From Flavobacterium aestivum (GTDB taxonomy: Bacteria > Bacteroidota > Bacteroidia > Flavobacteriales > Flavobacteriaceae), in NCBI RefSeq assembly GCF_026870175.2, contig NZ_CP113977.2:3844001-3908000 (forward strand): a DNA stretch of 64,000 nt, written 5' to 3'. Position numbers and translations under genes: made by a program. The notes under the pieces are model-generated. The model searched no databases. It worked only from the letters and a program-made list of their open reading frames with translations, and was not told the DNA's origin. Positions 1-64,000 of this stretch are shown here, piece after piece (positions within the stretch are counted from its first letter, which is position 1; every line of letters starts with the position of its first letter).

Positions 1-1515
1 ATACCAAAAACTTAGGCTACTGGAAATATTTCTCGATGCATTGAAATAAACCTGATTGTTTACCATACCGTACCATCCCCAGACATCCAGATCATCTATA
101 ACCGGAACTAATGATTTATTGTACTTGTAAAATCCTTGTAATTGTACATTCGTTTCAATAGAATTATTGTATTTCAAGAGCGTATTACCTGTAAGCTGTA
201 GTGTGTTTAAATCCATATAGCTGACCACTTTATGTGCTACAACATAATCTTCTGTAAAATTTGTCAAAGACCAAAAATTGTCTTTGGTATTCGAATATGT
301 AAAACCCAAATCATATTTTGATCTAAAAGAATATCCCAGATTTAAATTTCTTGTTGTTGATGGCTTTAAAAATGGATTCCCTAAATAATTCTCGTAAGCA
401 TGATAAATCCCTAAAGAGGGGTTTATAAATCTATATAAAGGCCTGTTGAAATACTCGGAATAAGCAAAACTTATTTTGTTTTCTTTATCAATATTATACG
501 TTGCATTTAGTGATGGAAATAATTTCAAGTATTTATCATCTATATCTTTATGAACTGTATCAGTAACATAACCGTTTATTAATGTATTTTCAAGTTTAAA
601 TCCAACCTGAAGATTCAATTTCCCAAAGCTCTTTTTGAAATCTGAAAATATAATTTGTCTGTTTTCAATGTATTTACAAATTGGTGATAAAGACAAATCC
701 TGTACATAATCTGCATCATATTTTCTAAAGTGCCTTATGTCATAATCTGATTCAATGTATATCCATTTTCCCCCAACAGTAAATTCGAATAAACTCGTAG
801 GAACGTGATACAAACCATTTAGGGTATATATATTCAGATCTGTACGTCCGTCATGATATACCGTATAATTACGATTGGGTATTCCTACACCATTTATATC
901 ATAATCCTGACCATACGTGTTTTGATTATAATCCCAAGGTCTTTGAAGCCAATCTGCTTCGATTGTTAAAAATTCATTACTCCTAAAGTCATGCCTTAAC
1001 AGAGCATTCAAAGAATTCCGTTTAAGGTTCGAAATCAATCTCTTACTCCCTATATAATATTTATCCAGTTGGTTCGAAGTATTATAGATATCTATATTCG
1101 TTTTAGTGTCTAATATATTCTCATAGGTATCATTCATTGATGAGACATCTATTTTTGTCTTTTCAGAAATCTTATATTGTACATCAATAAAGGTCACAAA
1201 ACTATTAAAGTCATAATCTGTTGTTCCTGTACCAATAAATGATAAATCAGGAAAAAAAGTACTCACATCATTTTCTCTAAAAAATTTTTCCCGCCCATAA
1301 CTTATGCTCGAATTGACTTTCCATCTTCCTCGATTGTAGACTAGATTTATGCTATTGTTAAAACTTGGAAACTTATGCTGTTTATACGCTGACTTTATTG
1401 CACCACCAAAATATTCACCTGAATCTTCTGTCTGACTTGGTTCTTTTATAGAAATGCCTGTCTGTGAAAAACATAAAAACGGAATGAACAGCAAGCAAAA
1501 TAATTTATATTTCAT
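1..1515 (-). CDS. Plug-less outer-membrane beta-barrel protein, TonB-receptor type, partial (C-terminus beyond the window)
   Basis: The frame is open from an ATG at 1515 to base 1 (505 codons, no stop), so the C-terminus lies outside the window. An in-frame stop at 1531-1533 fixes this ATG as the start. A signal peptide (MKYKLFCLLFIPFLCFS) is followed almost at once by sequence typical of the barrel part of the Bacteroidota outer-membrane-barrel family: alternating aromatic/polar strands and the landmark FNRPLYRFINPSLG near residue 370. The carboxypeptidase-like domain and plug seen in the 821-residue relative at 13571-15955 are missing, although barrel strand 1 is recognisable near residue 40. 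The gene follows the stop of the terminal NRPS by 49 bases, so it probably ends or continues the operon. A role in moving the peptide product across the outer membrane, or in self-protection, is inference. The family assignment is fairly sure, the function is not. Confidence 0.8.
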   Translation of the reverse strand, partial: MKYKLFCLLFIPFLCFSQTGISIKEPSQTEDSGEYFGGAIKSAYKQHKFPSFNNSINLVYNRGRWKVNSSISYGREKFFRENDVSTFFPDLSFIGTGTTDYDFNSFVTFIDVQYKISEKTKIDVSSMNDTYENILDTKTNIDIYNTSNQLDKYYIGSKRLISNLKRNSLNALLRHDFRSNEFLTIEADWLQRPWDYNQNTYGQDYDINGVGIPNRNYTVYHDGRTDLNIYTLNGLYHVPTSLFEFTVGGKWIYIESDYDIRHFRKYDADYVQDLSLSPICKYIENRQIIFSDFKKSFGKLNLQVGFKLENTLINGYVTDTVHKDIDDKYLKLFPSLNATYNIDKENKISFAYSEYFNRPLYRFINPSLGIYHAYENYLGNPFLKPSTTRNLNLGYSFRSKYDLGFTYSNTKDNFWSLTNFTEDYVVAHKVVSYMDLNTLQLTGNTLLKYNNSIETNVQLQGFYKYNKSLVPVIDDLDVWGWYGMVNNQVYFNASRNISSSLSFWY

Positions 1516-1564
1516 GTACAATTTGTATTTTTATTGATTATCCTTTGCAGCCTTTTCCAAGATG

Positions 1565-4500
1565 TTATTCTTGAAAAATGGCTGTAAGAATATCTTCTTT
1601 TGCAATAATTTTGTTTAATATTTTTTTATTGTGCTTCAAATTATTTCCTTCAAGCATATTTTGGTGCTCCCCTTTTCCTGTTATATAGCTAACTGTTTCA
1701 AAATTTTCTTCCCATTGTTTATTTTCATTATTTTCTGTCTTTACTAACACTAATTCGGTCGGTAATTTGTTTGTGTATTTCATATGCATCAAATAATTGA
1801 TATACCCTATTTTCTTTTCTTTTGCCTGGGCTACTATTTCCTGCATATTTTCATTGATTTCCGTTCCTAAATCAAATCCATCAGCTGATAATTCTATATT
1901 TAGTTTTTCTTCATCCAGAATTACAGAATCAAACATTATGATTCTGGATACATTTCTATTTAGCACATTTGTTAGATAGTTTGCTACGTCATATGACAGA
2001 ATCCCTCCAGCTGACCAACCAAATAAAACGATGTCACCATCTTTTTGAATTTCATTGATTGTATTAGCATAATAAGCCGCCACATTAGCTTCATTTTCCA
2101 TGAAATTGAAGGAGATGATTCTAGAATCTTCATTATTTTGAAATAAGTCCATGTATGCAGTTCCATAACCAGCTATTGGTGGAAAAGCAAATACTGTATT
2201 TTGAGAATGGCTATTTCCGTATTCATAAAAATCTTTATTCGAATCAAAAACAGTATTCAAATGGTGTTTTAATACCTCAGCAATGGCATTAAAACGAAAC
2301 AGCAAGTCCACAGGATAATTTGTTGAAAATTCTTTATTCATTCTAATTATTGCATTTATTGCCAAAATGCTATTACCTCCCAACTGAAAGAAATTATCGG
2401 TAACCCCTACTTTTTCCAGGCCTAGAATTTCTTGCCATATTCCTGCCATTTTCTTTTCAGTTTCATTTCTTGGCTCTACATATTCTGCTCTTATGATATC
2501 ATCTCCGCTAATGTTAGGAAGTGCTTTACGATCTGTTTTTCCATTAGGTGTCAATGGTAAACTATCAAGAACCACATAAAATGAAGGCACCATATATTCT
2601 GGCAACTTCCCTAAAAGATAATTTCTTATAGCTGCTTTGTCTATGTTGGCTTCACATGCATAATAGGCTACTAATACCTTTTCTGCATTTACTTCTTTTG
2701 CCTCAACAGCTACTTGTTTTATATCTTCTGAGTATTGTAAAAAGCAGGTCTCGATTTCTCCTAGTTCTATTCTGAATCCTCTTATTTTTACTTGATGGTC
2801 ATTTCTGCCCAAAAATTCAATATTCCCATCTGGCAACCATCGTCCTAAATCTCCAGTATCATACATTCTGCTACCTGATTTAAACGGATTGTCAATGAAT
2901 TTCTCTGTAGTAAGTTCTGGCTTATTCAAATAACCTCTGGATACACCTGCTCCTGATACATATATTTTACCAAACACCCCTGTTGGTACTGGTTGCAGTT
3001 TTTGATCTAAAATATATATTTGAGAGTTGGAAATTGGTTTCCCAATTGGGATCGATAGATAGTCTTTTTTCTTAATTTGAAAATATGTACTATAGGTAGT
3101 ATCCTCTGAAGGACCATATAAGTTATATACTTCTATTTGATCTAATGGCAATCTTTGTATTATGTTGTGAGATATTGGCTCTCCCGCCATATTTAAAATC
3201 CCCACTGATTCAAATGAAACTCCATTATCTAAAAGTTGATTTACTACAGATGGAACCGTATTTACTAATACATTCTTGTCTTTGTCTATATGGTTTTTAA
3301 TTTCTAAACCATTCTTTAATAGTTTTATTTTTTTACCTATTGATAGTGTATAGAATATTTCAAAAACTGATAAATCAAAACAATAAGAAGTTACCGCATA
3401 TACTGTCTCAAATTTATTAATGTCGAATTCTGCATTTGACCAATGAATTAGTGCTACTGCATTTCTATGCTCAATCATAACCCCTTTAGGATTACCTGTT
3501 GTCCCAGAAGTGTAAATGATATACGCTAAATCATTTGCCGTATTGGTTCTTTCAATATTTGATTTAGAGTACTCCTCTTGACTATTATAAAATAATTCAA
3601 GTACATTTTCGTCGATTACTATTTTACAATTACTGTCTTTCTCTATATAATCTATTCTTTCCTGAGGATATGAAGGATCTATTGGTACATAAGCAGCTCC
3701 AGACTTTAAAATACCCAAGAGTGTGATAATCATTTTCTCGCTTCGATCTAATTTGATACCTATTAAATCGTCGGTTTTGATTTTGTAATTCTCTCTTAAA
3801 TAACTGCCTAGCTGATTGGCTTGTTCATTAAGTTCTTCGTAAGTAAGTTCTTTTTCTTCAAAAACAACTGCGATATGATCCGGTGTTTTATCAACCTGAT
3901 ATTCAAACAAATCTATCATGGTTTTATCTTGCGGATATTCTGCCGAAGTATTGTTAAATTCTAACAATAATTTTGTTTCCTCTGCAATTGTTAAGTAATC
4001 TAACTCTTCTATAGATTGCTTAGGATCATAAATTACTTCATTGAATACATTTTCAAGATGACCAAATATAGAACCTATGAATAATGAGTCGTATATATCT
4101 GAATTATAATCAATGTTAAGGATTAGCTGTTCAGTTTCAACAAAAGTAAAAGTGACGTCTAACTTTGATGTTTTATTATCAAAATCAAAACCTTCTACTT
4201 CTAATCCTGTTAAAGCGGTATTGTTTGATATATTTTTTAATTGAGTTTGGTTTTGAAGCACAACTAATACATCAAACAAAGCTGAGCGACTCAAATCTCT
4301 CTTTAGATTCAGATTCCCCACCAATTCATCGAATGAATAGTCTTGGTGTTCGTAAGCATTTAAGAGTGTTTCTTTTTCTTTATTTAAAATATCTAAAAAG
4401 TCATCCCCTTGTTCAAACTTTGTTCGAATGGCTAGTGTGTTAAGATAAAGTCCGATTTGGTTTTCTAAATCTGGGTGTTCCCTCCCCGCTATAGGTGTAC

Positions 4501-7500
4501 CAATAATAATGTCATCTTGGTTGGTGTATCTGTATAGCAAAGTTTTGATACCTGCCATTAATGTCATAAACAAAGTAACATCTTGCTCTTTTGAAAAAGT
4601 TTTTAGTTTTTCTAAAAATTCACTAGAAAATTCACGTGATTTATTATCCCCATTATAAGTTTGAACCAACGGTCTTCTCTTGAAGCTAGGAAGTTCTAAT
4701 ACCGGTAATTCTCCTGTGAATTGGTTTAACCAAAATTCTTTAGACTTTTGATATTTCTCTTGCTGAATCTCTTCATTAATCCATACCGCATAATCTTTGT
4801 AATGGATGTTTAAATGTGGTAAGTCTACAGTAGTTCCTTGAAGTATTGCATTGTATGTTTTTACAACTTCCGACATTATTAGTTGCATAGACCATCCATC
4901 GCCAATTATATGATGCATGCTAAGGAAAAAGACATGCTCGTTTTCTTGTAATTTGATTAAAGAAGCTCTTAACAATGGTGCTTGTTCAAGATTAAAAGCA
5001 ATAGCATTCTGTTCCTCCAAATACTGCAAAACAGCACTTTCCTGTCTTTCTTGATTTGTAAAATCTTTTTCTGCTACTTCAAAATTAATCTCATTTGCGG
5101 GTGTTATATATTGATGTACTTTCCCCTCTGAATTGTTTCTAAAGCTTGTTCTTAATACCTCATGTCGTTGTATTAATAAACTAAATGTTTCTTTAAATTT
5201 ATCTGTATCTATATCACCTATTAGCTTTATGGCCGTAGGCATATTATAGGCCAAAGAACCTCCTTCTAACTGACTCAATATCCAAAATCTATATTGAGAA
5301 GCCGTCAAAGGATAGCTGTCCATAACAGGCGCTTGTGGTATGGCTATAAACTCATTTTGATTCAGCTCTTTGCATAGAGATTCTATTGTTGGGCTAGAGA
5401 AGAAACTCTTAAACGATACCGTTTTATTTAATTGTTTGCTTAGTCTATTAATGACTTGTGCCACAATAAGACTATGCCCGCCTAATTCGAAGAAATTATC
5501 AGTAATACCCACTTTTTCAAGACCTAGAACTTCTTGCCATATTTCTGCCATGCATTGTTCTGTCTCATTTCTTGGCTCTACATATTCTCTTCGGATAATG
5601 TCTTCTCCACTGATACTTGGTAGCGCTTTACGATCTATTTTTCCATTTGGTGTCAATGGCAAACTATCAAGAACTACAAAAAATGAAGGCACCATATATT
5701 CCGGTAACTTTCCTAAAAGATAGCTTCTTAGCGCTGCTTTGTCAATTTCAGCATTGGTTACATAATAGGCAACCAATAGTTTCTCTCCATTTACTTCTTT
5801 TGCTTGAACTACTACTTGCTTTAAATCAGATGAATACTGTAAAAGATTAGTTTCTATTTCTCCTAATTCTATTCTGAATCCTCTTATTTTTACCTGATGG
5901 TCGTTTCTGCCTAAGAACTCAATATTCCCGTCTGGCAGCCATCGCCCTACATCTCCAGTATCGTACATTTTAGTACCTGTAATAAATGGGTTTTCAATGA
6001 ACTTTTCGGCAGTGAGTTCCGGTTTATTCAAATAGCCTCGAGTCACACCTGCTCCAGATATGTATATTTTACCTGCAACTCCCAATGGTGTTGGCAACAA
6101 AGTACTATTCAGTATATACACCTGTGTATTTGAAATTGGACGACCTATACTAAATGGCATATTCTTGTTAAACAAAAATTCTATCGAAGTTACGGTAGTT
6201 TCAGTAGGCCCATATTTATTGTAAAAATCACAAATAGAACTCCAAGATTCTGCCAGTTTCTCTGGACAAATATCACCTCCTGAAAGAACTCTCTTCAAAC
6301 TAAATTTATTAGAAGGTTTTAATTTACTTACTACTGATGGTACGGAATGGAAGTGAGTAATTTTATTTTCGAAGACAAATGCATCTAATTCATTTTCATC
6401 CAATAATACTTTCCTTGGCAAAATATATAAACTCGCTCCATTCAAGAGTGCTAAGAATGTTTGCTCTACTGATGCGTCAAAAGAAAAGTTTGAAAGTTGA
6501 AGAATTCTCTCTTTTTCATCTATTTTGAACTGCTTAGTTTGCGAATTTATTAAGTTGATAACGTTTTTATGCTCCACCATCACCCCTTTTGGATTACCTG
6601 TAGTTCCAGAGGTATAAATAATATAAGCTAAATCTCCCGAAGCATTTATTTTTCCAGCATTGACAAAAGAGTATTCTTGTTTGTTTTTATCAAGTAATCC
6701 AAAAATATCCTCATCAATCACAATTTTGCAATTACTGTCTTTTTCAATATACTCTATTCTCTCTTGAGGATACGAAGAATCGATTGGTACATAAGCCGCT
6801 CCGGATTTTAATATTCCCAAAATTGCTATAATTATTTTCTCGCTTCGTTCTAGTTTTATTCCAACTAAATCACCAGATTGAATTGCATAGCTTTTTCTTA
6901 AATAGTCTGCCAGTTGATTGGCTTGCTCGTTAAGCTCTTTATAGGTAAGTTCTTTTTCCTCAAAAACAACTGCAATATTATCTGGGGCTTTTTCAAGCTG
7001 TTCTTCAAACAAATCTATGATTGTTTTTTCTTCTTGGTAATCTGCCGAAGTAGCATTAAAATCTAATACCAATTTTACTTTCTCTGAAGCGGTTAAATAA
7101 TCTAACTCTTCTATAAATTGTGTAGGATTATCGGTTCCTTCATTAAATAGATTTTCAAGATGATTGAATATAGAATCTATCAAAAATGAATCGTATATAT
7201 CCGTATTATAATTGATATTAAGAAGCAACTGCTCTGTTTCTACAAAAATAAAACTGATATCGAATTTTGATGTTTTACTCTCAAAATCAAAACCTTCTAC
7301 TTCTAATCCTGTTAAACCTGTATTGTTTGTTAAGCTTTTTAATTGAGCTTGATTTTGTAACACTATTAGCACGTCAAACAAAGCTGAACGACTCAGATCT
7401 CTCTTTAAATTCAGATTTCCTACCAATTCATCAAATGAATAATCTTGATGCTGGTAAGCGTTTAAGAGTGTTTCTTTTTCTTTATTTAAAATATCTAAAA

Positions 7501-10500
7501 AAGTATTATTCTGCTCAAACTTAGTTCGAATGGCTAGTGTATTAAGGAAAAGTCCCAGCTGATTTTCTAAATCCGGGTGTTCTCTACCTGCTATAGGCGT
7601 ACCAATAATAATATCATCTTGGTTGGTGTATCTGTACAACAAAGTTTTGATACCTGCCATTAATGTCATAAACAAAGTAACATCATGCTCTTTTGAAAAA
7701 GTTTTTAGTTTTTCTAAAAATTCGCTTGAGAATTCATATAATTTAATGGCACCATTATAGGTTTGAACCAAAGGCCTTTTCTTGAAACTAGGAAGTTCTA
7801 ATGTTGGTAATTCTCCTTTTAATTGGTTTAACCAAAACTCTTTAGACTTTTGATATTTTTCTTGTTGAATCTCTTCATTAATCCATACCGCATAATCTTT
7901 ATAATGAATGTTTAAATGTGGTAAATCGACAGTAGTTCCTTGAACTATTGCATTATATGTTTTTACAACTTCTGAAATTATTAGTTGTATAGACCATCCA
8001 TCACCAATTATATGATGCATACATAAAGAAAAAATATGCTCGTTGTCTTGTAATTTAATCAAAGAGGCTCTGATTAAAGGAGCTTGTTCCAGATTAAAAG
8101 CAATATTATTCTGTTCATGTAAATATTGTGCAACAACCACCTCTTGATCTTCTTGATTTGTGAAATCTTTTTCTGTTACCTCAAAGTTAATTTCACTTAC
8201 AGGCGTTATAAATTGACGTATTTGTCCCTCTGAATTGTTTCTAAAACTTGTTCTTAATACTTCATATCGATAGATTAATAAACTAAATGTTTCTTTAAAT
8301 TTATCTGTATCTATATCACCAATTAATTTTATAGCCGTTGGCATGTTATAAGCCAAAGAACCTCCTTCTAACTGACTCAATATCCAAAATCTATATTGAG
8401 AAGCCGTCAGGGGATAGCTATCCATAACAGGTGCCTGAGGTATTCCTTCATAATCATTTTGGCTCAAGGTTTCACACATAGCATCGATTGTGGGATTAGA
8501 AAAGAAATCCTTGAAGGATACCGTTTTGTTCAATTGCTTGTTAACCCTATTAATAACTTGCGCCACAATAAGGCTATGTCCGCCTAATTCAAAGAAATTA
8601 TCGGTAATCCCTACTTTTTCAAGACCTAGAACTTCTTGCCATATTTCGACCATTTTTTGCTCTGTCACATTTCTTGGCTCAACATATTCTCTTCGAATTA
8701 TATCTTCTCCATTAATGCTTGGTAATGCATTGCGATCCGTTTTCCCATTTGGAGTCAGTGGTATCTGTTCCAAAAGCACATAAAATGCAGGGATCATGTA
8801 GTCAGGCAACTTTGTTTGAAGGTAGTCCCTAATTTCAGCCTTGTCTATTTCGATGTCCGAAACATAATAGGCAACCAATACTTTTTCTCCATTTACTTCT
8901 TTAACCTGAACTACCACCTGCTTTAAATCAGATGAATACTGTAAAAGACTAGTCTCTATTTCCCCTAATTCAATTCTATATCCTCTTATTTTTACCTGAT
9001 GGTCATTTCTACCCAAAAATTCAATAGTACCATTCGGAAGCCAACGCCCCAAATCACCGGTATCATACATTTTAGTACCAGATATAAACGGATTGGCTAT
9101 AAATTTCTCCGACGTAAGTTCTGGCTGATTTAAATATCCTCTTGAAACACCCGCACCAGATAAATACAACTTACCACTTACGCCAATAGCAACTGGCTGT
9201 AAATTTTGATCTAATATGTAAGCTTGACTGTTTGGAATAGGTTTACCAATTGGGATTGTGGTATACTTTTCATTCTGAATATCAAAAGTTGTCGAAAAAG
9301 TTGTGTTTTCTGTAGGTCCATAACCATTTACGATTTTTATGGACGGATTACTTTCAAAAACTTTTTGGGTATGTTTTGGAGATACTACATCTCCTCCAAC
9401 AATCAATTGACTGATGCTTTCAAAAAATTTAACGTTATTCTCTACCACACTATTAAACCAAGATGCAGTCATCCAAAGACTATTAACCTTATTCGTTTTA
9501 ACGATATTTTCCAGTCTGGATAAATCAAGTAAATCATCTTGACTTGTTAGTACTAATGTTGCTCCATTTAGTAAAGTTCCAAAAAACTCTATCGTTGTGG
9601 CATCAAAGGATATTGAACCTGTACTTAGTAAAATACTATCTGTATTCAATGGGAAATAAGAACAAGGTTTTACTAATCTAATGACATTGTGATGCTCGAC
9701 CATCACTCCTTTTGGATTTCCGGTTGAACCAGATGTATAAATTATATAGACTAAATCCGATGGTGCATTTATAGGCTCTAGATTTTCTGTTTTATATCTA
9801 AATCTTTGTAAATTAAAAATCATGAGTTCATCCTCATCAATAATAGCTTTACAATTCGTGTCTTCTTCTATGTAATCTATTCTTTCCTGCGGATAATCCG
9901 AGTCAATAGGAACGTAAGCGGCTCCTGATTTTAGCACTCCTAAGATTGCAATAATCAATTGTTCGCTTCTATTTAATTTTATACCCACAAGATCATCTGG
10001 CTTGATATCGTAGTTCTCTCTTAAATAACAGGCAAATTGGTTCACTTTTTCGTTAAGCTCCTTATATGTCAATGTCGATTCCTCAAAAACAATTGCTGTA
10101 TTATTTGGTGTTTTGACAACCTGCTCTTCAAATAAATTTACAATCGTTTTATCCTTTGGGTATTCTACTGAAGTAGCATTAAAATCTACTACTAGCTGAT
10201 TTATTTCATTTGGCGATAAATAATTTATTCGTGAAATAGAAACGTTCGGTTCTGCAATAACTCCTTGCAATATCGTACCAAAATGCTCTGTTATTTTTTC
10301 TATAAATTCTATAGTATAAATATCAGTATTGAATGTTAAGTTGAGATTTAATTCATTGCCAAACTCATCAAATGTAAACTCTAAGTCGTATTTGATAAGC
10401 AGATTTTGTTTATTTTGATACTGTTGGATCGTGATGCCTTCCAGCTCTTGTGAACTACTGCCGTAACTATCCATGTTCTGTAATATTAACATAACATCAA

Positions 10501-11746
10501 ATAATGGACTGCGGCTTACATCTCTTTTTAAGTTTAAATTTTCGATTAATTCATCAAATGGATAGATCTGATGTTCATAGGCTTCCAATGTCCTATTTTT
10601 AACATTCAATAATAAATCAATAAAGCTGTCTTGCCCATCAAATTGAGTTCGTAGTGCTAATGTGTTTAAATAAAGCCCCATTTGATTTTGCAAATCCGAG
10701 TGTGGTCTTCCTCCAATTGGACTACCTATTATAATATCATTTTGATTTGTATATCTATAAAATAATAGGTTCAACAAACTTGTTAATCCCATGAATAGTG
10801 TACACTCCTGAGATTGACATAAATTTGAAAACTCTTTTAAAATTTCAGTATTAAAACTTCTTTTTACTATGCCTCCATGAAATGTTTTTGTTAGTGGCCT
10901 TGTTTTATATATCGGTAAATCCAGTATCGGAATAGTATTCTGAAATTGTTTTAACCAGTATTCCTTATGTGCTGTATTACCATCTCTTAACTGGTTTTGC
11001 TGCCAAGCTGCATAATCTTTATATTGAATTTGTAACGGAAGTAATGGATTAGAAAGTTTTTTTGTAAATGCATCATATAAAACAAATAACTCATTAATCA
11101 TTAATTGTATAGACACACCATCACTAATTATATGATGAATTACCAATACAAAAACAAAAGTGTCATTTGAAGTTTTTATCAACTTAGCACGAACTAAGCA
11201 ATCTTTTGATAAATCAAATGAAAATTTTAGTTCTTTTTCAATAAGGTCATTTATATTTTCGCCAAGACCATTATTGCTTAAGTCTTCTACATTAAACCTA
11301 AAATCAAGATCTTTGCTATCAACAATTCGTTGTCTTACTTCAGCATTTTCAGTTTCAACAAAAACGGTTCTTAAAGATTCATGACGTTCAAGTATGGTCT
11401 GGAATGCTTTTTCCAGTGCCTCAATATTTAAGTCACCTTTGAATTCAAATACACTAGGGATGTTATAAACGGTGTTTTGTTCCTCTAATTGACATAGAAG
11501 CCACAAGCTTTTTTGCGATGAAGATACGATGTAACTTTCCTGTTGATCAACATTTGGAATAGCAATGTGATTGTCACTTGAGCTTTGTGAAAATTTAATG
11601 AAATCAATTATTTTTTGTTTGTTTAATTTAATTTCCTCTAATAGCTCTTGAGTCAGGACTCCTTTAGGAGCATTAATGTCCAGTTTATCTCCAGACAAAT
11701 TAAGTTTTATATTTGAAGCTCTTAATTTTTTGAGTAATGTTTGCAT
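1565..11746 (-). CDS. Three-module non-ribosomal peptide synthetase with terminal thioesterase (docking-C-A-PCP-C-A-PCP-C-A-PCP-TE)
   Basis: This 3393-residue enzyme should add the last three residues and release the chain. Residues 1-55 resemble a TubC-type N-terminal docking domain. Three C domains carry intact HHxxxDG motifs (HHIISDG near 207, HHIIGDG near 1247 and 2281). Three A domains carry YTSG[ST]TGNPKG and end in NGK[TI]DR. PCP serines lie in LGGHS (near 1053 and 2086) and LGGNS (near 3121). The thioesterase (about 3175-3393) has GWSAG near 3244 and a late GEH histidine. By alignment to the GrsA pocket I read DAIWIGGTFK for A1 (close to Val/Ile codes), DAEHLGKVTK for A2 (no confident match) and DLFNNALTYK for A3 (an Ala code). 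Modules 2 and 3 are very similar outside the A3 core. No E domain is present. The thioesterase makes this the last enzyme of the line; whether it hydrolyses or cyclises cannot be told. Confidence 0.95.
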   Translation of the reverse strand: MQTLLKKLRASNIKLNLSGDKLDINAPKGVLTQELLEEIKLNKQKIIDFIKFSQSSSDNHIAIPNVDQQESYIVSSSQKSLWLLCQLEEQNTVYNIPSVFEFKGDLNIEALEKAFQTILERHESLRTVFVETENAEVRQRIVDSKDLDFRFNVEDLSNNGLGENINDLIEKELKFSFDLSKDCLVRAKLIKTSNDTFVFVLVIHHIISDGVSIQLMINELFVLYDAFTKKLSNPLLPLQIQYKDYAAWQQNQLRDGNTAHKEYWLKQFQNTIPILDLPIYKTRPLTKTFHGGIVKRSFNTEILKEFSNLCQSQECTLFMGLTSLLNLLFYRYTNQNDIIIGSPIGGRPHSDLQNQMGLYLNTLALRTQFDGQDSFIDLLLNVKNRTLEAYEHQIYPFDELIENLNLKRDVSRSPLFDVMLILQNMDSYGSSSQELEGITIQQYQNKQNLLIKYDLEFTFDEFGNELNLNLTFNTDIYTIEFIEKITEHFGTILQGVIAEPNVSISRINYLSPNEINQLVVDFNATSVEYPKDKTIVNLFEEQVVKTPNNTAIVFEESTLTYKELNEKVNQFACYLRENYDIKPDDLVGIKLNRSEQLIIAILGVLKSGAAYVPIDSDYPQERIDYIEEDTNCKAIIDEDELMIFNLQRFRYKTENLEPINAPSDLVYIIYTSGSTGNPKGVMVEHHNVIRLVKPCSYFPLNTDSILLSTGSISFDATTIEFFGTLLNGATLVLTSQDDLLDLSRLENIVKTNKVNSLWMTASWFNSVVENNVKFFESISQLIVGGDVVSPKHTQKVFESNPSIKIVNGYGPTENTTFSTTFDIQNEKYTTIPIGKPIPNSQAYILDQNLQPVAIGVSGKLYLSGAGVSRGYLNQPELTSEKFIANPFISGTKMYDTGDLGRWLPNGTIEFLGRNDHQVKIRGYRIELGEIETSLLQYSSDLKQVVVQVKEVNGEKVLVAYYVSDIEIDKAEIRDYLQTKLPDYMIPAFYVLLEQIPLTPNGKTDRNALPSINGEDIIRREYVEPRNVTEQKMVEIWQEVLGLEKVGITDNFFELGGHSLIVAQVINRVNKQLNKTVSFKDFFSNPTIDAMCETLSQNDYEGIPQAPVMDSYPLTASQYRFWILSQLEGGSLAYNMPTAIKLIGDIDTDKFKETFSLLIYRYEVLRTSFRNNSEGQIRQFITPVSEINFEVTEKDFTNQEDQEVVVAQYLHEQNNIAFNLEQAPLIRASLIKLQDNEHIFSLCMHHIIGDGWSIQLIISEVVKTYNAIVQGTTVDLPHLNIHYKDYAVWINEEIQQEKYQKSKEFWLNQLKGELPTLELPSFKKRPLVQTYNGAIKLYEFSSEFLEKLKTFSKEHDVTLFMTLMAGIKTLLYRYTNQDDIIIGTPIAGREHPDLENQLGLFLNTLAIRTKFEQNNTFLDILNKEKETLLNAYQHQDYSFDELVGNLNLKRDLSRSALFDVLIVLQNQAQLKSLTNNTGLTGLEVEGFDFESKTSKFDISFIFVETEQLLLNINYNTDIYDSFLIDSIFNHLENLFNEGTDNPTQFIEELDYLTASEKVKLVLDFNATSADYQEEKTIIDLFEEQLEKAPDNIAVVFEEKELTYKELNEQANQLADYLRKSYAIQSGDLVGIKLERSEKIIIAILGILKSGAAYVPIDSSYPQERIEYIEKDSNCKIVIDEDIFGLLDKNKQEYSFVNAGKINASGDLAYIIYTSGTTGNPKGVMVEHKNVINLINSQTKQFKIDEKERILQLSNFSFDASVEQTFLALLNGASLYILPRKVLLDENELDAFVFENKITHFHSVPSVVSKLKPSNKFSLKRVLSGGDICPEKLAESWSSICDFYNKYGPTETTVTSIEFLFNKNMPFSIGRPISNTQVYILNSTLLPTPLGVAGKIYISGAGVTRGYLNKPELTAEKFIENPFITGTKMYDTGDVGRWLPDGNIEFLGRNDHQVKIRGFRIELGEIETNLLQYSSDLKQVVVQAKEVNGEKLLVAYYVTNAEIDKAALRSYLLGKLPEYMVPSFFVVLDSLPLTPNGKIDRKALPSISGEDIIRREYVEPRNETEQCMAEIWQEVLGLEKVGITDNFFELGGHSLIVAQVINRLSKQLNKTVSFKSFFSSPTIESLCKELNQNEFIAIPQAPVMDSYPLTASQYRFWILSQLEGGSLAYNMPTAIKLIGDIDTDKFKETFSLLIQRHEVLRTSFRNNSEGKVHQYITPANEINFEVAEKDFTNQERQESAVLQYLEEQNAIAFNLEQAPLLRASLIKLQENEHVFFLSMHHIIGDGWSMQLIMSEVVKTYNAILQGTTVDLPHLNIHYKDYAVWINEEIQQEKYQKSKEFWLNQFTGELPVLELPSFKRRPLVQTYNGDNKSREFSSEFLEKLKTFSKEQDVTLFMTLMAGIKTLLYRYTNQDDIIIGTPIAGREHPDLENQIGLYLNTLAIRTKFEQGDDFLDILNKEKETLLNAYEHQDYSFDELVGNLNLKRDLSRSALFDVLVVLQNQTQLKNISNNTALTGLEVEGFDFDNKTSKLDVTFTFVETEQLILNIDYNSDIYDSLFIGSIFGHLENVFNEVIYDPKQSIEELDYLTIAEETKLLLEFNNTSAEYPQDKTMIDLFEYQVDKTPDHIAVVFEEKELTYEELNEQANQLGSYLRENYKIKTDDLIGIKLDRSEKMIITLLGILKSGAAYVPIDPSYPQERIDYIEKDSNCKIVIDENVLELFYNSQEEYSKSNIERTNTANDLAYIIYTSGTTGNPKGVMIEHRNAVALIHWSNAEFDINKFETVYAVTSYCFDLSVFEIFYTLSIGKKIKLLKNGLEIKNHIDKDKNVLVNTVPSVVNQLLDNGVSFESVGILNMAGEPISHNIIQRLPLDQIEVYNLYGPSEDTTYSTYFQIKKKDYLSIPIGKPISNSQIYILDQKLQPVPTGVFGKIYVSGAGVSRGYLNKPELTTEKFIDNPFKSGSRMYDTGDLGRWLPDGNIEFLGRNDHQVKIRGFRIELGEIETCFLQYSEDIKQVAVEAKEVNAEKVLVAYYACEANIDKAAIRNYLLGKLPEYMVPSFYVVLDSLPLTPNGKTDRKALPNISGDDIIRAEYVEPRNETEKKMAGIWQEILGLEKVGVTDNFFQLGGNSILAINAIIRMNKEFSTNYPVDLLFRFNAIAEVLKHHLNTVFDSNKDFYEYGNSHSQNTVFAFPPIAGYGTAYMDLFQNNEDSRIISFNFMENEANVAAYYANTINEIQKDGDIVLFGWSAGGILSYDVANYLTNVLNRNVSRIIMFDSVILDEEKLNIELSADGFDLGTEINENMQEIVAQAKEKKIGYINYLMHMKYTNKLPTELVLVKTENNENKQWEENFETVSYITGKGEHQNMLEGNNLKHNKKILNKIIAKEDILTAIFQE

Positions 11747-11885
11747 CGCTTTATCTTATTATATACTTGTCGGTAATGATTCCCTAAATTGTTTTTAATT
11801 ACGGGTTACATAATTTTTCACAAATTCATTTTTTAGTAAAAACTTGTATTAACCCGCTTTTATCAGTGCCATCTGTGTCCCTTTT

Positions 11886-13511
11886 TTAGACCAAACTATA
11901 GCTCTCTACTTTTTTCTTACTATACAATATCTCTTTTTCCCCAAATAGTCTTTCCGTAATTATTCCCCTCAAATTACATTCGTCAATAAGGCGATTAGAC
12001 TGAATAATAGGATTGGATTCATCCGTGTATTTTATACTACTAATGAATTCACACCAAGGTTCCTGCCCCATGGCATACACATAAACTTCTAACGGGTTAA
12101 ATACATCTACTAAATGCATTCCTCTTGCAAAATCAGATCCGGCTAATCTTCTCGATTGATCATGTTCTTTTGATAATTCATTAACAACTAGAGGACCATA
12201 TAACCAGGTTAATGGTGCGCCATCACATTCCATACCCAGAAAAATAACATCTACATTACCCATTAAACTTTGGGTATGCTCGTATAATTTCTTTTCTAAA
12301 ATCCTTGAATCTGCTGCAAAAAGTAAAGAGAATTCAGAGATCTCAACATGATAACAAAGTTTTGCCTTAATGTCTAAATCACTATGCTCCCCTGTAAAAG
12401 GGATACCTGTAATCTTGCAATCTGAAAAATTTACAGTCGAGAATTCTTCAATTTCAATAATATTATTAAAGCCTATATTATTAAACATTAGTTTTAAAGA
12501 TGGGTCTTGTAGATGCCCTCCTCCAGAACGTGGTACAATAATGTTTTTGATCTTATGTCTAAGTGGCAGAAGTGTTTCAAGTAAAATATGATCTTGATGA
12601 TTATGAGTAATCAAAACATAATCAATCTGTTCCGGCAATTCATAGTCAGAGAAATGTTCTACACTTGATTCGTATCCGTAGTAACTAATTAATGGGTCTA
12701 CAAGTATGCTTACCTCTTTTGTTTCAATTAATATACAAGCATGACCAAAATACCTCATTCTAATTTTATCCCCTTCATACTTAACATAAGGAACTGATGG
12801 TGTTTCAGTAAAAAACGATTTAAATAATCCTTCATCTGTTTCATTTAAATCACCCAACAATTCTCTTATTTCATTATAAGGCCGTGGGGTTCTCTTCATT
12901 TTACTTAACTCATCAATAAATGTATGTTCAAAAGGCATATCCAAATGCAATACATCTTTCTCATCTAATCTTGGTGTACTTAGACAAAAAGGGCGTGAAT
13001 CATTATTTGTAACCCACAATGCCAAACTTTGATTGTTTTTATTATAGAATTTACTTTTATATAAAAGCTGCTCATAAAATCTAAAGGAAGGATTACCATT
13101 TAAATCATATATCAATTCTACGTAGCCTTTCAAGATATCCGGTACATTTTTATATAATCCTTCTAATGACTGTCCTTTGGCTTCTTTATTCAGCATTAAA
13201 ACCAACTTTCTAATTGCCATTGAAAGACTAATCAACTCTTTCTGATTTACAAAAGTTGATTCCAGCAATTTTCTGACATCCTCAGATCTATCCCCACTAT
13301 AATCCATAAAAGGCCCTCCTAACATTTTAGGATCTTTTACAGCTTCATCATGCACTGCTGGACATTCAATATAAGAGTTCATTATTTCAATATGTCTTTT
13401 TGTAACATTCATCGATGCCGTTCCTGGCGATATTAGATGAGCCCAAGCATACCATCTTTCTATTAAAGGCTCTATAACTACGTTTGGCTTTAAATAAACT
13501 AATCCTTCCAT
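11886..13511 (-). CDS. CmlA-type di-iron beta-hydroxylase acting on carrier-bound amino acid
   Basis: The 541-residue protein matches the layout of CmlA, the chloramphenicol-pathway enzyme that beta-hydroxylates an aromatic amino acid held on a peptidyl carrier. An N-terminal domain of about 240 residues includes VVIEPLIERWYAWAHLI and PKMLGGP, and is followed by a metallo-beta-lactamase fold. The metal-binding motif THNHQDH gives His303, His305, Asp307 and His308. Glu375 (FTGEHSDL) and Asp401 (LFAADSR) sit where CmlA has its carboxylate ligands, with a constant offset of about two residues. YAMGQEPW near the C-terminus is also CmlA-like. The gene lies 59 bases below the receptor gene and 139 bases above the terminal NRPS, inside the operon. 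The likely substrate is Tyr on the first module of the 30568 NRPS, because CmlA relatives favour aromatic residues; that assignment is inference. No electron-transfer partner is visible nearby. A plain hydrolase is unlikely given the N-terminal domain. Confidence 0.9.
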   Translation of the reverse strand: MEGLVYLKPNVVIEPLIERWYAWAHLISPGTASMNVTKRHIEIMNSYIECPAVHDEAVKDPKMLGGPFMDYSGDRSEDVRKLLESTFVNQKELISLSMAIRKLVLMLNKEAKGQSLEGLYKNVPDILKGYVELIYDLNGNPSFRFYEQLLYKSKFYNKNNQSLALWVTNNDSRPFCLSTPRLDEKDVLHLDMPFEHTFIDELSKMKRTPRPYNEIRELLGDLNETDEGLFKSFFTETPSVPYVKYEGDKIRMRYFGHACILIETKEVSILVDPLISYYGYESSVEHFSDYELPEQIDYVLITHNHQDHILLETLLPLRHKIKNIIVPRSGGGHLQDPSLKLMFNNIGFNNIIEIEEFSTVNFSDCKITGIPFTGEHSDLDIKAKLCYHVEISEFSLLFAADSRILEKKLYEHTQSLMGNVDVIFLGMECDGAPLTWLYGPLVVNELSKEHDQSRRLAGSDFARGMHLVDVFNPLEVYVYAMGQEPWCEFISSIKYTDESNPIIQSNRLIDECNLRGIITERLFGEKEILYSKKKVESYSLV

Positions 13512-13570
13512 TTGAAATATTATTAATGATTTATTTTTTATTAACTGATTATTTGTTCAGCATTTCCTGA

Positions 13571-15955
13571 TTAACTACCTGTTCTTTTTCTTTCCTCTTC
13601 ATTACCGGTATTTCTGTTTACAATTTTTGCCTTTTTGCTTCCAAGTCTATAATTTAGGTACAGTTGTATATACCTGCTGTCATTGTAAAGGCTGTACTCC
13701 TGATAAACTCCGTTTACGGTTGGATTAAATTTTATTTTTTCTGTTCTAAAAATATCATTGGCTTTCAGTGATATTCTTAGATCATTGTTAAGCAATAAAT
13801 ATTGAATAGTTAATGAGGTAGAACTTGATGCGTCTAACTTTACAAATCCTTCTGTTTTTGGAAAAACATACCAATAATTAAGGTTAAACAAGAAGGTTTT
13901 TTTATCATTTAAGATGAAATCGTTATTCGTTGATAATTTCAAATTAAAACCTTCAACTCCTTTTGTTGATTCTATTAAAGATTTTGATTTTGTGTAATTA
14001 AAATCAGCCGTATTGTTACTTGTCCATCGCTTAAATTTGTTAAAAACATAGATTTCCGCAATCCCTAATCTTTCCATATTAAAGATATTTTGGTTAATTA
14101 TTCGAACAACATTTGTCTCAGGATCTGGTGTTGATATTTGCATGAATACATTTTTATCATGACTATAATAAAATTTGCTTTCAAGCTTTTTATAAGAATA
14201 AATAAACTCAAAATTATCCGCAAAGGAAGGCTGCAATAAAGGATTGCCCTGAATACTCTGAAACGGATTTATATAGGCTATATTGGGGTTTAATTGAGCA
14301 AAATTAGGTCGGTCTATTCTTCGGCTATAGCTAAATCTGTATACAGAATTAGGCTGAGGTGTGTATGAAATATTAAAGGAAGGAAATAACTTTGTATAAT
14401 TATTATTTACTGATTGATCTAAATCTACATCATACGATTTTGCCTGAGTATTTTCAACTCTCAATCCGATTTGGGATTCTAAATTATTACTAAACTTTTT
14501 ATTTCCTGATAAATATACTGCCTGTACATTTTCTTTATATCCAAATTCAAAGTTTGATAATGGCATATCGGTTACAGGTACATCTGTAAAATCACTATTG
14601 AATGCAGAAATTAAATTTTTTGTGTCTGAAAAAGAAATTTTCCCCCCAAAACTAAGATTAACCCATGCTATCGGTAATTCAAAATCAATTTTACTTGAAA
14701 AATTATTGATACTTTGATTATTATTATTAATTCCTTTAAAAAATTGTTCTTTAGGTGGATTATACTCTTCCGAAGTCCCTTCATATGGTCTTGAATCGTC
14801 GCTTCCATAATTAAAATAATCTAAATTCACGACCATTTTTCCCCCTTTTTGATTTATCTTATATTCATTAAATAAATTTATTGAATGGAGTGTTGGTCTT
14901 AAAAAGGCATATCCAACGGAGGTTATATTTTGTTTAACTTCATTAGTATCATTATCATAAATCAACAAACTTCTGGTTGCATCAGTATTTGTTTTATTCA
15001 GATTAGTGAGATATTGAAAACCAAAAGTCCATTTGGGTGTAGCTGCATATTGCATGCTGAAAATTCCATTAAGCATTTTATGCTTTTTTTGGAGAGGGTA
15101 ATCTAAAGCCCATAATTCATCAGCAAAGTGGATGCGGCTCTCTTGTTCCAGATAGATTCCGCCATTCCTATAATTCAATGAAGCTGACATACTTAACTTA
15201 TTCTGATTGTATATAAAATTGCTTGTTAATGATCCTTCTCCATCGTGTTGCCTGTGCAGATAGCCACTCCCAAGAGAGAGATTCCAAGAATCTTTTTTGG
15301 ACTTTTTTAACTTGATATTTACCAATCCGCTATTTCCTAAAGCCTCATATTTAGCTGGTGGTGTTGTAATTACTTCGATACTTTTGATGTTCTCTGAAGG
15401 AATTGATTTTAATAAATTTGTCAATTCTTCTTGTCCAAGCTCAATCATTTTATCGTCTATCAAAACTCTTACTGTACTCTTACCTATTATGGTGATAGTC
15501 TCATTCTGAATTTGTATTCCGGGTGTAATTTTTAATGCATCCAGAGCATCGCCACCCGCAGTGCTTATAGTGTTTTCTACGTTAAAAACCAGTCGGTCAA
15601 CTTTACGATCTACGATTTCTTTCTTTTTAGAAATTACAACTGTCTCTAATTCTTGTACCTGATTTATTATTATTACCCCTAAATCCAGATTTGAATTCAA
15701 TTCTATCTCCTTTGTATATAAAACAGAATTAAATTGATTGATTTTCAATTTGTATAAACCCGCTTTATATTCTAATACAAACTCACCTTTTTCATTTGTT
15801 ACTTGACTTTTTACAGGAACAGTCTCATTTTCAAAAAGGACAACTTCAGCAAAATCTACAGGAATATTTTCTGTAGTAACCACTTTCCCGGATATTTTGA
15901 CTTGTGCTGTTAATACGTTACTTAAAATAAATGCAATAAATAAAAACCGATTCAT
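13571..15955 (-). CDS. TonB-dependent-receptor-like outer-membrane barrel protein (carboxypeptidase-regulatory domain, plug, barrel)
   Basis: I start the gene at the ATG at 15955, which begins a clean signal peptide (MNRFLFIAFILSNVLTAQ); the frame stays open to 16036 but those residues do not look secreted. The 794-residue product has a carboxypeptidase-like regulatory domain (about 18-95, VKISGKVV), a plug (about 115-230, with LDALKITPGI and IKSIEVITTPPAKYEA) and a C-terminal barrel of the Bacteroidota type, with FSYSRRIDRPNFAQLNP. Its place between the PKS/NRPS gene (162-base gap) and the hydroxylase gene ties it to the peptide product. Proteins of this family are transport-related, and direction and cargo cannot be read from sequence. 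No ferric-siderophore genes (reductase, periplasmic binding protein, inner-membrane importer) are next to it, so I do not call it a siderophore receptor. Residues after the barrel are short and basic. Confidence 0.88.
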   Translation of the reverse strand: MNRFLFIAFILSNVLTAQVKISGKVVTTENIPVDFAEVVLFENETVPVKSQVTNEKGEFVLEYKAGLYKLKINQFNSVLYTKEIELNSNLDLGVIIINQVQELETVVISKKKEIVDRKVDRLVFNVENTISTAGGDALDALKITPGIQIQNETITIIGKSTVRVLIDDKMIELGQEELTNLLKSIPSENIKSIEVITTPPAKYEALGNSGLVNIKLKKSKKDSWNLSLGSGYLHRQHDGEGSLTSNFIYNQNKLSMSASLNYRNGGIYLEQESRIHFADELWALDYPLQKKHKMLNGIFSMQYAATPKWTFGFQYLTNLNKTNTDATRSLLIYDNDTNEVKQNITSVGYAFLRPTLHSINLFNEYKINQKGGKMVVNLDYFNYGSDDSRPYEGTSEEYNPPKEQFFKGINNNNQSINNFSSKIDFELPIAWVNLSFGGKISFSDTKNLISAFNSDFTDVPVTDMPLSNFEFGYKENVQAVYLSGNKKFSNNLESQIGLRVENTQAKSYDVDLDQSVNNNYTKLFPSFNISYTPQPNSVYRFSYSRRIDRPNFAQLNPNIAYINPFQSIQGNPLLQPSFADNFEFIYSYKKLESKFYYSHDKNVFMQISTPDPETNVVRIINQNIFNMERLGIAEIYVFNKFKRWTSNNTADFNYTKSKSLIESTKGVEGFNLKLSTNNDFILNDKKTFLFNLNYWYVFPKTEGFVKLDASSSTSLTIQYLLLNNDLRISLKANDIFRTEKIKFNPTVNGVYQEYSLYNDSRYIQLYLNYRLGSKKAKIVNRNTGNEEERKRTGS

Positions 15956-16117
15956 TTGTAATTTTTGTTTTATTAGTATTTTAATTTTAACCCGTTGGAT
16001 GTAATTCCAGAAAAAATATTCAACGCATAGAAACATAGCTTAAAACTTAAGATGCTTTTAAGAATTTATTTTTTCGAATAGGGCTTAATAGCACCCTGCG
16101 GATTTCGATTTTATAAA

Positions 16118-19100
16118 TTATATGGTGAAATTTTCAGATTCTTCAATCGAAATATTCTCTTCATTACTTGTGCTATACAATATTGTATTTTCTAAAAGCA
16201 GTGCTAATTCTTCAAGTATAATATTGTTAAACAAATCGATGATTGATAATTTGACATTAAACTGTTTATGAATTATACTAATCAATTTTGTAGCGTTCAG
16301 ACTATGCCCTCCCAACTCAAAAAAACTGTCAGTAACTCCTACTTTTTCAACTCCAAGAATTTCTTGCCATATTTCGGCTATTTTTTGCTCAATTTCATTT
16401 CTTGGTTCCACATACTCTTTTCTGATAATGTCTTCTTCATTAATGCCTCGCAAAGCGCTGCGATCAATTTTTCCGTTAGCTGTTAATGGTAAGTGTTCCA
16501 GAACCACAAGAAAGGAAGGAACCATATATTCCGGTAGTTTGGTATGGAGATAGCGGCGAATTTCTGTTTTGTCAATTACAGCGTCCGAAACATAATAAGC
16601 AACTAATGCTATCTCTCCATTTACATATTGCGGCTGAACCACAACTTGTCGTAAATGTGTCGAAAATTGCAAAAGAGTAGTTTCTATTTCTCCCAGCTCA
16701 ATTCTAAAACCTCTTATTTTTACCTGATCATCGTTTCTACCTAAAAATTCGATATTTCCGTCAGGCAACCATCTTCCTAAATCTCCGGTATCATACATTC
16801 TTGTATTTGATATGAATGGATTTTCAATAAATTTTTCGGCTGTAAGCTCCGGTTTGTTCAGATAGCCGCGGGTAACTCCGGCACCGGAAATATATATTTT
16901 ACCCAAAACGCCTAATTGAGTTGGCAGCAGGTTATTATCCAGAATATAAACCTGCGTATTTGAAATTGGTTTGCCAATACAAAATGTCTCGTTTTTATTA
17001 TAAAGAAGCTCAATCGAAGTAACTGCCGTTTCGGTTGGCCCGTATTCGTTATAAAAATCACAAACAGAACTCCATGATTCGGCTAGTTTGATAGAACAAA
17101 TGTCACCTCCCGCAATAACTCTCTTTAAATTAAAACGACTGTCTGGTACTATTTTTTCTAAAACAGACGGCACTGCATGAAGATGTGTAATTTCATTTTT
17201 CAAAATAAATTCTTCAAAAACATCCGCTTCGAGTAATACTTCTCTTGGAATAATATGCAAACTTGCTCCGTTTAAAAGCGCCAGAAAAATTTGCTCTACT
17301 GACGCATCAAAAGTGTAATTTGAAAGCTGAAGTATTTTTTCGTTTTCGTCTATTTTAAACTCTTTTGTCTGCGAAATTATCAGGTTAACTACATTCGTAT
17401 GTTCGACCATCACTCCTTTTGGATTTCCTGTGGTTCCCGAAGTGTAAATGATGTAAGCTAAATCTTTTGAACCGTTTATTTTTTCAATATTCGCATCCAG
17501 ATATTCGTGCTGATTTTTATAAAACGCTTCTAATACATCTTCATCAATTACAATTTTGCAATTGCTGTCCTTCTCTATATAATCTATTCTCTCCTGAGGG
17601 TAAGCAGGATCTATAGGCACATAAGCAGCTCCGGATTTTAGTGTACCTAAAACGGCCAAAATCATTTTTTCGCTTCGTTCGAGTTTAACTCCAATTAAAT
17701 CATCTGCTGCAATTTGATACTGATTTCTCAAATAACTTCCTAATTGATTGGCTTCTGTATTGAGTTCATTATACGTTAATTCGGTATCTTCAAAAACAAC
17801 CGCAATATTATTCGGCGTTTTTCCTACTTGTTCTTCAAATAAATCAATAAGAGTTTTATGCTCTGGAAAATCAGATTTGGTGTCGTTAAATCCGTATACG
17901 ATATCATGAAATTTAGCTTCGTTTAGAATCGAAAACTGTGAAATCTTTTTCTCAGGAACATCAACAAATTGTTCCAAAAGGTAGAAGAATGTATCCATCA
18001 TAGAATAAATAAACTCTTGGCTAAACACACCTGCTTTGTAATCCAATTCAAGTTCAATAGCATCCAATACATCAAAAAACGTAAATGACAAATTAAATCT
18101 TGAAAATGTAGAAGTTTGATTAATCTCTTCTTCAATCTCAAATGGCAGATCATTTTTACTGGCCAGTCCCGCTCTATTATTCTGATTTTGCAATACAACC
18201 ATTACATCAAAGAATGATTTTTTATTAGCTACTTTTAGATCATTTAATATCAAATCATAAGGATACACTTGATATTCTAATGCCTTCAAAATAGTATTCA
18301 TCTCATCGGCGACACAATCAGTAAAGTTTTTATCAGCATCTATTTCTGTATAAATAGGAAGGGTATTGATAAACATACCAATTGTTGACTCAAACTCTTT
18401 TTTAACTCTTCCAGAAACAGCTGTACCAATCACAAAATTTTCCTGAGCCAATCTATATAAAGATATTCTCACTGAGGAAATTAATATGCTGAATAGCGTT
18501 ACTCTGTTTTTATTGGCAAAGTCTGCCAATTTATCTTTCAGATTTTTATCAATACTAAAATTTAATCGGGAACCTTCAAAAGTTCCAACATTAGGATTTC
18601 CTAATTTTAAATTTGAATTAATATTTCTTAATTTATCTTTCCAATAGTCTGCGTATGATTCTATTTTCTCGATATGCAGGTTTTCTTTCAGCCAGTTTAG
18701 ATAATCAAAATAATCATTTTTGCTAGCTGCGCGAACATATACCTGACTCATAATTTGCTTATAAACAGACACAAAATCTTTTATAAAAACTCCTGTAGAC
18801 CAACCGTCGAATATGATGTGATGAAAAACAAATATTAACTTATAGTTGTTTTCATCAATTTGAAGTACAGATGCCTGAAACAATGGGCCAAATTCTAAAT
18901 CGAACTTAATATTTTGAATTTCGTTCTTTTTCTCTTCCCCGATAAGAGGGTCGTTATTAGAACAAAAAGTAAAAAAATGGTCAATATTTATATTCTCAAT
19001 CTCATTTATTTTCTGACGGACAGTTCCGTTCTCATCCGTAAAGAAAGTCGATCGCAGACAGGCATGCATCTTGATTAACTCGTGAAGTGTTTCTTTAAAA

Positions 19101-21676
19101 ACTTCAACATTCAAACTTCCTTTGGCATTATAGGTTAAAGTGATATTATAAATTGACTGCATAGAATTATCGACCAAAGATTCAATCCACATTCTTTGCT
19201 GTGAGTTTGATGCTTCAAGAGTTTCAAAAATCAATTCATCATTCTTAGGAAGTGCTATAAAATCACTTTCACCTTTTGCCTGAACCGCTTGTTTAATAAG
19301 ATTTACAATTTCATTAATCTCGTAGCAGTTAAACAAATCATCGAATGTTATTGTTATCTCAAAAAGTTCATTAATCCTATTTATAAACTGAACTCCAACA
19401 ATAGAATTCCCACCTAATTCAAAAAAATCGTCCGTAAGAGTTAGACTGTCATTTTTTAAAACTTCTTTTAGAATATTCACAACAATTTCTTCCTCACTCA
19501 AATTTTCGGTTAGCAATTGTGGCTTTTCAACTTCAGGTTTCGTGTTTAGATTACCAAACAGTAAAGGATTTTTATTCTCGTTCCAACAGGATATCCTTTC
19601 AAATGGATAAGTTGGTGCAATAACTTTTTTGTAAACTTCATTGTTGTAAAATTCTTTCCAATTAAACTCCAACCCTTTATTGTACAAAGTACTCCATAGC
19701 GTATTCCAATTATTGTCATCAACAATTTTTAATAAATCTATGCCTGGAATTTGTTCTTCTGTTAATGCTTCGAGAATAGCCGGCATTGCATGGCTGCTGT
19801 TTCCAACTATAACCAGCAATATGTTATTATCATTACAATTCTTTGCTAATATTTTTAATTTTTCAAAGTCCAGGCTGAATTCTTCATTGAATTTTAAATC
19901 TTTAGAAATGATATTTTTTCCATCTATTATTTCTTTAGAAGCCTTAGCTATATTTCCATTACAAATAAGTTGGTTTACATTAAATCCTTTTGCTGAAAGA
20001 TATTTGAATAAAGAAACTTGAAAAGCTAAAGTTTGTGAAACAGAAAGATCAATTTCATTGTTTTCAATCTCTTTTTTAAGTTTACCGAAAACATCTTTAA
20101 AGTGGCTGCATTTTAAGAAACTTTCAATATTTGAAACCTCATCTGAAAGATATAATAAAGCTATTTTATTATAGTTTACCGTACTAAAATAGTTCTTATC
20201 TTTCTGGTTTAAAAGTGATTGTTTTATTTCATCAATCGTATTTCCTGATACTGCCAGTTGGTATTTATAATCTTTTCTACCAGCATTTAAAGTATAGGCT
20301 AGATCCTCTATTGGAGTAGTTTCCGAAATAAAATTATAAATAGTATCAAGATATGCATTTAAAGATTTTTTGCTTTTTGCAGCTACTTTAAACCAGTTAT
20401 TATTTCCGGTATTTAATAATGATTCTGCATTTGCTGTATATTCTTCAAGAATGATGTGTGCATTTGTACCGCTTAATCCAAACGAGCTTACTCCTGCTCT
20501 TCTAATTTCAGTCGTAACCCATTTTGCCCCTTCTTTTTGCAAAATAATATTTGAGTCTTCCTCTATAAATTTATTGACAGTATTAAAATTTGCCAAAGGA
20601 AAAAACTCTTTCTCCTTTAATACAAAGGCAGCCTTTATCAATCCAAATAATCCCGACATATTATCCAGATGTCCAATATTTGGTTTTAAAGTCCCTAAAC
20701 GAACCGAATATTTTTCATTATTATAAGTGAATGCATCTTTTATACCTTTATACTCAATTGGATCTCCTAGTTTAGTTCCTGTACCATGAGTTTCTATATA
20801 ACCTACGCTCGAAACAGGAATATTTGCATTTTTACAAGCACTTAAAATAACATTTTTTTGTGCAACTGGACTAGGAGAAGTTATACTATTAGAGCTGCTT
20901 CCATCATTATTAATGGCTGAACCTTTTATTACAGACAGAATAGTATCATTATCTCTTATTGCATGATCTAATCTTTTCAAAATAACAACAGCCACACCTT
21001 CTCCTCCTGCTGTTCCGGAGGCATCCTCATCAAAAGCCCTGCACATACCATCGGTAGACATTATTGCATCTTTTTCAAAGCTATCAGCTTCATCAAACAA
21101 ATATAATAGGCGTGAACCTGCTACAATTCCTAAATCGATTTCGCCGTTTCTTATGTTTTGTACTGCTTCATGAATAGCAACCAAAGAAGATGAACATGCA
21201 GTATCTATGTTCATCACTGGTCCTCTAATATTTAAAATATTGGCAACTCTACCACCTCCTATTGAAGGCAATCCTCCTATAAAATCCAAACCTTTATTTT
21301 CAGATTGGTACAATAAATTATAAAGTCCGGTTTGAGTTGTAGTAAACAATCCTGTGTTTTGCGACGAGATATAATCTAAATCATAACCACTGTTTTCAAT
21401 CGCAGTGCACACACCCTCCAGAATCATTCTATGTCCCGGATCTATTGTATTGGCTTCTCCCTTTGATATATTAAAAAATTCATGATCGAAGAAATCAACT
21501 CTATCTAAATATCCATAAGGATGATACGCATCTTTTTTCTCTATTTTCGAATTTAAGATTCGTTCTTCTGAAGGTTGTTTTATACAAACCTTATTATCTC
21601 TTATAACTTCTACAAACTGCTGCAACGTTGTTATATCAGCATATTTTATACTAGCTCCAATTAATGCAATATCCAT
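16118..21676 (-). CDS. Hybrid PKS/NRPS: KS - degenerate AT - ACP - C - A - PCP
   Basis: The 1852-residue protein begins with a ketosynthase with an intact triad: Cys161 (DTACSSS), His297 (ETHGTGT) and His336 (KPNIGHLD). Residues about 505-690 resemble an acyltransferase by position and by the closing APTYPFERISCW linker, but the GHSxG serine motif is replaced around residue 572 by LICNGN and the region is about 100 residues short, so it should be inactive. An ACP follows (LGGNS, Ser758), then a C domain (HHIIFDG near 955), an A domain and a PCP near 1785. There is no KR, DH, ER or methyltransferase, so a beta-keto unit is expected. The A-domain code reads DAEHIGEVTK; an acidic residue at pocket position 239 could favour a basic side chain, but this is weak. 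The gene starts 12 bases after the stop of the upstream NRPS, so the two are probably translated together. There is no thioesterase. Confidence 0.93.
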   Translation of the reverse strand: MDIALIGASIKYADITTLQQFVEVIRDNKVCIKQPSEERILNSKIEKKDAYHPYGYLDRVDFFDHEFFNISKGEANTIDPGHRMILEGVCTAIENSGYDLDYISSQNTGLFTTTQTGLYNLLYQSENKGLDFIGGLPSIGGGRVANILNIRGPVMNIDTACSSSLVAIHEAVQNIRNGEIDLGIVAGSRLLYLFDEADSFEKDAIMSTDGMCRAFDEDASGTAGGEGVAVVILKRLDHAIRDNDTILSVIKGSAINNDGSSSNSITSPSPVAQKNVILSACKNANIPVSSVGYIETHGTGTKLGDPIEYKGIKDAFTYNNEKYSVRLGTLKPNIGHLDNMSGLFGLIKAAFVLKEKEFFPLANFNTVNKFIEEDSNIILQKEGAKWVTTEIRRAGVSSFGLSGTNAHIILEEYTANAESLLNTGNNNWFKVAAKSKKSLNAYLDTIYNFISETTPIEDLAYTLNAGRKDYKYQLAVSGNTIDEIKQSLLNQKDKNYFSTVNYNKIALLYLSDEVSNIESFLKCSHFKDVFGKLKKEIENNEIDLSVSQTLAFQVSLFKYLSAKGFNVNQLICNGNIAKASKEIIDGKNIISKDLKFNEEFSLDFEKLKILAKNCNDNNILLVIVGNSSHAMPAILEALTEEQIPGIDLLKIVDDNNWNTLWSTLYNKGLEFNWKEFYNNEVYKKVIAPTYPFERISCWNENKNPLLFGNLNTKPEVEKPQLLTENLSEEEIVVNILKEVLKNDSLTLTDDFFELGGNSIVGVQFINRINELFEITITFDDLFNCYEINEIVNLIKQAVQAKGESDFIALPKNDELIFETLEASNSQQRMWIESLVDNSMQSIYNITLTYNAKGSLNVEVFKETLHELIKMHACLRSTFFTDENGTVRQKINEIENINIDHFFTFCSNNDPLIGEEKKNEIQNIKFDLEFGPLFQASVLQIDENNYKLIFVFHHIIFDGWSTGVFIKDFVSVYKQIMSQVYVRAASKNDYFDYLNWLKENLHIEKIESYADYWKDKLRNINSNLKLGNPNVGTFEGSRLNFSIDKNLKDKLADFANKNRVTLFSILISSVRISLYRLAQENFVIGTAVSGRVKKEFESTIGMFINTLPIYTEIDADKNFTDCVADEMNTILKALEYQVYPYDLILNDLKVANKKSFFDVMVVLQNQNNRAGLASKNDLPFEIEEEINQTSTFSRFNLSFTFFDVLDAIELELDYKAGVFSQEFIYSMMDTFFYLLEQFVDVPEKKISQFSILNEAKFHDIVYGFNDTKSDFPEHKTLIDLFEEQVGKTPNNIAVVFEDTELTYNELNTEANQLGSYLRNQYQIAADDLIGVKLERSEKMILAVLGTLKSGAAYVPIDPAYPQERIDYIEKDSNCKIVIDEDVLEAFYKNQHEYLDANIEKINGSKDLAYIIYTSGTTGNPKGVMVEHTNVVNLIISQTKEFKIDENEKILQLSNYTFDASVEQIFLALLNGASLHIIPREVLLEADVFEEFILKNEITHLHAVPSVLEKIVPDSRFNLKRVIAGGDICSIKLAESWSSVCDFYNEYGPTETAVTSIELLYNKNETFCIGKPISNTQVYILDNNLLPTQLGVLGKIYISGAGVTRGYLNKPELTAEKFIENPFISNTRMYDTGDLGRWLPDGNIEFLGRNDDQVKIRGFRIELGEIETTLLQFSTHLRQVVVQPQYVNGEIALVAYYVSDAVIDKTEIRRYLHTKLPEYMVPSFLVVLEHLPLTANGKIDRSALRGINEEDIIRKEYVEPRNEIEQKIAEIWQEILGVEKVGVTDSFFELGGHSLNATKLISIIHKQFNVKLSIIDLFNNIILEELALLLENTILYSTSNEENISIEESENFTI

Positions 21677-21688
21677 AGCGTTTTGTTT

Positions 21689-24600
21689 TTATATTTCGAA
21701 AAATTTCATCTCTTCTTTTTCTTCTAAGTTGGTTTCAGCTGAATCTTTATTGATAAAGGCTGCAATATCTTTAATCGAATTAAATTCAAATAAATCCGAA
21801 ATAACCATTTTATTAGGCCATAACAATTCAATCATTTTTTGCAATTTGATAAGCTGAAAAGAAGTACCTCCTAATTCAAAAAAGTTATCAGTAATTCCTA
21901 CTTTATCAATTCCCAAAATATCCTGCCAGATTGTGGCTAGTTTTTCTTCTGTTTGATTTCCTGGCGACACATATTCAGCGCGAATAAGATCATCGCCTGC
22001 TATACTTGGCAATGCTTTCCTGTCGACTTTACCGCTCGAAGTCATAGGTAAAGTCTCCAGTTCTACATAAAAACTTGGCACCATATATTCTGGAAGTTTT
22101 CCTTGTAAATAAGTGCGTATCGCGGCTTTATCTACTACAACTCCTCTTTCTAAAAGATAATAAGCAACAAGTACTTTTTCTCCGTTTAATTCTTTTGGAG
22201 TTGCTACTACCTGCTGAATATCACCATAAGCCATAACTGCATTTTCTACCTCGCCTAGTTCAATCCTGTTCCCTCTTATTTTTACCTGATTGTCAATTCT
22301 TCCCATATAATGAATCGAACCGTCAGGTTTCCATTGAGCAATATCACCGGTGCGATATACTTGATAACCCACTCTAAACGGATCGGCTATAAAACGGTCT
22401 TGGGTAAGTTCCGGAAGGTTCAAATACCCTCTGGCAACTTGTATTCCTGAGATTAGTAATTCACCAGGTACACCTAAAGGCTGTAACCCAAGCGAATTAT
22501 TAACGATATAGATACTCGTGTTGGCTATAGGTTTACCAATGCTTACACCTTCGTTTATAACATCTATTTCACTTAAATTTATGGCTGTTACGTCAATAGC
22601 TGCTTCTGTTGGGCCGTATAAATTGTGCAGTTTTGCTGTTCCGAATTTTTCCTTACATTCCTGCGCCATAAGTACTGGCAGTTCTTCACCACTGCACACA
22701 ATATGTGACAAACTGTTACATTTTTCACTGTCTGTATCCAGAAGGAATATCCCTAACATTGAAGGCACAAAATGCACTATAGAAACTTGTTTTTTACTGA
22801 TTATTTCCTGTAGATAATCAACATCTCTATGCCCTTCGGGTTTTGCAATGACAAGGGAACTTCCTGTAATAAAAGGAAGGATTAACTCCCAAACGGAAAC
22901 GTCAAATGTATAAGGTGTTTTTTGAAGAAAAACTTCGTTCTCTCCAACTTCCAAGTAGGATCTCATCCACATAAGGCGATTGTACAAACCAGCATGATGA
23001 TTTAATACGCCTTTTGGGTTTCCTGTAGATCCGGAAGTGTAAATACAATAAGCCAGATGATTCACTAAATCTCCACGCTCAATTGCTTTTGTACTGTACG
23101 AATCCTGATGTGACTTAAATTTCGTAAATTCCTGCTCATCAATATTTACTTTAAGCTTGCCATCAATTGTTATATAATCGACTCTTTCCTTCGGATAATT
23201 TACATCCATCGGGACATAAGCTCCTCCGGCTTTTAATATCCCAAAAATGGAAATTATCATTCGCTCACTTCTGTTGAGTATAATTCCAACTAAATCATCC
23301 GCTTCAATAGCATAATTTTTAGTCAGATAAGCTGCTAATTGATTGGATTGTTCATCTAACTCTTTATAAGTCAGTTTTGTTTCTTCAAATAGTATTGCAA
23401 TATTATCGGGGGTTCTTGCTGCTTGTTCTTCAAACAAATCAAGAATCGTTTTACCTTTTGGGTATTCGATTGTTGTATTGTTAAGATCATAAAGTAAACT
23501 TTGTTTCTCCAGACTTGGCAAAACAGATTCACTTTTTAAAACAGCATCGGTAGAATTTACTAAAGTAGATAAAAAGTTATTGTAGTACTCTTGCAGTCGC
23601 GCTACTGTTAATCCGTATTTCAATGTTCTTTGCTGATTCCATGATACTTTTATGCCATTTGCAACTGGACGAATATTTAAATCCAGAAAAGTATTCGTTG
23701 CTTCAAAATTGAGATCGGCAAATCTAAATTCATTTACTTTTTCATCATTCTTCACATTAAGATCATTGTAAATGTGAAAATCGATATAATTAAAATGAGT
23801 ATCAAAAAAAGGATTCTCTCCTTTTTTGTTTAATGAGAAACGGGTTTGCAATTCATTCAAGCTAATTCTTTCAAACTGTTTTTGACTGATTAGCAATTCA
23901 TTAATTTTTTCAACAAATGACAACGCAGTTCCGTTTGTTTCCTTAATTCTAAAAGGAACTGTATTTAGGAAACAGCCTAATATTTTATCTGCATCTTCCT
24001 GCAAAGGCCTGCCGTTTGTTACCATACCTACTGTTATATCGCCCTCGTAGGTTAAGGTTTTTAAAGTATATAAATAAGCTGCAAAGGCAATTGTTTTTAA
24101 ACTTAAACTATGAGTTTGGCTAAATTGTATTACCGAATCATAGAGTTCTCCGTCAATCGTAAAATCATGTCTTTTTGAAAAATTCTCCTCAGTAAAAATG
24201 TCCAGCTTTTTATACTCGCTTAAATTTTCTTTCCAAAAATCATTGTATTTATCACTCTTCTTGATACAATTTTGCTCAAAAACATAATCCTTATAGGTTA
24301 GTGCTAATTTTTCTGTGGCTATTTCTTCATTATCTAAAATAGAAAGATAAATGTTGTTCAATTCTGTCATTAATGAAGCCACACTCCATCCATCTAATAT
24401 TGCATGATGGAATTGAAAAAGAAGGCTATACTCTGTTTCGGCAGTTTTATAAATTTTCATCCTCCACAAACCTGGTTCAGATGTAACAAAAGAATTTTGA
24501 GTTCTCTCATTAACCATAAAATCATTTATTTTAGAATAAATTTCCTCCTGATTATTTGCCGACAGATCTTCATAATCTAATTTGATATCTATTTTTTCAT

Positions 24601-27600
24601 AAACAAGATGCACAGGTGTACTATACCTTTCAATATTATAGGCTGTTCTAAGTATTTCATGCTTATCGACTAAAACCGAAATAGCTTTAATAAATGATTC
24701 TTTGTCAAATTGTGAAGTTGGTAATGGAAAAACGAACTGATCGTGATATACTCCTTTACTTCGGGTTGCAATAGAACCAAAAAGCATCCCCAATTCTATA
24801 TCACTCATAGGATAAATGGAAACAATTTTTTCTTTCGAAAATGGTGTAACAACATTCAAACCTTCTGAATCTTCACTATTGGTTTCATAAAGAAATTTTC
24901 TCTCTTCATAAAACTCATATGGATTAAATTCTTTTTCTAAATTTTCAAAATAGGCTTCAACTTCAGCTTTTATTGCATTTGGAATCTCATTTTCAGTTCG
25001 TTCCGTTTCTATAGATAACAACTTTTGTATAGTAGGCAATGCATAGATATCTGCTAATTTATAATTTAGACATAGGTCTTTATTAATTCTTCCTAGAATT
25101 CGTATAGCTCGTATTGAATCACCTCCCAATTCAAAAAAGTTATCGGTAATTCCTACTTTATCAATACCCAGAATATCCTGCCAGATTGTTGCCATTTTTT
25201 CTTCTGTCTGATTCTGTGGTGATACATATTCACCTCGAATAAGATCATCTCCTGTTATATTAGGCAACGCTTTTCTGTCTACTTTACCACTGGAAGTCAT
25301 TGGTAAAGTTTCTAACTGTACATAAAAGCTTGGTACCATATAATCTGGAAGCTTTCCTTGCAAATAAGCACGTATTTCTGCTTTGTCTATTGCTATCTCT
25401 TTTTCTAAAAGATAATAAGCAACAAGAACTTTCTCTCCGTTTAGCTCTTTTGGGGTAGCCACCACTTGTTGAATGCCACCATATATCATGATGGCATTTT
25501 CTACCTCCCCTAATTCAATTCTATTACCTCTAATTTTTACTTGATTGTCAATTCTTCCCATATAACGAATGGAACCATCTGGTTGCCATTGTGCTATATC
25601 ACCAGTGCGATAAACCTGGTAATCTTTCCTAAAAGGATCGGCTATAAAACGGTCTTTTGTAAGTTCCGGCAGGTTCAAATAACCCCTAGCCACTTGTATT
25701 CCAGATATTAATAATTCTCCTGTCACACCCAAAGGTTGTAATTCGAACGAATTATTAACGATATACATACTTGTGTTTGCTATAGGTTTACCTATGCTTA
25801 CACCTTGCTGCATTACATCAACTTCGCTCAAGTTTATAGCTGTTACATCAATAGCAGCCTCTGTGGGACCATATAGATTGTGCAGTTGTGTTTTTGGGAA
25901 TTTTTCTTTGCATTCTTGCGCCATAATTGCTGGCAACTCTTCGCCACTACATACAATATGCGACAAACAATTGCATTTTTCTTTGTCTACATCCAACAAG
26001 AATACGCCTAACATTGAAGGTACAAAATGGATTATTGTAACCTGTTTTTTATTGATTACTTCTTGCAAATAAGTAGCATCCTTATGTCCTTCCGGTTTTG
26101 CTATGACCAGAGAACTTCCCGTGATAAAAGGCAAGATTAACTCCCAAACTGAAACATCAAAAGTATATGGGGTTTTTTGAAGAAAAACTTCTTTCTCTCC
26201 AACCTCTAAATACGATTTCATCCATAACAATCGGTTATACAATCCTGCATGATGATTCAATACGCCTTTTGGGTTTCCTGTAGATCCGGAAGTATAAATG
26301 CAATAAGCTAAATGATTAACTAAATTGCCTATTTGAAGCGATGCTTTACTATAAGAATTTTGATGTGATTGGAATTTCTCAAATTCATTTTCATCAATAC
26401 AAAGTTTCAGCTTGGCATCCTTTGTTATATAATCTATTCTTTCCTGAGGATAATTTACATCCATCGGGATATATGCTCCTCCCGATTTTAATATCCCAAA
26501 AATAGCAACCATCATACGCTCGCTCCTATCGAGTCTGATTCCAACTAAATCGTCTGGCTTTATGGCATAATTTTCAATCAAATAAGCTGCCAACTGATTG
26601 GATTGCTCATTTAATTCACTGTATGTTAATTCCTTTTCTTCAAATAATACTGCAATATTATTTGGAGTCTTGGCTACTTGCTCTTCGAATAAATCGATTA
26701 TTGTTTTGTCTTTCGGATAAATTACTTCGGTGTCATTAAAATCAACTAATAGTTGTTGTTTTTCTTTATCGGTTAAGTAATTTACTTTTTGAATAAGACT
26801 TTCTGGATGCTCTAATGATTCTGTAAGCAGGTTTTCTAAATGAAGAAACATTCTTTCTATCAAATGTTCTTCGTAGATATCTGTATTATACTCAATTCTA
26901 AGGTCTAACCCTTCTTTTTCAACGAAAGTAAAACTGATGTCAAATTGAGAGGTTTTATTCTTAAACTCATAATCACTTACTTCAAGACTAATAAGTTCTT
27001 CGGTATTAAGATTATTTAACTGTCCTTGATTTTGCAACACCACCAATACATCAAATAAAGCTGAACGACTGGTATCTCTCTTTAAATTCAATTTTCCCAC
27101 TAGCGCATCAAAAGGATAATTTTGATGGTCATAAGCATTTAATAAAGTTTCTTTTTGTGTGGCAACCAAATCCAAAAAGCTGCTTTCCTCTTTTAGTTGA
27201 GTTCGTATGGCAAGCGTATTCAAATACAGCCCCATTTGATTCTCTAAATCCGGATGTTCTCTTCCTGCTATTGGGGTTCCAACTATAATATCATTCTGAC
27301 CTGAATATCTATGCAACAAGGCATTTATTCCTGCCATCAAGGTCATAAATAAAGTGACATCATGCTCTTTTGAAAATGCTCTTAACTTCTCTAAAAATGC
27401 ATTTGAAAATTGATGAACCAGATTATTTCCGTTATACGTTTGCACTAACGGACGGGTTCTAAAACTTGGTAATTCTAATACTGGTAATTCTCCAGTAAAC
27501 TGATTTAACCAATACTGTTCTGATGTTTTATATTTTTCTTCTTGTAATTCCTGATTAAGCCATACCGCATAATCTTTATACTGAATGCCTAATTCAGGTA

Positions 27601-30568
27601 AATTAGTTTTACCTCCTTGTGTTAATGCATTGTATGTTTTTACAACCTCAGCAATCAATAACTCTATTGACCATCCATCACCAATGATATGATGTAAGGA
27701 TAAGAAAAATACATACTCATCTTGGCTTAACTTGATTAATGAAGCTCTTACAAGTGGCGCGTTTTCTAAATCAAAAGGTTGACTATTTTTATCCTGTAAA
27801 TAATTAGCTATCTCATCTTTCTTGTTTTCAACTGAACTATAATCTTTCTCAGATATCTTAAAGTTTATTTGTTCAGCTGGTGTAATATATTGCTGAATTT
27901 CTCCTTCTGCATTCGTTTTAAAATAGGTTCTTAAAATCTCATGACGATGCATTAATAGTCTAAACGATTCTTCAAATTTTTGAGCATCAACCGTTCCTGT
28001 CAATTTAACCGTTGCCGGCATATTATAGGCTATAGAACCTCCGTCTAACTGGCTCAATATCCATAGCCTGTTTTGTGCTGCTGTTAACGGATAAGATGCT
28101 GCTACTGGAGCTTTAGGTATTGCCAAATAATCATTCTCCTGTAATTGTTTGGCTAATCCTTCTATGCTCGGGTTTGTGAAAAACACTTTAAAAGATACCG
28201 TTTTCCCTAATTGCTTATGGGTTCTATTAATTACTTGAGCAATAATTAAACTATGTCCTCCTAACTCAAAAAAGTTATCTGTTATCCCTATTCTTTCTAT
28301 CCCTAATACTTCTTGCCATATGGCTACTAAGCTTTTTTCTACTTCATTTCTTGGAGCGACATACGCTCTTCTTATAATATCATCACCTGTGATACCTGGA
28401 AGCGTTTTTCTATCTATTTTTCCGTTTGGAGTTAATGGCAGTTTTTCTAATGCTACATAAAATCCTGGAACCATATAATCAGGTAGTCTGTTTTGCAGAA
28501 AATTTCGCAATTCAGATTTATCCACTTGTTTAGTAGCTACCAAATAAGCTACTAATACTTTCTCCTGGTTGTTTTCTTTTACCTCAACAACTACTTGTTT
28601 TAAATCTTCTGAAAACTGTGATATTGTATTTTCTATTTCTCCCAGCTCTATTCTGTACCCTCTTATCTTTACCTGATGGTCTTTTCTGCCCAAAAACTCA
28701 ATATCTCCGTTTGCTAACCAACAGCCTAAATCACCTGTATCATACATACGCTCTCCTTCTTGAAAAGGATTAGCAACGAACTTTTCGGAAGTAAGTTCCG
28801 GCTTGTTTAAATATCCTCTGGCTACGCCTGATCCCGATACATATATTTTTCCTGCAACTCCTATTGGTAAAAGTTGTAATGCATCGTCTAATATGTAAAT
28901 CTTAGTATTTGATATTGGTCTCCCAATTGGAATAACTGGCTTATCAAAATCATTTTTGGATACCTTATAAATCGACACACAAACGGCACATTCCGTAGGT
29001 CCATAGGCGTTATAATACTCAATTCCGGATTCTACAACTGCTATTGCTTTAGTTGGATTAGCAGATTCTCCAGCCGTAATGATACATCTCAATCCTGAAA
29101 TATCTTTTTCGGACAATAATCCTAAATAACTTGGAGGAAAAGTGACTACTGATGCTTTTATTTCTTTTAAGAAACCTATAAATTGATCTTTGTCTTTTAT
29201 TATTTCATCTGTTGGAATGCATAATGTAGCCCCACTATACAAACTCATCATAATCTCAGATATAGATGCATCAAAAGCTACTGAAGCAAACCATACAATC
29301 TTGTCATCATTGCTAATTCCAAATGATTCAATCTGATCCAAAGACATGTTTATATTACTCGTATGCTCTATCATTACCCCTTTTGGTTGCCCTGTAGAAC
29401 CCGATGTATAAATCACATATGCTAAATCTTTAGGCGAAATAGACCTATTTATATTCTCACTACTATTTGCATCAATGTTTATTGTGCTTAGATCAATTGT
29501 CTCGCAATTATCTATATCTAATGCAGCACTGTCACAAATTATTAGTTTTAAACCACTGTCATTTATTAAATAATCAATTCTTTCTTGTGGATAATTGGTG
29601 TCTATGGGCAGATAAACTGCTCCTAACTTTAATATTGCCAATAACGAAACGATTCCAATATCTGATTTAGGTAAAAACACTCCAATTATGTCCCCTGTAT
29701 TGATGGTATGTTGGGAAGAAATATAATTGGCTAACTGATTTGCTTTTTCGTTTAATATCGAATAGGTTAAATTCGATTCTCCAAATACAACTGCAACATT
29801 ATTTGGTGTTTTTGCAACTTGTTCTTCAAATAAATCAACTATCGTTTTTTCTTTCGGATATGCTACAGCTGTATTATTAAAATCTACTAATAATTGATGC
29901 TTTTCTTTTTCAGATAGTAGCTCATAATCCGATAAGTTTGGTGTTATATTATTTTCTAAATTAACTATAAACTGTTTAAAATACTTAACCAAATACTCTA
30001 CGATTCCTTTCTTTACAAAATCTTCTAAATAAGAAACGTGAATTTCTAAATCCTCATTCTCATTTATTCTTATATTAAGCAAAATACCATGACAATCTAA
30101 ATTCCTTTCTGAATTGACCCCAATACTGTAATTTGACAGAGTGTTTAAATCATTAAAACTTATCTTTCCAGATAAATCATCATTGTTATAGTCTGAATAT
30201 TTTAATGACTCTAAAATTTCATCTTTTACCTTTTGAAGATATTCTTTAAAAGATATATTTAAGTCTATAGGAAATGATTGGAGTAAAGAATTGCATTGAT
30301 CTTTATAATCTGAAACGACATAACCGTCAAATTCATTAATCAGTTTTTTTAACAAAAAAGAATAAATAGCACTTATAACTGTAGCTTGAGCTATTAAATT
30401 ACTATTTGTAAGCTTATTGAAATAGCTTAGTTCATCGGCCTTAATAGTAACACATGAAAGATTATTTTGTCTATCCTGTAGCCCAATAACCCTCTCCCTG
30501 TTTAGTACTTTTTTCTTCCAATATTTTGAAACTAAACTAAAATTATTTGTCACTTCACTCTTATCCAT
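21689..30568 (-). CDS. Three-module NRPS that starts the line (truncated C-A-PCP-C-A-PCP-C-A-PCP)
   Basis: The ATG at 30568 is preferred over an in-frame TTG at 30577; it gives 2959 residues. Residues 1 to about 225 look like only the second half of a condensation domain and have no HHxxxDG, so this should be the loading end. The A domains have complete cores. Pocket codes read by eye are DASTIAAVCK for A1 (very close to a known Tyr code) and DVWHVSLIDK for both A2 and A3 (one change from the classic Ser code). PCPs lie near 768 (LGGHS), 1811 (LGGDS) and 2898 (LGGTS). C2 has HHIIGDG near 961; C3 has HHAILDG near 2056 and starts with YPMSDIELGML, unlike the other C domains here. No E domain exists. 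The protein ends soon after its last PCP, consistent with passing the chain to the KS of the next gene. Predicted contribution: Tyr-Ser-Ser. Confidence 0.93.
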   Translation of the reverse strand: MDKSEVTNNFSLVSKYWKKKVLNRERVIGLQDRQNNLSCVTIKADELSYFNKLTNSNLIAQATVISAIYSFLLKKLINEFDGYVVSDYKDQCNSLLQSFPIDLNISFKEYLQKVKDEILESLKYSDYNNDDLSGKISFNDLNTLSNYSIGVNSERNLDCHGILLNIRINENEDLEIHVSYLEDFVKKGIVEYLVKYFKQFIVNLENNITPNLSDYELLSEKEKHQLLVDFNNTAVAYPKEKTIVDLFEEQVAKTPNNVAVVFGESNLTYSILNEKANQLANYISSQHTINTGDIIGVFLPKSDIGIVSLLAILKLGAVYLPIDTNYPQERIDYLINDSGLKLIICDSAALDIDNCETIDLSTINIDANSSENINRSISPKDLAYVIYTSGSTGQPKGVMIEHTSNINMSLDQIESFGISNDDKIVWFASVAFDASISEIMMSLYSGATLCIPTDEIIKDKDQFIGFLKEIKASVVTFPPSYLGLLSEKDISGLRCIITAGESANPTKAIAVVESGIEYYNAYGPTECAVCVSIYKVSKNDFDKPVIPIGRPISNTKIYILDDALQLLPIGVAGKIYVSGSGVARGYLNKPELTSEKFVANPFQEGERMYDTGDLGCWLANGDIEFLGRKDHQVKIRGYRIELGEIENTISQFSEDLKQVVVEVKENNQEKVLVAYLVATKQVDKSELRNFLQNRLPDYMVPGFYVALEKLPLTPNGKIDRKTLPGITGDDIIRRAYVAPRNEVEKSLVAIWQEVLGIERIGITDNFFELGGHSLIIAQVINRTHKQLGKTVSFKVFFTNPSIEGLAKQLQENDYLAIPKAPVAASYPLTAAQNRLWILSQLDGGSIAYNMPATVKLTGTVDAQKFEESFRLLMHRHEILRTYFKTNAEGEIQQYITPAEQINFKISEKDYSSVENKKDEIANYLQDKNSQPFDLENAPLVRASLIKLSQDEYVFFLSLHHIIGDGWSIELLIAEVVKTYNALTQGGKTNLPELGIQYKDYAVWLNQELQEEKYKTSEQYWLNQFTGELPVLELPSFRTRPLVQTYNGNNLVHQFSNAFLEKLRAFSKEHDVTLFMTLMAGINALLHRYSGQNDIIVGTPIAGREHPDLENQMGLYLNTLAIRTQLKEESSFLDLVATQKETLLNAYDHQNYPFDALVGKLNLKRDTSRSALFDVLVVLQNQGQLNNLNTEELISLEVSDYEFKNKTSQFDISFTFVEKEGLDLRIEYNTDIYEEHLIERMFLHLENLLTESLEHPESLIQKVNYLTDKEKQQLLVDFNDTEVIYPKDKTIIDLFEEQVAKTPNNIAVLFEEKELTYSELNEQSNQLAAYLIENYAIKPDDLVGIRLDRSERMMVAIFGILKSGGAYIPMDVNYPQERIDYITKDAKLKLCIDENEFEKFQSHQNSYSKASLQIGNLVNHLAYCIYTSGSTGNPKGVLNHHAGLYNRLLWMKSYLEVGEKEVFLQKTPYTFDVSVWELILPFITGSSLVIAKPEGHKDATYLQEVINKKQVTIIHFVPSMLGVFLLDVDKEKCNCLSHIVCSGEELPAIMAQECKEKFPKTQLHNLYGPTEAAIDVTAINLSEVDVMQQGVSIGKPIANTSMYIVNNSFELQPLGVTGELLISGIQVARGYLNLPELTKDRFIADPFRKDYQVYRTGDIAQWQPDGSIRYMGRIDNQVKIRGNRIELGEVENAIMIYGGIQQVVATPKELNGEKVLVAYYLLEKEIAIDKAEIRAYLQGKLPDYMVPSFYVQLETLPMTSSGKVDRKALPNITGDDLIRGEYVSPQNQTEEKMATIWQDILGIDKVGITDNFFELGGDSIRAIRILGRINKDLCLNYKLADIYALPTIQKLLSIETERTENEIPNAIKAEVEAYFENLEKEFNPYEFYEERKFLYETNSEDSEGLNVVTPFSKEKIVSIYPMSDIELGMLFGSIATRSKGVYHDQFVFPLPTSQFDKESFIKAISVLVDKHEILRTAYNIERYSTPVHLVYEKIDIKLDYEDLSANNQEEIYSKINDFMVNERTQNSFVTSEPGLWRMKIYKTAETEYSLLFQFHHAILDGWSVASLMTELNNIYLSILDNEEIATEKLALTYKDYVFEQNCIKKSDKYNDFWKENLSEYKKLDIFTEENFSKRHDFTIDGELYDSVIQFSQTHSLSLKTIAFAAYLYTLKTLTYEGDITVGMVTNGRPLQEDADKILGCFLNTVPFRIKETNGTALSFVEKINELLISQKQFERISLNELQTRFSLNKKGENPFFDTHFNYIDFHIYNDLNVKNDEKVNEFRFADLNFEATNTFLDLNIRPVANGIKVSWNQQRTLKYGLTVARLQEYYNNFLSTLVNSTDAVLKSESVLPSLEKQSLLYDLNNTTIEYPKGKTILDLFEEQAARTPDNIAILFEETKLTYKELDEQSNQLAAYLTKNYAIEADDLVGIILNRSERMIISIFGILKAGGAYVPMDVNYPKERVDYITIDGKLKVNIDEQEFTKFKSHQDSYSTKAIERGDLVNHLAYCIYTSGSTGNPKGVLNHHAGLYNRLMWMRSYLEVGENEVFLQKTPYTFDVSVWELILPFITGSSLVIAKPEGHRDVDYLQEIISKKQVSIVHFVPSMLGIFLLDTDSEKCNSLSHIVCSGEELPVLMAQECKEKFGTAKLHNLYGPTEAAIDVTAINLSEIDVINEGVSIGKPIANTSIYIVNNSLGLQPLGVPGELLISGIQVARGYLNLPELTQDRFIADPFRVGYQVYRTGDIAQWKPDGSIHYMGRIDNQVKIRGNRIELGEVENAVMAYGDIQQVVATPKELNGEKVLVAYYLLERGVVVDKAAIRTYLQGKLPEYMVPSFYVELETLPMTSSGKVDRKALPSIAGDDLIRAEYVSPGNQTEEKLATIWQDILGIDKVGITDNFFELGGTSFQLIKLQKMIELLWPNKMVISDLFEFNSIKDIAAFINKDSAETNLEEKEEMKFFEI

Positions 30569-30762
30569 AAATTCCAAATTCGTATTTCTTGTTTACAATC
30601 GTATTCTATTGAATTATTTTATTTAATAACCGCTTAAATGATTCCGCATGGTCTATCATTTATACCTTATCCATTAACTATAAAGTCTAAATTTTCCTTC
30701 AAAATGTTAATTTTTAATATTTGCTTATAAATTTCGCACGAAAATAGTAGCAACATTCTTCA

Positions 30763-30796
30763 AAAAATTACGGTTTTTTAATTGAAAAATTACGGT
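30763..30796 (-). promoter_or_regulatory. Direct repeat of AAAAATTACGGT, candidate response-regulator operator for the NRPS operon
   Basis: Two identical 12-base copies lie at 30763-30774 and 30785-30796. Their spacing is exactly 22 bases, about two helical turns, as expected for two regulator protomers on one DNA face. Read toward the NRPS operon each copy is ACCGTAATTTTT. The pair ends about 195 bases upstream of the first NRPS codon. The element is seen directly; its role as an operator is inferred. Confidence 0.5.
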
Positions 30797-31049
30797 CTCA
30801 CATATATAGCATAAAAACCACTGATTATTAATTAAATAACCCTACAAATAAGCACTTTGAACAGCTATTTTAACTTTAAGTTAATGAAAAAATAATACAG
30901 AAAAAACTTACTAAATAAGCATTTGGAGTGGTACTGTTTTGGCTCCTTGCATGTTTAAAATCTTAAGATAAATAGGCTGTAAAAGTTGCACGTTTTTTAT
31001 GTTTTTTTTCTACCTCGAATTGATTGGAAAATCATATTAACCACAAAAA

Positions 31050-31205
31050 ATGGTAGTGGAAAAGTTGAATATTTCAGATCAAACTGCCAGTAAAACAAAG
31101 GGCTTGATTGGAAAATTTGGAAATAAAACATACATCGAAAATGCTATTCCAAAAAAAAATTATTACTGGTTTCATCTTAAAAAAAATTCAGTAGTGATTA
31201 GGTAA
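31050..31205 (+). CDS. Small 51-residue open reading frame of unknown function, doubtful
   Basis: An intact frame runs from ATG at 31050 to TAA at 31203-31205 in the divergent region. The peptide starts MVVEKLNISDQ, is basic and ends near HLKKNSVVIR. There is no clear ribosome binding site and no recognised family. A frame of this length is expected by chance in DNA this AT-rich. I list it because it lies between a biosynthetic operon and its likely regulator, where small precursor or leader peptides are sometimes found. Confidence 0.2.
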   Translation: MVVEKLNISDQTASKTKGLIGKFGNKTYIENAIPKKNYYWFHLKKNSVVIR

Positions 31206-31332
31206 ACATCTCTATAAATTATATCGAAATTGAAATATGACTTGAAGTGTAAAATTTGATTTTCTTAAAAAAAAATAGTTTTAATTTCATTTAGTGTAAA
31301 AAAAACCACTAAGATTCATTATAATTGTACGA

Positions 31333-31348
31333 TATAACCGTAATATTT
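31333..31348 (+). promoter_or_regulatory. Third copy of the ACCGTAAT element, in front of the response regulator gene
   Basis: ACCGTAATATTT occurs at 31337-31348, one base different from the two copies on the NRPS side and in the opposite strand orientation. It therefore points toward the regulator gene in the same sense as the other pair points toward the NRPS operon. It ends about 30 bases before the regulator ATG, so binding here could overlap the promoter. Autoregulation is inferred. Confidence 0.4.
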
Positions 31349-31377
31349 AATTAGTATTGTATGAAATTGGACAAAAA

Positions 31378-32052
31378 ATGGATATAAATCTTAATATATT
31401 AATAGTCGATGATCACCCAATGACAGTTGATAGTTATATTAACCTATTATCTGGGATCAATTTTCAAAAAAAAGCACCAAACTTCATAAAATGTTATAAT
31501 TGTGAAGATGCTTATAACAAAATAAAATTTTTACTAAGACAAAACACAAAAATTGATTTGGCTATATTAGATGTTAGTCTCCCTCCTTATAGTGGACTTA
31601 ATATTAATAATGGCATTGATTTGGCTTTGCTCATTAGAGAAAAACTGGCAAATTGCAAAATAGTCCTTCTTACAATGCATAGTAAACCCTTAACGGTAGA
31701 CAAAATCATTAAAGGGATACAACCTGAAGGATTCATCTCAAAAAGTGATATTAACTTTGAGTTATTTCCAGTTATTTGTAGAAAGATTCTTGAAGGTGAA
31801 ATATTCCGAAGCAATACTATAATAGATTCTCAAAGAGAATTATTTAAAAGAAACATAAACTGGGATAATCATGACTGTCAAATTTTGAGCTTAATTTCTC
31901 AAGGAATTAAAACAGTTAATCTTCCCAACTACATCCCTCTTTCTATGAGTGCTATAGAAAAAAGAAAAGCAAACATAAAAGATCAGCTTTTAAAAGGAAA
32001 AGGCAGTGATAAAGATCTAATTGATAAAGCTCAAAATTTAGGGTTATTGTAA
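31378..32052 (+). CDS. Response regulator, receiver plus LuxR-like DNA-binding domain; candidate regulator of the NRPS operon
   Basis: I use the ATG at 31378; an in-frame TTG at 31357 is less likely. The 224-residue product has a receiver domain with the acidic pair in VDDHP (residues 11-12), phospho-acceptor Asp65 (AILDVSLP), a conserved Thr in LLTMHS and the Lys in ISKSD. A C-terminal segment of about 60 residues (NWDNHDCQILSLISQGIK and then SAIEKRKANIKDQL) fits a LuxR/NarL-type helix-turn-helix. No kinase gene adjoins it; the nearest is at 35739-37163. The gene is divergent from the NRPS operon and shares the motif-bearing control region, so regulation of that operon and of itself is the natural inference. 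A rho-independent terminator follows at 32171-32213. Confidence 0.85.
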   Translation: MDINLNILIVDDHPMTVDSYINLLSGINFQKKAPNFIKCYNCEDAYNKIKFLLRQNTKIDLAILDVSLPPYSGLNINNGIDLALLIREKLANCKIVLLTMHSKPLTVDKIIKGIQPEGFISKSDINFELFPVICRKILEGEIFRSNTIIDSQRELFKRNINWDNHDCQILSLISQGIKTVNLPNYIPLSMSAIEKRKANIKDQLLKGKGSDKDLIDKAQNLGLL

Positions 32053-32170
32053 ATCCCAAAAATCAATTCAACTATTAATTAATGCTTATACAAATACATT
32101 ATAAATTCTAGGTTATCTAAAAACATTAATATGAGTATGAGGTATTCGACTGTTGCCTTATTCATTCACA

Positions 32171-32213
32171 AAAAAATGGGACAAGTACTAAAAGACTGCT
32201 TGTCCCATTTTTT
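32171..32213. terminator. Bidirectional rho-independent terminator
   Basis: AAAAAATGGGACAAG (32171-32185) pairs perfectly with CTTGTCCCATTTTTT (32199-32213) around a 13-base loop. A-runs and T-runs flank both arms, so it can stop transcripts from the response regulator gene and from the DyP peroxidase gene, which converge here. Confidence 0.9.
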
Positions 32214-32309
32214 ATTTTTCTATTTTTTTGAAAGTAATGGTATACGTCTCAATACTTCATTGATTCTTCTCCTAATTTTCTCCTCTGTCAGATTTACTAA
32301 ATACTTTAT

Positions 32310-33770
32310 TTAAGCAACACCATTTGCTATTTCGTTAAGTGATGAAATAGATGGCAATAAACAGTAAGCTGTTCCTTGGGTAACCACAAATTGAGGTAAT
32401 GGTCCGGTAATAACTATGTTTGTACCATCTGGCATGGGTATAGTAAAGTCTGGATCAACATTGCCTGGCAGAGGGCAAATGCGATTGGCTATTAATGGAT
32501 CCTGTGGTGTATTATTTGCGGGATCAAAGACTGGGCTAAAATTGTTCATGTTAATCCATCCATAAATAGTTTCAAACTGAGAGTTTAAATCGCCACAAAG
32601 AAACAAACCTATGAGACCTCGATTGGCATTTGGATCAATAGCCATTGGTGCTCCATAAGCCATTCCGCGTCTTAGAATACGTGGTACTAGGGTTGAACCT
32701 GCAACATCTACACCTTCATCTCTTGGGTTTGAAACCCTTGTGTGTGCAGAAAAAGGACATTTCATCCCTTTCATATCATCATTGGCTTTATACCCAAAAT
32801 CAGTACTTTTAGACGTACTTTGTTCAGGTGCATTTGGTGAAAGCACCAGTGGCGAACCATTACGCCAACGTCCGCATAATTTAGCGGCAAGCCATTCGAC
32901 TGTATATTCTTTGGTCATTTTTATTTGTGGAGCTATTAGCTCTGCCTTTTCTTCTAAAAAGGCATTAAATGTTTTTGTGTCCTGATGAAGGATTCTTAAT
33001 GCATTATAACAACCATTTTTAGCAAACTTAGCCTCTGGGCCAGAAAGCGGACCCGGTATAGGATTTGGAAGCGTGCTGTATCCTATAAGAAAATTGTTGA
33101 GGTCTTGTTCATCTGTTCCTGCAGGATTATTGTTAAGATCAGGATTATCAATTGAATCCCTGTATCTGAAATGAACATAATCATCCGGAATTAAAGGATA
33201 TTGTTCTAATCTACCACTTTTAGGCTGATTAAGCCCTCCATCATTTGGTTGAAAAGGTTTTAACTCGGTTACCTTCCCATCACTTCTCTGGGCTGCAGCT
33301 GTTATAATCTCAACTATTTTTTCTTGTGCCCCTGGGTTCATTGCATAAGCATGAACAACACAATGCAGATCTTTGTTTTGAAAATTATTATACCACCATT
33401 TATCAGGAGAACCATCACCATAATCGCCTAAGGATTGTTGTGCATTGTTTTTATCCCAAGGTCCTTTTTTGAAAGTCGCGGAGAAACTTGAAGATGGAAT
33501 ATTCAATTCGGGTTTTACAATTGCAATTCCATTAGCTGTAAGACCAATGTTAAGCATATATTCGGGTTTTAAAGCTCCCCAGTCTTCTGCATTCTGAAGA
33601 TATGGAAGTAAATCTTTAAAAAAGCCCCTGATATTGTTTATAGCTGATGAATCTTGGCTGAAATTAAATAGCATATGTACTGAACATGGATGTGTATAAC
33701 CACGAATGATAAGCCCTTGTATGTCATGCAATTCAGGTTCAATTACAGGAGGAAGTTGTGAGTTAGTCAT
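32310..33770 (-). CDS. DyP-type haem peroxidase
   Basis: The 486-residue protein shows the family landmarks in order: a GxxDG-like site altered to YRDSIDNP in the middle, AKLCGRWRNGSPL, CPFSAHTRVSNPRDE with the candidate haem-ligand His, RRGMAYGAP, and GLIGLFLCGDLNSQFE near the end. DyP peroxidases oxidise dyes, phenols and other substrates with hydrogen peroxide. There is no signal peptide or Tat twin-arginine motif at the N-terminus (MTNSQLPPVIEPELHD), so it is probably cytoplasmic or packaged. The usual Gly after the catalytic Asp is Ser here. The gene follows a 151-residue protein gene by 74 bases, with a hairpin in between. After its TAA stop the same frame stays open for 29 more codons up to TAG at 32220-32222 (see findings). 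No encapsulin gene is visible in the window. Confidence 0.88.
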   Translation of the reverse strand: MTNSQLPPVIEPELHDIQGLIIRGYTHPCSVHMLFNFSQDSSAINNIRGFFKDLLPYLQNAEDWGALKPEYMLNIGLTANGIAIVKPELNIPSSSFSATFKKGPWDKNNAQQSLGDYGDGSPDKWWYNNFQNKDLHCVVHAYAMNPGAQEKIVEIITAAAQRSDGKVTELKPFQPNDGGLNQPKSGRLEQYPLIPDDYVHFRYRDSIDNPDLNNNPAGTDEQDLNNFLIGYSTLPNPIPGPLSGPEAKFAKNGCYNALRILHQDTKTFNAFLEEKAELIAPQIKMTKEYTVEWLAAKLCGRWRNGSPLVLSPNAPEQSTSKSTDFGYKANDDMKGMKCPFSAHTRVSNPRDEGVDVAGSTLVPRILRRGMAYGAPMAIDPNANRGLIGLFLCGDLNSQFETIYGWINMNNFSPVFDPANNTPQDPLIANRICPLPGNVDPDFTIPMPDGTNIVITGPLPQFVVTQGTAYCLLPSISSLNEIANGVA

Positions 33771-33796
33771 GAAATTAAATTTAAATTATAAAAAAA

Positions 33797-33820
33797 CAGT
33801 TGGGCTTGTTAACCCAACTG
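33797..33820 (-). terminator. Hairpin with T-run between the 151-residue gene and the DyP peroxidase gene
   Basis: CAGTTGGG (33797-33804) pairs with CCCAACTG (33813-33820). On the minus strand the hairpin is followed by a run of seven T, so it looks like an intrinsic terminator. It lies in the 74-base gap between two same-strand genes and could lower expression of the second gene relative to the first. Confidence 0.7.
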
Positions 33821-33844
33821 AAATTGTTTCTTTTTACTATTCTC

Positions 33845-34300
33845 TTATGAGTTAGAAAATTTAGCTACAATCTGTTTTACCGATTGAGGATATGCATAAT
33901 AAAGATCACTAGACTGGCTAAGATTACTTTCGTTTATGAAATTAGAGAAGATAGTATAAGTGATTTTCGACGGATCCGTTGGAAAGTCAGCAGGTCTGTT
34001 TACCCATAATTGAATAATGGCAACAAATGCTGCTCTAATTGTATCCGAATTATTATAGAAAGCCTCCAAATATGAGTTCATATTTCCGTCAAACTCGGTT
34101 ATTACTAATATACCAGCTATACCTACTCCGTTAGTATTAGGCACAAGGGCAACTCTTGCATAATGAACAATTGCCATTTTATCTAAAGAAGCCTTAGTTG
34201 TCGGATTGTTAAAAGACTGATAAATTGAATTTGCTGCGTTCTGTGCTTCTGTAGTTTGATAGATTGGCACATACATAGTTAATGGGTTTACGGTTTGCAT
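33845..34300 (-). CDS. Small protein of unknown function, possibly with a DyP-like alpha/beta fold
   Basis: This 151-residue protein (MQTVNPLTMYVPIYQTTE...) is not recognised with certainty. The middle part, with HYARVALVPN, then GILVITEFDG and NSYLEAFYNN, resembles a pattern found in dimeric ferredoxin-like alpha/beta proteins such as the DyP and chlorite-dismutase group (a His-Phe-Ala-Arg-like strand, then a strand ending in Phe-Asp-Gly). There is no signal peptide. The gene lies directly upstream of the DyP peroxidase gene on the same strand, so a partner or substrate-handling role for that enzyme is plausible. The intergenic hairpin suggests it may be made in excess over the peroxidase. 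Confidence that it is a real gene is high; the function is open. Confidence 0.7.
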   Translation of the reverse strand: MQTVNPLTMYVPIYQTTEAQNAANSIYQSFNNPTTKASLDKMAIVHYARVALVPNTNGVGIAGILVITEFDGNMNSYLEAFYNNSDTIRAAFVAIIQLWVNRPADFPTDPSKITYTIFSNFINESNLSQSSDLYYAYPQSVKQIVAKFSNS

Positions 34301-34727
34301 AATAAGATGTTGTTTAATGTTTGCCTACTCTTTGATTCCGTTTTCAGCTTCTCCGGATATTAATTTTGTTGTTCTTTATCGTATTACTGTATATTTTCAT
34401 GACTTTTGCTTAAAAAATTGAAGGCATAATCTTCCTCATTTCACTTAGCCCTTTCCTAAAATAAGTTTTACTCACATTATTTTTGCTTTAAATCTAAATT
34501 ACAGGAGATGCAAAACCATTTATAAAAAAAAGGCATAAGACAGGAATTCTTACACATGAGAGAGTTTATAAGTAGGATAAAATTTTTGGGAAGTTATTTG
34601 CTTAGTCGATTAGCTACACTCTTTGAATTATGATTCAAAAAAGTAGCAGTCATAAATAACAAAGCGATTCTCAATAGCGTTGATAATAACTAAATCTTTA
34701 TTTTTACCATATTAAAAAATAGTACCT
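34301..34727. other. Intergenic region, 427 bases, divergent promoters expected
   Basis: It lies between the minus-strand 151-residue gene and the plus-strand 2H-phosphoesterase gene, so it must hold at least two promoters. I found no clear promoter consensus, no hairpin, no repeat and no short gene. Confidence 0.5.
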
Positions 34728-35288
34728 ATGGAAAAATTGTATTCTCTTGTCATTCATCCTCCCGAAACTATCCTTACTTTGGTTAAGTCTATGAAAGAAG
34801 AGTTGGCCTCTAAAGTGGGCTGGTTTCACAGTAAAAATTCTGTAGGGCATATTACCATCTGCGAATTCAGAGCGACAGATGCTGCTATTGAAACAATAAA
34901 GAATCAAATAAGTAGATTATGTGATACTTTAACTCCTGTTGAAGTATACTTAAATGAATTAGGAAGTTTTCCCAATGGTGCTTTTTTTATAGCACCAGAC
35001 AGCGATTCTAAAAGCAACCTGAAGTATATTATGAAGCAATTTCATAAATCACTTCGTATTCAGAATATGCTTAAAAGTGATAATCCGCATCTGTCGATTG
35101 CCAGAAAACTAAGCCCAGAGAATCTGGCACAAGCAAATCATTTATTCACCAGTATTGATCTAAATTTTGTTTGTGACAGTGTTGTTTTAAGAAAGTTTGA
35201 CGAAAATATAAAACAGTTTTTTGTAACTGATACTTTCGATTTTAAAGATAACCCACAACCTAAACCAATTCAGGGAACACTTTTTTAG
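34728..35288 (+). CDS. 2H-phosphoesterase superfamily protein (2'-5' RNA ligase-like)
   Basis: The 186-residue protein has the two signature His-x-[ST] motifs of the 2H superfamily: HITI at His41 and HLSI at His121, 80 residues apart. Members act as 2'-5' RNA ligases or cyclic phosphodiesterases on RNA ends or nucleotide phosphates; which substrate applies here cannot be read from sequence. Length fits the short, single-domain forms. It ends with a proline-rich tail (NPQPKPIQGTLF). Its stop overlaps the stop of the convergent response regulator gene by four bases (35285-35288). No operon partner is on the same strand. Confidence 0.8.
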   Translation: MEKLYSLVIHPPETILTLVKSMKEELASKVGWFHSKNSVGHITICEFRATDAAIETIKNQISRLCDTLTPVEVYLNELGSFPNGAFFIAPDSDSKSNLKYIMKQFHKSLRIQNMLKSDNPHLSIARKLSPENLAQANHLFTSIDLNFVCDSVVLRKFDENIKQFFVTDTFDFKDNPQPKPIQGTLF

Positions 35289-35749
35289 TCATTCTTTTGA
35301 ATATCTATGTTATAGTTGGTTTCGGATTTTTTTTGAAAATTGGCATATATTCTTTTACCAAACTCTTCGACACATAATGGCTTACTTAAAAAATCTGTGA
35401 CATAGGGATTGTCTTTAAGACGTTTGATTTCATCGGTATCTAATGAAGAGGAAAGCATGAAAATTTGAGTTTCTCTTTTTAGTTCGTCTTCTAACATTTC
35501 ATACTCCAATAAAAATTGGGCTCCGTTCATAATTGGCATTTGGATATCTAATAAAATAATTAAACTTTCTTTAATTTTTTCTCTGTTATCACATATCCAT
35601 TGAATTCCTTCTTCTCCATTATTGACTATATTTATTTCGGTTATATCAAGCCTTTTTTTGAATAACCTAGTCATAACAAACTGGTCAACTTCGTTATCTT
35701 CTACTACCAAAAATGCGTACTTAATTTCCGTACAAAGATTAGTTTCCAT
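35285..35749 (-). CDS. Single-domain response regulator (receiver only)
   Basis: The 154-residue protein is a stand-alone receiver domain: acidic pair in VVEDNEVD (residues 17-18), phospho-acceptor Asp68 in LLDIQMPIMNG, Ser in FMLSSS and Lys in FLSKPL. There is no output domain, so it likely relays phosphate or binds a partner protein, as is common for the Rcp1/CheY-like family. Its start overlaps the end of the sensor kinase gene at 35739-37163 by 11 bases, which points to translational coupling and makes that kinase its probable partner. Confidence 0.88.
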   Translation of the reverse strand: METNLCTEIKYAFLVVEDNEVDQFVMTRLFKKRLDITEINIVNNGEEGIQWICDNREKIKESLIILLDIQMPIMNGAQFLLEYEMLEDELKRETQIFMLSSSLDTDEIKRLKDNPYVTDFLSKPLCVEEFGKRIYANFQKKSETNYNIDIQKND

Positions 35750-37163
35750 ATAAATTAGGTATTGTTACTATAAACTTACTCCCCACTTTGCTCTCAGAAT
35801 ATACCATAATATTTCCGTTAATTTTTTCCAAAGTTTCTTTTACGATATAAAGCCCCAAACCTGAACCTTTATTACTATTAATTACAAAAAACATATTAAA
35901 AATATGATCTTTATATTCTTCCTGGATTCCAATCCCGTTATCTGTGATTTCAATTTTATGAAACGACCCTGAATTATAGGTTTTAATTGATATTAGCATT
36001 TCATTTTTGCTTTCATCAACATATTTTATGGCATTTGAAAGCAAATTATTCAAAATGATTCTTAACCTTAATCGATCACTTTGTACTTCATCTACAAGTA
36101 CATCTTTCGTAATTGTAATTTTATTTGCATTTATATTGTTATTATGCTGATAAATTGCATCATCTATAAGCTCGTTTAAACTCACTGGCTTTACAACAAT
36201 TTCTATTCTCTTATTTTTTGAGTAATCGATTATATCATTTATAAACTGGTCTTGCTTATTAAGACTTTTACACATTAGCATCAAATAATAATTGATCTGC
36301 TCTAAGTCATCTTCCAGTTTTGTTAATTCAATTAAGCCTTTAAGGGAGGTAATAGGTGATCTTAAATCATGTGAAACGCTATAGACAAAATTGTCAAGCT
36401 CGCTATTGAGTATAATCAAATTTTCGTTTTTAATCTCAATTTCTTTTTTTGATGCAATAAGCCTTTTGACCATTATAGAATAATAATAGCTCACACTACT
36501 TATGATAATCAATATAAAAAAAACATTTATAATGATTAATACCCCTTTAATCATATGTGTTCCTTCCCCTAGTGTGTTAGAGAAATTGCGTTCATTTATC
36601 GTTAATTTATTACTGAGAATACTAATCTCCAAAAGCATTTTTTCTCTGATTCCAGAGTTCAACTTTGAAGCTCTTACCTGATGATCGATCTCTTTTCCGA
36701 ACCAATATAGCTGATTGATCAAATTATCTGCTTGCTCCCATTCCTTAATAGCTTTTGCCATAAAAGAAATGCTTTTAAAATTTCTGAACAGCCATATAAC
36801 ATCATCTAAATCTTCTTCTTTATTGCGACCTGCTAAAAACCCTTTTCTAATAACAGCTTCATCATCGTAATTCAAAAGAGCAACTCGTGCAATACCATCA
36901 CCCTGAGGAACTTTTAATTCTTCATTATATAATTCCCATTCTCTTTGGTCTTGTGTGTAAATATAAATTATGAGGTGCCGAACCGCGTCTTTCTGTGCTT
37001 TTGAATAATGGGATTCTCCATTTACATAAGCCCTACTTGCTGATAAGATTTTAATTGTATAAAAATTAATAACTATTAACAAAGTACAAGATAGAAATAC
37101 AATTATTAAAAGAACAAAAAGATTGGAAGACCTTAACTTCTTAAAAAAAATGAATCTAGACAT
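35739..37163 (-). CDS. Membrane sensor histidine kinase
   Basis: I use the ATG at 37163 (474 residues); an in-frame TTG at 37199 would add 12. Order: TM helix 1 (about 14-36), a periplasmic segment of about 165 residues containing SRAYVNGESHYSKAQ and AGRNKEEDLDD, TM helix 2 (about 205-228), an H-box (SHDLRSPITSL, His near 264), and an ATPase domain with N-box LLSNAIKY, G1 DNGIGIQ and G2 GSGLGLYIV. The sensor segment is clearly shared with the kinase at 47121-48596. The single-domain regulator gene overlaps its 3' end. The signal is unknown. The sensor segment looks like one found in membrane signalling proteins of other phyla, but I cannot name the family with confidence. Confidence 0.9.
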   Translation of the reverse strand: MSRFIFFKKLRSSNLFVLLIIVFLSCTLLIVINFYTIKILSASRAYVNGESHYSKAQKDAVRHLIIYIYTQDQREWELYNEELKVPQGDGIARVALLNYDDEAVIRKGFLAGRNKEEDLDDVIWLFRNFKSISFMAKAIKEWEQADNLINQLYWFGKEIDHQVRASKLNSGIREKMLLEISILSNKLTINERNFSNTLGEGTHMIKGVLIIINVFFILIIISSVSYYYSIMVKRLIASKKEIEIKNENLIILNSELDNFVYSVSHDLRSPITSLKGLIELTKLEDDLEQINYYLMLMCKSLNKQDQFINDIIDYSKNKRIEIVVKPVSLNELIDDAIYQHNNNINANKITITKDVLVDEVQSDRLRLRIILNNLLSNAIKYVDESKNEMLISIKTYNSGSFHKIEITDNGIGIQEEYKDHIFNMFFVINSNKGSGLGLYIVKETLEKINGNIMVYSESKVGSKFIVTIPNLYGN

Positions 37164-37342
37164 ACTTTTTAATTTAGAATGTAAATAAAAAAAGATCAAT
37201 AAATTTTCTTACTAACTGTGACTTCACATTTTTACCAATACTATTAATTTGCATTTTTTAATTAAAAGATTAGAAATGAGCTCCTTTACAGAAGCTGATT
37301 ATTTAGAATAATAAAATTTTAATTATTAATAAACCCGCTTAA

Positions 37343-39274
37343 CTACTTTACTATAATAAATTCGCTTCTTCTATTGACTTGATGTTCTGCTTCTGTACAT
37401 TTTACACCATCAGCACATTTATTCAGTAATTGAGATTCTCCATATCCTTTTGCTGTTAAGCGCTTTCTATCAATACCATTTTTTATCAACCATTCCATAG
37501 TTGATTTTGCTCTTCTTTCTGATAATTTTTTATTGTAATCACTACTTTGTCGGCTATCTGTGTGCGAACGGATATCAACTTTTATGTTTGGATTTTGTTC
37601 CATCACATCAAAAACTTTAGACAACTCTAGGGCTGCATCCGGTCTGATATAGGATTTATTCAAATCAAATAAAATCGTTTTTAGTTCTAATACTTTTGCT
37701 AAATCATCACCTACTTTCAATTCCCTAACGGATTTATCTAACATCAAGGGTACAAATGTTGTTCCTGATTCATTAGCGATAACTACTGGTACTTCAATGC
37801 TATTATAATCTGCTTTTTCTGTCTTGATATAATACTTTTCATTGCATCCCACCGGACCTAAATCAAATTTCCCGTCACTTCCTGCAATAACTACTTTCAA
37901 CATTTTATAGTCGCTGTCAAACAAAGTTACTTTCGCTCCTTCAAGTGGCTCTCCCAATGCTTTATCTGTAACTTTACCTCCTAAAAATTGCTCGCATGGA
38001 TATTGAATTTTTTTAAGCTCCTTAAACTTATAAATATCATCACCTCCTAAACCTCCATCTCTATTAGAAGTAAAATAGCCAAGCTTAGTAGTCGTGTTTA
38101 TCAGGAAACCAAAATCATCTTTTGAGCTATTCAGTGTTTCACCAACATTTAGTACTTTTTTATACCATTTATCTGTTTCTACTTTATAAACAAACACATC
38201 CAGCCCTCCTAATCCCGGATGTCCATCTGAAGCAAAATAAAGTTCATTGTCTTCACTAATGAATGGGAATGTTTCCCTTCCCTCAGTGTTTATAATATCA
38301 CCGAGATTTTCCGGTGTTCCAAAACTGCCATCAAAATTAATGGCTACTTTAAAGATATCCGATTGTCCTAATGTTCCTGGCATATCGGATGCAAAATATA
38401 AATATTTCTCATCAGGACTTAAAGCCGGATGTGCCACACTATAATCATTACTGTTAAACGGTAATTCCGTTATATTTTCCCAAGCTCCTTTTTTGAGTGT
38501 TGCCCGATATATTTTCAACAATATCGCTTTATCTTTTCCTTTTTGATCTAAATAATTATTTCTCGTAAAATAAACGGTTTCCCCATCTTTAGTAAATACG
38601 GCTGTCGATGCATTGTATTTAGAATTAATATTTCCGGAAACACGTTCTACACCAGAAAGTGTCCCATCTGCACTTTTACTAACCATATAAAGATTTGTAT
38701 ACCCTTCGCCTGTCCAAGGAGATTTTTTTTCATATACTTTATCTTTCATTCTAGCTGATGTAAAAACTAATTTATCTCCAAAAAAAGAACTTCCAAAATC
38801 TGAATATTCAGTATTAATTCCCGCATTTTCTATACTATATCTACCTGAATTCTTTTTTATTATTGCCAAATAATCTTTTTGTTCTACCGCTAATTTTGCT
38901 CTGCGATCATTGCCATTCATTTGACTGAACTTTGCCATCATTTCATCAGCCTTACTGTACTTTTTTATTGCTTTTAATGATTGGGCATAACGATAATAAT
39001 ATTCTGGGGATAAATCCTTCTTTATTGCATATAGCTCTCCATACCATTTGGCAGCATTTTGCAAATCGGCCTTAAAATAATAGGAGTTGGCTAATTTTTC
39101 TAGCAAATCAGCCGATTTATACCCTTTATAAAACATTCGCTCATAGGTCTTTATAGCGTCAAAATAGGCAAATTGATCGTAACTTTTATCAGCTTTAACC
39201 AGACTTGATTTTTGCGAATAGGCACTCATCGTACTAACAATGAACACTATGAAATATGTAATTCTTTTTTTCAT
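37343..39274 (-). CDS. OmpA-family outer-membrane protein with TPR and PD40/beta-propeller repeats
   Basis: The 643-residue protein has a signal peptide (MKKRITYFIVFIVSTMSAYS), TPR-like helices (about 22-140), PD40/WD40-like beta-propeller repeats (about 150-415, e.g. LSPDEKYLYFASD and NELYFASDGHPGLGGLD), a carboxypeptidase-like regulatory domain (about 430-515) and an OmpA peptidoglycan-binding domain (about 530-643, with HTDSRQSSDYNKKLSERRA). This architecture is typical of Bacteroidota proteins that sit beside PorP/SprF genes and anchor T9SS-related outer-membrane parts to the cell wall. It starts 13 bases after the PorP/SprF gene, and so closes a three-gene set of adhesin, PorP/SprF and OmpA. 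A direct role in presenting the adhesin is inferred. Confidence 0.92.
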   Translation of the reverse strand: MKKRITYFIVFIVSTMSAYSQKSSLVKADKSYDQFAYFDAIKTYERMFYKGYKSADLLEKLANSYYFKADLQNAAKWYGELYAIKKDLSPEYYYRYAQSLKAIKKYSKADEMMAKFSQMNGNDRRAKLAVEQKDYLAIIKKNSGRYSIENAGINTEYSDFGSSFFGDKLVFTSARMKDKVYEKKSPWTGEGYTNLYMVSKSADGTLSGVERVSGNINSKYNASTAVFTKDGETVYFTRNNYLDQKGKDKAILLKIYRATLKKGAWENITELPFNSNDYSVAHPALSPDEKYLYFASDMPGTLGQSDIFKVAINFDGSFGTPENLGDIINTEGRETFPFISEDNELYFASDGHPGLGGLDVFVYKVETDKWYKKVLNVGETLNSSKDDFGFLINTTTKLGYFTSNRDGGLGGDDIYKFKELKKIQYPCEQFLGGKVTDKALGEPLEGAKVTLFDSDYKMLKVVIAGSDGKFDLGPVGCNEKYYIKTEKADYNSIEVPVVIANESGTTFVPLMLDKSVRELKVGDDLAKVLELKTILFDLNKSYIRPDAALELSKVFDVMEQNPNIKVDIRSHTDSRQSSDYNKKLSERRAKSTMEWLIKNGIDRKRLTAKGYGESQLLNKCADGVKCTEAEHQVNRRSEFIIVK

Positions 39275-39287
39275 GATCGTCTATTTT

Positions 39288-40196
39288 TTAGAAAAATCTA
39301 GGTGATAAAACTCTCTTTTGATTTTTGAACAATTCAAATCGCAAAAATATTTCATGCGATCCGGAATTGTAATGAGCTAATTTAGTGGTCTCTAAATCAT
39401 AGGCATATCCAATATACAATCCTTGATTGACTTGAAAACCTGCCATAAAACTCATTGCTGCATCCCATCTCCATGCTGCTCCCAAAACAAACTTTTCATT
39501 GAATAAAAAATTTGCGGATACATCAACCTGCAATGGAGATCCAACTACTGACTTACATAAAAAGGCGGGTTTAAACTGAATACTTGGACTTAAATCAAAG
39601 ACATAACCACCTATTAAATAAAAATGCATACGCTCTAATGTTGTAGACGAGGCATTATCATTATAAAAATCTGTCTCTAAAAAATTAGGAACTGACAGTC
39701 CTACATAAAGTTTATCCGAATAAAAATAGGCTCCAGCTCCAACATTAGGAGAGAATTCATCATCTATATTATTTTGAAACTTTGGATCAATCAGATCATA
39801 TCGGTTCAATTTTGTGTAATCGACATTCAACAAATTTGCTGTTCCTTTTACTCCAAATGATAATTTATAAATGCTGGAAGTTCGAATTGTATAAGATATG
39901 TCTACAGAAATTGTACTCTCGTTCGACGCTCCAATTTTATCGTTTACAAAAGACAGTCCAACACCTAAATTTGAATTTTCAATCGGACTATTGATAGAAG
40001 CTGTAGCAGTTTGCGGAGCTCCATCGAGTCCTACCCACTGGGTCCTGTACAATCCAAAAACACTCATAACTCCTCGTGTTCCCGCATAAGCAGGATTAAT
40101 GGTGATGGTATTATACATGTAGTTTGTATATTGAGCGTCCTGTTGTGCAAATACCGATATATTTACTAACAATAAAATAATGAATAGTTTTTTCAT
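39288..40196 (-). CDS. T9SS-associated PorP/SprF family outer-membrane protein
   Basis: The 302-residue protein has a signal peptide (MKKLFIILLLVNISVFAQ) and the PorP/SprF start QDAQYTNYMYNTITINPAYAG, followed by RTQWVGLDGAPQT and a predicted 14-strand-like barrel ending GSHEIFLRFEL. In Flavobacterium, SprF is needed for surface delivery of the adhesin SprB, and PorP/SprF paralogues are generally paired with a large type B T9SS cargo. Here the cargo is the upstream 2131-residue adhesin (138-base gap). The second pair in this window (52009-53004 with 53014-59763) repeats the pattern. Confidence 0.93.
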   Translation of the reverse strand: MKKLFIILLLVNISVFAQQDAQYTNYMYNTITINPAYAGTRGVMSVFGLYRTQWVGLDGAPQTATASINSPIENSNLGVGLSFVNDKIGASNESTISVDISYTIRTSSIYKLSFGVKGTANLLNVDYTKLNRYDLIDPKFQNNIDDEFSPNVGAGAYFYSDKLYVGLSVPNFLETDFYNDNASSTTLERMHFYLIGGYVFDLSPSIQFKPAFLCKSVVGSPLQVDVSANFLFNEKFVLGAAWRWDAAMSFMAGFQVNQGLYIGYAYDLETTKLAHYNSGSHEIFLRFELFKNQKRVLSPRFF

Positions 40197-40334
40197 ATGA
40201 ATATAGTATTTGTTTTTAATGGAATATGGTATTGCCTTTCTTCATTCCTAATTTTGGGTATTGGAATAATAGCTATTTCATATTCTTTTTTTAAATTCTA
40301 AAGAAATAATAATGATGACTCGAAAATCTTAAAT

Positions 40335-43300
40335 TTAATTTCTGTTTAAATCCAAATAACCCGATTGATCAATGCCATTACCATTAAAATCCTCGTACTT
40401 AACAACATAAAAATACGTACCACTTGGCAATCCTTCTGATGTGTCAATTGTTGCCCTACCATCGGAAATACCTCTAAAAACTATAGTGTCGTTATTATAT
40501 CCTTTCGCATCATATACTTTGACTCCCCAACGATTATAGATTTCTACTGTGTTTTTGGGGTAACACTCTATACCTCGTATACGGAAGAAATCATTTAAGC
40601 CATCGCCATCTGGAGATACAGCATTAAATACTTCTAAACTACAACTGTTAATGCTTAAGATTGTAGGGTCATCTTCTAAAGGACTAGTATCATCTGACAT
40701 ATCACTAACTTCTGCTCCTGATGGAGTTACACCTTTTATCATAGCTTGATTAGTTACAGATCCCTTTATAATATCTTGCTGAGTTAAAACATATATTCCG
40801 CTAAATGAAGTGCTATTAGACTCCCCTATTCCCAAGCTTATAGGTCCGCCAGAAATAACAATTCCAGGTAAAGCATCTGTAAGTACAACATTGGTAAGTG
40901 GTAAATTCCCAGTATTCATAACTGTAAAACTATAACCTATTGTTTCCCCAATCTCTCCATAACCATCTCCATTATTGTCGTTAAATACCGCTTTTTTTAC
41001 AATCGCAATAGAAGGTGACTGAGCGATAGCAGTTATGGTACAGGTCAAACAATTAGAGTCTACGGGGCATGTCAAACACGGAGTAGGATCTGTAGATATA
41101 GCTGATATTGTTGTATTTGCAGGAGAGATTGCTGAGACGATAGCTGAGTTATATACATATCCTGATTTTATGTCGTTATTGGTAATCATATACACCGCCG
41201 TGAAAGTGACACTATCCGAAGCTCCTACTGCCAAAGTGTGCAAAAATCCTTTAACTGTAGATACATTATCATCCTTTATTGTAACATTATTTAAAGCAGA
41301 ATTTCCGGTATTAGTTATCGTAAATGCATAGTTTATAACATCTCCTTCATTGGCAATACCATCATGATTCTTGTCTTCATAAATTCCTTCTTTCATGATT
41401 TTAATGCTAAAAAGCGAATTCAAGGCAGTTACCGTCGGGCTGTCATTAAGTATGGTTGAACCTGAAGTGTCAGTAACCGTCCCATTTGTTGGTGTGGTAG
41501 CTGTTACCGTAGCACTATTGGTTACTTTTCCGGCATCTATATCTGATTGTTTAATGGTATAGGTTGCGGTAACAGTTCCTGTTGCGTTTGGTGCCAAGGT
41601 GCTTGGTAGTATTGCTAGGTTCACACTATTAGTCAAAGCATCATTGACGATAATGTTAGTCAGAGTGGAATTTCCGGTATTGGTTACCGTAAATGTATAA
41701 GTGATTACATCTCCTACGGCTCCGGTTCCGCCCACAGCTCCTGTTTTTACCAAAGCTATGCTTGGACTTGGAGTCAGTATTGTTTCTGTTGGTGTATCGT
41801 TAAGAATAGTTGTCCCAGAAGTATCTGTCACCGTTCCGCTTGTTGGGGTTGTTCCCGTTACTGTAGCACTATTGGTTACTTTTCCAGTATCTATATCCGA
41901 TTGTTGAATGGTATAAGTTGCGGTCGCTGTTCCCGTAGCGTTGGGTGCCAAAGTACTTGGTGTTACAGTAAGGTTCAAGCTGTTTGTCAAAGCATCACTG
42001 ACAATGATGTTAGTCAAAGTAGTATTTCCGGTATTAGTTACAGTAAACGTATAAGTAATTACATCACCTACAGCTCCCGTACCTCCCGTTGTGCCCACTT
42101 TTACCATCGCAATACTTGAACTTTGGGTCAAACTGGTTTCTGTTGGAGTATCGTTAAGAATGGTTGTCCCAGAAGTATCTGACACAGTTCCGCTTGTTGG
42201 GGTTGTTCCCGTTACTGTTGCTGTGTTGGTTACCTTGCCCGCATCTATATCTGATTGTTGAATGGTATAAGTTGCTGTTGCAGTTCCTGTAGCATTTGGT
42301 ACCAATGTACTTGGTGTCACTGCCATGTTCACACTATTGGTTAAAGCATCACTAAAATGAATATTGGTCAAATTGGTATTTCCGGTATTGGTCACCGTAA
42401 ACGTATAGGTGATTACATCTCCAACGGCTCCAGTTCCTCCTACTACTCCCGTTTTTACCAAAGCAATACTTGGGTTTGGAATTAGCGTAGTTTCTGTAGG
42501 TGTGTCATTATTTATAGTTGTCCCGGAAGTATCTGTAACTGTTCCGCTTGTAGGGGTTGTTCCCGTTACTGTTGCGCTATTGGTTACCTTTCCCGCATCT
42601 ACATCGGCTTGGATAATTGTATAAGTTGCTGTTGCGGTTCCAGTGGCATTTGGAGCCAAAGTACTTGGTGTTACAGCAAGATTCACACTATTGGTCAAAG
42701 CATCGTTGACAACAATATTAGTCAATGTTGTATTCCCTGTATTAGTAACTGTAAAAGTATATGTAAGCAAATCTCCTACTCCTCCAGTTCCTCCAACAGC
42801 ACCAACTTTTACCATCGCAATACTTGGACTTCGGGTCAAAGTAGTTTCTGTTGGCGTATTGTTAAGAATAGTTGTCCCCGAAGTATCTGTCACTGTTCCA
42901 TTTGTTGGGGTTGTTCCCGTTACTGTGGCACTATTAGTTACTTTTCCGGCATCTATATCCGATTGTTGAATGGTATAAGTGGCAGTTGCTGTTCCCGTAG
43001 CGTTTGGTGCCAAGGTACTTGGACTTACCGCCAGATTCACACTATTAGTCAAAGCGTCATTGATAATGATGCTATTCAAGGTAGTATTTCCTGTGTTGGT
43101 TACGGTAAACGTATAAGTGATTACATCTCCTACTGCTCCGGTTCCTCCCACAACTCCTGTTTTTACCACAGCGATACTTGGGTTTTGAGTCAGTGTAGTC
43201 TCAGTTGGTGTGTTATTGAGTATGGTTGTTCCAGAAGTATCTGTAACTGTTCCGTTAGTTGGGGTTGTTCCTGTTACGGTGGCACTATTAGTTACTTTTC

Positions 43301-46300
43301 CGGCATCTATATCTGATTGTTGAATGGTATAAGTGGCGGTCGCTGTTCCTGTAGCATTTGGGATCAATGTGCTTGGTGATACCGCCAGATTCACACTATT
43401 GGTCAAAGCGTCATTGACAACAACGTTAGTCAATGTTGTATTTCCGGTGTTGGTTACCGTAAAAGTGTATGTGATTAAATAACCTACTGCTCCGGTTCCT
43501 CCTACTGTTCCTGTTTTAACCACGGCAATACTTGGGTTTGGAACTAGCGTGGTTTCTGTTGGAGTGTTATTATTTATAGCTGTACCGGAAATATCTGTAA
43601 CTGTTCCGCTAGTAGGCGTAGTTCCTGTTACTGTAGCACTATTAATTACTTTTCCGGCATCTACATCTGCTTGAATAATTGTATAAGTAGCTGTCGCTGT
43701 TCCTGTGGCATTTGGTGCCAATGTGCTTGGAGTTACGGCAAGATTCACACTATTGGTCAAAGCATCATTAACAACAACATTTGTCAAAACAGTATTTCCG
43801 GTATTGGTAACCGTAAAAGTATAAGTGATTACATCTCCCACTATTCCGGTGCCTCCCACTGCTCCAGTTTTCACCAAAGCAATACTTGGATTTGGAGTCA
43901 GTGTGGTTTCTGTAGGCGTGTCATTATTTATAGTCGTTCCTGAAGTATCAGTAACTGTTCCGCTAGTTGGGGTTGTTCCTGTTACAGTGGCACTATTGGT
44001 TACTTTTCCGGCATCTACATCAGCCTGAATAATTGTATAAGTTGCGGTTGCTGTTCCTGTCTCATTGGGTGCTAATGTACTTGGTGTTACAGCAAGATTT
44101 ACACTATTGGTCAAGGCATCATTGATCACAACGTTGGTCAATGTTGTATTTCCTGTATTGGTCACCGTAAACGTATATGTAATTACATCACCTACCGCCC
44201 CAGTTCCTCCTACTGCTCCTACCTTTACCAAGGCAATACTTGGAGCTGTCACAAATATGGTGACCGTAGCAGTATCGCAATTTGTAGGATTCAATTTTTC
44301 ACAAATAGTATAATTTACAGTATAAGTACCTCCAGGAGTATTTGGTGCTACGGTTACACTTCCGTCTGCATTTACTGTAAGTGGTCCGTTTGGAACAGAA
44401 GTCAAAATAATATCAGATATGTTTACCGGGGTTCCGTTTAAGGTATCATTTGTCAATACATTACCGGCATTTACATTACCAGTTGCTCCGACTGTTGGTG
44501 GCAAAACATCATTTACCGCATCAATAACTGCGCATTGTAATGAACCTCCACTAGTACCTGCCGTATTAACAAATGCTCCATATACATTGATATTATTTAT
44601 CTCATTCGCAAGTGACCCTAAACTAATCCTAATTTCATCAAAAGCTTGTGAGGTCTTGAAACCTACATTATAAACCGCCGTGCCAGAAACATACGGAGCC
44701 AGTATAGGTACGTTTGTTAACAATGCTGAACTTTTTGACTCCTTAAGCACACCGTCTAAATAAGTATAAACGGTCAAAGAATTGAATAAATCTAACTGAG
44801 CTAAACTATTTAAATCTTTTATTGTGAATCCCGCAAAAGTACCCGCAGGATAAGTTGTCAACTGATCCAGAACAGCAATCGAAGCCGTAGATATTACTCC
44901 TGCAGTAACCATGATTGTAGCAAAATCAGTAGTATCTGCAGTCAATACATTATTGGTATTATTCACCACACACGCCACACATGCCACACCATCTATTCCT
45001 GTTTTATCACTATCAATGATTACAGGAAAAGCTGGGTTCGTTAATGGATACGTTCTATTACATTCTAAAGTTACCGGACATAATTTTTCAAAAACTACAT
45101 TATAAACATTTACAACTCCCAAAGTTACAGTTGCTGTATTCGTGATAGTGATACGAGCTTCATCAAAGGATTTAGTACTTACAAACCCAATCGTTTGTGT
45201 ACTGTTACTGGTTCCAACAATTGCCAAAGCAGAATTCCCTGACTTAGTTTCTTGAAGTACTCCATTGAGATAAGTTCTTAATGTAACTGCGTCAAGAGCA
45301 TTTACATTCAACAGTGGAGCGTTTTCAACAGTAAACCCTACAAAAGAACCAATAGGATAATCTGTTTTTTCATCCTTTATAGAAATACTACCACTGTTTC
45401 CAATACTTGCTGTTAAACTAATCTGAGCATAATTAGTCGTATTGGAATCTATTAGATTTTCAGCATTATTTATTGTACAAAGCGCACAAACCAAACCATC
45501 AATACCTGTATTTACCCCATTAATATAAACTGGATAAGTTGGGGCAGACATGACCGTTTGTGTGTTACAAACCAAATCAGGTCCAGCACAAAAATTTTCA
45601 AAAACAGCACTATACACTTTGGTAGAACCCAAATTCAGAGCTAATGTTTGATTAACCGATATTCTAGCTTCATCAAACGAAGTAGTTGATACAAAGCCTA
45701 CTTTATATCGGCCAGGATTGTTTAACAACGAACCGCCGACTACTAAATTACTGCCAGAGAGTTGTTGTTGCTGAACTCCGTCACGATACGTAGTTATAAC
45801 TATATTACCCAATGCCGAAGCATTCAGCAAATTTGAATTTTCTATTTCAAAACCTGCATAAGTACCTGATGGATAATCTGTAAGTTGATCTTTTACTGAA
45901 ATACTTCCTGATCCTGCTATACCAGCAGTCAAAGCAATAGTCGCATAATCATTTGTATTAGAGCTAATACAATTCGTTACATCATAAACACTTCCTACGC
46001 TTGTACCGGATACACCCGTATGTGTAGGCTCTAAACTTACTGGATAAGTTGGAAGATTCATTGCTGAAACAGTATTACAACCCAGAGCCGGACCAGCACA
46101 ATAATTTCTAATAACAGGATAATAAACATCAATAATATTCGACAAACCGACCAAACCTCCTATTGAAATTTCAATCGCATCAAAATCTTGGGTAGTATTG
46201 AAACCCACAACATAATTGTTCCCTGTACCATTAAGCAATCCCTGTCCCAAAAGTAATGGCCCTGAGGTGGTTTCTTTCAGAACACCATTTAGATAAGTCC

Positions 46301-46730
46301 TGATTGTAATTGAACTTAATAAATTTGTATTTAATAATGCACCTGTATCAATTCTGTACCCAACATAAGTACCTGCGGTATAATCAGTATCGGTATCGGT
46401 AACTCTATAATCTACAGAGCCAGAAACACCAACAGTAACATTTGCTGTTGCAAAATTATTCAAGTCAGCATCTATTAACCTGGGGGCATTTGTTGCCGAA
46501 CAAAGCACACAAACACCACTAAGACTACCCGTTGCCGTCAAATTGCCAAAAGTACTGTTTATAAAAGGAAGTGGAGTTTCTGTATTACATTGGGCCGAAA
46601 CAATGGTCGCTGAACACACATAAAAAACAAAAAAAAGGAATGCTCTTTTGAATGTTCTTTGAATTAATGTCTTTAATGTAATAGATTGGTTTGATTGATT
46701 AATCGAAAGGTCTTTGTAATTTTTTTTCAT
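40335..46730 (-). CDS. Giant T9SS surface adhesin with tandem DUF11-type repeats and gliding-motility C-terminal domain
   Basis: The 2131-residue protein has a long N-region and hydrophobic signal (FLFFVFYVCSATIVSAQ, about 33-48). Four divergent repeats of about 150 residues follow (each with a TYPV or FPV site, a DYPxGT site and a SFDEARIS-like site). A cadherin/Ig-like domain (about 730-825, with GNVLTNDTLNG) leads into eight DUF11-type repeats of exactly 118 residues (about 830-1773) and two divergent ones containing DKNHDGIANEGD-type calcium-binding-like loops. The C-terminus, with NAVSPDGDGLNDFF and EIYNRWG, is a type B T9SS sorting domain, so the protein should cross the outer membrane by T9SS and sit on the cell surface. 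It probably acts as an adhesin or in gliding. It heads the set with PorP/SprF and OmpA. Confidence 0.92.
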   Translation of the reverse strand: MKKNYKDLSINQSNQSITLKTLIQRTFKRAFLFFVFYVCSATIVSAQCNTETPLPFINSTFGNLTATGSLSGVCVLCSATNAPRLIDADLNNFATANVTVGVSGSVDYRVTDTDTDYTAGTYVGYRIDTGALLNTNLLSSITIRTYLNGVLKETTSGPLLLGQGLLNGTGNNYVVGFNTTQDFDAIEISIGGLVGLSNIIDVYYPVIRNYCAGPALGCNTVSAMNLPTYPVSLEPTHTGVSGTSVGSVYDVTNCISSNTNDYATIALTAGIAGSGSISVKDQLTDYPSGTYAGFEIENSNLLNASALGNIVITTYRDGVQQQQLSGSNLVVGGSLLNNPGRYKVGFVSTTSFDEARISVNQTLALNLGSTKVYSAVFENFCAGPDLVCNTQTVMSAPTYPVYINGVNTGIDGLVCALCTINNAENLIDSNTTNYAQISLTASIGNSGSISIKDEKTDYPIGSFVGFTVENAPLLNVNALDAVTLRTYLNGVLQETKSGNSALAIVGTSNSTQTIGFVSTKSFDEARITITNTATVTLGVVNVYNVVFEKLCPVTLECNRTYPLTNPAFPVIIDSDKTGIDGVACVACVVNNTNNVLTADTTDFATIMVTAGVISTASIAVLDQLTTYPAGTFAGFTIKDLNSLAQLDLFNSLTVYTYLDGVLKESKSSALLTNVPILAPYVSGTAVYNVGFKTSQAFDEIRISLGSLANEINNINVYGAFVNTAGTSGGSLQCAVIDAVNDVLPPTVGATGNVNAGNVLTNDTLNGTPVNISDIILTSVPNGPLTVNADGSVTVAPNTPGGTYTVNYTICEKLNPTNCDTATVTIFVTAPSIALVKVGAVGGTGAVGDVITYTFTVTNTGNTTLTNVVINDALTNSVNLAVTPSTLAPNETGTATATYTIIQADVDAGKVTNSATVTGTTPTSGTVTDTSGTTINNDTPTETTLTPNPSIALVKTGAVGGTGIVGDVITYTFTVTNTGNTVLTNVVVNDALTNSVNLAVTPSTLAPNATGTATATYTIIQADVDAGKVINSATVTGTTPTSGTVTDISGTAINNNTPTETTLVPNPSIAVVKTGTVGGTGAVGYLITYTFTVTNTGNTTLTNVVVNDALTNSVNLAVSPSTLIPNATGTATATYTIQQSDIDAGKVTNSATVTGTTPTNGTVTDTSGTTILNNTPTETTLTQNPSIAVVKTGVVGGTGAVGDVITYTFTVTNTGNTTLNSIIINDALTNSVNLAVSPSTLAPNATGTATATYTIQQSDIDAGKVTNSATVTGTTPTNGTVTDTSGTTILNNTPTETTLTRSPSIAMVKVGAVGGTGGVGDLLTYTFTVTNTGNTTLTNIVVNDALTNSVNLAVTPSTLAPNATGTATATYTIIQADVDAGKVTNSATVTGTTPTSGTVTDTSGTTINNDTPTETTLIPNPSIALVKTGVVGGTGAVGDVITYTFTVTNTGNTNLTNIHFSDALTNSVNMAVTPSTLVPNATGTATATYTIQQSDIDAGKVTNTATVTGTTPTSGTVSDTSGTTILNDTPTETSLTQSSSIAMVKVGTTGGTGAVGDVITYTFTVTNTGNTTLTNIIVSDALTNSLNLTVTPSTLAPNATGTATATYTIQQSDIDTGKVTNSATVTGTTPTSGTVTDTSGTTILNDTPTETILTPSPSIALVKTGAVGGTGAVGDVITYTFTVTNTGNSTLTNIIVNDALTNSVNLAILPSTLAPNATGTVTATYTIKQSDIDAGKVTNSATVTATTPTNGTVTDTSGSTILNDSPTVTALNSLFSIKIMKEGIYEDKNHDGIANEGDVINYAFTITNTGNSALNNVTIKDDNVSTVKGFLHTLAVGASDSVTFTAVYMITNNDIKSGYVYNSAIVSAISPANTTISAISTDPTPCLTCPVDSNCLTCTITAIAQSPSIAIVKKAVFNDNNGDGYGEIGETIGYSFTVMNTGNLPLTNVVLTDALPGIVISGGPISLGIGESNSTSFSGIYVLTQQDIIKGSVTNQAMIKGVTPSGAEVSDMSDDTSPLEDDPTILSINSCSLEVFNAVSPDGDGLNDFFRIRGIECYPKNTVEIYNRWGVKVYDAKGYNNDTIVFRGISDGRATIDTSEGLPSGTYFYVVKYEDFNGNGIDQSGYLDLNRN
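41412..44243 (-). repeat. Eight in-frame tandem repeats of 354 bp inside the adhesin gene
   Basis: Each unit begins with PSIA[LVM]VK-like codons and encodes 118 residues with YTFTVTNTGNT, DALTNSVNLAV and NSATVTGTTPT. The distance from the first to the eighth unit start (44243 to 41765) is exactly 7 x 354 bases, so no unit has gained or lost a base. DNA identity between units is high, which makes copy-number change by recombination likely. Confidence 0.92.
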
Positions 46731-47120
46731 AGAATAAAAGATTAAACTTTTTAAACAAAATAAAATTCACAACTCTTTTAACATCTAACAACATATCGTT
46801 AAATATAACTAAAAAATCGATATAATACACAATAAAATGTATTTAATAGAATATTGACTACGTAATTAATCGATAGGAGAACTTGGAAAAGCAGGACAAA
46901 GAACATATTATTCCTGTAAATTTATTCTATTAAGAAAGGAGAAGCACATAAATCAAGCAAACAAAAATCGATAGTAACATAGAATTATTACTAGAAGAAA
47001 ATCTAACAAATACTAGTTATGTAACCCAATTACTATATTCGATACTTCTTATTTCGCTATAAAAAACAAATAACATGAACTAATTTTCATAAATTACGAT
47101 TCCTAATAATAGTAAAGATT
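46731..47120. other. Intergenic region, 390 bases, divergent promoters expected
   Basis: It separates the minus-strand adhesin gene from the plus-strand sensor kinase gene. It is very AT-rich. I see no terminator, repeat or short gene, and no promoter match good enough to report. Confidence 0.5.
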
Positions 47121-48596
47121 ATGGCTGAAATTAAGAACCATTCAAAATCAAAAAATCACAATATAATCCTACTCTATATTATATTGTTTTTTTCATGTAC
47201 TTCACTAATCATTATAAACTACATTACTATTACAATTCTATCTACATCGAGAGCCTATATAAATGGGGAGTCACATTACTCCAAAGGACAAAACAAAGCA
47301 TCTCGGCATTTGATTACCTATTTGTACACAGAAAATGATAAAAGCTGGAAATCGTTTAACGAAGAATTGAGTGTTCCCTTGGGTGACCAATTAGCAAGAA
47401 TAGCTTTAACTCATAATCTTGATGATAGTATCGCCAAAAAAGGGTTTAGAGCTGGGAGAAATAAAGAAGGGGATTTAGATGATTTAATCTGGGTATTTAA
47501 AAATTTTAATACTGTACCATTTCTAAAAAGAGCAATTTACGAGTGGAAAAATGCTGATAAATTAGTAAATCAGCTTCATGAAATGGGCGTTGAAGTTCAT
47601 GAAAAAATTAAATCTGGTACATTAGATGAGAAAACAAAACATGAACTTTCGTCTAAAATAAATTCTCTATGCGAAAAACTAGGCGTTGCTGCAGATAAGT
47701 TCTCTAATATTGTTGGTGACGGTACCCGAGAAATTAAAGGCATTTTAATCGTTATAAATATATTTTTTATACTAATAATAATCAGTTGTGCTAGTATTTA
47801 TTATGTAATCACATTAAAAAAAATAATAGCTTCAGAGAAGGATATTAGTAGTAAAAAAGAACAATTACACGATATTATAAAAGATTTAGAAAAAACTAAA
47901 ATAGAATTATCTACAGAAATAATCCAGCATAAAAAACTAATTGGGACCATAAGCCATGATATAAAAAGCCCTTTGAAATATTTAGTAATGACCAATAAAT
48001 ATATTTATGAAGAGTCTAAAAACTATAATGATGTAAAATTCAAAAAAAACACGAAATCCGTTTATTCATCTACACTGCAACTGTATAATTTCATTGACAG
48101 TTTATTGACCTATTCTAAAATATTCTTTGAAGGAAAATCTTCTGAAAATCTGGATTATTATCTAAAAGAACTGGTACAAACGAAATGCAATTTATTCCAT
48201 GATATAGCCGAGGCTTCAAATAATGTTTTAGTAAATGAAATTGATAAAAATGTTAAGACAAAAATAAACAAGGACATATTATCTGTTATTCTTCACAACA
48301 TTCTTGATAATGCCATAAAACACACAGAGAGAGGAGTCGTTAAAGTGTATAGCCACGTTAAAAACAAAAAATTATATCTGGTTGTAGAAGACTCGGGAAA
48401 AGGATTTAAAGAAGAGGATCTAATCTATTACAACCAATTAAGTAATGAACAATCTGATGAAAAATTAATCCTAAGGAATAACGGAATGGGGCTACATATG
48501 GTTGTAGAATTAATTCAGATACTCAACGGTGATTTAAAATTTTATAGTGAAGGAGGAAAAGGTTCTAAAATTGAAATAATTACTGATTTAAATTAG
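47121..48596 (+). CDS. Membrane sensor histidine kinase, paralogue of the kinase at 35739-37163
   Basis: The 491-residue protein has TM helix 1 (about 16-38), a periplasmic sensor segment with SRAYINGESHYSKGQ and AGRNKEGDLDD, and TM helix 2 (about 212-235). A coiled-coil-like linker (about 240-275) leads to the H-box TISHDIKSPLKYL (His near 278) and an ATPase domain with N-box HNILDNAIKH, DSGKGF and a G2-like NNGMGLHMVVEL. The sensor segment aligns closely with that of the other kinase, while the catalytic half is more divergent. Its stop codon abuts the stop of the convergent NarL-type regulator gene (48597-49229), which is the likely partner although not co-transcribed. The start at ATG 47121 is preferred. 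Confidence 0.9.
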   Translation: MAEIKNHSKSKNHNIILLYIILFFSCTSLIIINYITITILSTSRAYINGESHYSKGQNKASRHLITYLYTENDKSWKSFNEELSVPLGDQLARIALTHNLDDSIAKKGFRAGRNKEGDLDDLIWVFKNFNTVPFLKRAIYEWKNADKLVNQLHEMGVEVHEKIKSGTLDEKTKHELSSKINSLCEKLGVAADKFSNIVGDGTREIKGILIVINIFFILIIISCASIYYVITLKKIIASEKDISSKKEQLHDIIKDLEKTKIELSTEIIQHKKLIGTISHDIKSPLKYLVMTNKYIYEESKNYNDVKFKKNTKSVYSSTLQLYNFIDSLLTYSKIFFEGKSSENLDYYLKELVQTKCNLFHDIAEASNNVLVNEIDKNVKTKINKDILSVILHNILDNAIKHTERGVVKVYSHVKNKKLYLVVEDSGKGFKEEDLIYYNQLSNEQSDEKLILRNNGMGLHMVVELIQILNGDLKFYSEGGKGSKIEIITDLN

Positions 48597-49229
48597 TCAA
48601 ACTGTGAATTTTTTAAACAATTCAGATAACTCAATAATATTGGTTATGTGTGTTTTTTTGAAAATATTCAATTTATGGGTACTTACAGTAGTCATTTTTA
48701 TATCCAATTCATTGGCAATTTCAAGATTTCCAAATCCTTTTACAAGAAGTTCCGCAATTTCAAATTCTCTTTGGGTAAGTTCTTCCAGAGGATTACAGCT
48801 TTCTCTCTTATTTTGAGAAAACTCTATGAATTTATCAAGTATATCTGTTGAGATATATTTCCCTACTTCTAAAACAGTTTTTACAACTTTGACAATTGTG
48901 CCACTATCGCTCAACTTATTCAGGTATCCATTTGCCCCAGCTTGTATGTAACGAAAAGCATAAATATCCTCATCATGAGCAGAAAAAATTAATATTTTTA
49001 GATTTTTTTGTAACTCCCGTAGATCATCTATCATGTAGTATTTTTTACCGCCTGGTAAATTGATATCCAATATTACCAAATCAAAATAATTTTTTCCCAA
49101 TTCAATAAGTGCTCCCGGAAAATCATTCGTCCCAAAAACCTGAACATCATCAAGTTCATTTTCTAATAAAAGGGACATTCCTGATCTTACAATAAAATGA
49201 TCATCAACAATTAGTATTTTTTTTACCAT
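48597..49229 (-). CDS. NarL/FixJ-family response regulator
   Basis: The 210-residue protein has a receiver domain with the acidic pair in VDDHF (residues 9-10), phospho-acceptor Asp55 (VILDINLPGG), Ser in IFSAHDE and Lys in LNKLSD. A C-terminal LuxR-type helix-turn-helix follows (about 148-200, LTQREFEIAELLVKGFGN and TTVSTHKLNIFKK). It lies end-to-end with the sensor kinase gene at 47121-48596 on the other strand. Control of the neighbouring adhesin or motility genes is possible but not shown. Family assignment is very safe. Confidence 0.93.
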   Translation of the reverse strand: MVKKILIVDDHFIVRSGMSLLLENELDDVQVFGTNDFPGALIELGKNYFDLVILDINLPGGKKYYMIDDLRELQKNLKILIFSAHDEDIYAFRYIQAGANGYLNKLSDSGTIVKVVKTVLEVGKYISTDILDKFIEFSQNKRESCNPLEELTQREFEIAELLVKGFGNLEIANELDIKMTTVSTHKLNIFKKTHITNIIELSELFKKFTV

Positions 49230-49745
49230 AACGGAAAACTAAATTTAAAACTATTACAACCTATCCCAAATCAAGCCAACAGTTTTGCCATCAACGATAA
49301 CTTCCCTTTATAAAAGCATTTTAGTGCAAAAAACTAGTACTGTCTTGTAACAAAGTCCTTTAAACTTAATTATAAGAGTTGAGGTATATAAGGTCAACCT
49401 CATCTCTGATAAAAGAATATTATCATCTAAAGGAGAATATTACATTAAAAAACTAAATCATGATGTCAATATAATGATTTTAAAAAAAATTAACAATATA
49501 AAATAATTATTTTTATCAAAATACGCGTTTTATTAAGAAAACAACATCAAATTATTCAAATTAATATAATATAATTCTTATAATCAAAAATAGTAAGCAT
49601 AATCTTTCTGTTTAATTAAATTCAAATTATTGTATCAAAAAAAAACTGCTATAAAAAAACCGCTACTACTTAAATTTAAGTAATAGCGGTTTTTCCTTAT
49701 ACTAATAATTAACCTTTTCTCTTTGCAGAACTACTTTTTCTAATA
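49230..49745. other. Intergenic region, 516 bases
   Basis: It lies upstream of the NarL-type regulator gene and downstream of the M1 peptidase gene, both on the minus strand. The right part holds the terminator at 49655-49694. The rest is extremely AT-rich, with no short gene or repeat that I can support; the regulator promoter should be here. Confidence 0.5.
49655..49694. terminator. Rho-independent terminator after the M1 peptidase gene
   Basis: AAAAACCGCTA at 49655-49665 pairs with TAGCGGTTTTT at 49684-49694. The stem continues through TACTTAAA/TTTAAGTA with a single C-A mismatch. Poly-A and poly-T flanks make it usable in both directions; its position serves the minus-strand peptidase gene. 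Confidence 0.85.
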
Positions 49746-51632
49746 CTAATAACTATTCCACACATTATTTTTCGGACTAGCATCTACATAAATGCCATTA
49801 TCAAGATTTACCGATTTTATTTTTTTATCAGATTTCAAATAAATTGTTGTGTTTTTTTGATTGTTTTTCCAAACGGCTGGAGTTTGATGCAAAATCTCTT
49901 TTGAATTGTCATCATACATAATAACAACATCAAAAGGAATGGCGAAACCACCAACATTTTTAATCCAAATTGTTTTTTTCGAATTCATATCTTCCACTTT
50001 TTCAATCACTAAATCAATGTGATTATTGCTAAAAAACCAGTTGTTGAAAAACCAATTTAAATTTTTACCCGAACTGGTATTCATACAATTAAAAAAGTCC
50101 CAAGGAATTGGATGTTTACCGTTCCATGTATCCATATAAAAATGCAATGATTTTTTGAATTGGTCATCACCAAGCAAATCTTTCAAAGCAAGATACGAAA
50201 GAGAAGCTTTGCCATATGAATTGTTTCCATATCCCGCATCAGACACTTGGGTAGACATCGTGATTATGGGTTGATCTTCTTCTGCAGATGGGTCTTTTAT
50301 ATAACGATTGATTCTGAACTCTTTATAAAATCTATCGGCTGCCTCTTTACCATGTTCTGCAATGCCTATTAGATATTCAAAAGTAGTAGCCCAGCCTTCG
50401 TCCATATAAGCATATCGGGTTTCATTTATTCCCATATAAAAGGGAAAATAGGTATGTGCTATTTCATGATCTTGTACCAATTGTGCAAAAATAGCATTCC
50501 CTACCTGTGCATCATTAACCATCATAGGATACTCCATATCAGCAAATCCCTGAAAAGCAGTCATTTTTGAGTATGGATAAGGAATTCCTGGCCAATTATT
50601 AGAAAACCAATCTAATGCGTAATTAATATTTTTAACCGAATTAAAAAAATCCGTGCCTGTTATATCATAAGCTGCTTGAGTACTGGTGCGACGTTTGGTT
50701 TTAGCATCTACAATTGCGCTACTGGCATCCCAAATATAATGATTGCTTAATGCGAAACAAACATCACTAATGTTGTTGGCTTTAAACTTCCAGCTATTCC
50801 ATTCATTTTGCTGAGTAACACGTCCTTCTTTCAATTCTTGTTCATTAGCAATACGCATTACCTCATCTGAGATATATGATTTTTTTAAACGAGCAGCATA
50901 TTCAGGTTGCAAAACCTCATCTGGGTTTAATAAATCTCCTGTTCCATAAACCACGTAATTTTTGGGTGCATTAACTGTGTAAACATAATCGTTAAAGTCA
51001 TTATAGAATTCTTGACGATCTGTATGAGGTATTCTGTCCCAGTAATTATAATCGTCAAAAACTGATACTCTAGGATAGCTATAGGCTACATAAAAAGTAG
51101 TTTCGTCTATTTGTCCTTCTCTTCCACTCTCTTTTGACAAAGGATAATTCCATTCGATTTCAAAAGTTGCTTTAGTCTTTGGCAGCAAAGGGCTTTTTAT
51201 CTTTACATTTCCAACAGTCCCCCATTTTCTGGCATCTTCATTGTAAGTAACCCCATCTATTTTTAAAGATGTAATCGTCAATCCATTTGATAGAAAGTTT
51301 TCACCCACACTTCCTCCTCTTGGAGATGTTGGCTTGTGCAAATTATTCACAAAACGTATCACTATATTTCTCAGTGTATCATTACTATTGTTTTCGTATA
51401 CAATAGTTTCGCTACCGCTTACCTCCTTTGTCGTTGCATTTACACTAATATTCATGGTATAAATACCGTGATTTTGCCAATACTTTTTACCGGGCTTTCC
51501 ATCCATAGAACGAGTCTCTTTTGCATAAGCTTCTTTTATGTTTCTAGGCATATAAAGCTCTTGGGCAAAACTACTTTGTACAAATACAATAATTGTCAGG
51601 GCTAATAGTTTCGATAGGATTTTCTTTTTCAT
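49746..51632 (-). CDS. Secreted M1-family (gluzincin) metallopeptidase
   Basis: The 628-residue protein begins with a signal peptide (MKKKILSKLLALTIIVFVQ, ending near SSFAQ). It carries the zinc site HEIAH near residue 390, with a second glutamate in YMDEGWATTFEY about 20 residues later, the standard HExxH-x18-E of M1 aminopeptidase-like enzymes. The N-terminal half is the beta-sandwich domain of that family, and the C-terminal part a helical domain followed by a beta domain. It likely trims peptides in the periplasm or at the cell surface. No T9SS C-terminal sorting domain is visible. The gene is monocistronic in appearance, with a terminator at 49655-49694; a small membrane-protein frame lies upstream on the same strand. 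Confidence 0.9.
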   Translation of the reverse strand: MKKKILSKLLALTIIVFVQSSFAQELYMPRNIKEAYAKETRSMDGKPGKKYWQNHGIYTMNISVNATTKEVSGSETIVYENNSNDTLRNIVIRFVNNLHKPTSPRGGSVGENFLSNGLTITSLKIDGVTYNEDARKWGTVGNVKIKSPLLPKTKATFEIEWNYPLSKESGREGQIDETTFYVAYSYPRVSVFDDYNYWDRIPHTDRQEFYNDFNDYVYTVNAPKNYVVYGTGDLLNPDEVLQPEYAARLKKSYISDEVMRIANEQELKEGRVTQQNEWNSWKFKANNISDVCFALSNHYIWDASSAIVDAKTKRRTSTQAAYDITGTDFFNSVKNINYALDWFSNNWPGIPYPYSKMTAFQGFADMEYPMMVNDAQVGNAIFAQLVQDHEIAHTYFPFYMGINETRYAYMDEGWATTFEYLIGIAEHGKEAADRFYKEFRINRYIKDPSAEEDQPIITMSTQVSDAGYGNNSYGKASLSYLALKDLLGDDQFKKSLHFYMDTWNGKHPIPWDFFNCMNTSSGKNLNWFFNNWFFSNNHIDLVIEKVEDMNSKKTIWIKNVGGFAIPFDVVIMYDDNSKEILHQTPAVWKNNQKNTTIYLKSDKKIKSVNLDNGIYVDASPKNNVWNSY

Positions 51633-51742
51633 TTTTGATTTTTAGATTGTGACAGTTTGTAATAAGTATCCAAATCTTGATTTTTGTAACAAAAACTTGT
51701 CGTTTTTTTATAAAAAAACCAAAATGAAATTCGAAATGCCTT

Positions 51743-51907
51743 TTATAAATGATAAAACGCTTTTATGAGAAAATTGACTAATACATACAAAATAGCACCT
51801 ATTAAAGCAAAAGCGAGAATAAAAGCAAGAATATTAATTACAATATTGGGAATGAATTTTAGTCTTGGATGCACATAAAAAGGCTCACGATGCAAACGTT
51901 CGTGCAC
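51743..51907 (-). CDS. Small membrane protein of unknown function (54 residues, GTG start), possibly frameshifted at its 5' end
   Basis: A frame from GTG at 51907 to TAA at 51743 encodes a basic, His/Arg-rich head (MHERLHREPFYVHPRLKF) followed by a strongly hydrophobic helix rich in Ile, Leu and Ala, and a short tail ending FYHL. That pattern is characteristic of a one-helix membrane protein, not random DNA. The same frame stays open further upstream but without ATG. A neighbouring frame starting GTG at 51966 encodes KFIKAFKLSK and could join it after a one-base shift in an A-rich stretch near 51930. Whether this is a natural decay, a sequencing slip or a true short gene is unclear. It lies between the M1 peptidase and PorP/SprF genes on the same strand. 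Confidence 0.5.
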   Translation of the reverse strand: MHERLHREPFYVHPRLKFIPNIVINILAFILAFALIGAILYVLVNFLIKAFYHL

Positions 51908-52008
51908 ATTTTTGGCTGCTATTTTTATTTTCTTTTTGATAGCTTAAATGCTTTAATAAATTTCACTTCTAATTTAAGCTTTATTTAGACATTTTTAATG
52001 TTTTTTAA

Positions 52009-53004
52009 TCAATAATAAGCAGGGCAACTATAACATCTTCTACTCGTATCAAAAATATACATGAATGAAAGCTCATATACCCCTCCTGTTTTTCCAATAT
52101 GTGTAGTATTGAAATCATAAGAATAGCCAAATTTAAAATGATTAAACTGTAGCCCTCCAAAAAGGTTGACCGAAATTAAAAAATCACTCCCCGGAGTATC
52201 TTTTGACGGATTTGTTGCGGCACCTACCCCAAAAAAATATTTTTCAAATATCAGACCCGTTCCAAAATCCAAACGATCATAGGATCCTTGTGCCATATAG
52301 TTTGTCGTTACCAATAATCGGGTTTCATAAGGAAAACTGATTATATCTACATAATCTGCAATATGAAATTCATATCCCAAATTGGCCGAAAAAAAACGGT
52401 CTAATGGCATATTACCATCTTCTTCAAAAGAAATGTCAGGTTTATTAATATGCTTCAATGCCAAACCAATCCATCCTTTTTCATTATTGATTAACATTCC
52501 TGCAGAAATGTCGAAAAAATTTATATGATTATTATACAATAAAGGATCTCCACTCCCTGGATTAATGCTTCCGGATCCAATATTGATTTGATCTCCCAAC
52601 ACCAAGTTTTGAAAACCATAAGATTTATACCCAAATCCTACTTCAGCTGCCGGGCGAAAATACCAATCATCTGTCAACTGCACTCGGTATGCATAGGAAA
52701 GACTTCCTTCAAAAAATTTATAATCTGTAAATGTTTCTCTCTCGCTTAACAAGTTTAATCCAAATCCGCTATTTATATTTTCATCCCAAGTATAGGCATA
52801 TGCAAAATCTGAGTCTACTCTTAACTCTAAGTCTGGCCATTGTGTTCTATGCAATATTCCTGCATTGGTAGTTTCTAACATACCTGTAAATCCGGGATTT
52901 AAAACCTGTGGCACCATAAAATATTGCGTAAACACAGGATCTTGTGCATTTACGATAATTGAATAAAAGAATAACGACAGAAAGGCTACTATTTTAATTT
53001 TCAT
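52009..53004 (-). CDS. T9SS-associated PorP/SprF family outer-membrane protein (second copy)
   Basis: The 331-residue protein has a signal peptide (MKIKIVAFLSLFFYSIIVNAQ) followed by DPVFTQYFMVPQVLNPGFTG, the standard PorP/SprF opening, and later HRTQWPDLEL and barrel strands such as GWIGLALKHINKPDISF. The C-terminus contains a Cys-rich CYSCPAYY tail, unlike the copy at 39288-40196. It starts 9 bases after the stop of the 2249-residue adhesin gene and so is almost certainly translated from the same transcript. Its role would be the surface display of that adhesin, as for SprF with SprB. Confidence 0.93.
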   Translation of the reverse strand: MKIKIVAFLSLFFYSIIVNAQDPVFTQYFMVPQVLNPGFTGMLETTNAGILHRTQWPDLELRVDSDFAYAYTWDENINSGFGLNLLSERETFTDYKFFEGSLSYAYRVQLTDDWYFRPAAEVGFGYKSYGFQNLVLGDQINIGSGSINPGSGDPLLYNNHINFFDISAGMLINNEKGWIGLALKHINKPDISFEEDGNMPLDRFFSANLGYEFHIADYVDIISFPYETRLLVTTNYMAQGSYDRLDFGTGLIFEKYFFGVGAATNPSKDTPGSDFLISVNLFGGLQFNHFKFGYSYDFNTTHIGKTGGVYELSFMYIFDTSRRCYSCPAYY

Positions 53005-53013
53005 CTTGCTATT

Positions 53014-56000
53014 TTAATTAAGTAAAGTAAAAGGCCCCTCTTTTAAAATCTCGGTACCATAAAAAGTAGTTGCTTTAATTTTATAGTAATAATTACCATT
53101 CTCTGAAAGCTTATTCTTTACATAGCCACTCCATCCTCTAATGGTTTCCCCTTCCTCAGAATAAACAAGTTCACCCCATGTATTATACACTTCAAACTGT
53201 ATTAATTTCATTCCTAAAAATTGAGGGGTAAAAAAATCATTTATACCATCTCCGTTTGGTGTAAACGCAGTTGGAGAAATCAATTCATATCCTTTCTCGA
53301 TACTTAATTTTTGAGTACTAGTATAAACGCACCCAAAAGGATAAGTTACCATTTGCGAAACCAAATACTCTCCGGCAAGTACATATGAATGCTTTGGGTT
53401 TATTTCATTAGAAACACTTCCGTCACCAAAATTCCATGCCACACTTATAAAATCTCCATTAGAAGTATTGGTAAATAGGATAGGATCTACCACAGAATAT
53501 ACCCCATAAGTAGTAAAGGCATATGAACTGGTTAAAAAACTAGGATAGCCCAATTCTGGAATTTTCACATCAAAAGTATAAAGAGCTGGGCACCCTAAAC
53601 CATCTACTACACTAAGTGTTACAGCTCCGTTTTGGTTGGTATTCATAATTTCATTATTAGCCCCACTAACAACTCCACTAGACCAAGACAATTTATAGGG
53701 CGGTACCCCACCAGTTACATTGGCCACAAAAGTTTGATGCACATAACGGGTATCACAATTAAAATCTGTTTGGGTTTCTACTGCAATTACAATTGGGGGC
53801 TGTCTATAAATAACATATTCGGCTTGCTTTTTACATCCTCTTGCATCTGTAACCGTTACGAGATAATTTCCCGCTGGTATATTGGTTAAATCCTCAGTTG
53901 TACTGCCATTTGACCAAGCATAGGTAAAAGGAGCAGTACCTCCTGAGACCAAAAGATTTATGGCTCCACTATTGGCATTATTACAATCGAAGGCATTGGT
54001 TAAATTAGCCGTAAGCACCAATTGTTGAGGTTCTACAATTACAAAAGACTCTTTTATAAAACAAGGTGCGCCATCAGATACCGTAACCGAATATGTTCCG
54101 GCCGCCAAATTATTTCTGGTACTTCCTGCCGAAGGATTATCATCCCAAAGTACTTTTACCGGAGATACACCCCCGCTTATATTTAGTGCTATACTTCCGT
54201 CCTTAGAGCCAAAACAAGATATATTTGTCTTCACCGGATTGATACTGAAAGGCGGAGGAACAGGCACAGTTATAGTACTCTTCTTTACGCAAAGTAGCGC
54301 ATCGGTAACAGTTACCGTATAATCTCCAGGAGCGAGATTGTCCTGTGAGGATCCGCTACCAAAATTACTCCACGAATACTGATACGGTGGAATTCCTCCT
54401 GAAACTACCAAATCTATAGATCCATTATTATATCCCGAACAACTCAACCCAGTTACTGTAGCTTTGATGATGATTTCGCTATTTTGAGTTATCGTAACCC
54501 TTAAAGACGTTTGACAATTTGATTTATCCGAAACTATCAGATCATAAACCCCTGCATAGAGTCCTGATAAATTCTGATTTGTACTTCTAAAACCATTTGG
54601 TCCCGTCCACATATAATTGTATTGCCCAACCGGAAATGGAGTCCCACCAATTGTATTAACCGTAATGGCTCCTGTGGCATCTCCATAACATTTTACATTG
54701 ACTTGATTCACTAAACTTACTGCCAAAACAGGTGGCTGTGTAATGGTAAAAGAAATTGTTTTTGGGTTATTTACAGGCGCACAGCCATTAAAATCTGTAA
54801 CGGTGACAACATACGTCCCTGGAGTTAAATTTGACAAATCCTGAGTCGTTACAGGATAAGTGGCTCCATTTTTGGTCCATACATACACATAAGGCGGCGT
54901 TCCTCCAGAAACATTAATATCGATAGCACCATTGCCGTCACCAAAACAAGTAATATCTTTTTCAGTAACAGTACTAATGAGCATGTCATTGGGTTCTGTA
55001 ACAGTATAATCTTTATCAAAATTGGCACAGCCGCTATTGTCTTTTATATTCAAATGATAAATCCCCGGAGCTAATGATGAAATTGTTGTAGCCGAAGATG
55101 TAAAGCCATTGGGGCCTGTCCATAAAACAATATAAGGTGTTGCCCCTCCAAAAGGGATTCCTCCTGCTATATTGGTACTAATAGAACCATTATGGGCCTG
55201 AAAACATTTGCTATTAGTAATTATTTCGTTAGCATACATAGATGGTTTAACAGTTACAACAATCGTAAAAGTCGCTCCCACACATGATGCCCCCGAAGTT
55301 GGTGTTACAGTATAAGTCGCCGTAGCTAAACTGGTAGAAGTATTTGTTAAAGTCTGACTTATATTAGATTGAGGTGTAACTTGAGTACTACCGCCAGTTA
55401 TAGTTCCTGCTGGACTTATCATTGGATTCGACCAAGTATAAACAGTTCTTGGAGGGACAATTTCTGATCCTCCATTTACAGGTGTGATACTAAATGCGAC
55501 ACCATTACAGGTAGCTGTTGTTTTTGGTGCAATTACCGGCACAGGATTTACAGTAATTGTGGCTATATTCGAAAAAAGAGAATTACAACCACCCAAAAAA
55601 GTAATAACACAATAATAGTAATTTGTTCCAACGACACTAACTGGAGGTGTATAACTAGCTGTAGTTTCTCCTGTTATTAATGTGCTTCCTATATAATCTC
55701 CGTTCGAATCAGAATACCATTGATAGGTAGGCGAACCTGAAACACGTACCCCATCATGAGAAGTTACTCCCAAAACTGGAGCTGCTTGTCCTAAACAAAT
55801 AGTACTGGATTGCGGTTGCACATCCATTTTAGGTTGCGGATAAGTTATCACTTGTGCTGTGTTACTGGTAACACCACAACCAGCCCCTATTTGTTTTATT
55901 TCACAATAAAAATACTTTGTTATTGAACTGTTCTCAGCCGGTGCCTCATTTGGAGGAGTAAAGGTATCCAGAGTCTCACCAGCAATAAGAACTCCACCAC

Positions 56001-59000
56001 TATTTGAATTCGTTGTATTTGAATACCATTGATACAAATAGGAACCGTTTACATAACCACCCGTAGCAACTACCTTCAATGGTAATGCATCTTTACATAT
56101 TATTTGACTAGCAATGGGTTGTTGGGTTATCGCTGGATCTGATACTACAATAATTTGTGCAACAGAACTTGTAGCTAGATTACAACCATTACCGCTATAC
56201 TGAATGGTAACATAATAATAATATGTTCCTATTGTCGCAAATGGCGGAGGTGTAAAACTATCACTATTTGAATTAGCAATTGGACTACCTCCTATATTCG
56301 AATTTGTCGAACCATTATAATACCATTGATAAGTTGGCGTTCCTGCGCCATTTCCGGGAACTACGGATAATGTTCCTGTTCCTCCTACACAAAGAGTCTG
56401 ACTTGCTGTAGGCTGTGTTGCAATTGTGGTTTGCTGATTGACTTTTAGCGTTGCAAAATTAGAGCTTATAGGGTTACATCCGCCAGATGGGAAAGAAATT
56501 TCGCAATAGTAATATTTTACTGGAGTTGTGATATCAGTTGGAGTATAACTAGAAGTATTTGCTCCCGAAATTAATGTACCACCCGTATTTGAAGCTGTCA
56601 TATTCGAAAACCATTGGTACTGTGGTGTACCAAATGATCCTGTATATGAAACATTCAAAGGAGCAAAAACTCCCCCAACACATATACTCTCAGAAATTGG
56701 GTTAACCGTAATTGTGGCTTGAGGATTAACTTTGACTTGGGCAAAAGGAGTTGTCACATTACATCCTCTATTATTAGATTGTGTAACATCACAAGAATAG
56801 GAAAAAGTTCCCACTTGGTTTGTTGGTGGAGTAAAACTAGCCGAATTCGCTCCACTAACCGGAGTCGAACCATTGTTCAAATACCATTGATAATTATAAG
56901 TAAAAGTGCCAGTTGTGCCTCCGTTTTGATCCAATCCACCACTTACGGTAACTGCCCAAGGAGATGCATTTGAGGCTGGTGCAATACTTTGGCACACTTC
57001 CTGATTCGGGAGTGGTATCACCGAAGTAAATACAGGATCTGCAACGGTTACAATCTCTGCCGTATTACTGGTCAATATTCCGCAGCCATTTCCTGCAATC
57101 GTAATCACCACATAATTATAATAAGAACCCGGTGAAGCTTGAGCAGCTGCATATAAACTATCCGTATTGGCGTTTGTAATTGGTGTTCCTCCACTGTTTG
57201 AATTAGTTGAATTGGTATACCACTGATAACTTGCGGCACCCGCACCATTGATATAATGAACCGTCAATGGTATTGGGGTTACTCCGCCAACACACAAATT
57301 TTGTGTCGAAAGCGGTTGTATATCTATTGTTGGAACGATTTTCACTTCTACTTTTGCCGTTTCGGATGTTATACTAGTACAAGCTCCTACTGCAAATGTT
57401 ACTGTACAATAATAATAGATTGTTCCGAAAGTATTTGGAGGTGTATACGTTGAACTATTCGCACCCACAATTATAGTTCCGGTAGTAGTATTATCAACTG
57501 TATTCGAATACCATTGGTAGCTGCTTGGCACTACATTAACCGCAACTGTTAACGGATTTGTTATACCTCCTTGGCATAAACCGTTATCAACTGGTTGAGT
57601 TGTAAAATAAGGCAAAGGATCTACTTTTATTACATAATCTACCGTGGGTCCCGGACATCCAAATGCCCATGGAGTTATAGTATAAGTAACTGTTCCTGAA
57701 ATGGTATTGGTAGTAGAAATAGTTTGTGATGGAATTTCAAATACCGGTGTTGCCGGATCTCCTGCTATACCTGGGGATGTAGCTAGAAAACCGGTTATTC
57801 CTGGAGTAGCAGTAGCGGTCCAACTGAAAGTATTTTCAGTTCTAACATAATCCGGGATTAAATCAACCTTTGTAGAATTGGTACCTGAGCAGATGGTTTG
57901 TTCTAATGGAGGTGTATTGGCTACATGAGGTATAGGCTTAATTGTAAAAGTTTGTGGTGTAGCTACTGTAGTTCCGCACTCATTAGTCACACTCAAAGAA
58001 ACTGTATAAGTAACAGGTGTAGTAGTACTTGCAGGATATGTTATTCCTGTAGGATTTGCTAAAGTTGAAGAAGCTGGTGTTCCTCCCGGAAAACTCCAGG
58101 CATAAGTTAAAGTACTTGATGCTGGGGCACAACCATTAACTACTGCTGTTGGATTTAACGGATTCGCTATTGTATACCCGCTACACATTGGGTTTATTGA
58201 ATTTATACTTACCATTGGAGGCTGTTTAACCTCTACAACTTGAGATGTTGAAATAGTCCCACAGGAATTTTTGGCATCTAATTTTAGCAAATAAGTTCCC
58301 GGATTAATAAAATGAAAAGAAGGATTTTTGGATGTACTGTTAGTTCCTCCTGTAAAATTCCAATTGGAAGAAGTCCCACAATAAGAAGGGGTATAAATCA
58401 CTGACCAACTATAGGTAGGCGGAATACACGATTTGCTTTCATCGGTTGTATTGTTAACAATGATATCGCCATTTCCAGGAGCTGTAGTACAAACCGAATT
58501 CGTATTTAATGTAAATGCGGGAACTAACGGACTTTCAATACAAATCGTTTTCGAAATTTGATTCGTACCACAAGCATTTCCAATTTTCAATGTGATGGTA
58601 TAAGTTCCCGGTGCAGTAAATTGTAAATCCAAAGGACTTGATCCAGAATCCCATAAATCTGTATCAGAAGTACCAAAGTCGTTTCCCAAAGTTCCTCCGT
58701 TTATAGTGTAAGTAGCAGGCGAAACTGTCCAAACAAATTTAGAATTTGTATTACATCCCAGTGCACTTGCTAATGATCCTCCTATTGAAGTATTAGTGAA
58801 TCGAATTGTGGTGTTGGTACAATTTATTGGTACTGTACTTGGCGGTACTACTGCTGTCGAAATTGTAAAATTAGGTACAGGTGCTGTCGAAACATATAAC
58901 GGAGCAATCAAACCTGTCGCAACATTACAAGGGTTAGAAGCCTCTACAGATGCATAAAACGCATCCGTATAAGTTGCATTACCAACTTGGCTATTCGTCC

Positions 59001-59763
59001 CACATGAAGTATTTACAAAAGTATGTGTTACATCTATAAAATCTACTCCTGGTGCAGGCTGATTGTAAAATTGCACACTAGGTGGAACTGCATCATTTAT
59101 AGTTACTTTATAAACCGTAGATGGGGAATTATTAGCTATTCCTAAAATTTTAAAAGAAAGCTGATTATTGGTACAAATAGAATTTCCCCCCGGATTACTA
59201 ATTGAAACTTCTGGATTTGCACCTACAAAAACGGTATAATTTTTAGACGTAGATTCTCCTAAGTTATTAACTACGGTAAATACCAAATTATAAGTTCCTC
59301 TGAGATAAGTATGATTTTGTATGACATTCCAAGGAGCAGCTGTTACAAAATCTGGAGAACCATCACCCCATACTATTTTATAACTTACATTTGTTGCTGT
59401 TGTTGTAGAACCATTTCTAAAAGAAAAATCAGCAGAAGCCGGATTTGAACAATTTCTAAAAACTGGAATTCCATTATATACCGTTCCTGAACCTGTCCCA
59501 ATTAATGTGGCATCTGGAGGCAATAAAGCAACATTAACCTCATTTACAGTTGTTTTCTTTACAGTATTCTTTTCATCTTTAATACTATCATTAACCGTTT
59601 TTATAGTATCACAAGTTGTTCTAGTAAAAATTGACACAACCGAAGCTGTCTTTTTCTCAAATTTATTTCCCCCTAAGAAAGCAATGTTATTTTTAGCTTG
59701 TACTGTAACAAATAAAAAAATAAAAAATAAGAAAATACTATTTTTTCGTAATTGGCTCATCAT
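53014..59763 (-). CDS. Giant T9SS surface adhesin with PKD/Ig-like and SprB repeats and gliding-motility C-terminal domain
   Basis: The 2249-residue protein has a signal peptide (MMSQLRKNSIFLFFIFLFVTVQA). The N-terminal third has PKD-like domains (e.g. YKIVWGDGSPDF and SWSVIYTPSYCG). A middle block of about eight Ig-like repeats of 95-110 residues follows, each with YQWY and YYYC-type signatures. Six clear SprB-type repeats come next (e.g. CFGDGNGAIDINVSGGTPPY), with a degenerate seventh (NCDTRYVHQ) and a PKD domain (VAWNFGDGSVSNEINPKHSY). The C-terminus, with TPNGDGINDFF and EVYNTWGELVY, is a type B T9SS sorting domain. SprB repeats are named from the mobile gliding adhesin of Flavobacterium, so a surface adhesin that moves or attaches is likely. 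It leads a two-gene unit with PorP/SprF. Confidence 0.93.
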   Translation of the reverse strand: MMSQLRKNSIFLFFIFLFVTVQAKNNIAFLGGNKFEKKTASVVSIFTRTTCDTIKTVNDSIKDEKNTVKKTTVNEVNVALLPPDATLIGTGSGTVYNGIPVFRNCSNPASADFSFRNGSTTTATNVSYKIVWGDGSPDFVTAAPWNVIQNHTYLRGTYNLVFTVVNNLGESTSKNYTVFVGANPEVSISNPGGNSICTNNQLSFKILGIANNSPSTVYKVTINDAVPPSVQFYNQPAPGVDFIDVTHTFVNTSCGTNSQVGNATYTDAFYASVEASNPCNVATGLIAPLYVSTAPVPNFTISTAVVPPSTVPINCTNTTIRFTNTSIGGSLASALGCNTNSKFVWTVSPATYTINGGTLGNDFGTSDTDLWDSGSSPLDLQFTAPGTYTITLKIGNACGTNQISKTICIESPLVPAFTLNTNSVCTTAPGNGDIIVNNTTDESKSCIPPTYSWSVIYTPSYCGTSSNWNFTGGTNSTSKNPSFHFINPGTYLLKLDAKNSCGTISTSQVVEVKQPPMVSINSINPMCSGYTIANPLNPTAVVNGCAPASSTLTYAWSFPGGTPASSTLANPTGITYPASTTTPVTYTVSLSVTNECGTTVATPQTFTIKPIPHVANTPPLEQTICSGTNSTKVDLIPDYVRTENTFSWTATATPGITGFLATSPGIAGDPATPVFEIPSQTISTTNTISGTVTYTITPWAFGCPGPTVDYVIKVDPLPYFTTQPVDNGLCQGGITNPLTVAVNVVPSSYQWYSNTVDNTTTGTIIVGANSSTYTPPNTFGTIYYYCTVTFAVGACTSITSETAKVEVKIVPTIDIQPLSTQNLCVGGVTPIPLTVHYINGAGAASYQWYTNSTNSNSGGTPITNANTDSLYAAAQASPGSYYNYVVITIAGNGCGILTSNTAEIVTVADPVFTSVIPLPNQEVCQSIAPASNASPWAVTVSGGLDQNGGTTGTFTYNYQWYLNNGSTPVSGANSASFTPPTNQVGTFSYSCDVTQSNNRGCNVTTPFAQVKVNPQATITVNPISESICVGGVFAPLNVSYTGSFGTPQYQWFSNMTASNTGGTLISGANTSSYTPTDITTPVKYYYCEISFPSGGCNPISSNFATLKVNQQTTIATQPTASQTLCVGGTGTLSVVPGNGAGTPTYQWYYNGSTNSNIGGSPIANSNSDSFTPPPFATIGTYYYYVTIQYSGNGCNLATSSVAQIIVVSDPAITQQPIASQIICKDALPLKVVATGGYVNGSYLYQWYSNTTNSNSGGVLIAGETLDTFTPPNEAPAENSSITKYFYCEIKQIGAGCGVTSNTAQVITYPQPKMDVQPQSSTICLGQAAPVLGVTSHDGVRVSGSPTYQWYSDSNGDYIGSTLITGETTASYTPPVSVVGTNYYYCVITFLGGCNSLFSNIATITVNPVPVIAPKTTATCNGVAFSITPVNGGSEIVPPRTVYTWSNPMISPAGTITGGSTQVTPQSNISQTLTNTSTSLATATYTVTPTSGASCVGATFTIVVTVKPSMYANEIITNSKCFQAHNGSISTNIAGGIPFGGATPYIVLWTGPNGFTSSATTISSLAPGIYHLNIKDNSGCANFDKDYTVTEPNDMLISTVTEKDITCFGDGNGAIDINVSGGTPPYVYVWTKNGATYPVTTQDLSNLTPGTYVVTVTDFNGCAPVNNPKTISFTITQPPVLAVSLVNQVNVKCYGDATGAITVNTIGGTPFPVGQYNYMWTGPNGFRSTNQNLSGLYAGVYDLIVSDKSNCQTSLRVTITQNSEIIIKATVTGLSCSGYNNGSIDLVVSGGIPPYQYSWSNFGSGSSQDNLAPGDYTVTVTDALLCVKKSTITVPVPPPFSINPVKTNISCFGSKDGSIALNISGGVSPVKVLWDDNPSAGSTRNNLAAGTYSVTVSDGAPCFIKESFVIVEPQQLVLTANLTNAFDCNNANSGAINLLVSGGTAPFTYAWSNGSTTEDLTNIPAGNYLVTVTDARGCKKQAEYVIYRQPPIVIAVETQTDFNCDTRYVHQTFVANVTGGVPPYKLSWSSGVVSGANNEIMNTNQNGAVTLSVVDGLGCPALYTFDVKIPELGYPSFLTSSYAFTTYGVYSVVDPILFTNTSNGDFISVAWNFGDGSVSNEINPKHSYVLAGEYLVSQMVTYPFGCVYTSTQKLSIEKGYELISPTAFTPNGDGINDFFTPQFLGMKLIQFEVYNTWGELVYSEEGETIRGWSGYVKNKLSENGNYYYKIKATTFYGTEILKEGPFTLLN

Positions 59764-60067
59764 TTATAAGTCTAAAGTTAGTAGTAATTGAAACTATTCA
59801 GTAAGCAATGAATTTCAAAGGCTTTAGGATTAAAATGAAGGGGGTGGTATTTTAATCACTATGTTCTGCTAGAAACATAAATTATAGCTGGTATATCAGA
59901 TTGATTCCATATTAAATGGAGGCTCAATAGATATCCTATTCCTTCTCAAAATACTGAATCGTTACTGTACGTCAAAAGTTCTTTTTAGAAGAACATCAGA
60001 ATGACTTTCCTTACAAATATAAACAATTAACAATCAATTAATAACAATTTTACACTAAAAATAACGA
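59764..60067. other. Intergenic region, about 300 bases, upstream of the second adhesin operon
   Basis: The promoter of the adhesin-PorP operon should lie here. A small hairpin (GTTCTT 59978-59983 with AAGAAC 59989-59994) has no T-run and I do not call it a terminator. No short gene seen. Confidence 0.45.
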
Positions 60068-60625
60068 CTAATCATAATCAACAACAACTCTTTCTTTTCC
60101 TGTATAAAAATGTGAAACACCTTCGTCTTTCCAAACATATTCGTATTCGCTCGAAAATCCTTTACTGGATATATTTATATCATCTGGATTCCCTTTACTG
60201 TATTTTACCATATCTATATGCATTCCTTTCCAGATATAATTGTTGGCTAGTTTCTCACAATCTTCTTTGCTCCATTCCGGGTGTAATTTTTTAATCTTTC
60301 CCGCTTTGCTTTTCATAAACTGAATGTTTTCTTTCTCAAAAGCAATTTCTTTTTTTCGTTTTTCGGAGGCTTCGTATTTTTGATTTAGAACTTTCGAATA
60401 GTTTTCTAATTTATCCAGAAAAACGGATACTTCTTCTTTATTCTCTATTGCCTTATAAGCAAACAGTATACTATCCAGATTTACTTTATACTTAGTTTTA
60501 GCAATTGATTTAGTGGCGTTGTTAAACCTTAAATTATTAGTAGATTCTTCATTCTCTTTAGAAGAAAAATAAATAGAGATCATTAATCCAACTACAATTA
60601 ATACTATTGGCGCATTTTTTTTCAT
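60068..60625 (-). CDS. Membrane-anchored protein of unknown function
   Basis: The 185-residue protein has one N-terminal hydrophobic helix (APIVLIVVGLMISIYFSS) that could be a signal anchor. A charged, probably coiled-coil stretch follows (about 65-110, rich in Lys and Glu), then a C-terminal part with HPEWSKEDCEKLANNYIWKG and HIDMVKYSKGNPDDIN. The segment IWKGMHIDMVKYSKGNP loosely resembles the start of SmpA/OmlA-type small beta domains, which have a W-x-G-M...V...G-x-P pattern; this is a weak hint. No neighbour suggests a job. The gene stands alone on the minus strand between two long non-coding stretches. Confidence 0.7.
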   Translation of the reverse strand: MKKNAPIVLIVVGLMISIYFSSKENEESTNNLRFNNATKSIAKTKYKVNLDSILFAYKAIENKEEVSVFLDKLENYSKVLNQKYEASEKRKKEIAFEKENIQFMKSKAGKIKKLHPEWSKEDCEKLANNYIWKGMHIDMVKYSKGNPDDINISSKGFSSEYEYVWKDEGVSHFYTGKERVVVDYD

Positions 60626-61064
60626 CTGTAACTATAATTAATTTTTAAAGAATTCTATCTCTATCAAAATCATTATTGCCATGTTGATGTACAAAAAATA
60701 AGTATCCAAAGTTTTTTTGCAAATCTTGGTAATTACTTACTCCAAATACAAAAAACATTTTTTTAAAACAACTGAAATTAATACAGGTAGACCAACTACT
60801 CAATTGCTTAAATTAAAAAGTAAAACATTCTAATTTTGTGTAATAAAGATAAAACATTAATTCAACAAAACAGATTAAAAACCCTTTTTATCGATAAAAT
60901 GCACTCAAAAAACAACATTGTAAGTTTTAAATTATAACAATTAATATATTTATATTTAGTTTTCAAACAAGTGCAATATCTTTTTCTAGTTAGAAATTAT
61001 AAAAAACAAAAAAGCATCCCATTCCTAGAAATGGGATGCTTTTAGAAAGACATAAAAAACAGTC
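60626..61064. other. Intergenic region, about 440 bases
   Basis: It holds the terminator of the GapN gene (61011-61042) at its right end and should hold the promoter of the small membrane protein gene at its left. The remainder is AT-rich with no gene, repeat or RNA fold that I can support. Confidence 0.5.
61011..61042 (-). terminator. Rho-independent terminator of the GapN gene
   Basis: AAAGCATCCCAT (61011-61022) pairs with ATGGGATGCTTT (61031-61042) around an 8-base loop. On the minus strand the stem is followed by a T-rich run. It begins 23 bases after the gene's stop codon. Confidence 0.92.
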
Positions 61065-62645
61065 TTATAATATATAATCCGTATTAATGAAATTTGATTC
61101 TTTGCTATTCAATAATTCCTGTAAAATTTCATTGTTATAAGCATTGTCTTTTGAGGCTACAAAAGTTCTTATAGAAAAAGAACGTAAAGCATCATGAATA
61201 CTTAATGTCCCAAAAGCGGAGTCTTTTCTTCCTGTAAATGGGAAAACATCCGGCCCTCTTTGGCAAGAACTATTCAGGTTTACTCTACATACCAAATTAA
61301 CCAAGGTATCTATAAGTGGCGCAATGGTTTTGATGTTTTTGCCAAACAAACTCACTTGTTGCCCATAGTTCGATTCAGCCATATCATTCAATGGCTCTTG
61401 AATGTCCTTGAAAGTCAAAATTGGTACAACTGGTCCAAATTGCTCTTCATGGTACACACGCATATCTTTATTTATAGGAAACAAAACTGCTGGAAATATA
61501 AAATTATCCGTACGCTCTCCTCCTTTTGCATTGATCACTTGTGCTCCTTTGCTAGTTGCATCATCAATTAATTCCTGAATATAAGCTGGTTTTTCGGTTT
61601 CTGGCAATGGTGTTAATGACACTCCTTTATCCCACGGATTCCCATATAATAAAGCATCTACTTTGGCAGCAAAACGTCTGTTGAATTCTTCCGCAATTGA
61701 TTCGTGCACATACAGAATTTTCAGTGCGGTACAACGTTGCCCGTTAAAAGACAAAGTTCCTGTAATACACTCTTGGATTGCCAAATCCAAATCGGCATCC
61801 GGTAAAATTATTGCTGGGTTTTTGGCTTCTAATCCTAACACCAAACGCAATCTGTTTTTGTTCGGATGTTGGTCTTGCAATGCGATAGCCGATTTACTGT
61901 TTCCAATCAAAGCCAAAATATCAACTTTTCCAGATCTCATTATTGGTGAGGCAATTTCACGGCCTCTTCCATAAACAATACTGATTACCCCTTTTGGAAA
62001 ACTACTTTTAAAAGCTTCCAGCAATGGAGAAATTAATAAAACGCCATGCTTTGCAGGTTTAAAAATCACAGGATTACCCATAATTAATGCCGGAATAAGC
62101 AATGAAAATGTTTCGTTTAATGGATAATTATAAGGCCCTAGACATAAAACTACCCCAAGAGGTCCTCTACGCACCATAGCATTTATCCCTTGCACTTTAG
62201 AAAAATGGGCTGAACTACTGTGCAATTCTTTGTAGCTTTCTATGGTATCATTTATATACTCTACAGTTCTATCAAATTCTTTTTCAGAATCTCCAAGTGT
62301 TTTTCCTATTTCCCACATCAAAAGCTTAACTACTTCGGTACGGGTTGTTTTCATTTGGACTACAAATTTTTCCATACACTTAATCCGATCAACAACTTTC
62401 ATGGTTGGCCATAAACCTTGTCCGTTATTAAAAGCTGCCCTTGCTGATTCTGCCACTTCTAAAGCTTCTGCTTCGCCCATAAAAGGAATAGAGCCCAACA
62501 ATGTTGGTTCATACTTCTCGGTTGAAGAAATTGTAGAATATACAGGGGTCAATTCCCCTGTCCATTTTTTTAATTCACCATTTACTAAATAGGTGTCTTG
62601 TATAAGCGGTTTTGTAATTTGGAATTCTTGTGGTATTACATTCAT
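61065..62645 (-). CDS. gapN: NADP-dependent non-phosphorylating glyceraldehyde-3-phosphate dehydrogenase
   Basis: The 526-residue protein is an aldehyde dehydrogenase of the GapN type. It would oxidise glyceraldehyde-3-phosphate directly to 3-phosphoglycerate while making NADPH, bypassing one ATP-forming step of glycolysis. Landmarks are the cofactor-site [19 protein letters not shown], the general-base Glu in VLGLEAKNP (near 273), the catalytic Cys in [10 protein letters not shown] (near 304) and EEQFGPVVP. The C-terminal [19 protein letters not shown] is highly typical of this subfamily. It is somewhat longer at the N-terminus (about 30 residues) than many GapN proteins. It has its own terminator and lies downstream of the rhodanese gene on the same strand, separated by that gene's terminator, so it has its own promoter. 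Another phosphorylated aldehyde as substrate cannot be fully excluded. Confidence 0.88.
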
Positions 62646-62682
62646 TCTTTGGTTAATTTTTGGTTGTTAATATCTAAAATTT

Positions 62683-62708
62683 AAAAAAGAGGCATAAGCC
62701 TCTTTTTT
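62683..62708 (-). terminator. Rho-independent terminator of the rhodanese gene
   Basis: AAAAAAGAGGC (62683-62693) pairs with GCCTCTTTTTT (62698-62708) around the tetraloop ATAA. Its A- and T-runs allow function in either direction. It separates the rhodanese gene from the GapN gene. Confidence 0.93.
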
Positions 62709-62720
62709 TAGTTATACAGT

Positions 62721-63026
62721 TTAGACGATATCGCCTTCCCATTCTATAATTCCACCCAGTAGATTATAAGCATGCTCTATACCTAATTCATTCATGATTT
62801 CACAGGCTTTTGCACTTCTTGCTCCAGAACGGCAATACACATAATAACTTTTGCTTTTATCTAATGCCTCAATAGCATCAATAAATTCCTGTCCTTTATG
62901 AATATCAATATTTATAGCACCTTCGATTATGCCTTGATCGCACTCGTCTTCGGTTCTTACATCTAGTATCACTGCGTTTTCATCGGCTTCAAATTGAGAA
63001 ACCCATTCTTCTTGTGTTAAATTCAT
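62721..63026 (-). CDS. Rhodanese-domain protein (probable sulfurtransferase)
   Basis: I start at the ATG at 63026 (MNLTQEEWVS, 101 residues); the frame is open to 63065 but without a better start. A single rhodanese domain covers the protein: the strand AVILDVRTEDEC, then GAINIDIH, then the active-site loop YVYCRSGARS with catalytic Cys near residue 73, and the C-terminal NLLGGIIEWEGD. Single-domain rhodaneses carry sulfur as a cysteine persulfide and often aid sulfur transfer or cyanide and sulfide handling. The six-residue loop CRSGAR fits an active enzyme. It is divergent from the Crp/Fnr-type gene with 298 bases between, so co-regulation is possible. Confidence 0.93.
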   Translation of the reverse strand: MNLTQEEWVSQFEADENAVILDVRTEDECDQGIIEGAINIDIHKGQEFIDAIEALDKSKSYYVYCRSGARSAKACEIMNELGIEHAYNLLGGIIEWEGDIV

Positions 63027-63324
63027 AATATATATTTTTCTGTAAAAATACGAGGTTTTACTCAAACATTAGCCCTCTTTTTTGTGAATTAGCCAATAAA
63101 TCGTAGAAAACGATTTCGTAAAGTACTAATATGCAGTGTATAGCAATTTTATCTAATTAAACCATAAAATAGAACTGCTTTTGGCTCGGTAAATTCTATT
63201 TTTAATAATTTCATTTCAAGGCAACTTAGAAATGGTAGTTAACTATTCATTCACAAAAAATAGCATCTTTTTCACTACTTTTACAGTGTTAGTATTCCAA
63301 CTCCATTCCAAAACAAAAATCAAA

Positions 63325-63951
63325 ATGCCAGAACAATTAAAAAAAATATTTCCATCCTTTTCTAACGAATTGATACAAGAGATAAAAACAAACGAAGTCA
63401 TCAAAGACTTTAGTGCTGGCGAAGTTATCATGCGCACCGGGCAGTATATCAAGAATACAGTTCTGGTTACCAAAGGAACCATCAAAGTTTATCGTGAAGA
63501 TATTGATGGTGGCGAATTTTTTATGTACTACTTAAAACCTGGGCAAGCATGTGCACTATCTATGGTTTGTGCCACCAAAAATGAAAAAAGCCAAATTATG
63601 GCTAAAGTTGTTGAGAATGCCGAAGTAATCATGCTTCCTCTATCCTTGATGGATAAATGGATGATGGAACATCGCAGTTGGTATGAATTTGTAATTAGTA
63701 CCTACCGTAACCGCTTTGAAGAAGTACTGGAAGTTATTGACAGTATTGCTTTTAGAGCTATGGATGAACGTCTGGAGTTCTACCTGAAACGCCAAGTTGA
63801 TGTGTGTGGCAGCAAGGAACTAAAACTTTCTCATCAAGAAATTGGATCAGATTTGAATACCTCCAGAGAAGTAATTTCAAGACTACTCAAAAAAATGGAA
63901 CAAAGAGGTCTCGTTGTTTTGTCTCGCAACCAAATTGAAGTTTTGATGTAG
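63325..63951 (+). CDS. Crp/Fnr-family transcription regulator
   Basis: I start at the ATG at 63325 (MPEQLKKIFPSF, 208 residues); the longer frame from 63232 encodes a Phe/Thr-rich segment unlike the family. An N-terminal cyclic-nucleotide-binding-like beta-barrel (about 10-115, FSAGEVIMRTGQYIKNTVLV and KGTIKVYRED) is followed by a long dimerisation helix (about 118-145) and a winged helix-turn-helix (about 160-208) with SHQEIGSDLNTSREVISRLL. The four-Cys iron-sulfur pattern of true Fnr is absent; the Cys residues in GQACALSMVC are not arranged that way. Ligand unknown. The divergent rhodanese gene is a possible target. Just past the stop, at the window edge, AAAAAACCGTC may begin a terminator. 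Confidence 0.92.
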   Translation: MPEQLKKIFPSFSNELIQEIKTNEVIKDFSAGEVIMRTGQYIKNTVLVTKGTIKVYREDIDGGEFFMYYLKPGQACALSMVCATKNEKSQIMAKVVENAEVIMLPLSLMDKWMMEHRSWYEFVISTYRNRFEEVLEVIDSIAFRAMDERLEFYLKRQVDVCGSKELKLSHQEIGSDLNTSREVISRLLKKMEQRGLVVLSRNQIEVLM

Positions 63952-64000
63952 ATTATCTTAATGTGACAAATGTTACTGTAAATAAAAAACCGTCTTCGCA

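Follow-up and report, generated by a model that had tools for sequence, protein, structure and literature searches.

To our knowledge, little is known about how the products of hybrid NRPS-PKS clusters of Flavobacterium leave the cell through the outer membrane. One cluster of this class, BGC298, is said to have been first reported by Carrion et al. in 2019. The available parts of the literature link BGC298 to the suppression of Rhizoctonia in sugar beet and report an NRPS-PKS cluster of a Flavobacterium to be essential for disease suppression (PMC7762793, PMC7912845, PMC13211072). The locus presented here resembles BGC298, as described, in genus and in the hybrid NRPS-PKS class. Such clusters are common in the genus, with 41 genus-specific PKS/NRPS hybrid families given in the accessible text (PMC10734526). 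The crpABC cluster for cryopeptin in Pedobacter shares with our locus a CmlA-family protein encoded beside the NRPS genes, Val modules and the lack of a predicted epimerization domain; it differs in that two NRPS genes make a lipopentapeptide and in that no ketosynthase (KS) or barrel genes are named in the accessible part of the report (PMC12181424). CmlA-type hydroxylation is already known in Bacteroidota from the chitinopeptin clusters of Chitinophaga, which also have an ABC transporter and a peptidase gene in common with our locus but contain embedded E domains and a peptidase of the S8 type. The available text names a PKS module only for C. niastensis, at the start of a 16-module line (PMC9248904). 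Oar-type TonB-dependent transporters, used for secretion in Myxococcus (PopC), are barrels with a CarboxypepD-type extension and a suggested part in secretion, and in this they resemble a barrel of our locus; according to the accessible text Oar needs its plug and TonB box, whereas the second barrel described below, OMPb, has no plug (PMC6434023).

We analyzed a stretch of 64,000 nucleotides of the Flavobacterium aestivum genome, here called the window, which corresponds to positions 3844001-3908000 of a complete single contig of 4.58 Mb. As shown in Table 1, window positions 1-30577 contain six ORFs on the minus strand, comprising two NRPS genes, a ketosynthase-NRPS gene, a CmlA-type hydroxylase gene and two barrel genes, with gaps of 12-162 nt. 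This agrees with a preliminary description of the window as a hybrid NRPS/PKS line of six same-strand genes with short gaps, and its count of seven A domains, one KS, one thioesterase (TE), one beta-hydroxylase (a CmlA_N plus lactamase-fold protein) and two barrels (OMP_b-brl_3) was borne out by Pfam and by our own HMMs. The view that these six genes form a full line did not hold. Comparison with related Flavobacterium genomes revealed 11 genes in about 40.4 kb (genome positions 3874568 to 3834180, minus strand) in the order NRPS1, KS-NRPS, OMPa, CmlA, NRPS2, OMPb, TEII, ABC, NRPS3, PPTase and TAP-like peptidase, including a further NRPS with a Gly module. The window edge (base 1) splits the OMPb gene, and five whole genes lie beyond it; the gaps from OMPb onward are -8 to 77 nt and are followed by one of 547 nt. 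The phosphopantetheinyl transferase (PPTase) and the inner-membrane exporter, listed previously as missing parts to be sought elsewhere or beyond base 1, are indeed encoded beyond base 1 together with TEII, whereas MbtH, named in the same list, was not detected in the whole genome (PF03621). The PPTase family gave three matches in the genome (PF01648), the best of which is the one in the operon. The short gaps and the conserved order suggest that the 11 genes are a single operon.

Table 1. Features of the operon in the window (strand: -, minus). Residues in parentheses are predictions; X, residue without assignment.
Feature	Window positions	Strand	Description
NRPS1	21689..30568	-	Partial C (no HHxxxDG) - A(Tyr/Phe) - T - C - A(Ser) - T - C - A(Ser) - T; orthologues 80-82% identical
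KS-NRPS	16118..21676	-	KS - vestigial AT/docking region - T - C - A(X, DAEHIGEVTK) - T; KS Cys-His-His intact; no GHSxG-type AT motif
Putative AT-relic region	19577..20206	-	About 210 aa between KS linker and YPF motif; conserved, without AT catalytic motif
OMPa	13571..15955	-	794-aa TonB-transporter-like protein: CarboxypepD extension, plug, barrel
CmlA-type non-heme diiron beta-hydroxylase	11886..13511	-	Motifs HNHQDH, GEHSDL, AADS
NRPS2	1565..11746	-	TubC docking - C - A(Val) - T - C - A(X, DAEHLGKVTK) - T - C - A(Ala) - T - TE
OMPb	1..1515 (window part)	-	Plugless TonB-transporter-like barrel; 600 aa in all from ATG; gene end at genome position 3843713

F. aestivum, genome G107 and F. circumlabens, the three genomes that were read end to end, share the set of 11 genes and their order. 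The A-domain codes agree across these three, the sole deviation noted being the Gly code of F. circumlabens (DILQMGMIWK, one letter off). F. sp. LC2016-23, F. sp. ENC and F. cupreum show a matching order in two pieces each, from the end of NRPS1 to NRPS2 and from the end of NRPS2 to the start of the ABC gene. A related line on contig C8 of genome G189 consists of an NRPS gene cut by the contig start, KS-NRPS, OMPa, NRPS2, OMPb, a small extra gene, TEII, ABC, NRPS3, PPTase and the peptidase gene, without CmlA. In this genome the aromatic loading module is a separate gene of 838 aa on contig C17, where further NRPS and KS genes follow, and export genes like those of F. aestivum seem to be joined to a longer hybrid line. 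Several more KS-carrier genes and Thr and Ser modules were seen beside the loading module on C17 (L179/L180). Genome G195 also lacks CmlA; one of its contigs carries the part from the end of NRPS2 to the peptidase gene, and two more carry pieces of the first half. Pairwise dN/dS ratios (Nei-Gojobori, own script) of the 11 genes against two genomes were 0.02-0.26 in all 22 comparisons, as under purifying selection; the values are rough because dS was about 0.65-1.7. Since order, codes and frames are kept in other genomes and dN/dS is in this range, a chance origin of the line is excluded.

A sigma-70 scan gave 97 sites compared with 95.0 in shuffled sequences and a terminator scan 5 compared with 8.5, and since these counts are near those of shuffled sequence, neither scan was informative. 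A Flavobacterium-type promoter motif had no minus-strand match ahead of NRPS1; three matches lie within genes of the line (21126, 14236 and 6731) and could be chance or internal starts. Upstream of NRPS1 lies a divergent response-regulator gene (window 31357-32052, PF00072), a 79% homologue of which stands two genes before the loading module in G189. This gene was considered as a cluster regulator and dropped, no homologue being present upstream in the stretches of G107 (10.2 kb) or F. circumlabens (4.9 kb). Elsewhere in the window (37343-46730 and 52009-59763) are genes for two secreted proteins of very large size and repetitive sequence; each has a PorP/SprF-like gene beside it, and by eye the two loci resemble those of gliding adhesins.

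A second NRPS region lies outside the window, downstream of base 1 (genome 3755768-3830442). It contains 17 A domains, six of which are nearly identical and share the code DAKQVALVLK, and its own CmlA relative. FAAL-, TauD-, KamA-, carbamoyltransferase-, TEII- and ABC-like genes were recognized there by eye or BLAST only. In close relatives the region is on other contigs. The three PF01648 matches do not include an ORF of 116 aa in this region (genome 3805186-3805536) that looks by eye like a truncated phosphopantetheinyl transferase. Between the two NRPS regions, at genome positions 3833123-3833632, a 169-aa protein with a NusG domain is encoded (PF02357, 58.4 bits), which is possibly a specialized antiterminator; the stretches compared in G107 and F. 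circumlabens contained no homologue.

The A-domain codes were taken from a MAFFT alignment with a GrsA core sequence, and the residue names are predictions by the general code tables. In NRPS1 we found DASTIAAVCK (Tyr/Phe) and twice DVWHVSLIDK (Ser), in the KS protein DAEHIGEVTK (X), and in NRPS2 DAIWIGGTFK (Val), DAEHLGKVTK (X) and DLFNNALTYK (Ala). These codes agree with the order Tyr-Ser-Ser-(C2)-X-Val/Ile-X-Ala given in the preliminary description, to which one residue, Gly, is probably to be added: NRPS3, beyond base 1, has the domain order C-A(Gly)-T-C in all five genomes in which it was read. The leading C domain of NRPS1, which starts at 30568 if the ATG used by the G107 and F. circumlabens orthologues is taken, is a fragment without HHxxxDG in F. 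aestivum (by eye) and in these two genomes. Because NRPS1's own C domain is such a fragment, the terminal C domain of NRPS3 could serve NRPS1, which would put Gly first. As predicted from these modules, the chain is likely Gly-aromatic-Ser-Ser-(C2)-X-Val-X-Ala, a residue order for which we know of no matching compound. The DAEH-type codes (X) had no match in the open-licence literature searched, and two Pedobacter loci (L076, L090) stop short of a usable anchor for X. Of the full-length C domains, the one that separates the two Ser modules gave the weakest match (210.7 bits); it follows a T domain with LGGDS, a combination that may point to a dual C/E or D-accepting type.

C, A and T modules and a KS with a carrier protein occur together in one co-directional line, as in hybrid NRPS-PKS systems. 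The Cys, His and His residues of the KS are kept in eight of eight orthologues, and the AT motif is present in none of these eight; Pfam found no AT domain in the F. aestivum KS protein. The line has no functional AT in cis, as in trans-AT PKSs, and the conserved region between KS linker and YPF motif may be an AT relic or a docking platform. Among solved structures, the KS comes closest to modular PKS KSs, and its top matches include 7zma, PksL and PksJ; we take PksL and PksJ to be trans-AT PKSs. The second hallmark of this class, a dedicated trans-acting AT, was not found: for the acyltransferase expected to be encoded elsewhere, there is only one Acyl_transf_1 match in the whole genome, a frame of 313 aa far off at 1493974, which is presumably FabD.

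The hydroxylase combines a CmlA_N domain (PF18456, 310.7 bits) with a metallo-lactamase-fold diiron domain carrying HxHxDH and belongs to the CmlA family, as had been proposed for an in-line CmlA hydroxylase. Its best solved match is 8a90, a 'non-heme diiron monooxygenase' (439 bits versus 352 for CmlA), and the four best matches outside the F. aestivum genome, 93-94% identical, are from F. sp. LC2016-23, F. sp. ENC, F. cupreum and F. circumlabens. No copies were seen in a scan of viral contigs, and plasmid matches comprised 12 records, all below 60% identity and with no Flavobacterium among the genera named. By family membership, the enzyme probably acts on a T-bound residue. CmlA_N is absent from the whole genomes of both G189 and G195, and G107 has a single CmlA_N gene. 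The CmlA-less G189 retains the module for aromatic loading, but at the place of DAIWIGGTFK in clusters with CmlA its code is DAIFMGGTLK; for this reason we favor Val as the target, with rather less than even confidence. According to the accessible text, hydroxylation of Val is a proposed rather than a demonstrated role of a CmlA relative in Pedobacter (PMC12181424), and 3-hydroxyvaline is present in pedopeptins according to the available part of another report (PMC7947920). Against Val, this support comes mainly from one genome, G189, whose code DAIFMGGTLK may still stand for an aliphatic residue, be it Val or another. In addition, other Flavobacterium loci have CmlA relatives of 80-86% identity that adjoin Asn, Gly, His-like, Thr or X codes. 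In G195, no Val code was present in the NRPS2 modules read, the line being broken by contig ends so that the module position could not be matched. The aromatic residue, though a possible target, was rejected as the first choice, the same aromatic code being found in the loading-module gene on contig C17 of G189, a genome without CmlA.

The two outer-membrane barrels of the preliminary description are both present. The second, whose gene runs past the window edge, differs from ordinary TonB receptors in that it has no plug. For OMPa, the start was moved to Met28 of the ORF, the start of close orthologues. Its structural model shows an extension (residues 19-97), a plug-like domain (115-216) and a barrel from residue 223, that is, a plug in a transporter barrel, although the plug family PF07715 scored 19.1 bits, below the cut-off of 23.9. 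Nine of 80 hydroxylase loci had an OMPa-like gene in the stretch fetched, in each case with a plug; OMPb is too far from CmlA to show in these stretches. OMPa and OMPb co-occur in eight of eight genomes seen, in G195 on different contigs.

OMPb consists of a signal peptide (by eye), about 20 residues and a transporter-type barrel (PF14905, 200.9 bits), a layout kept in all eight aligned orthologues. Neither a plug with TonB box nor an N-terminal extension is present in any of these eight. With our own barrel and plug HMMs, the plug model was unmatched in all four OMPb orthologues among loci L130-L159, and each of the other 26 loci, some cut by contig ends, has a protein with a plug match. In a sample of 299 Flavobacterium genomes, OMPb orthologues (41-100% identity) occurred in four including F. 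aestivum, and the next matches listed had at most 28% identity and frames of mostly 770-850 aa. A phylum sample of 395 genomes contained two with an orthologue, F. aestivum and LC2016-23, and two more matches of 27% with frames of 791 and 796 aa. Among 64 listed PF14905 matches from 21 genomes that covered the full profile (start at or before position 8, end at or after 406), OMPb was the sole frame below 699 aa. Short ORFs without a signal peptide in genomes G194 and G242, the one in G194 adjoining an ORF that carries a plug, are probably broken genes. The structural model of OMPb, which covers residues 1-507, the last 95 being left out at the window edge, shows a barrel with residues 1-34 disordered (pLDDT 80; alignment of 11 rows, 10 of them OMPa-type barrels of 17-21% identity), and its own N-terminus forms no plug. 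The 50 PDB matches listed for the model are all TonB-dependent transporters by title (E from 1.5e-8), with poor superpositions (TM by query 0.36-0.56, rmsd 8.5-21.0). In eight of eight genomes OMPb is preceded by the TE-NRPS and followed by the TEII-ABC pair; in G189 a small additional gene comes before TEII. From these features we infer that OMPb may be an outer-membrane exit pore. In the open-licence literature searched, neither a natural plugless TonB barrel nor a barrel in such an NRPS cluster was found described, and we think that the plugless barrel is the most interesting point of the operon.

The ABC protein scores 301.7 bits against a cut-off of 286.2 for TIGR01194, the family of cyclic-peptide ABC exporters. 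The last gene, which is terminal in five of five lines, encodes a TAP/Hip1-like alpha/beta hydrolase with a signal peptide (by eye), a GVSYG motif, matches to PF00561/PF08386 and four C-terminal hydrophobic windows, two of them overlapping. We presume a likeness to prodrug peptidases of the ClbP type in that it is a likely periplasmic serine hydrolase with C-terminal membrane segments encoded at the end of an NRPS/PKS operon; it differs from them in its TAP/Hip1 alpha/beta hydrolase fold and in these four windows.

On balance, we favor the reading that the 11-gene operon serves the assembly, export and maturation of one nonribosomal peptide, which would contain a single C2 unit. NRPS3 would start the chain with Gly, perhaps acylated, and its last C domain would serve the A-T loading module of NRPS1, a chain order that presupposes docking. 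NRPS1 would add the aromatic residue and two Ser residues, and the KS protein a C2 unit from malonyl-ACP loaded in trans, probably by FabD; as no KR was recognized, this unit would be a beta-keto unit. X, Val, X and Ala would follow, CmlA would hydroxylate a T-bound residue and the TE would free the peptide. The cyclic-peptide ABC exporter would carry the product to the periplasm, where the membrane-anchored TAP-like peptidase would trim it or take off a protecting N-terminus. OMPb would then pass it through the outer membrane, and OMPa, with its plug, might be a receptor or a gated partner. Inner-membrane export, periplasmic trimming and exit through OMPb would be the simplest reading of these genes. 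A plugless barrel is not automatically an exporter, as seen with Oar of Myxococcus, for which the available text states that a plugless form failed to secrete and a form without plug and extension failed to accumulate (PMC6434023). It is with considerable reserve that we suggest that a TonB importer was turned into a dedicated exit pore for a nonribosomal peptide by loss of plug and extension, acting in series with the ABC exporter and an activating membrane-anchored peptidase.

A tentative alternative keeps the assembly line as described but gives OMPb another role, as a barrel for self-protection, as a decoy or as a structural partner to OMPa. The place of OMPb in what is likely an antibiotic operon and its constant company with OMPa are consistent with such roles, but its location between the TE-NRPS and the TEII-ABC pair in all eight genomes fits transport. 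An iron-chelating peptide, with OMPa as its receptor and the exporter and peptidase as PvdE-like and maturation parts, would account for a TonB-type OMPa, an exporter of the cyclic-peptide family and a likely periplasmic hydrolase. We consider such a siderophore unlikely, as the scans recognized no catechol, hydroxamate or Asp-hydroxylating gene among the 11 genes and as OMPb, having neither plug nor TonB box, could not be driven by TonB in the usual way.

Formally, a product running from Tyr to Ala would be complete within the window, since NRPS1 opens with an A-T loading module after the C fragment and NRPS2 has a TE. A six-gene hybrid operon that starts at Tyr and ends at the window edge, with its helper functions scattered in the genome, is nevertheless quite improbable: OMPb, TEII, ABC, NRPS3, PPTase and the peptidase continue the line at gaps of -8 to 77 nt, and the downstream genes accompany it in G107 and F. 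circumlabens and in the related lines of G189 and G195. We give very little credence to a single pathway of about 110 kb formed by the window operon and the neighboring region with 17 A domains; the two are adjacent on the same strand and both have CmlA-, TEII- and ABC-like genes, but G107 has the window operon with a single CmlA_N gene, and the draft genomes of LC2016-23, ENC and F. circumlabens have the two regions on different contigs. Decay of the OMPb gene with loss of its plug is hardly credible in spite of the probably broken relatives in G194 and G242 and of one TAA noted in the stretch matched in the G107 search, as OMPb retains a signal peptide and a full barrel, has dN/dS ratios of 0.086 and 0.101, is kept down to 41-50% identity, and has an open 601-aa ORF in G107.

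For the favored reading of an 11-gene operon, the operon ends and the prediction Gly-aromatic-Ser-Ser-C2-X-Val-X-Ala provide masses to seek. A conserved, intact plugless transporter barrel encoded in the operon is a deletable gene for a direct test of the exit route. If the exit pore suggested for OMPb is real, it would represent a peptide export route without TolC.
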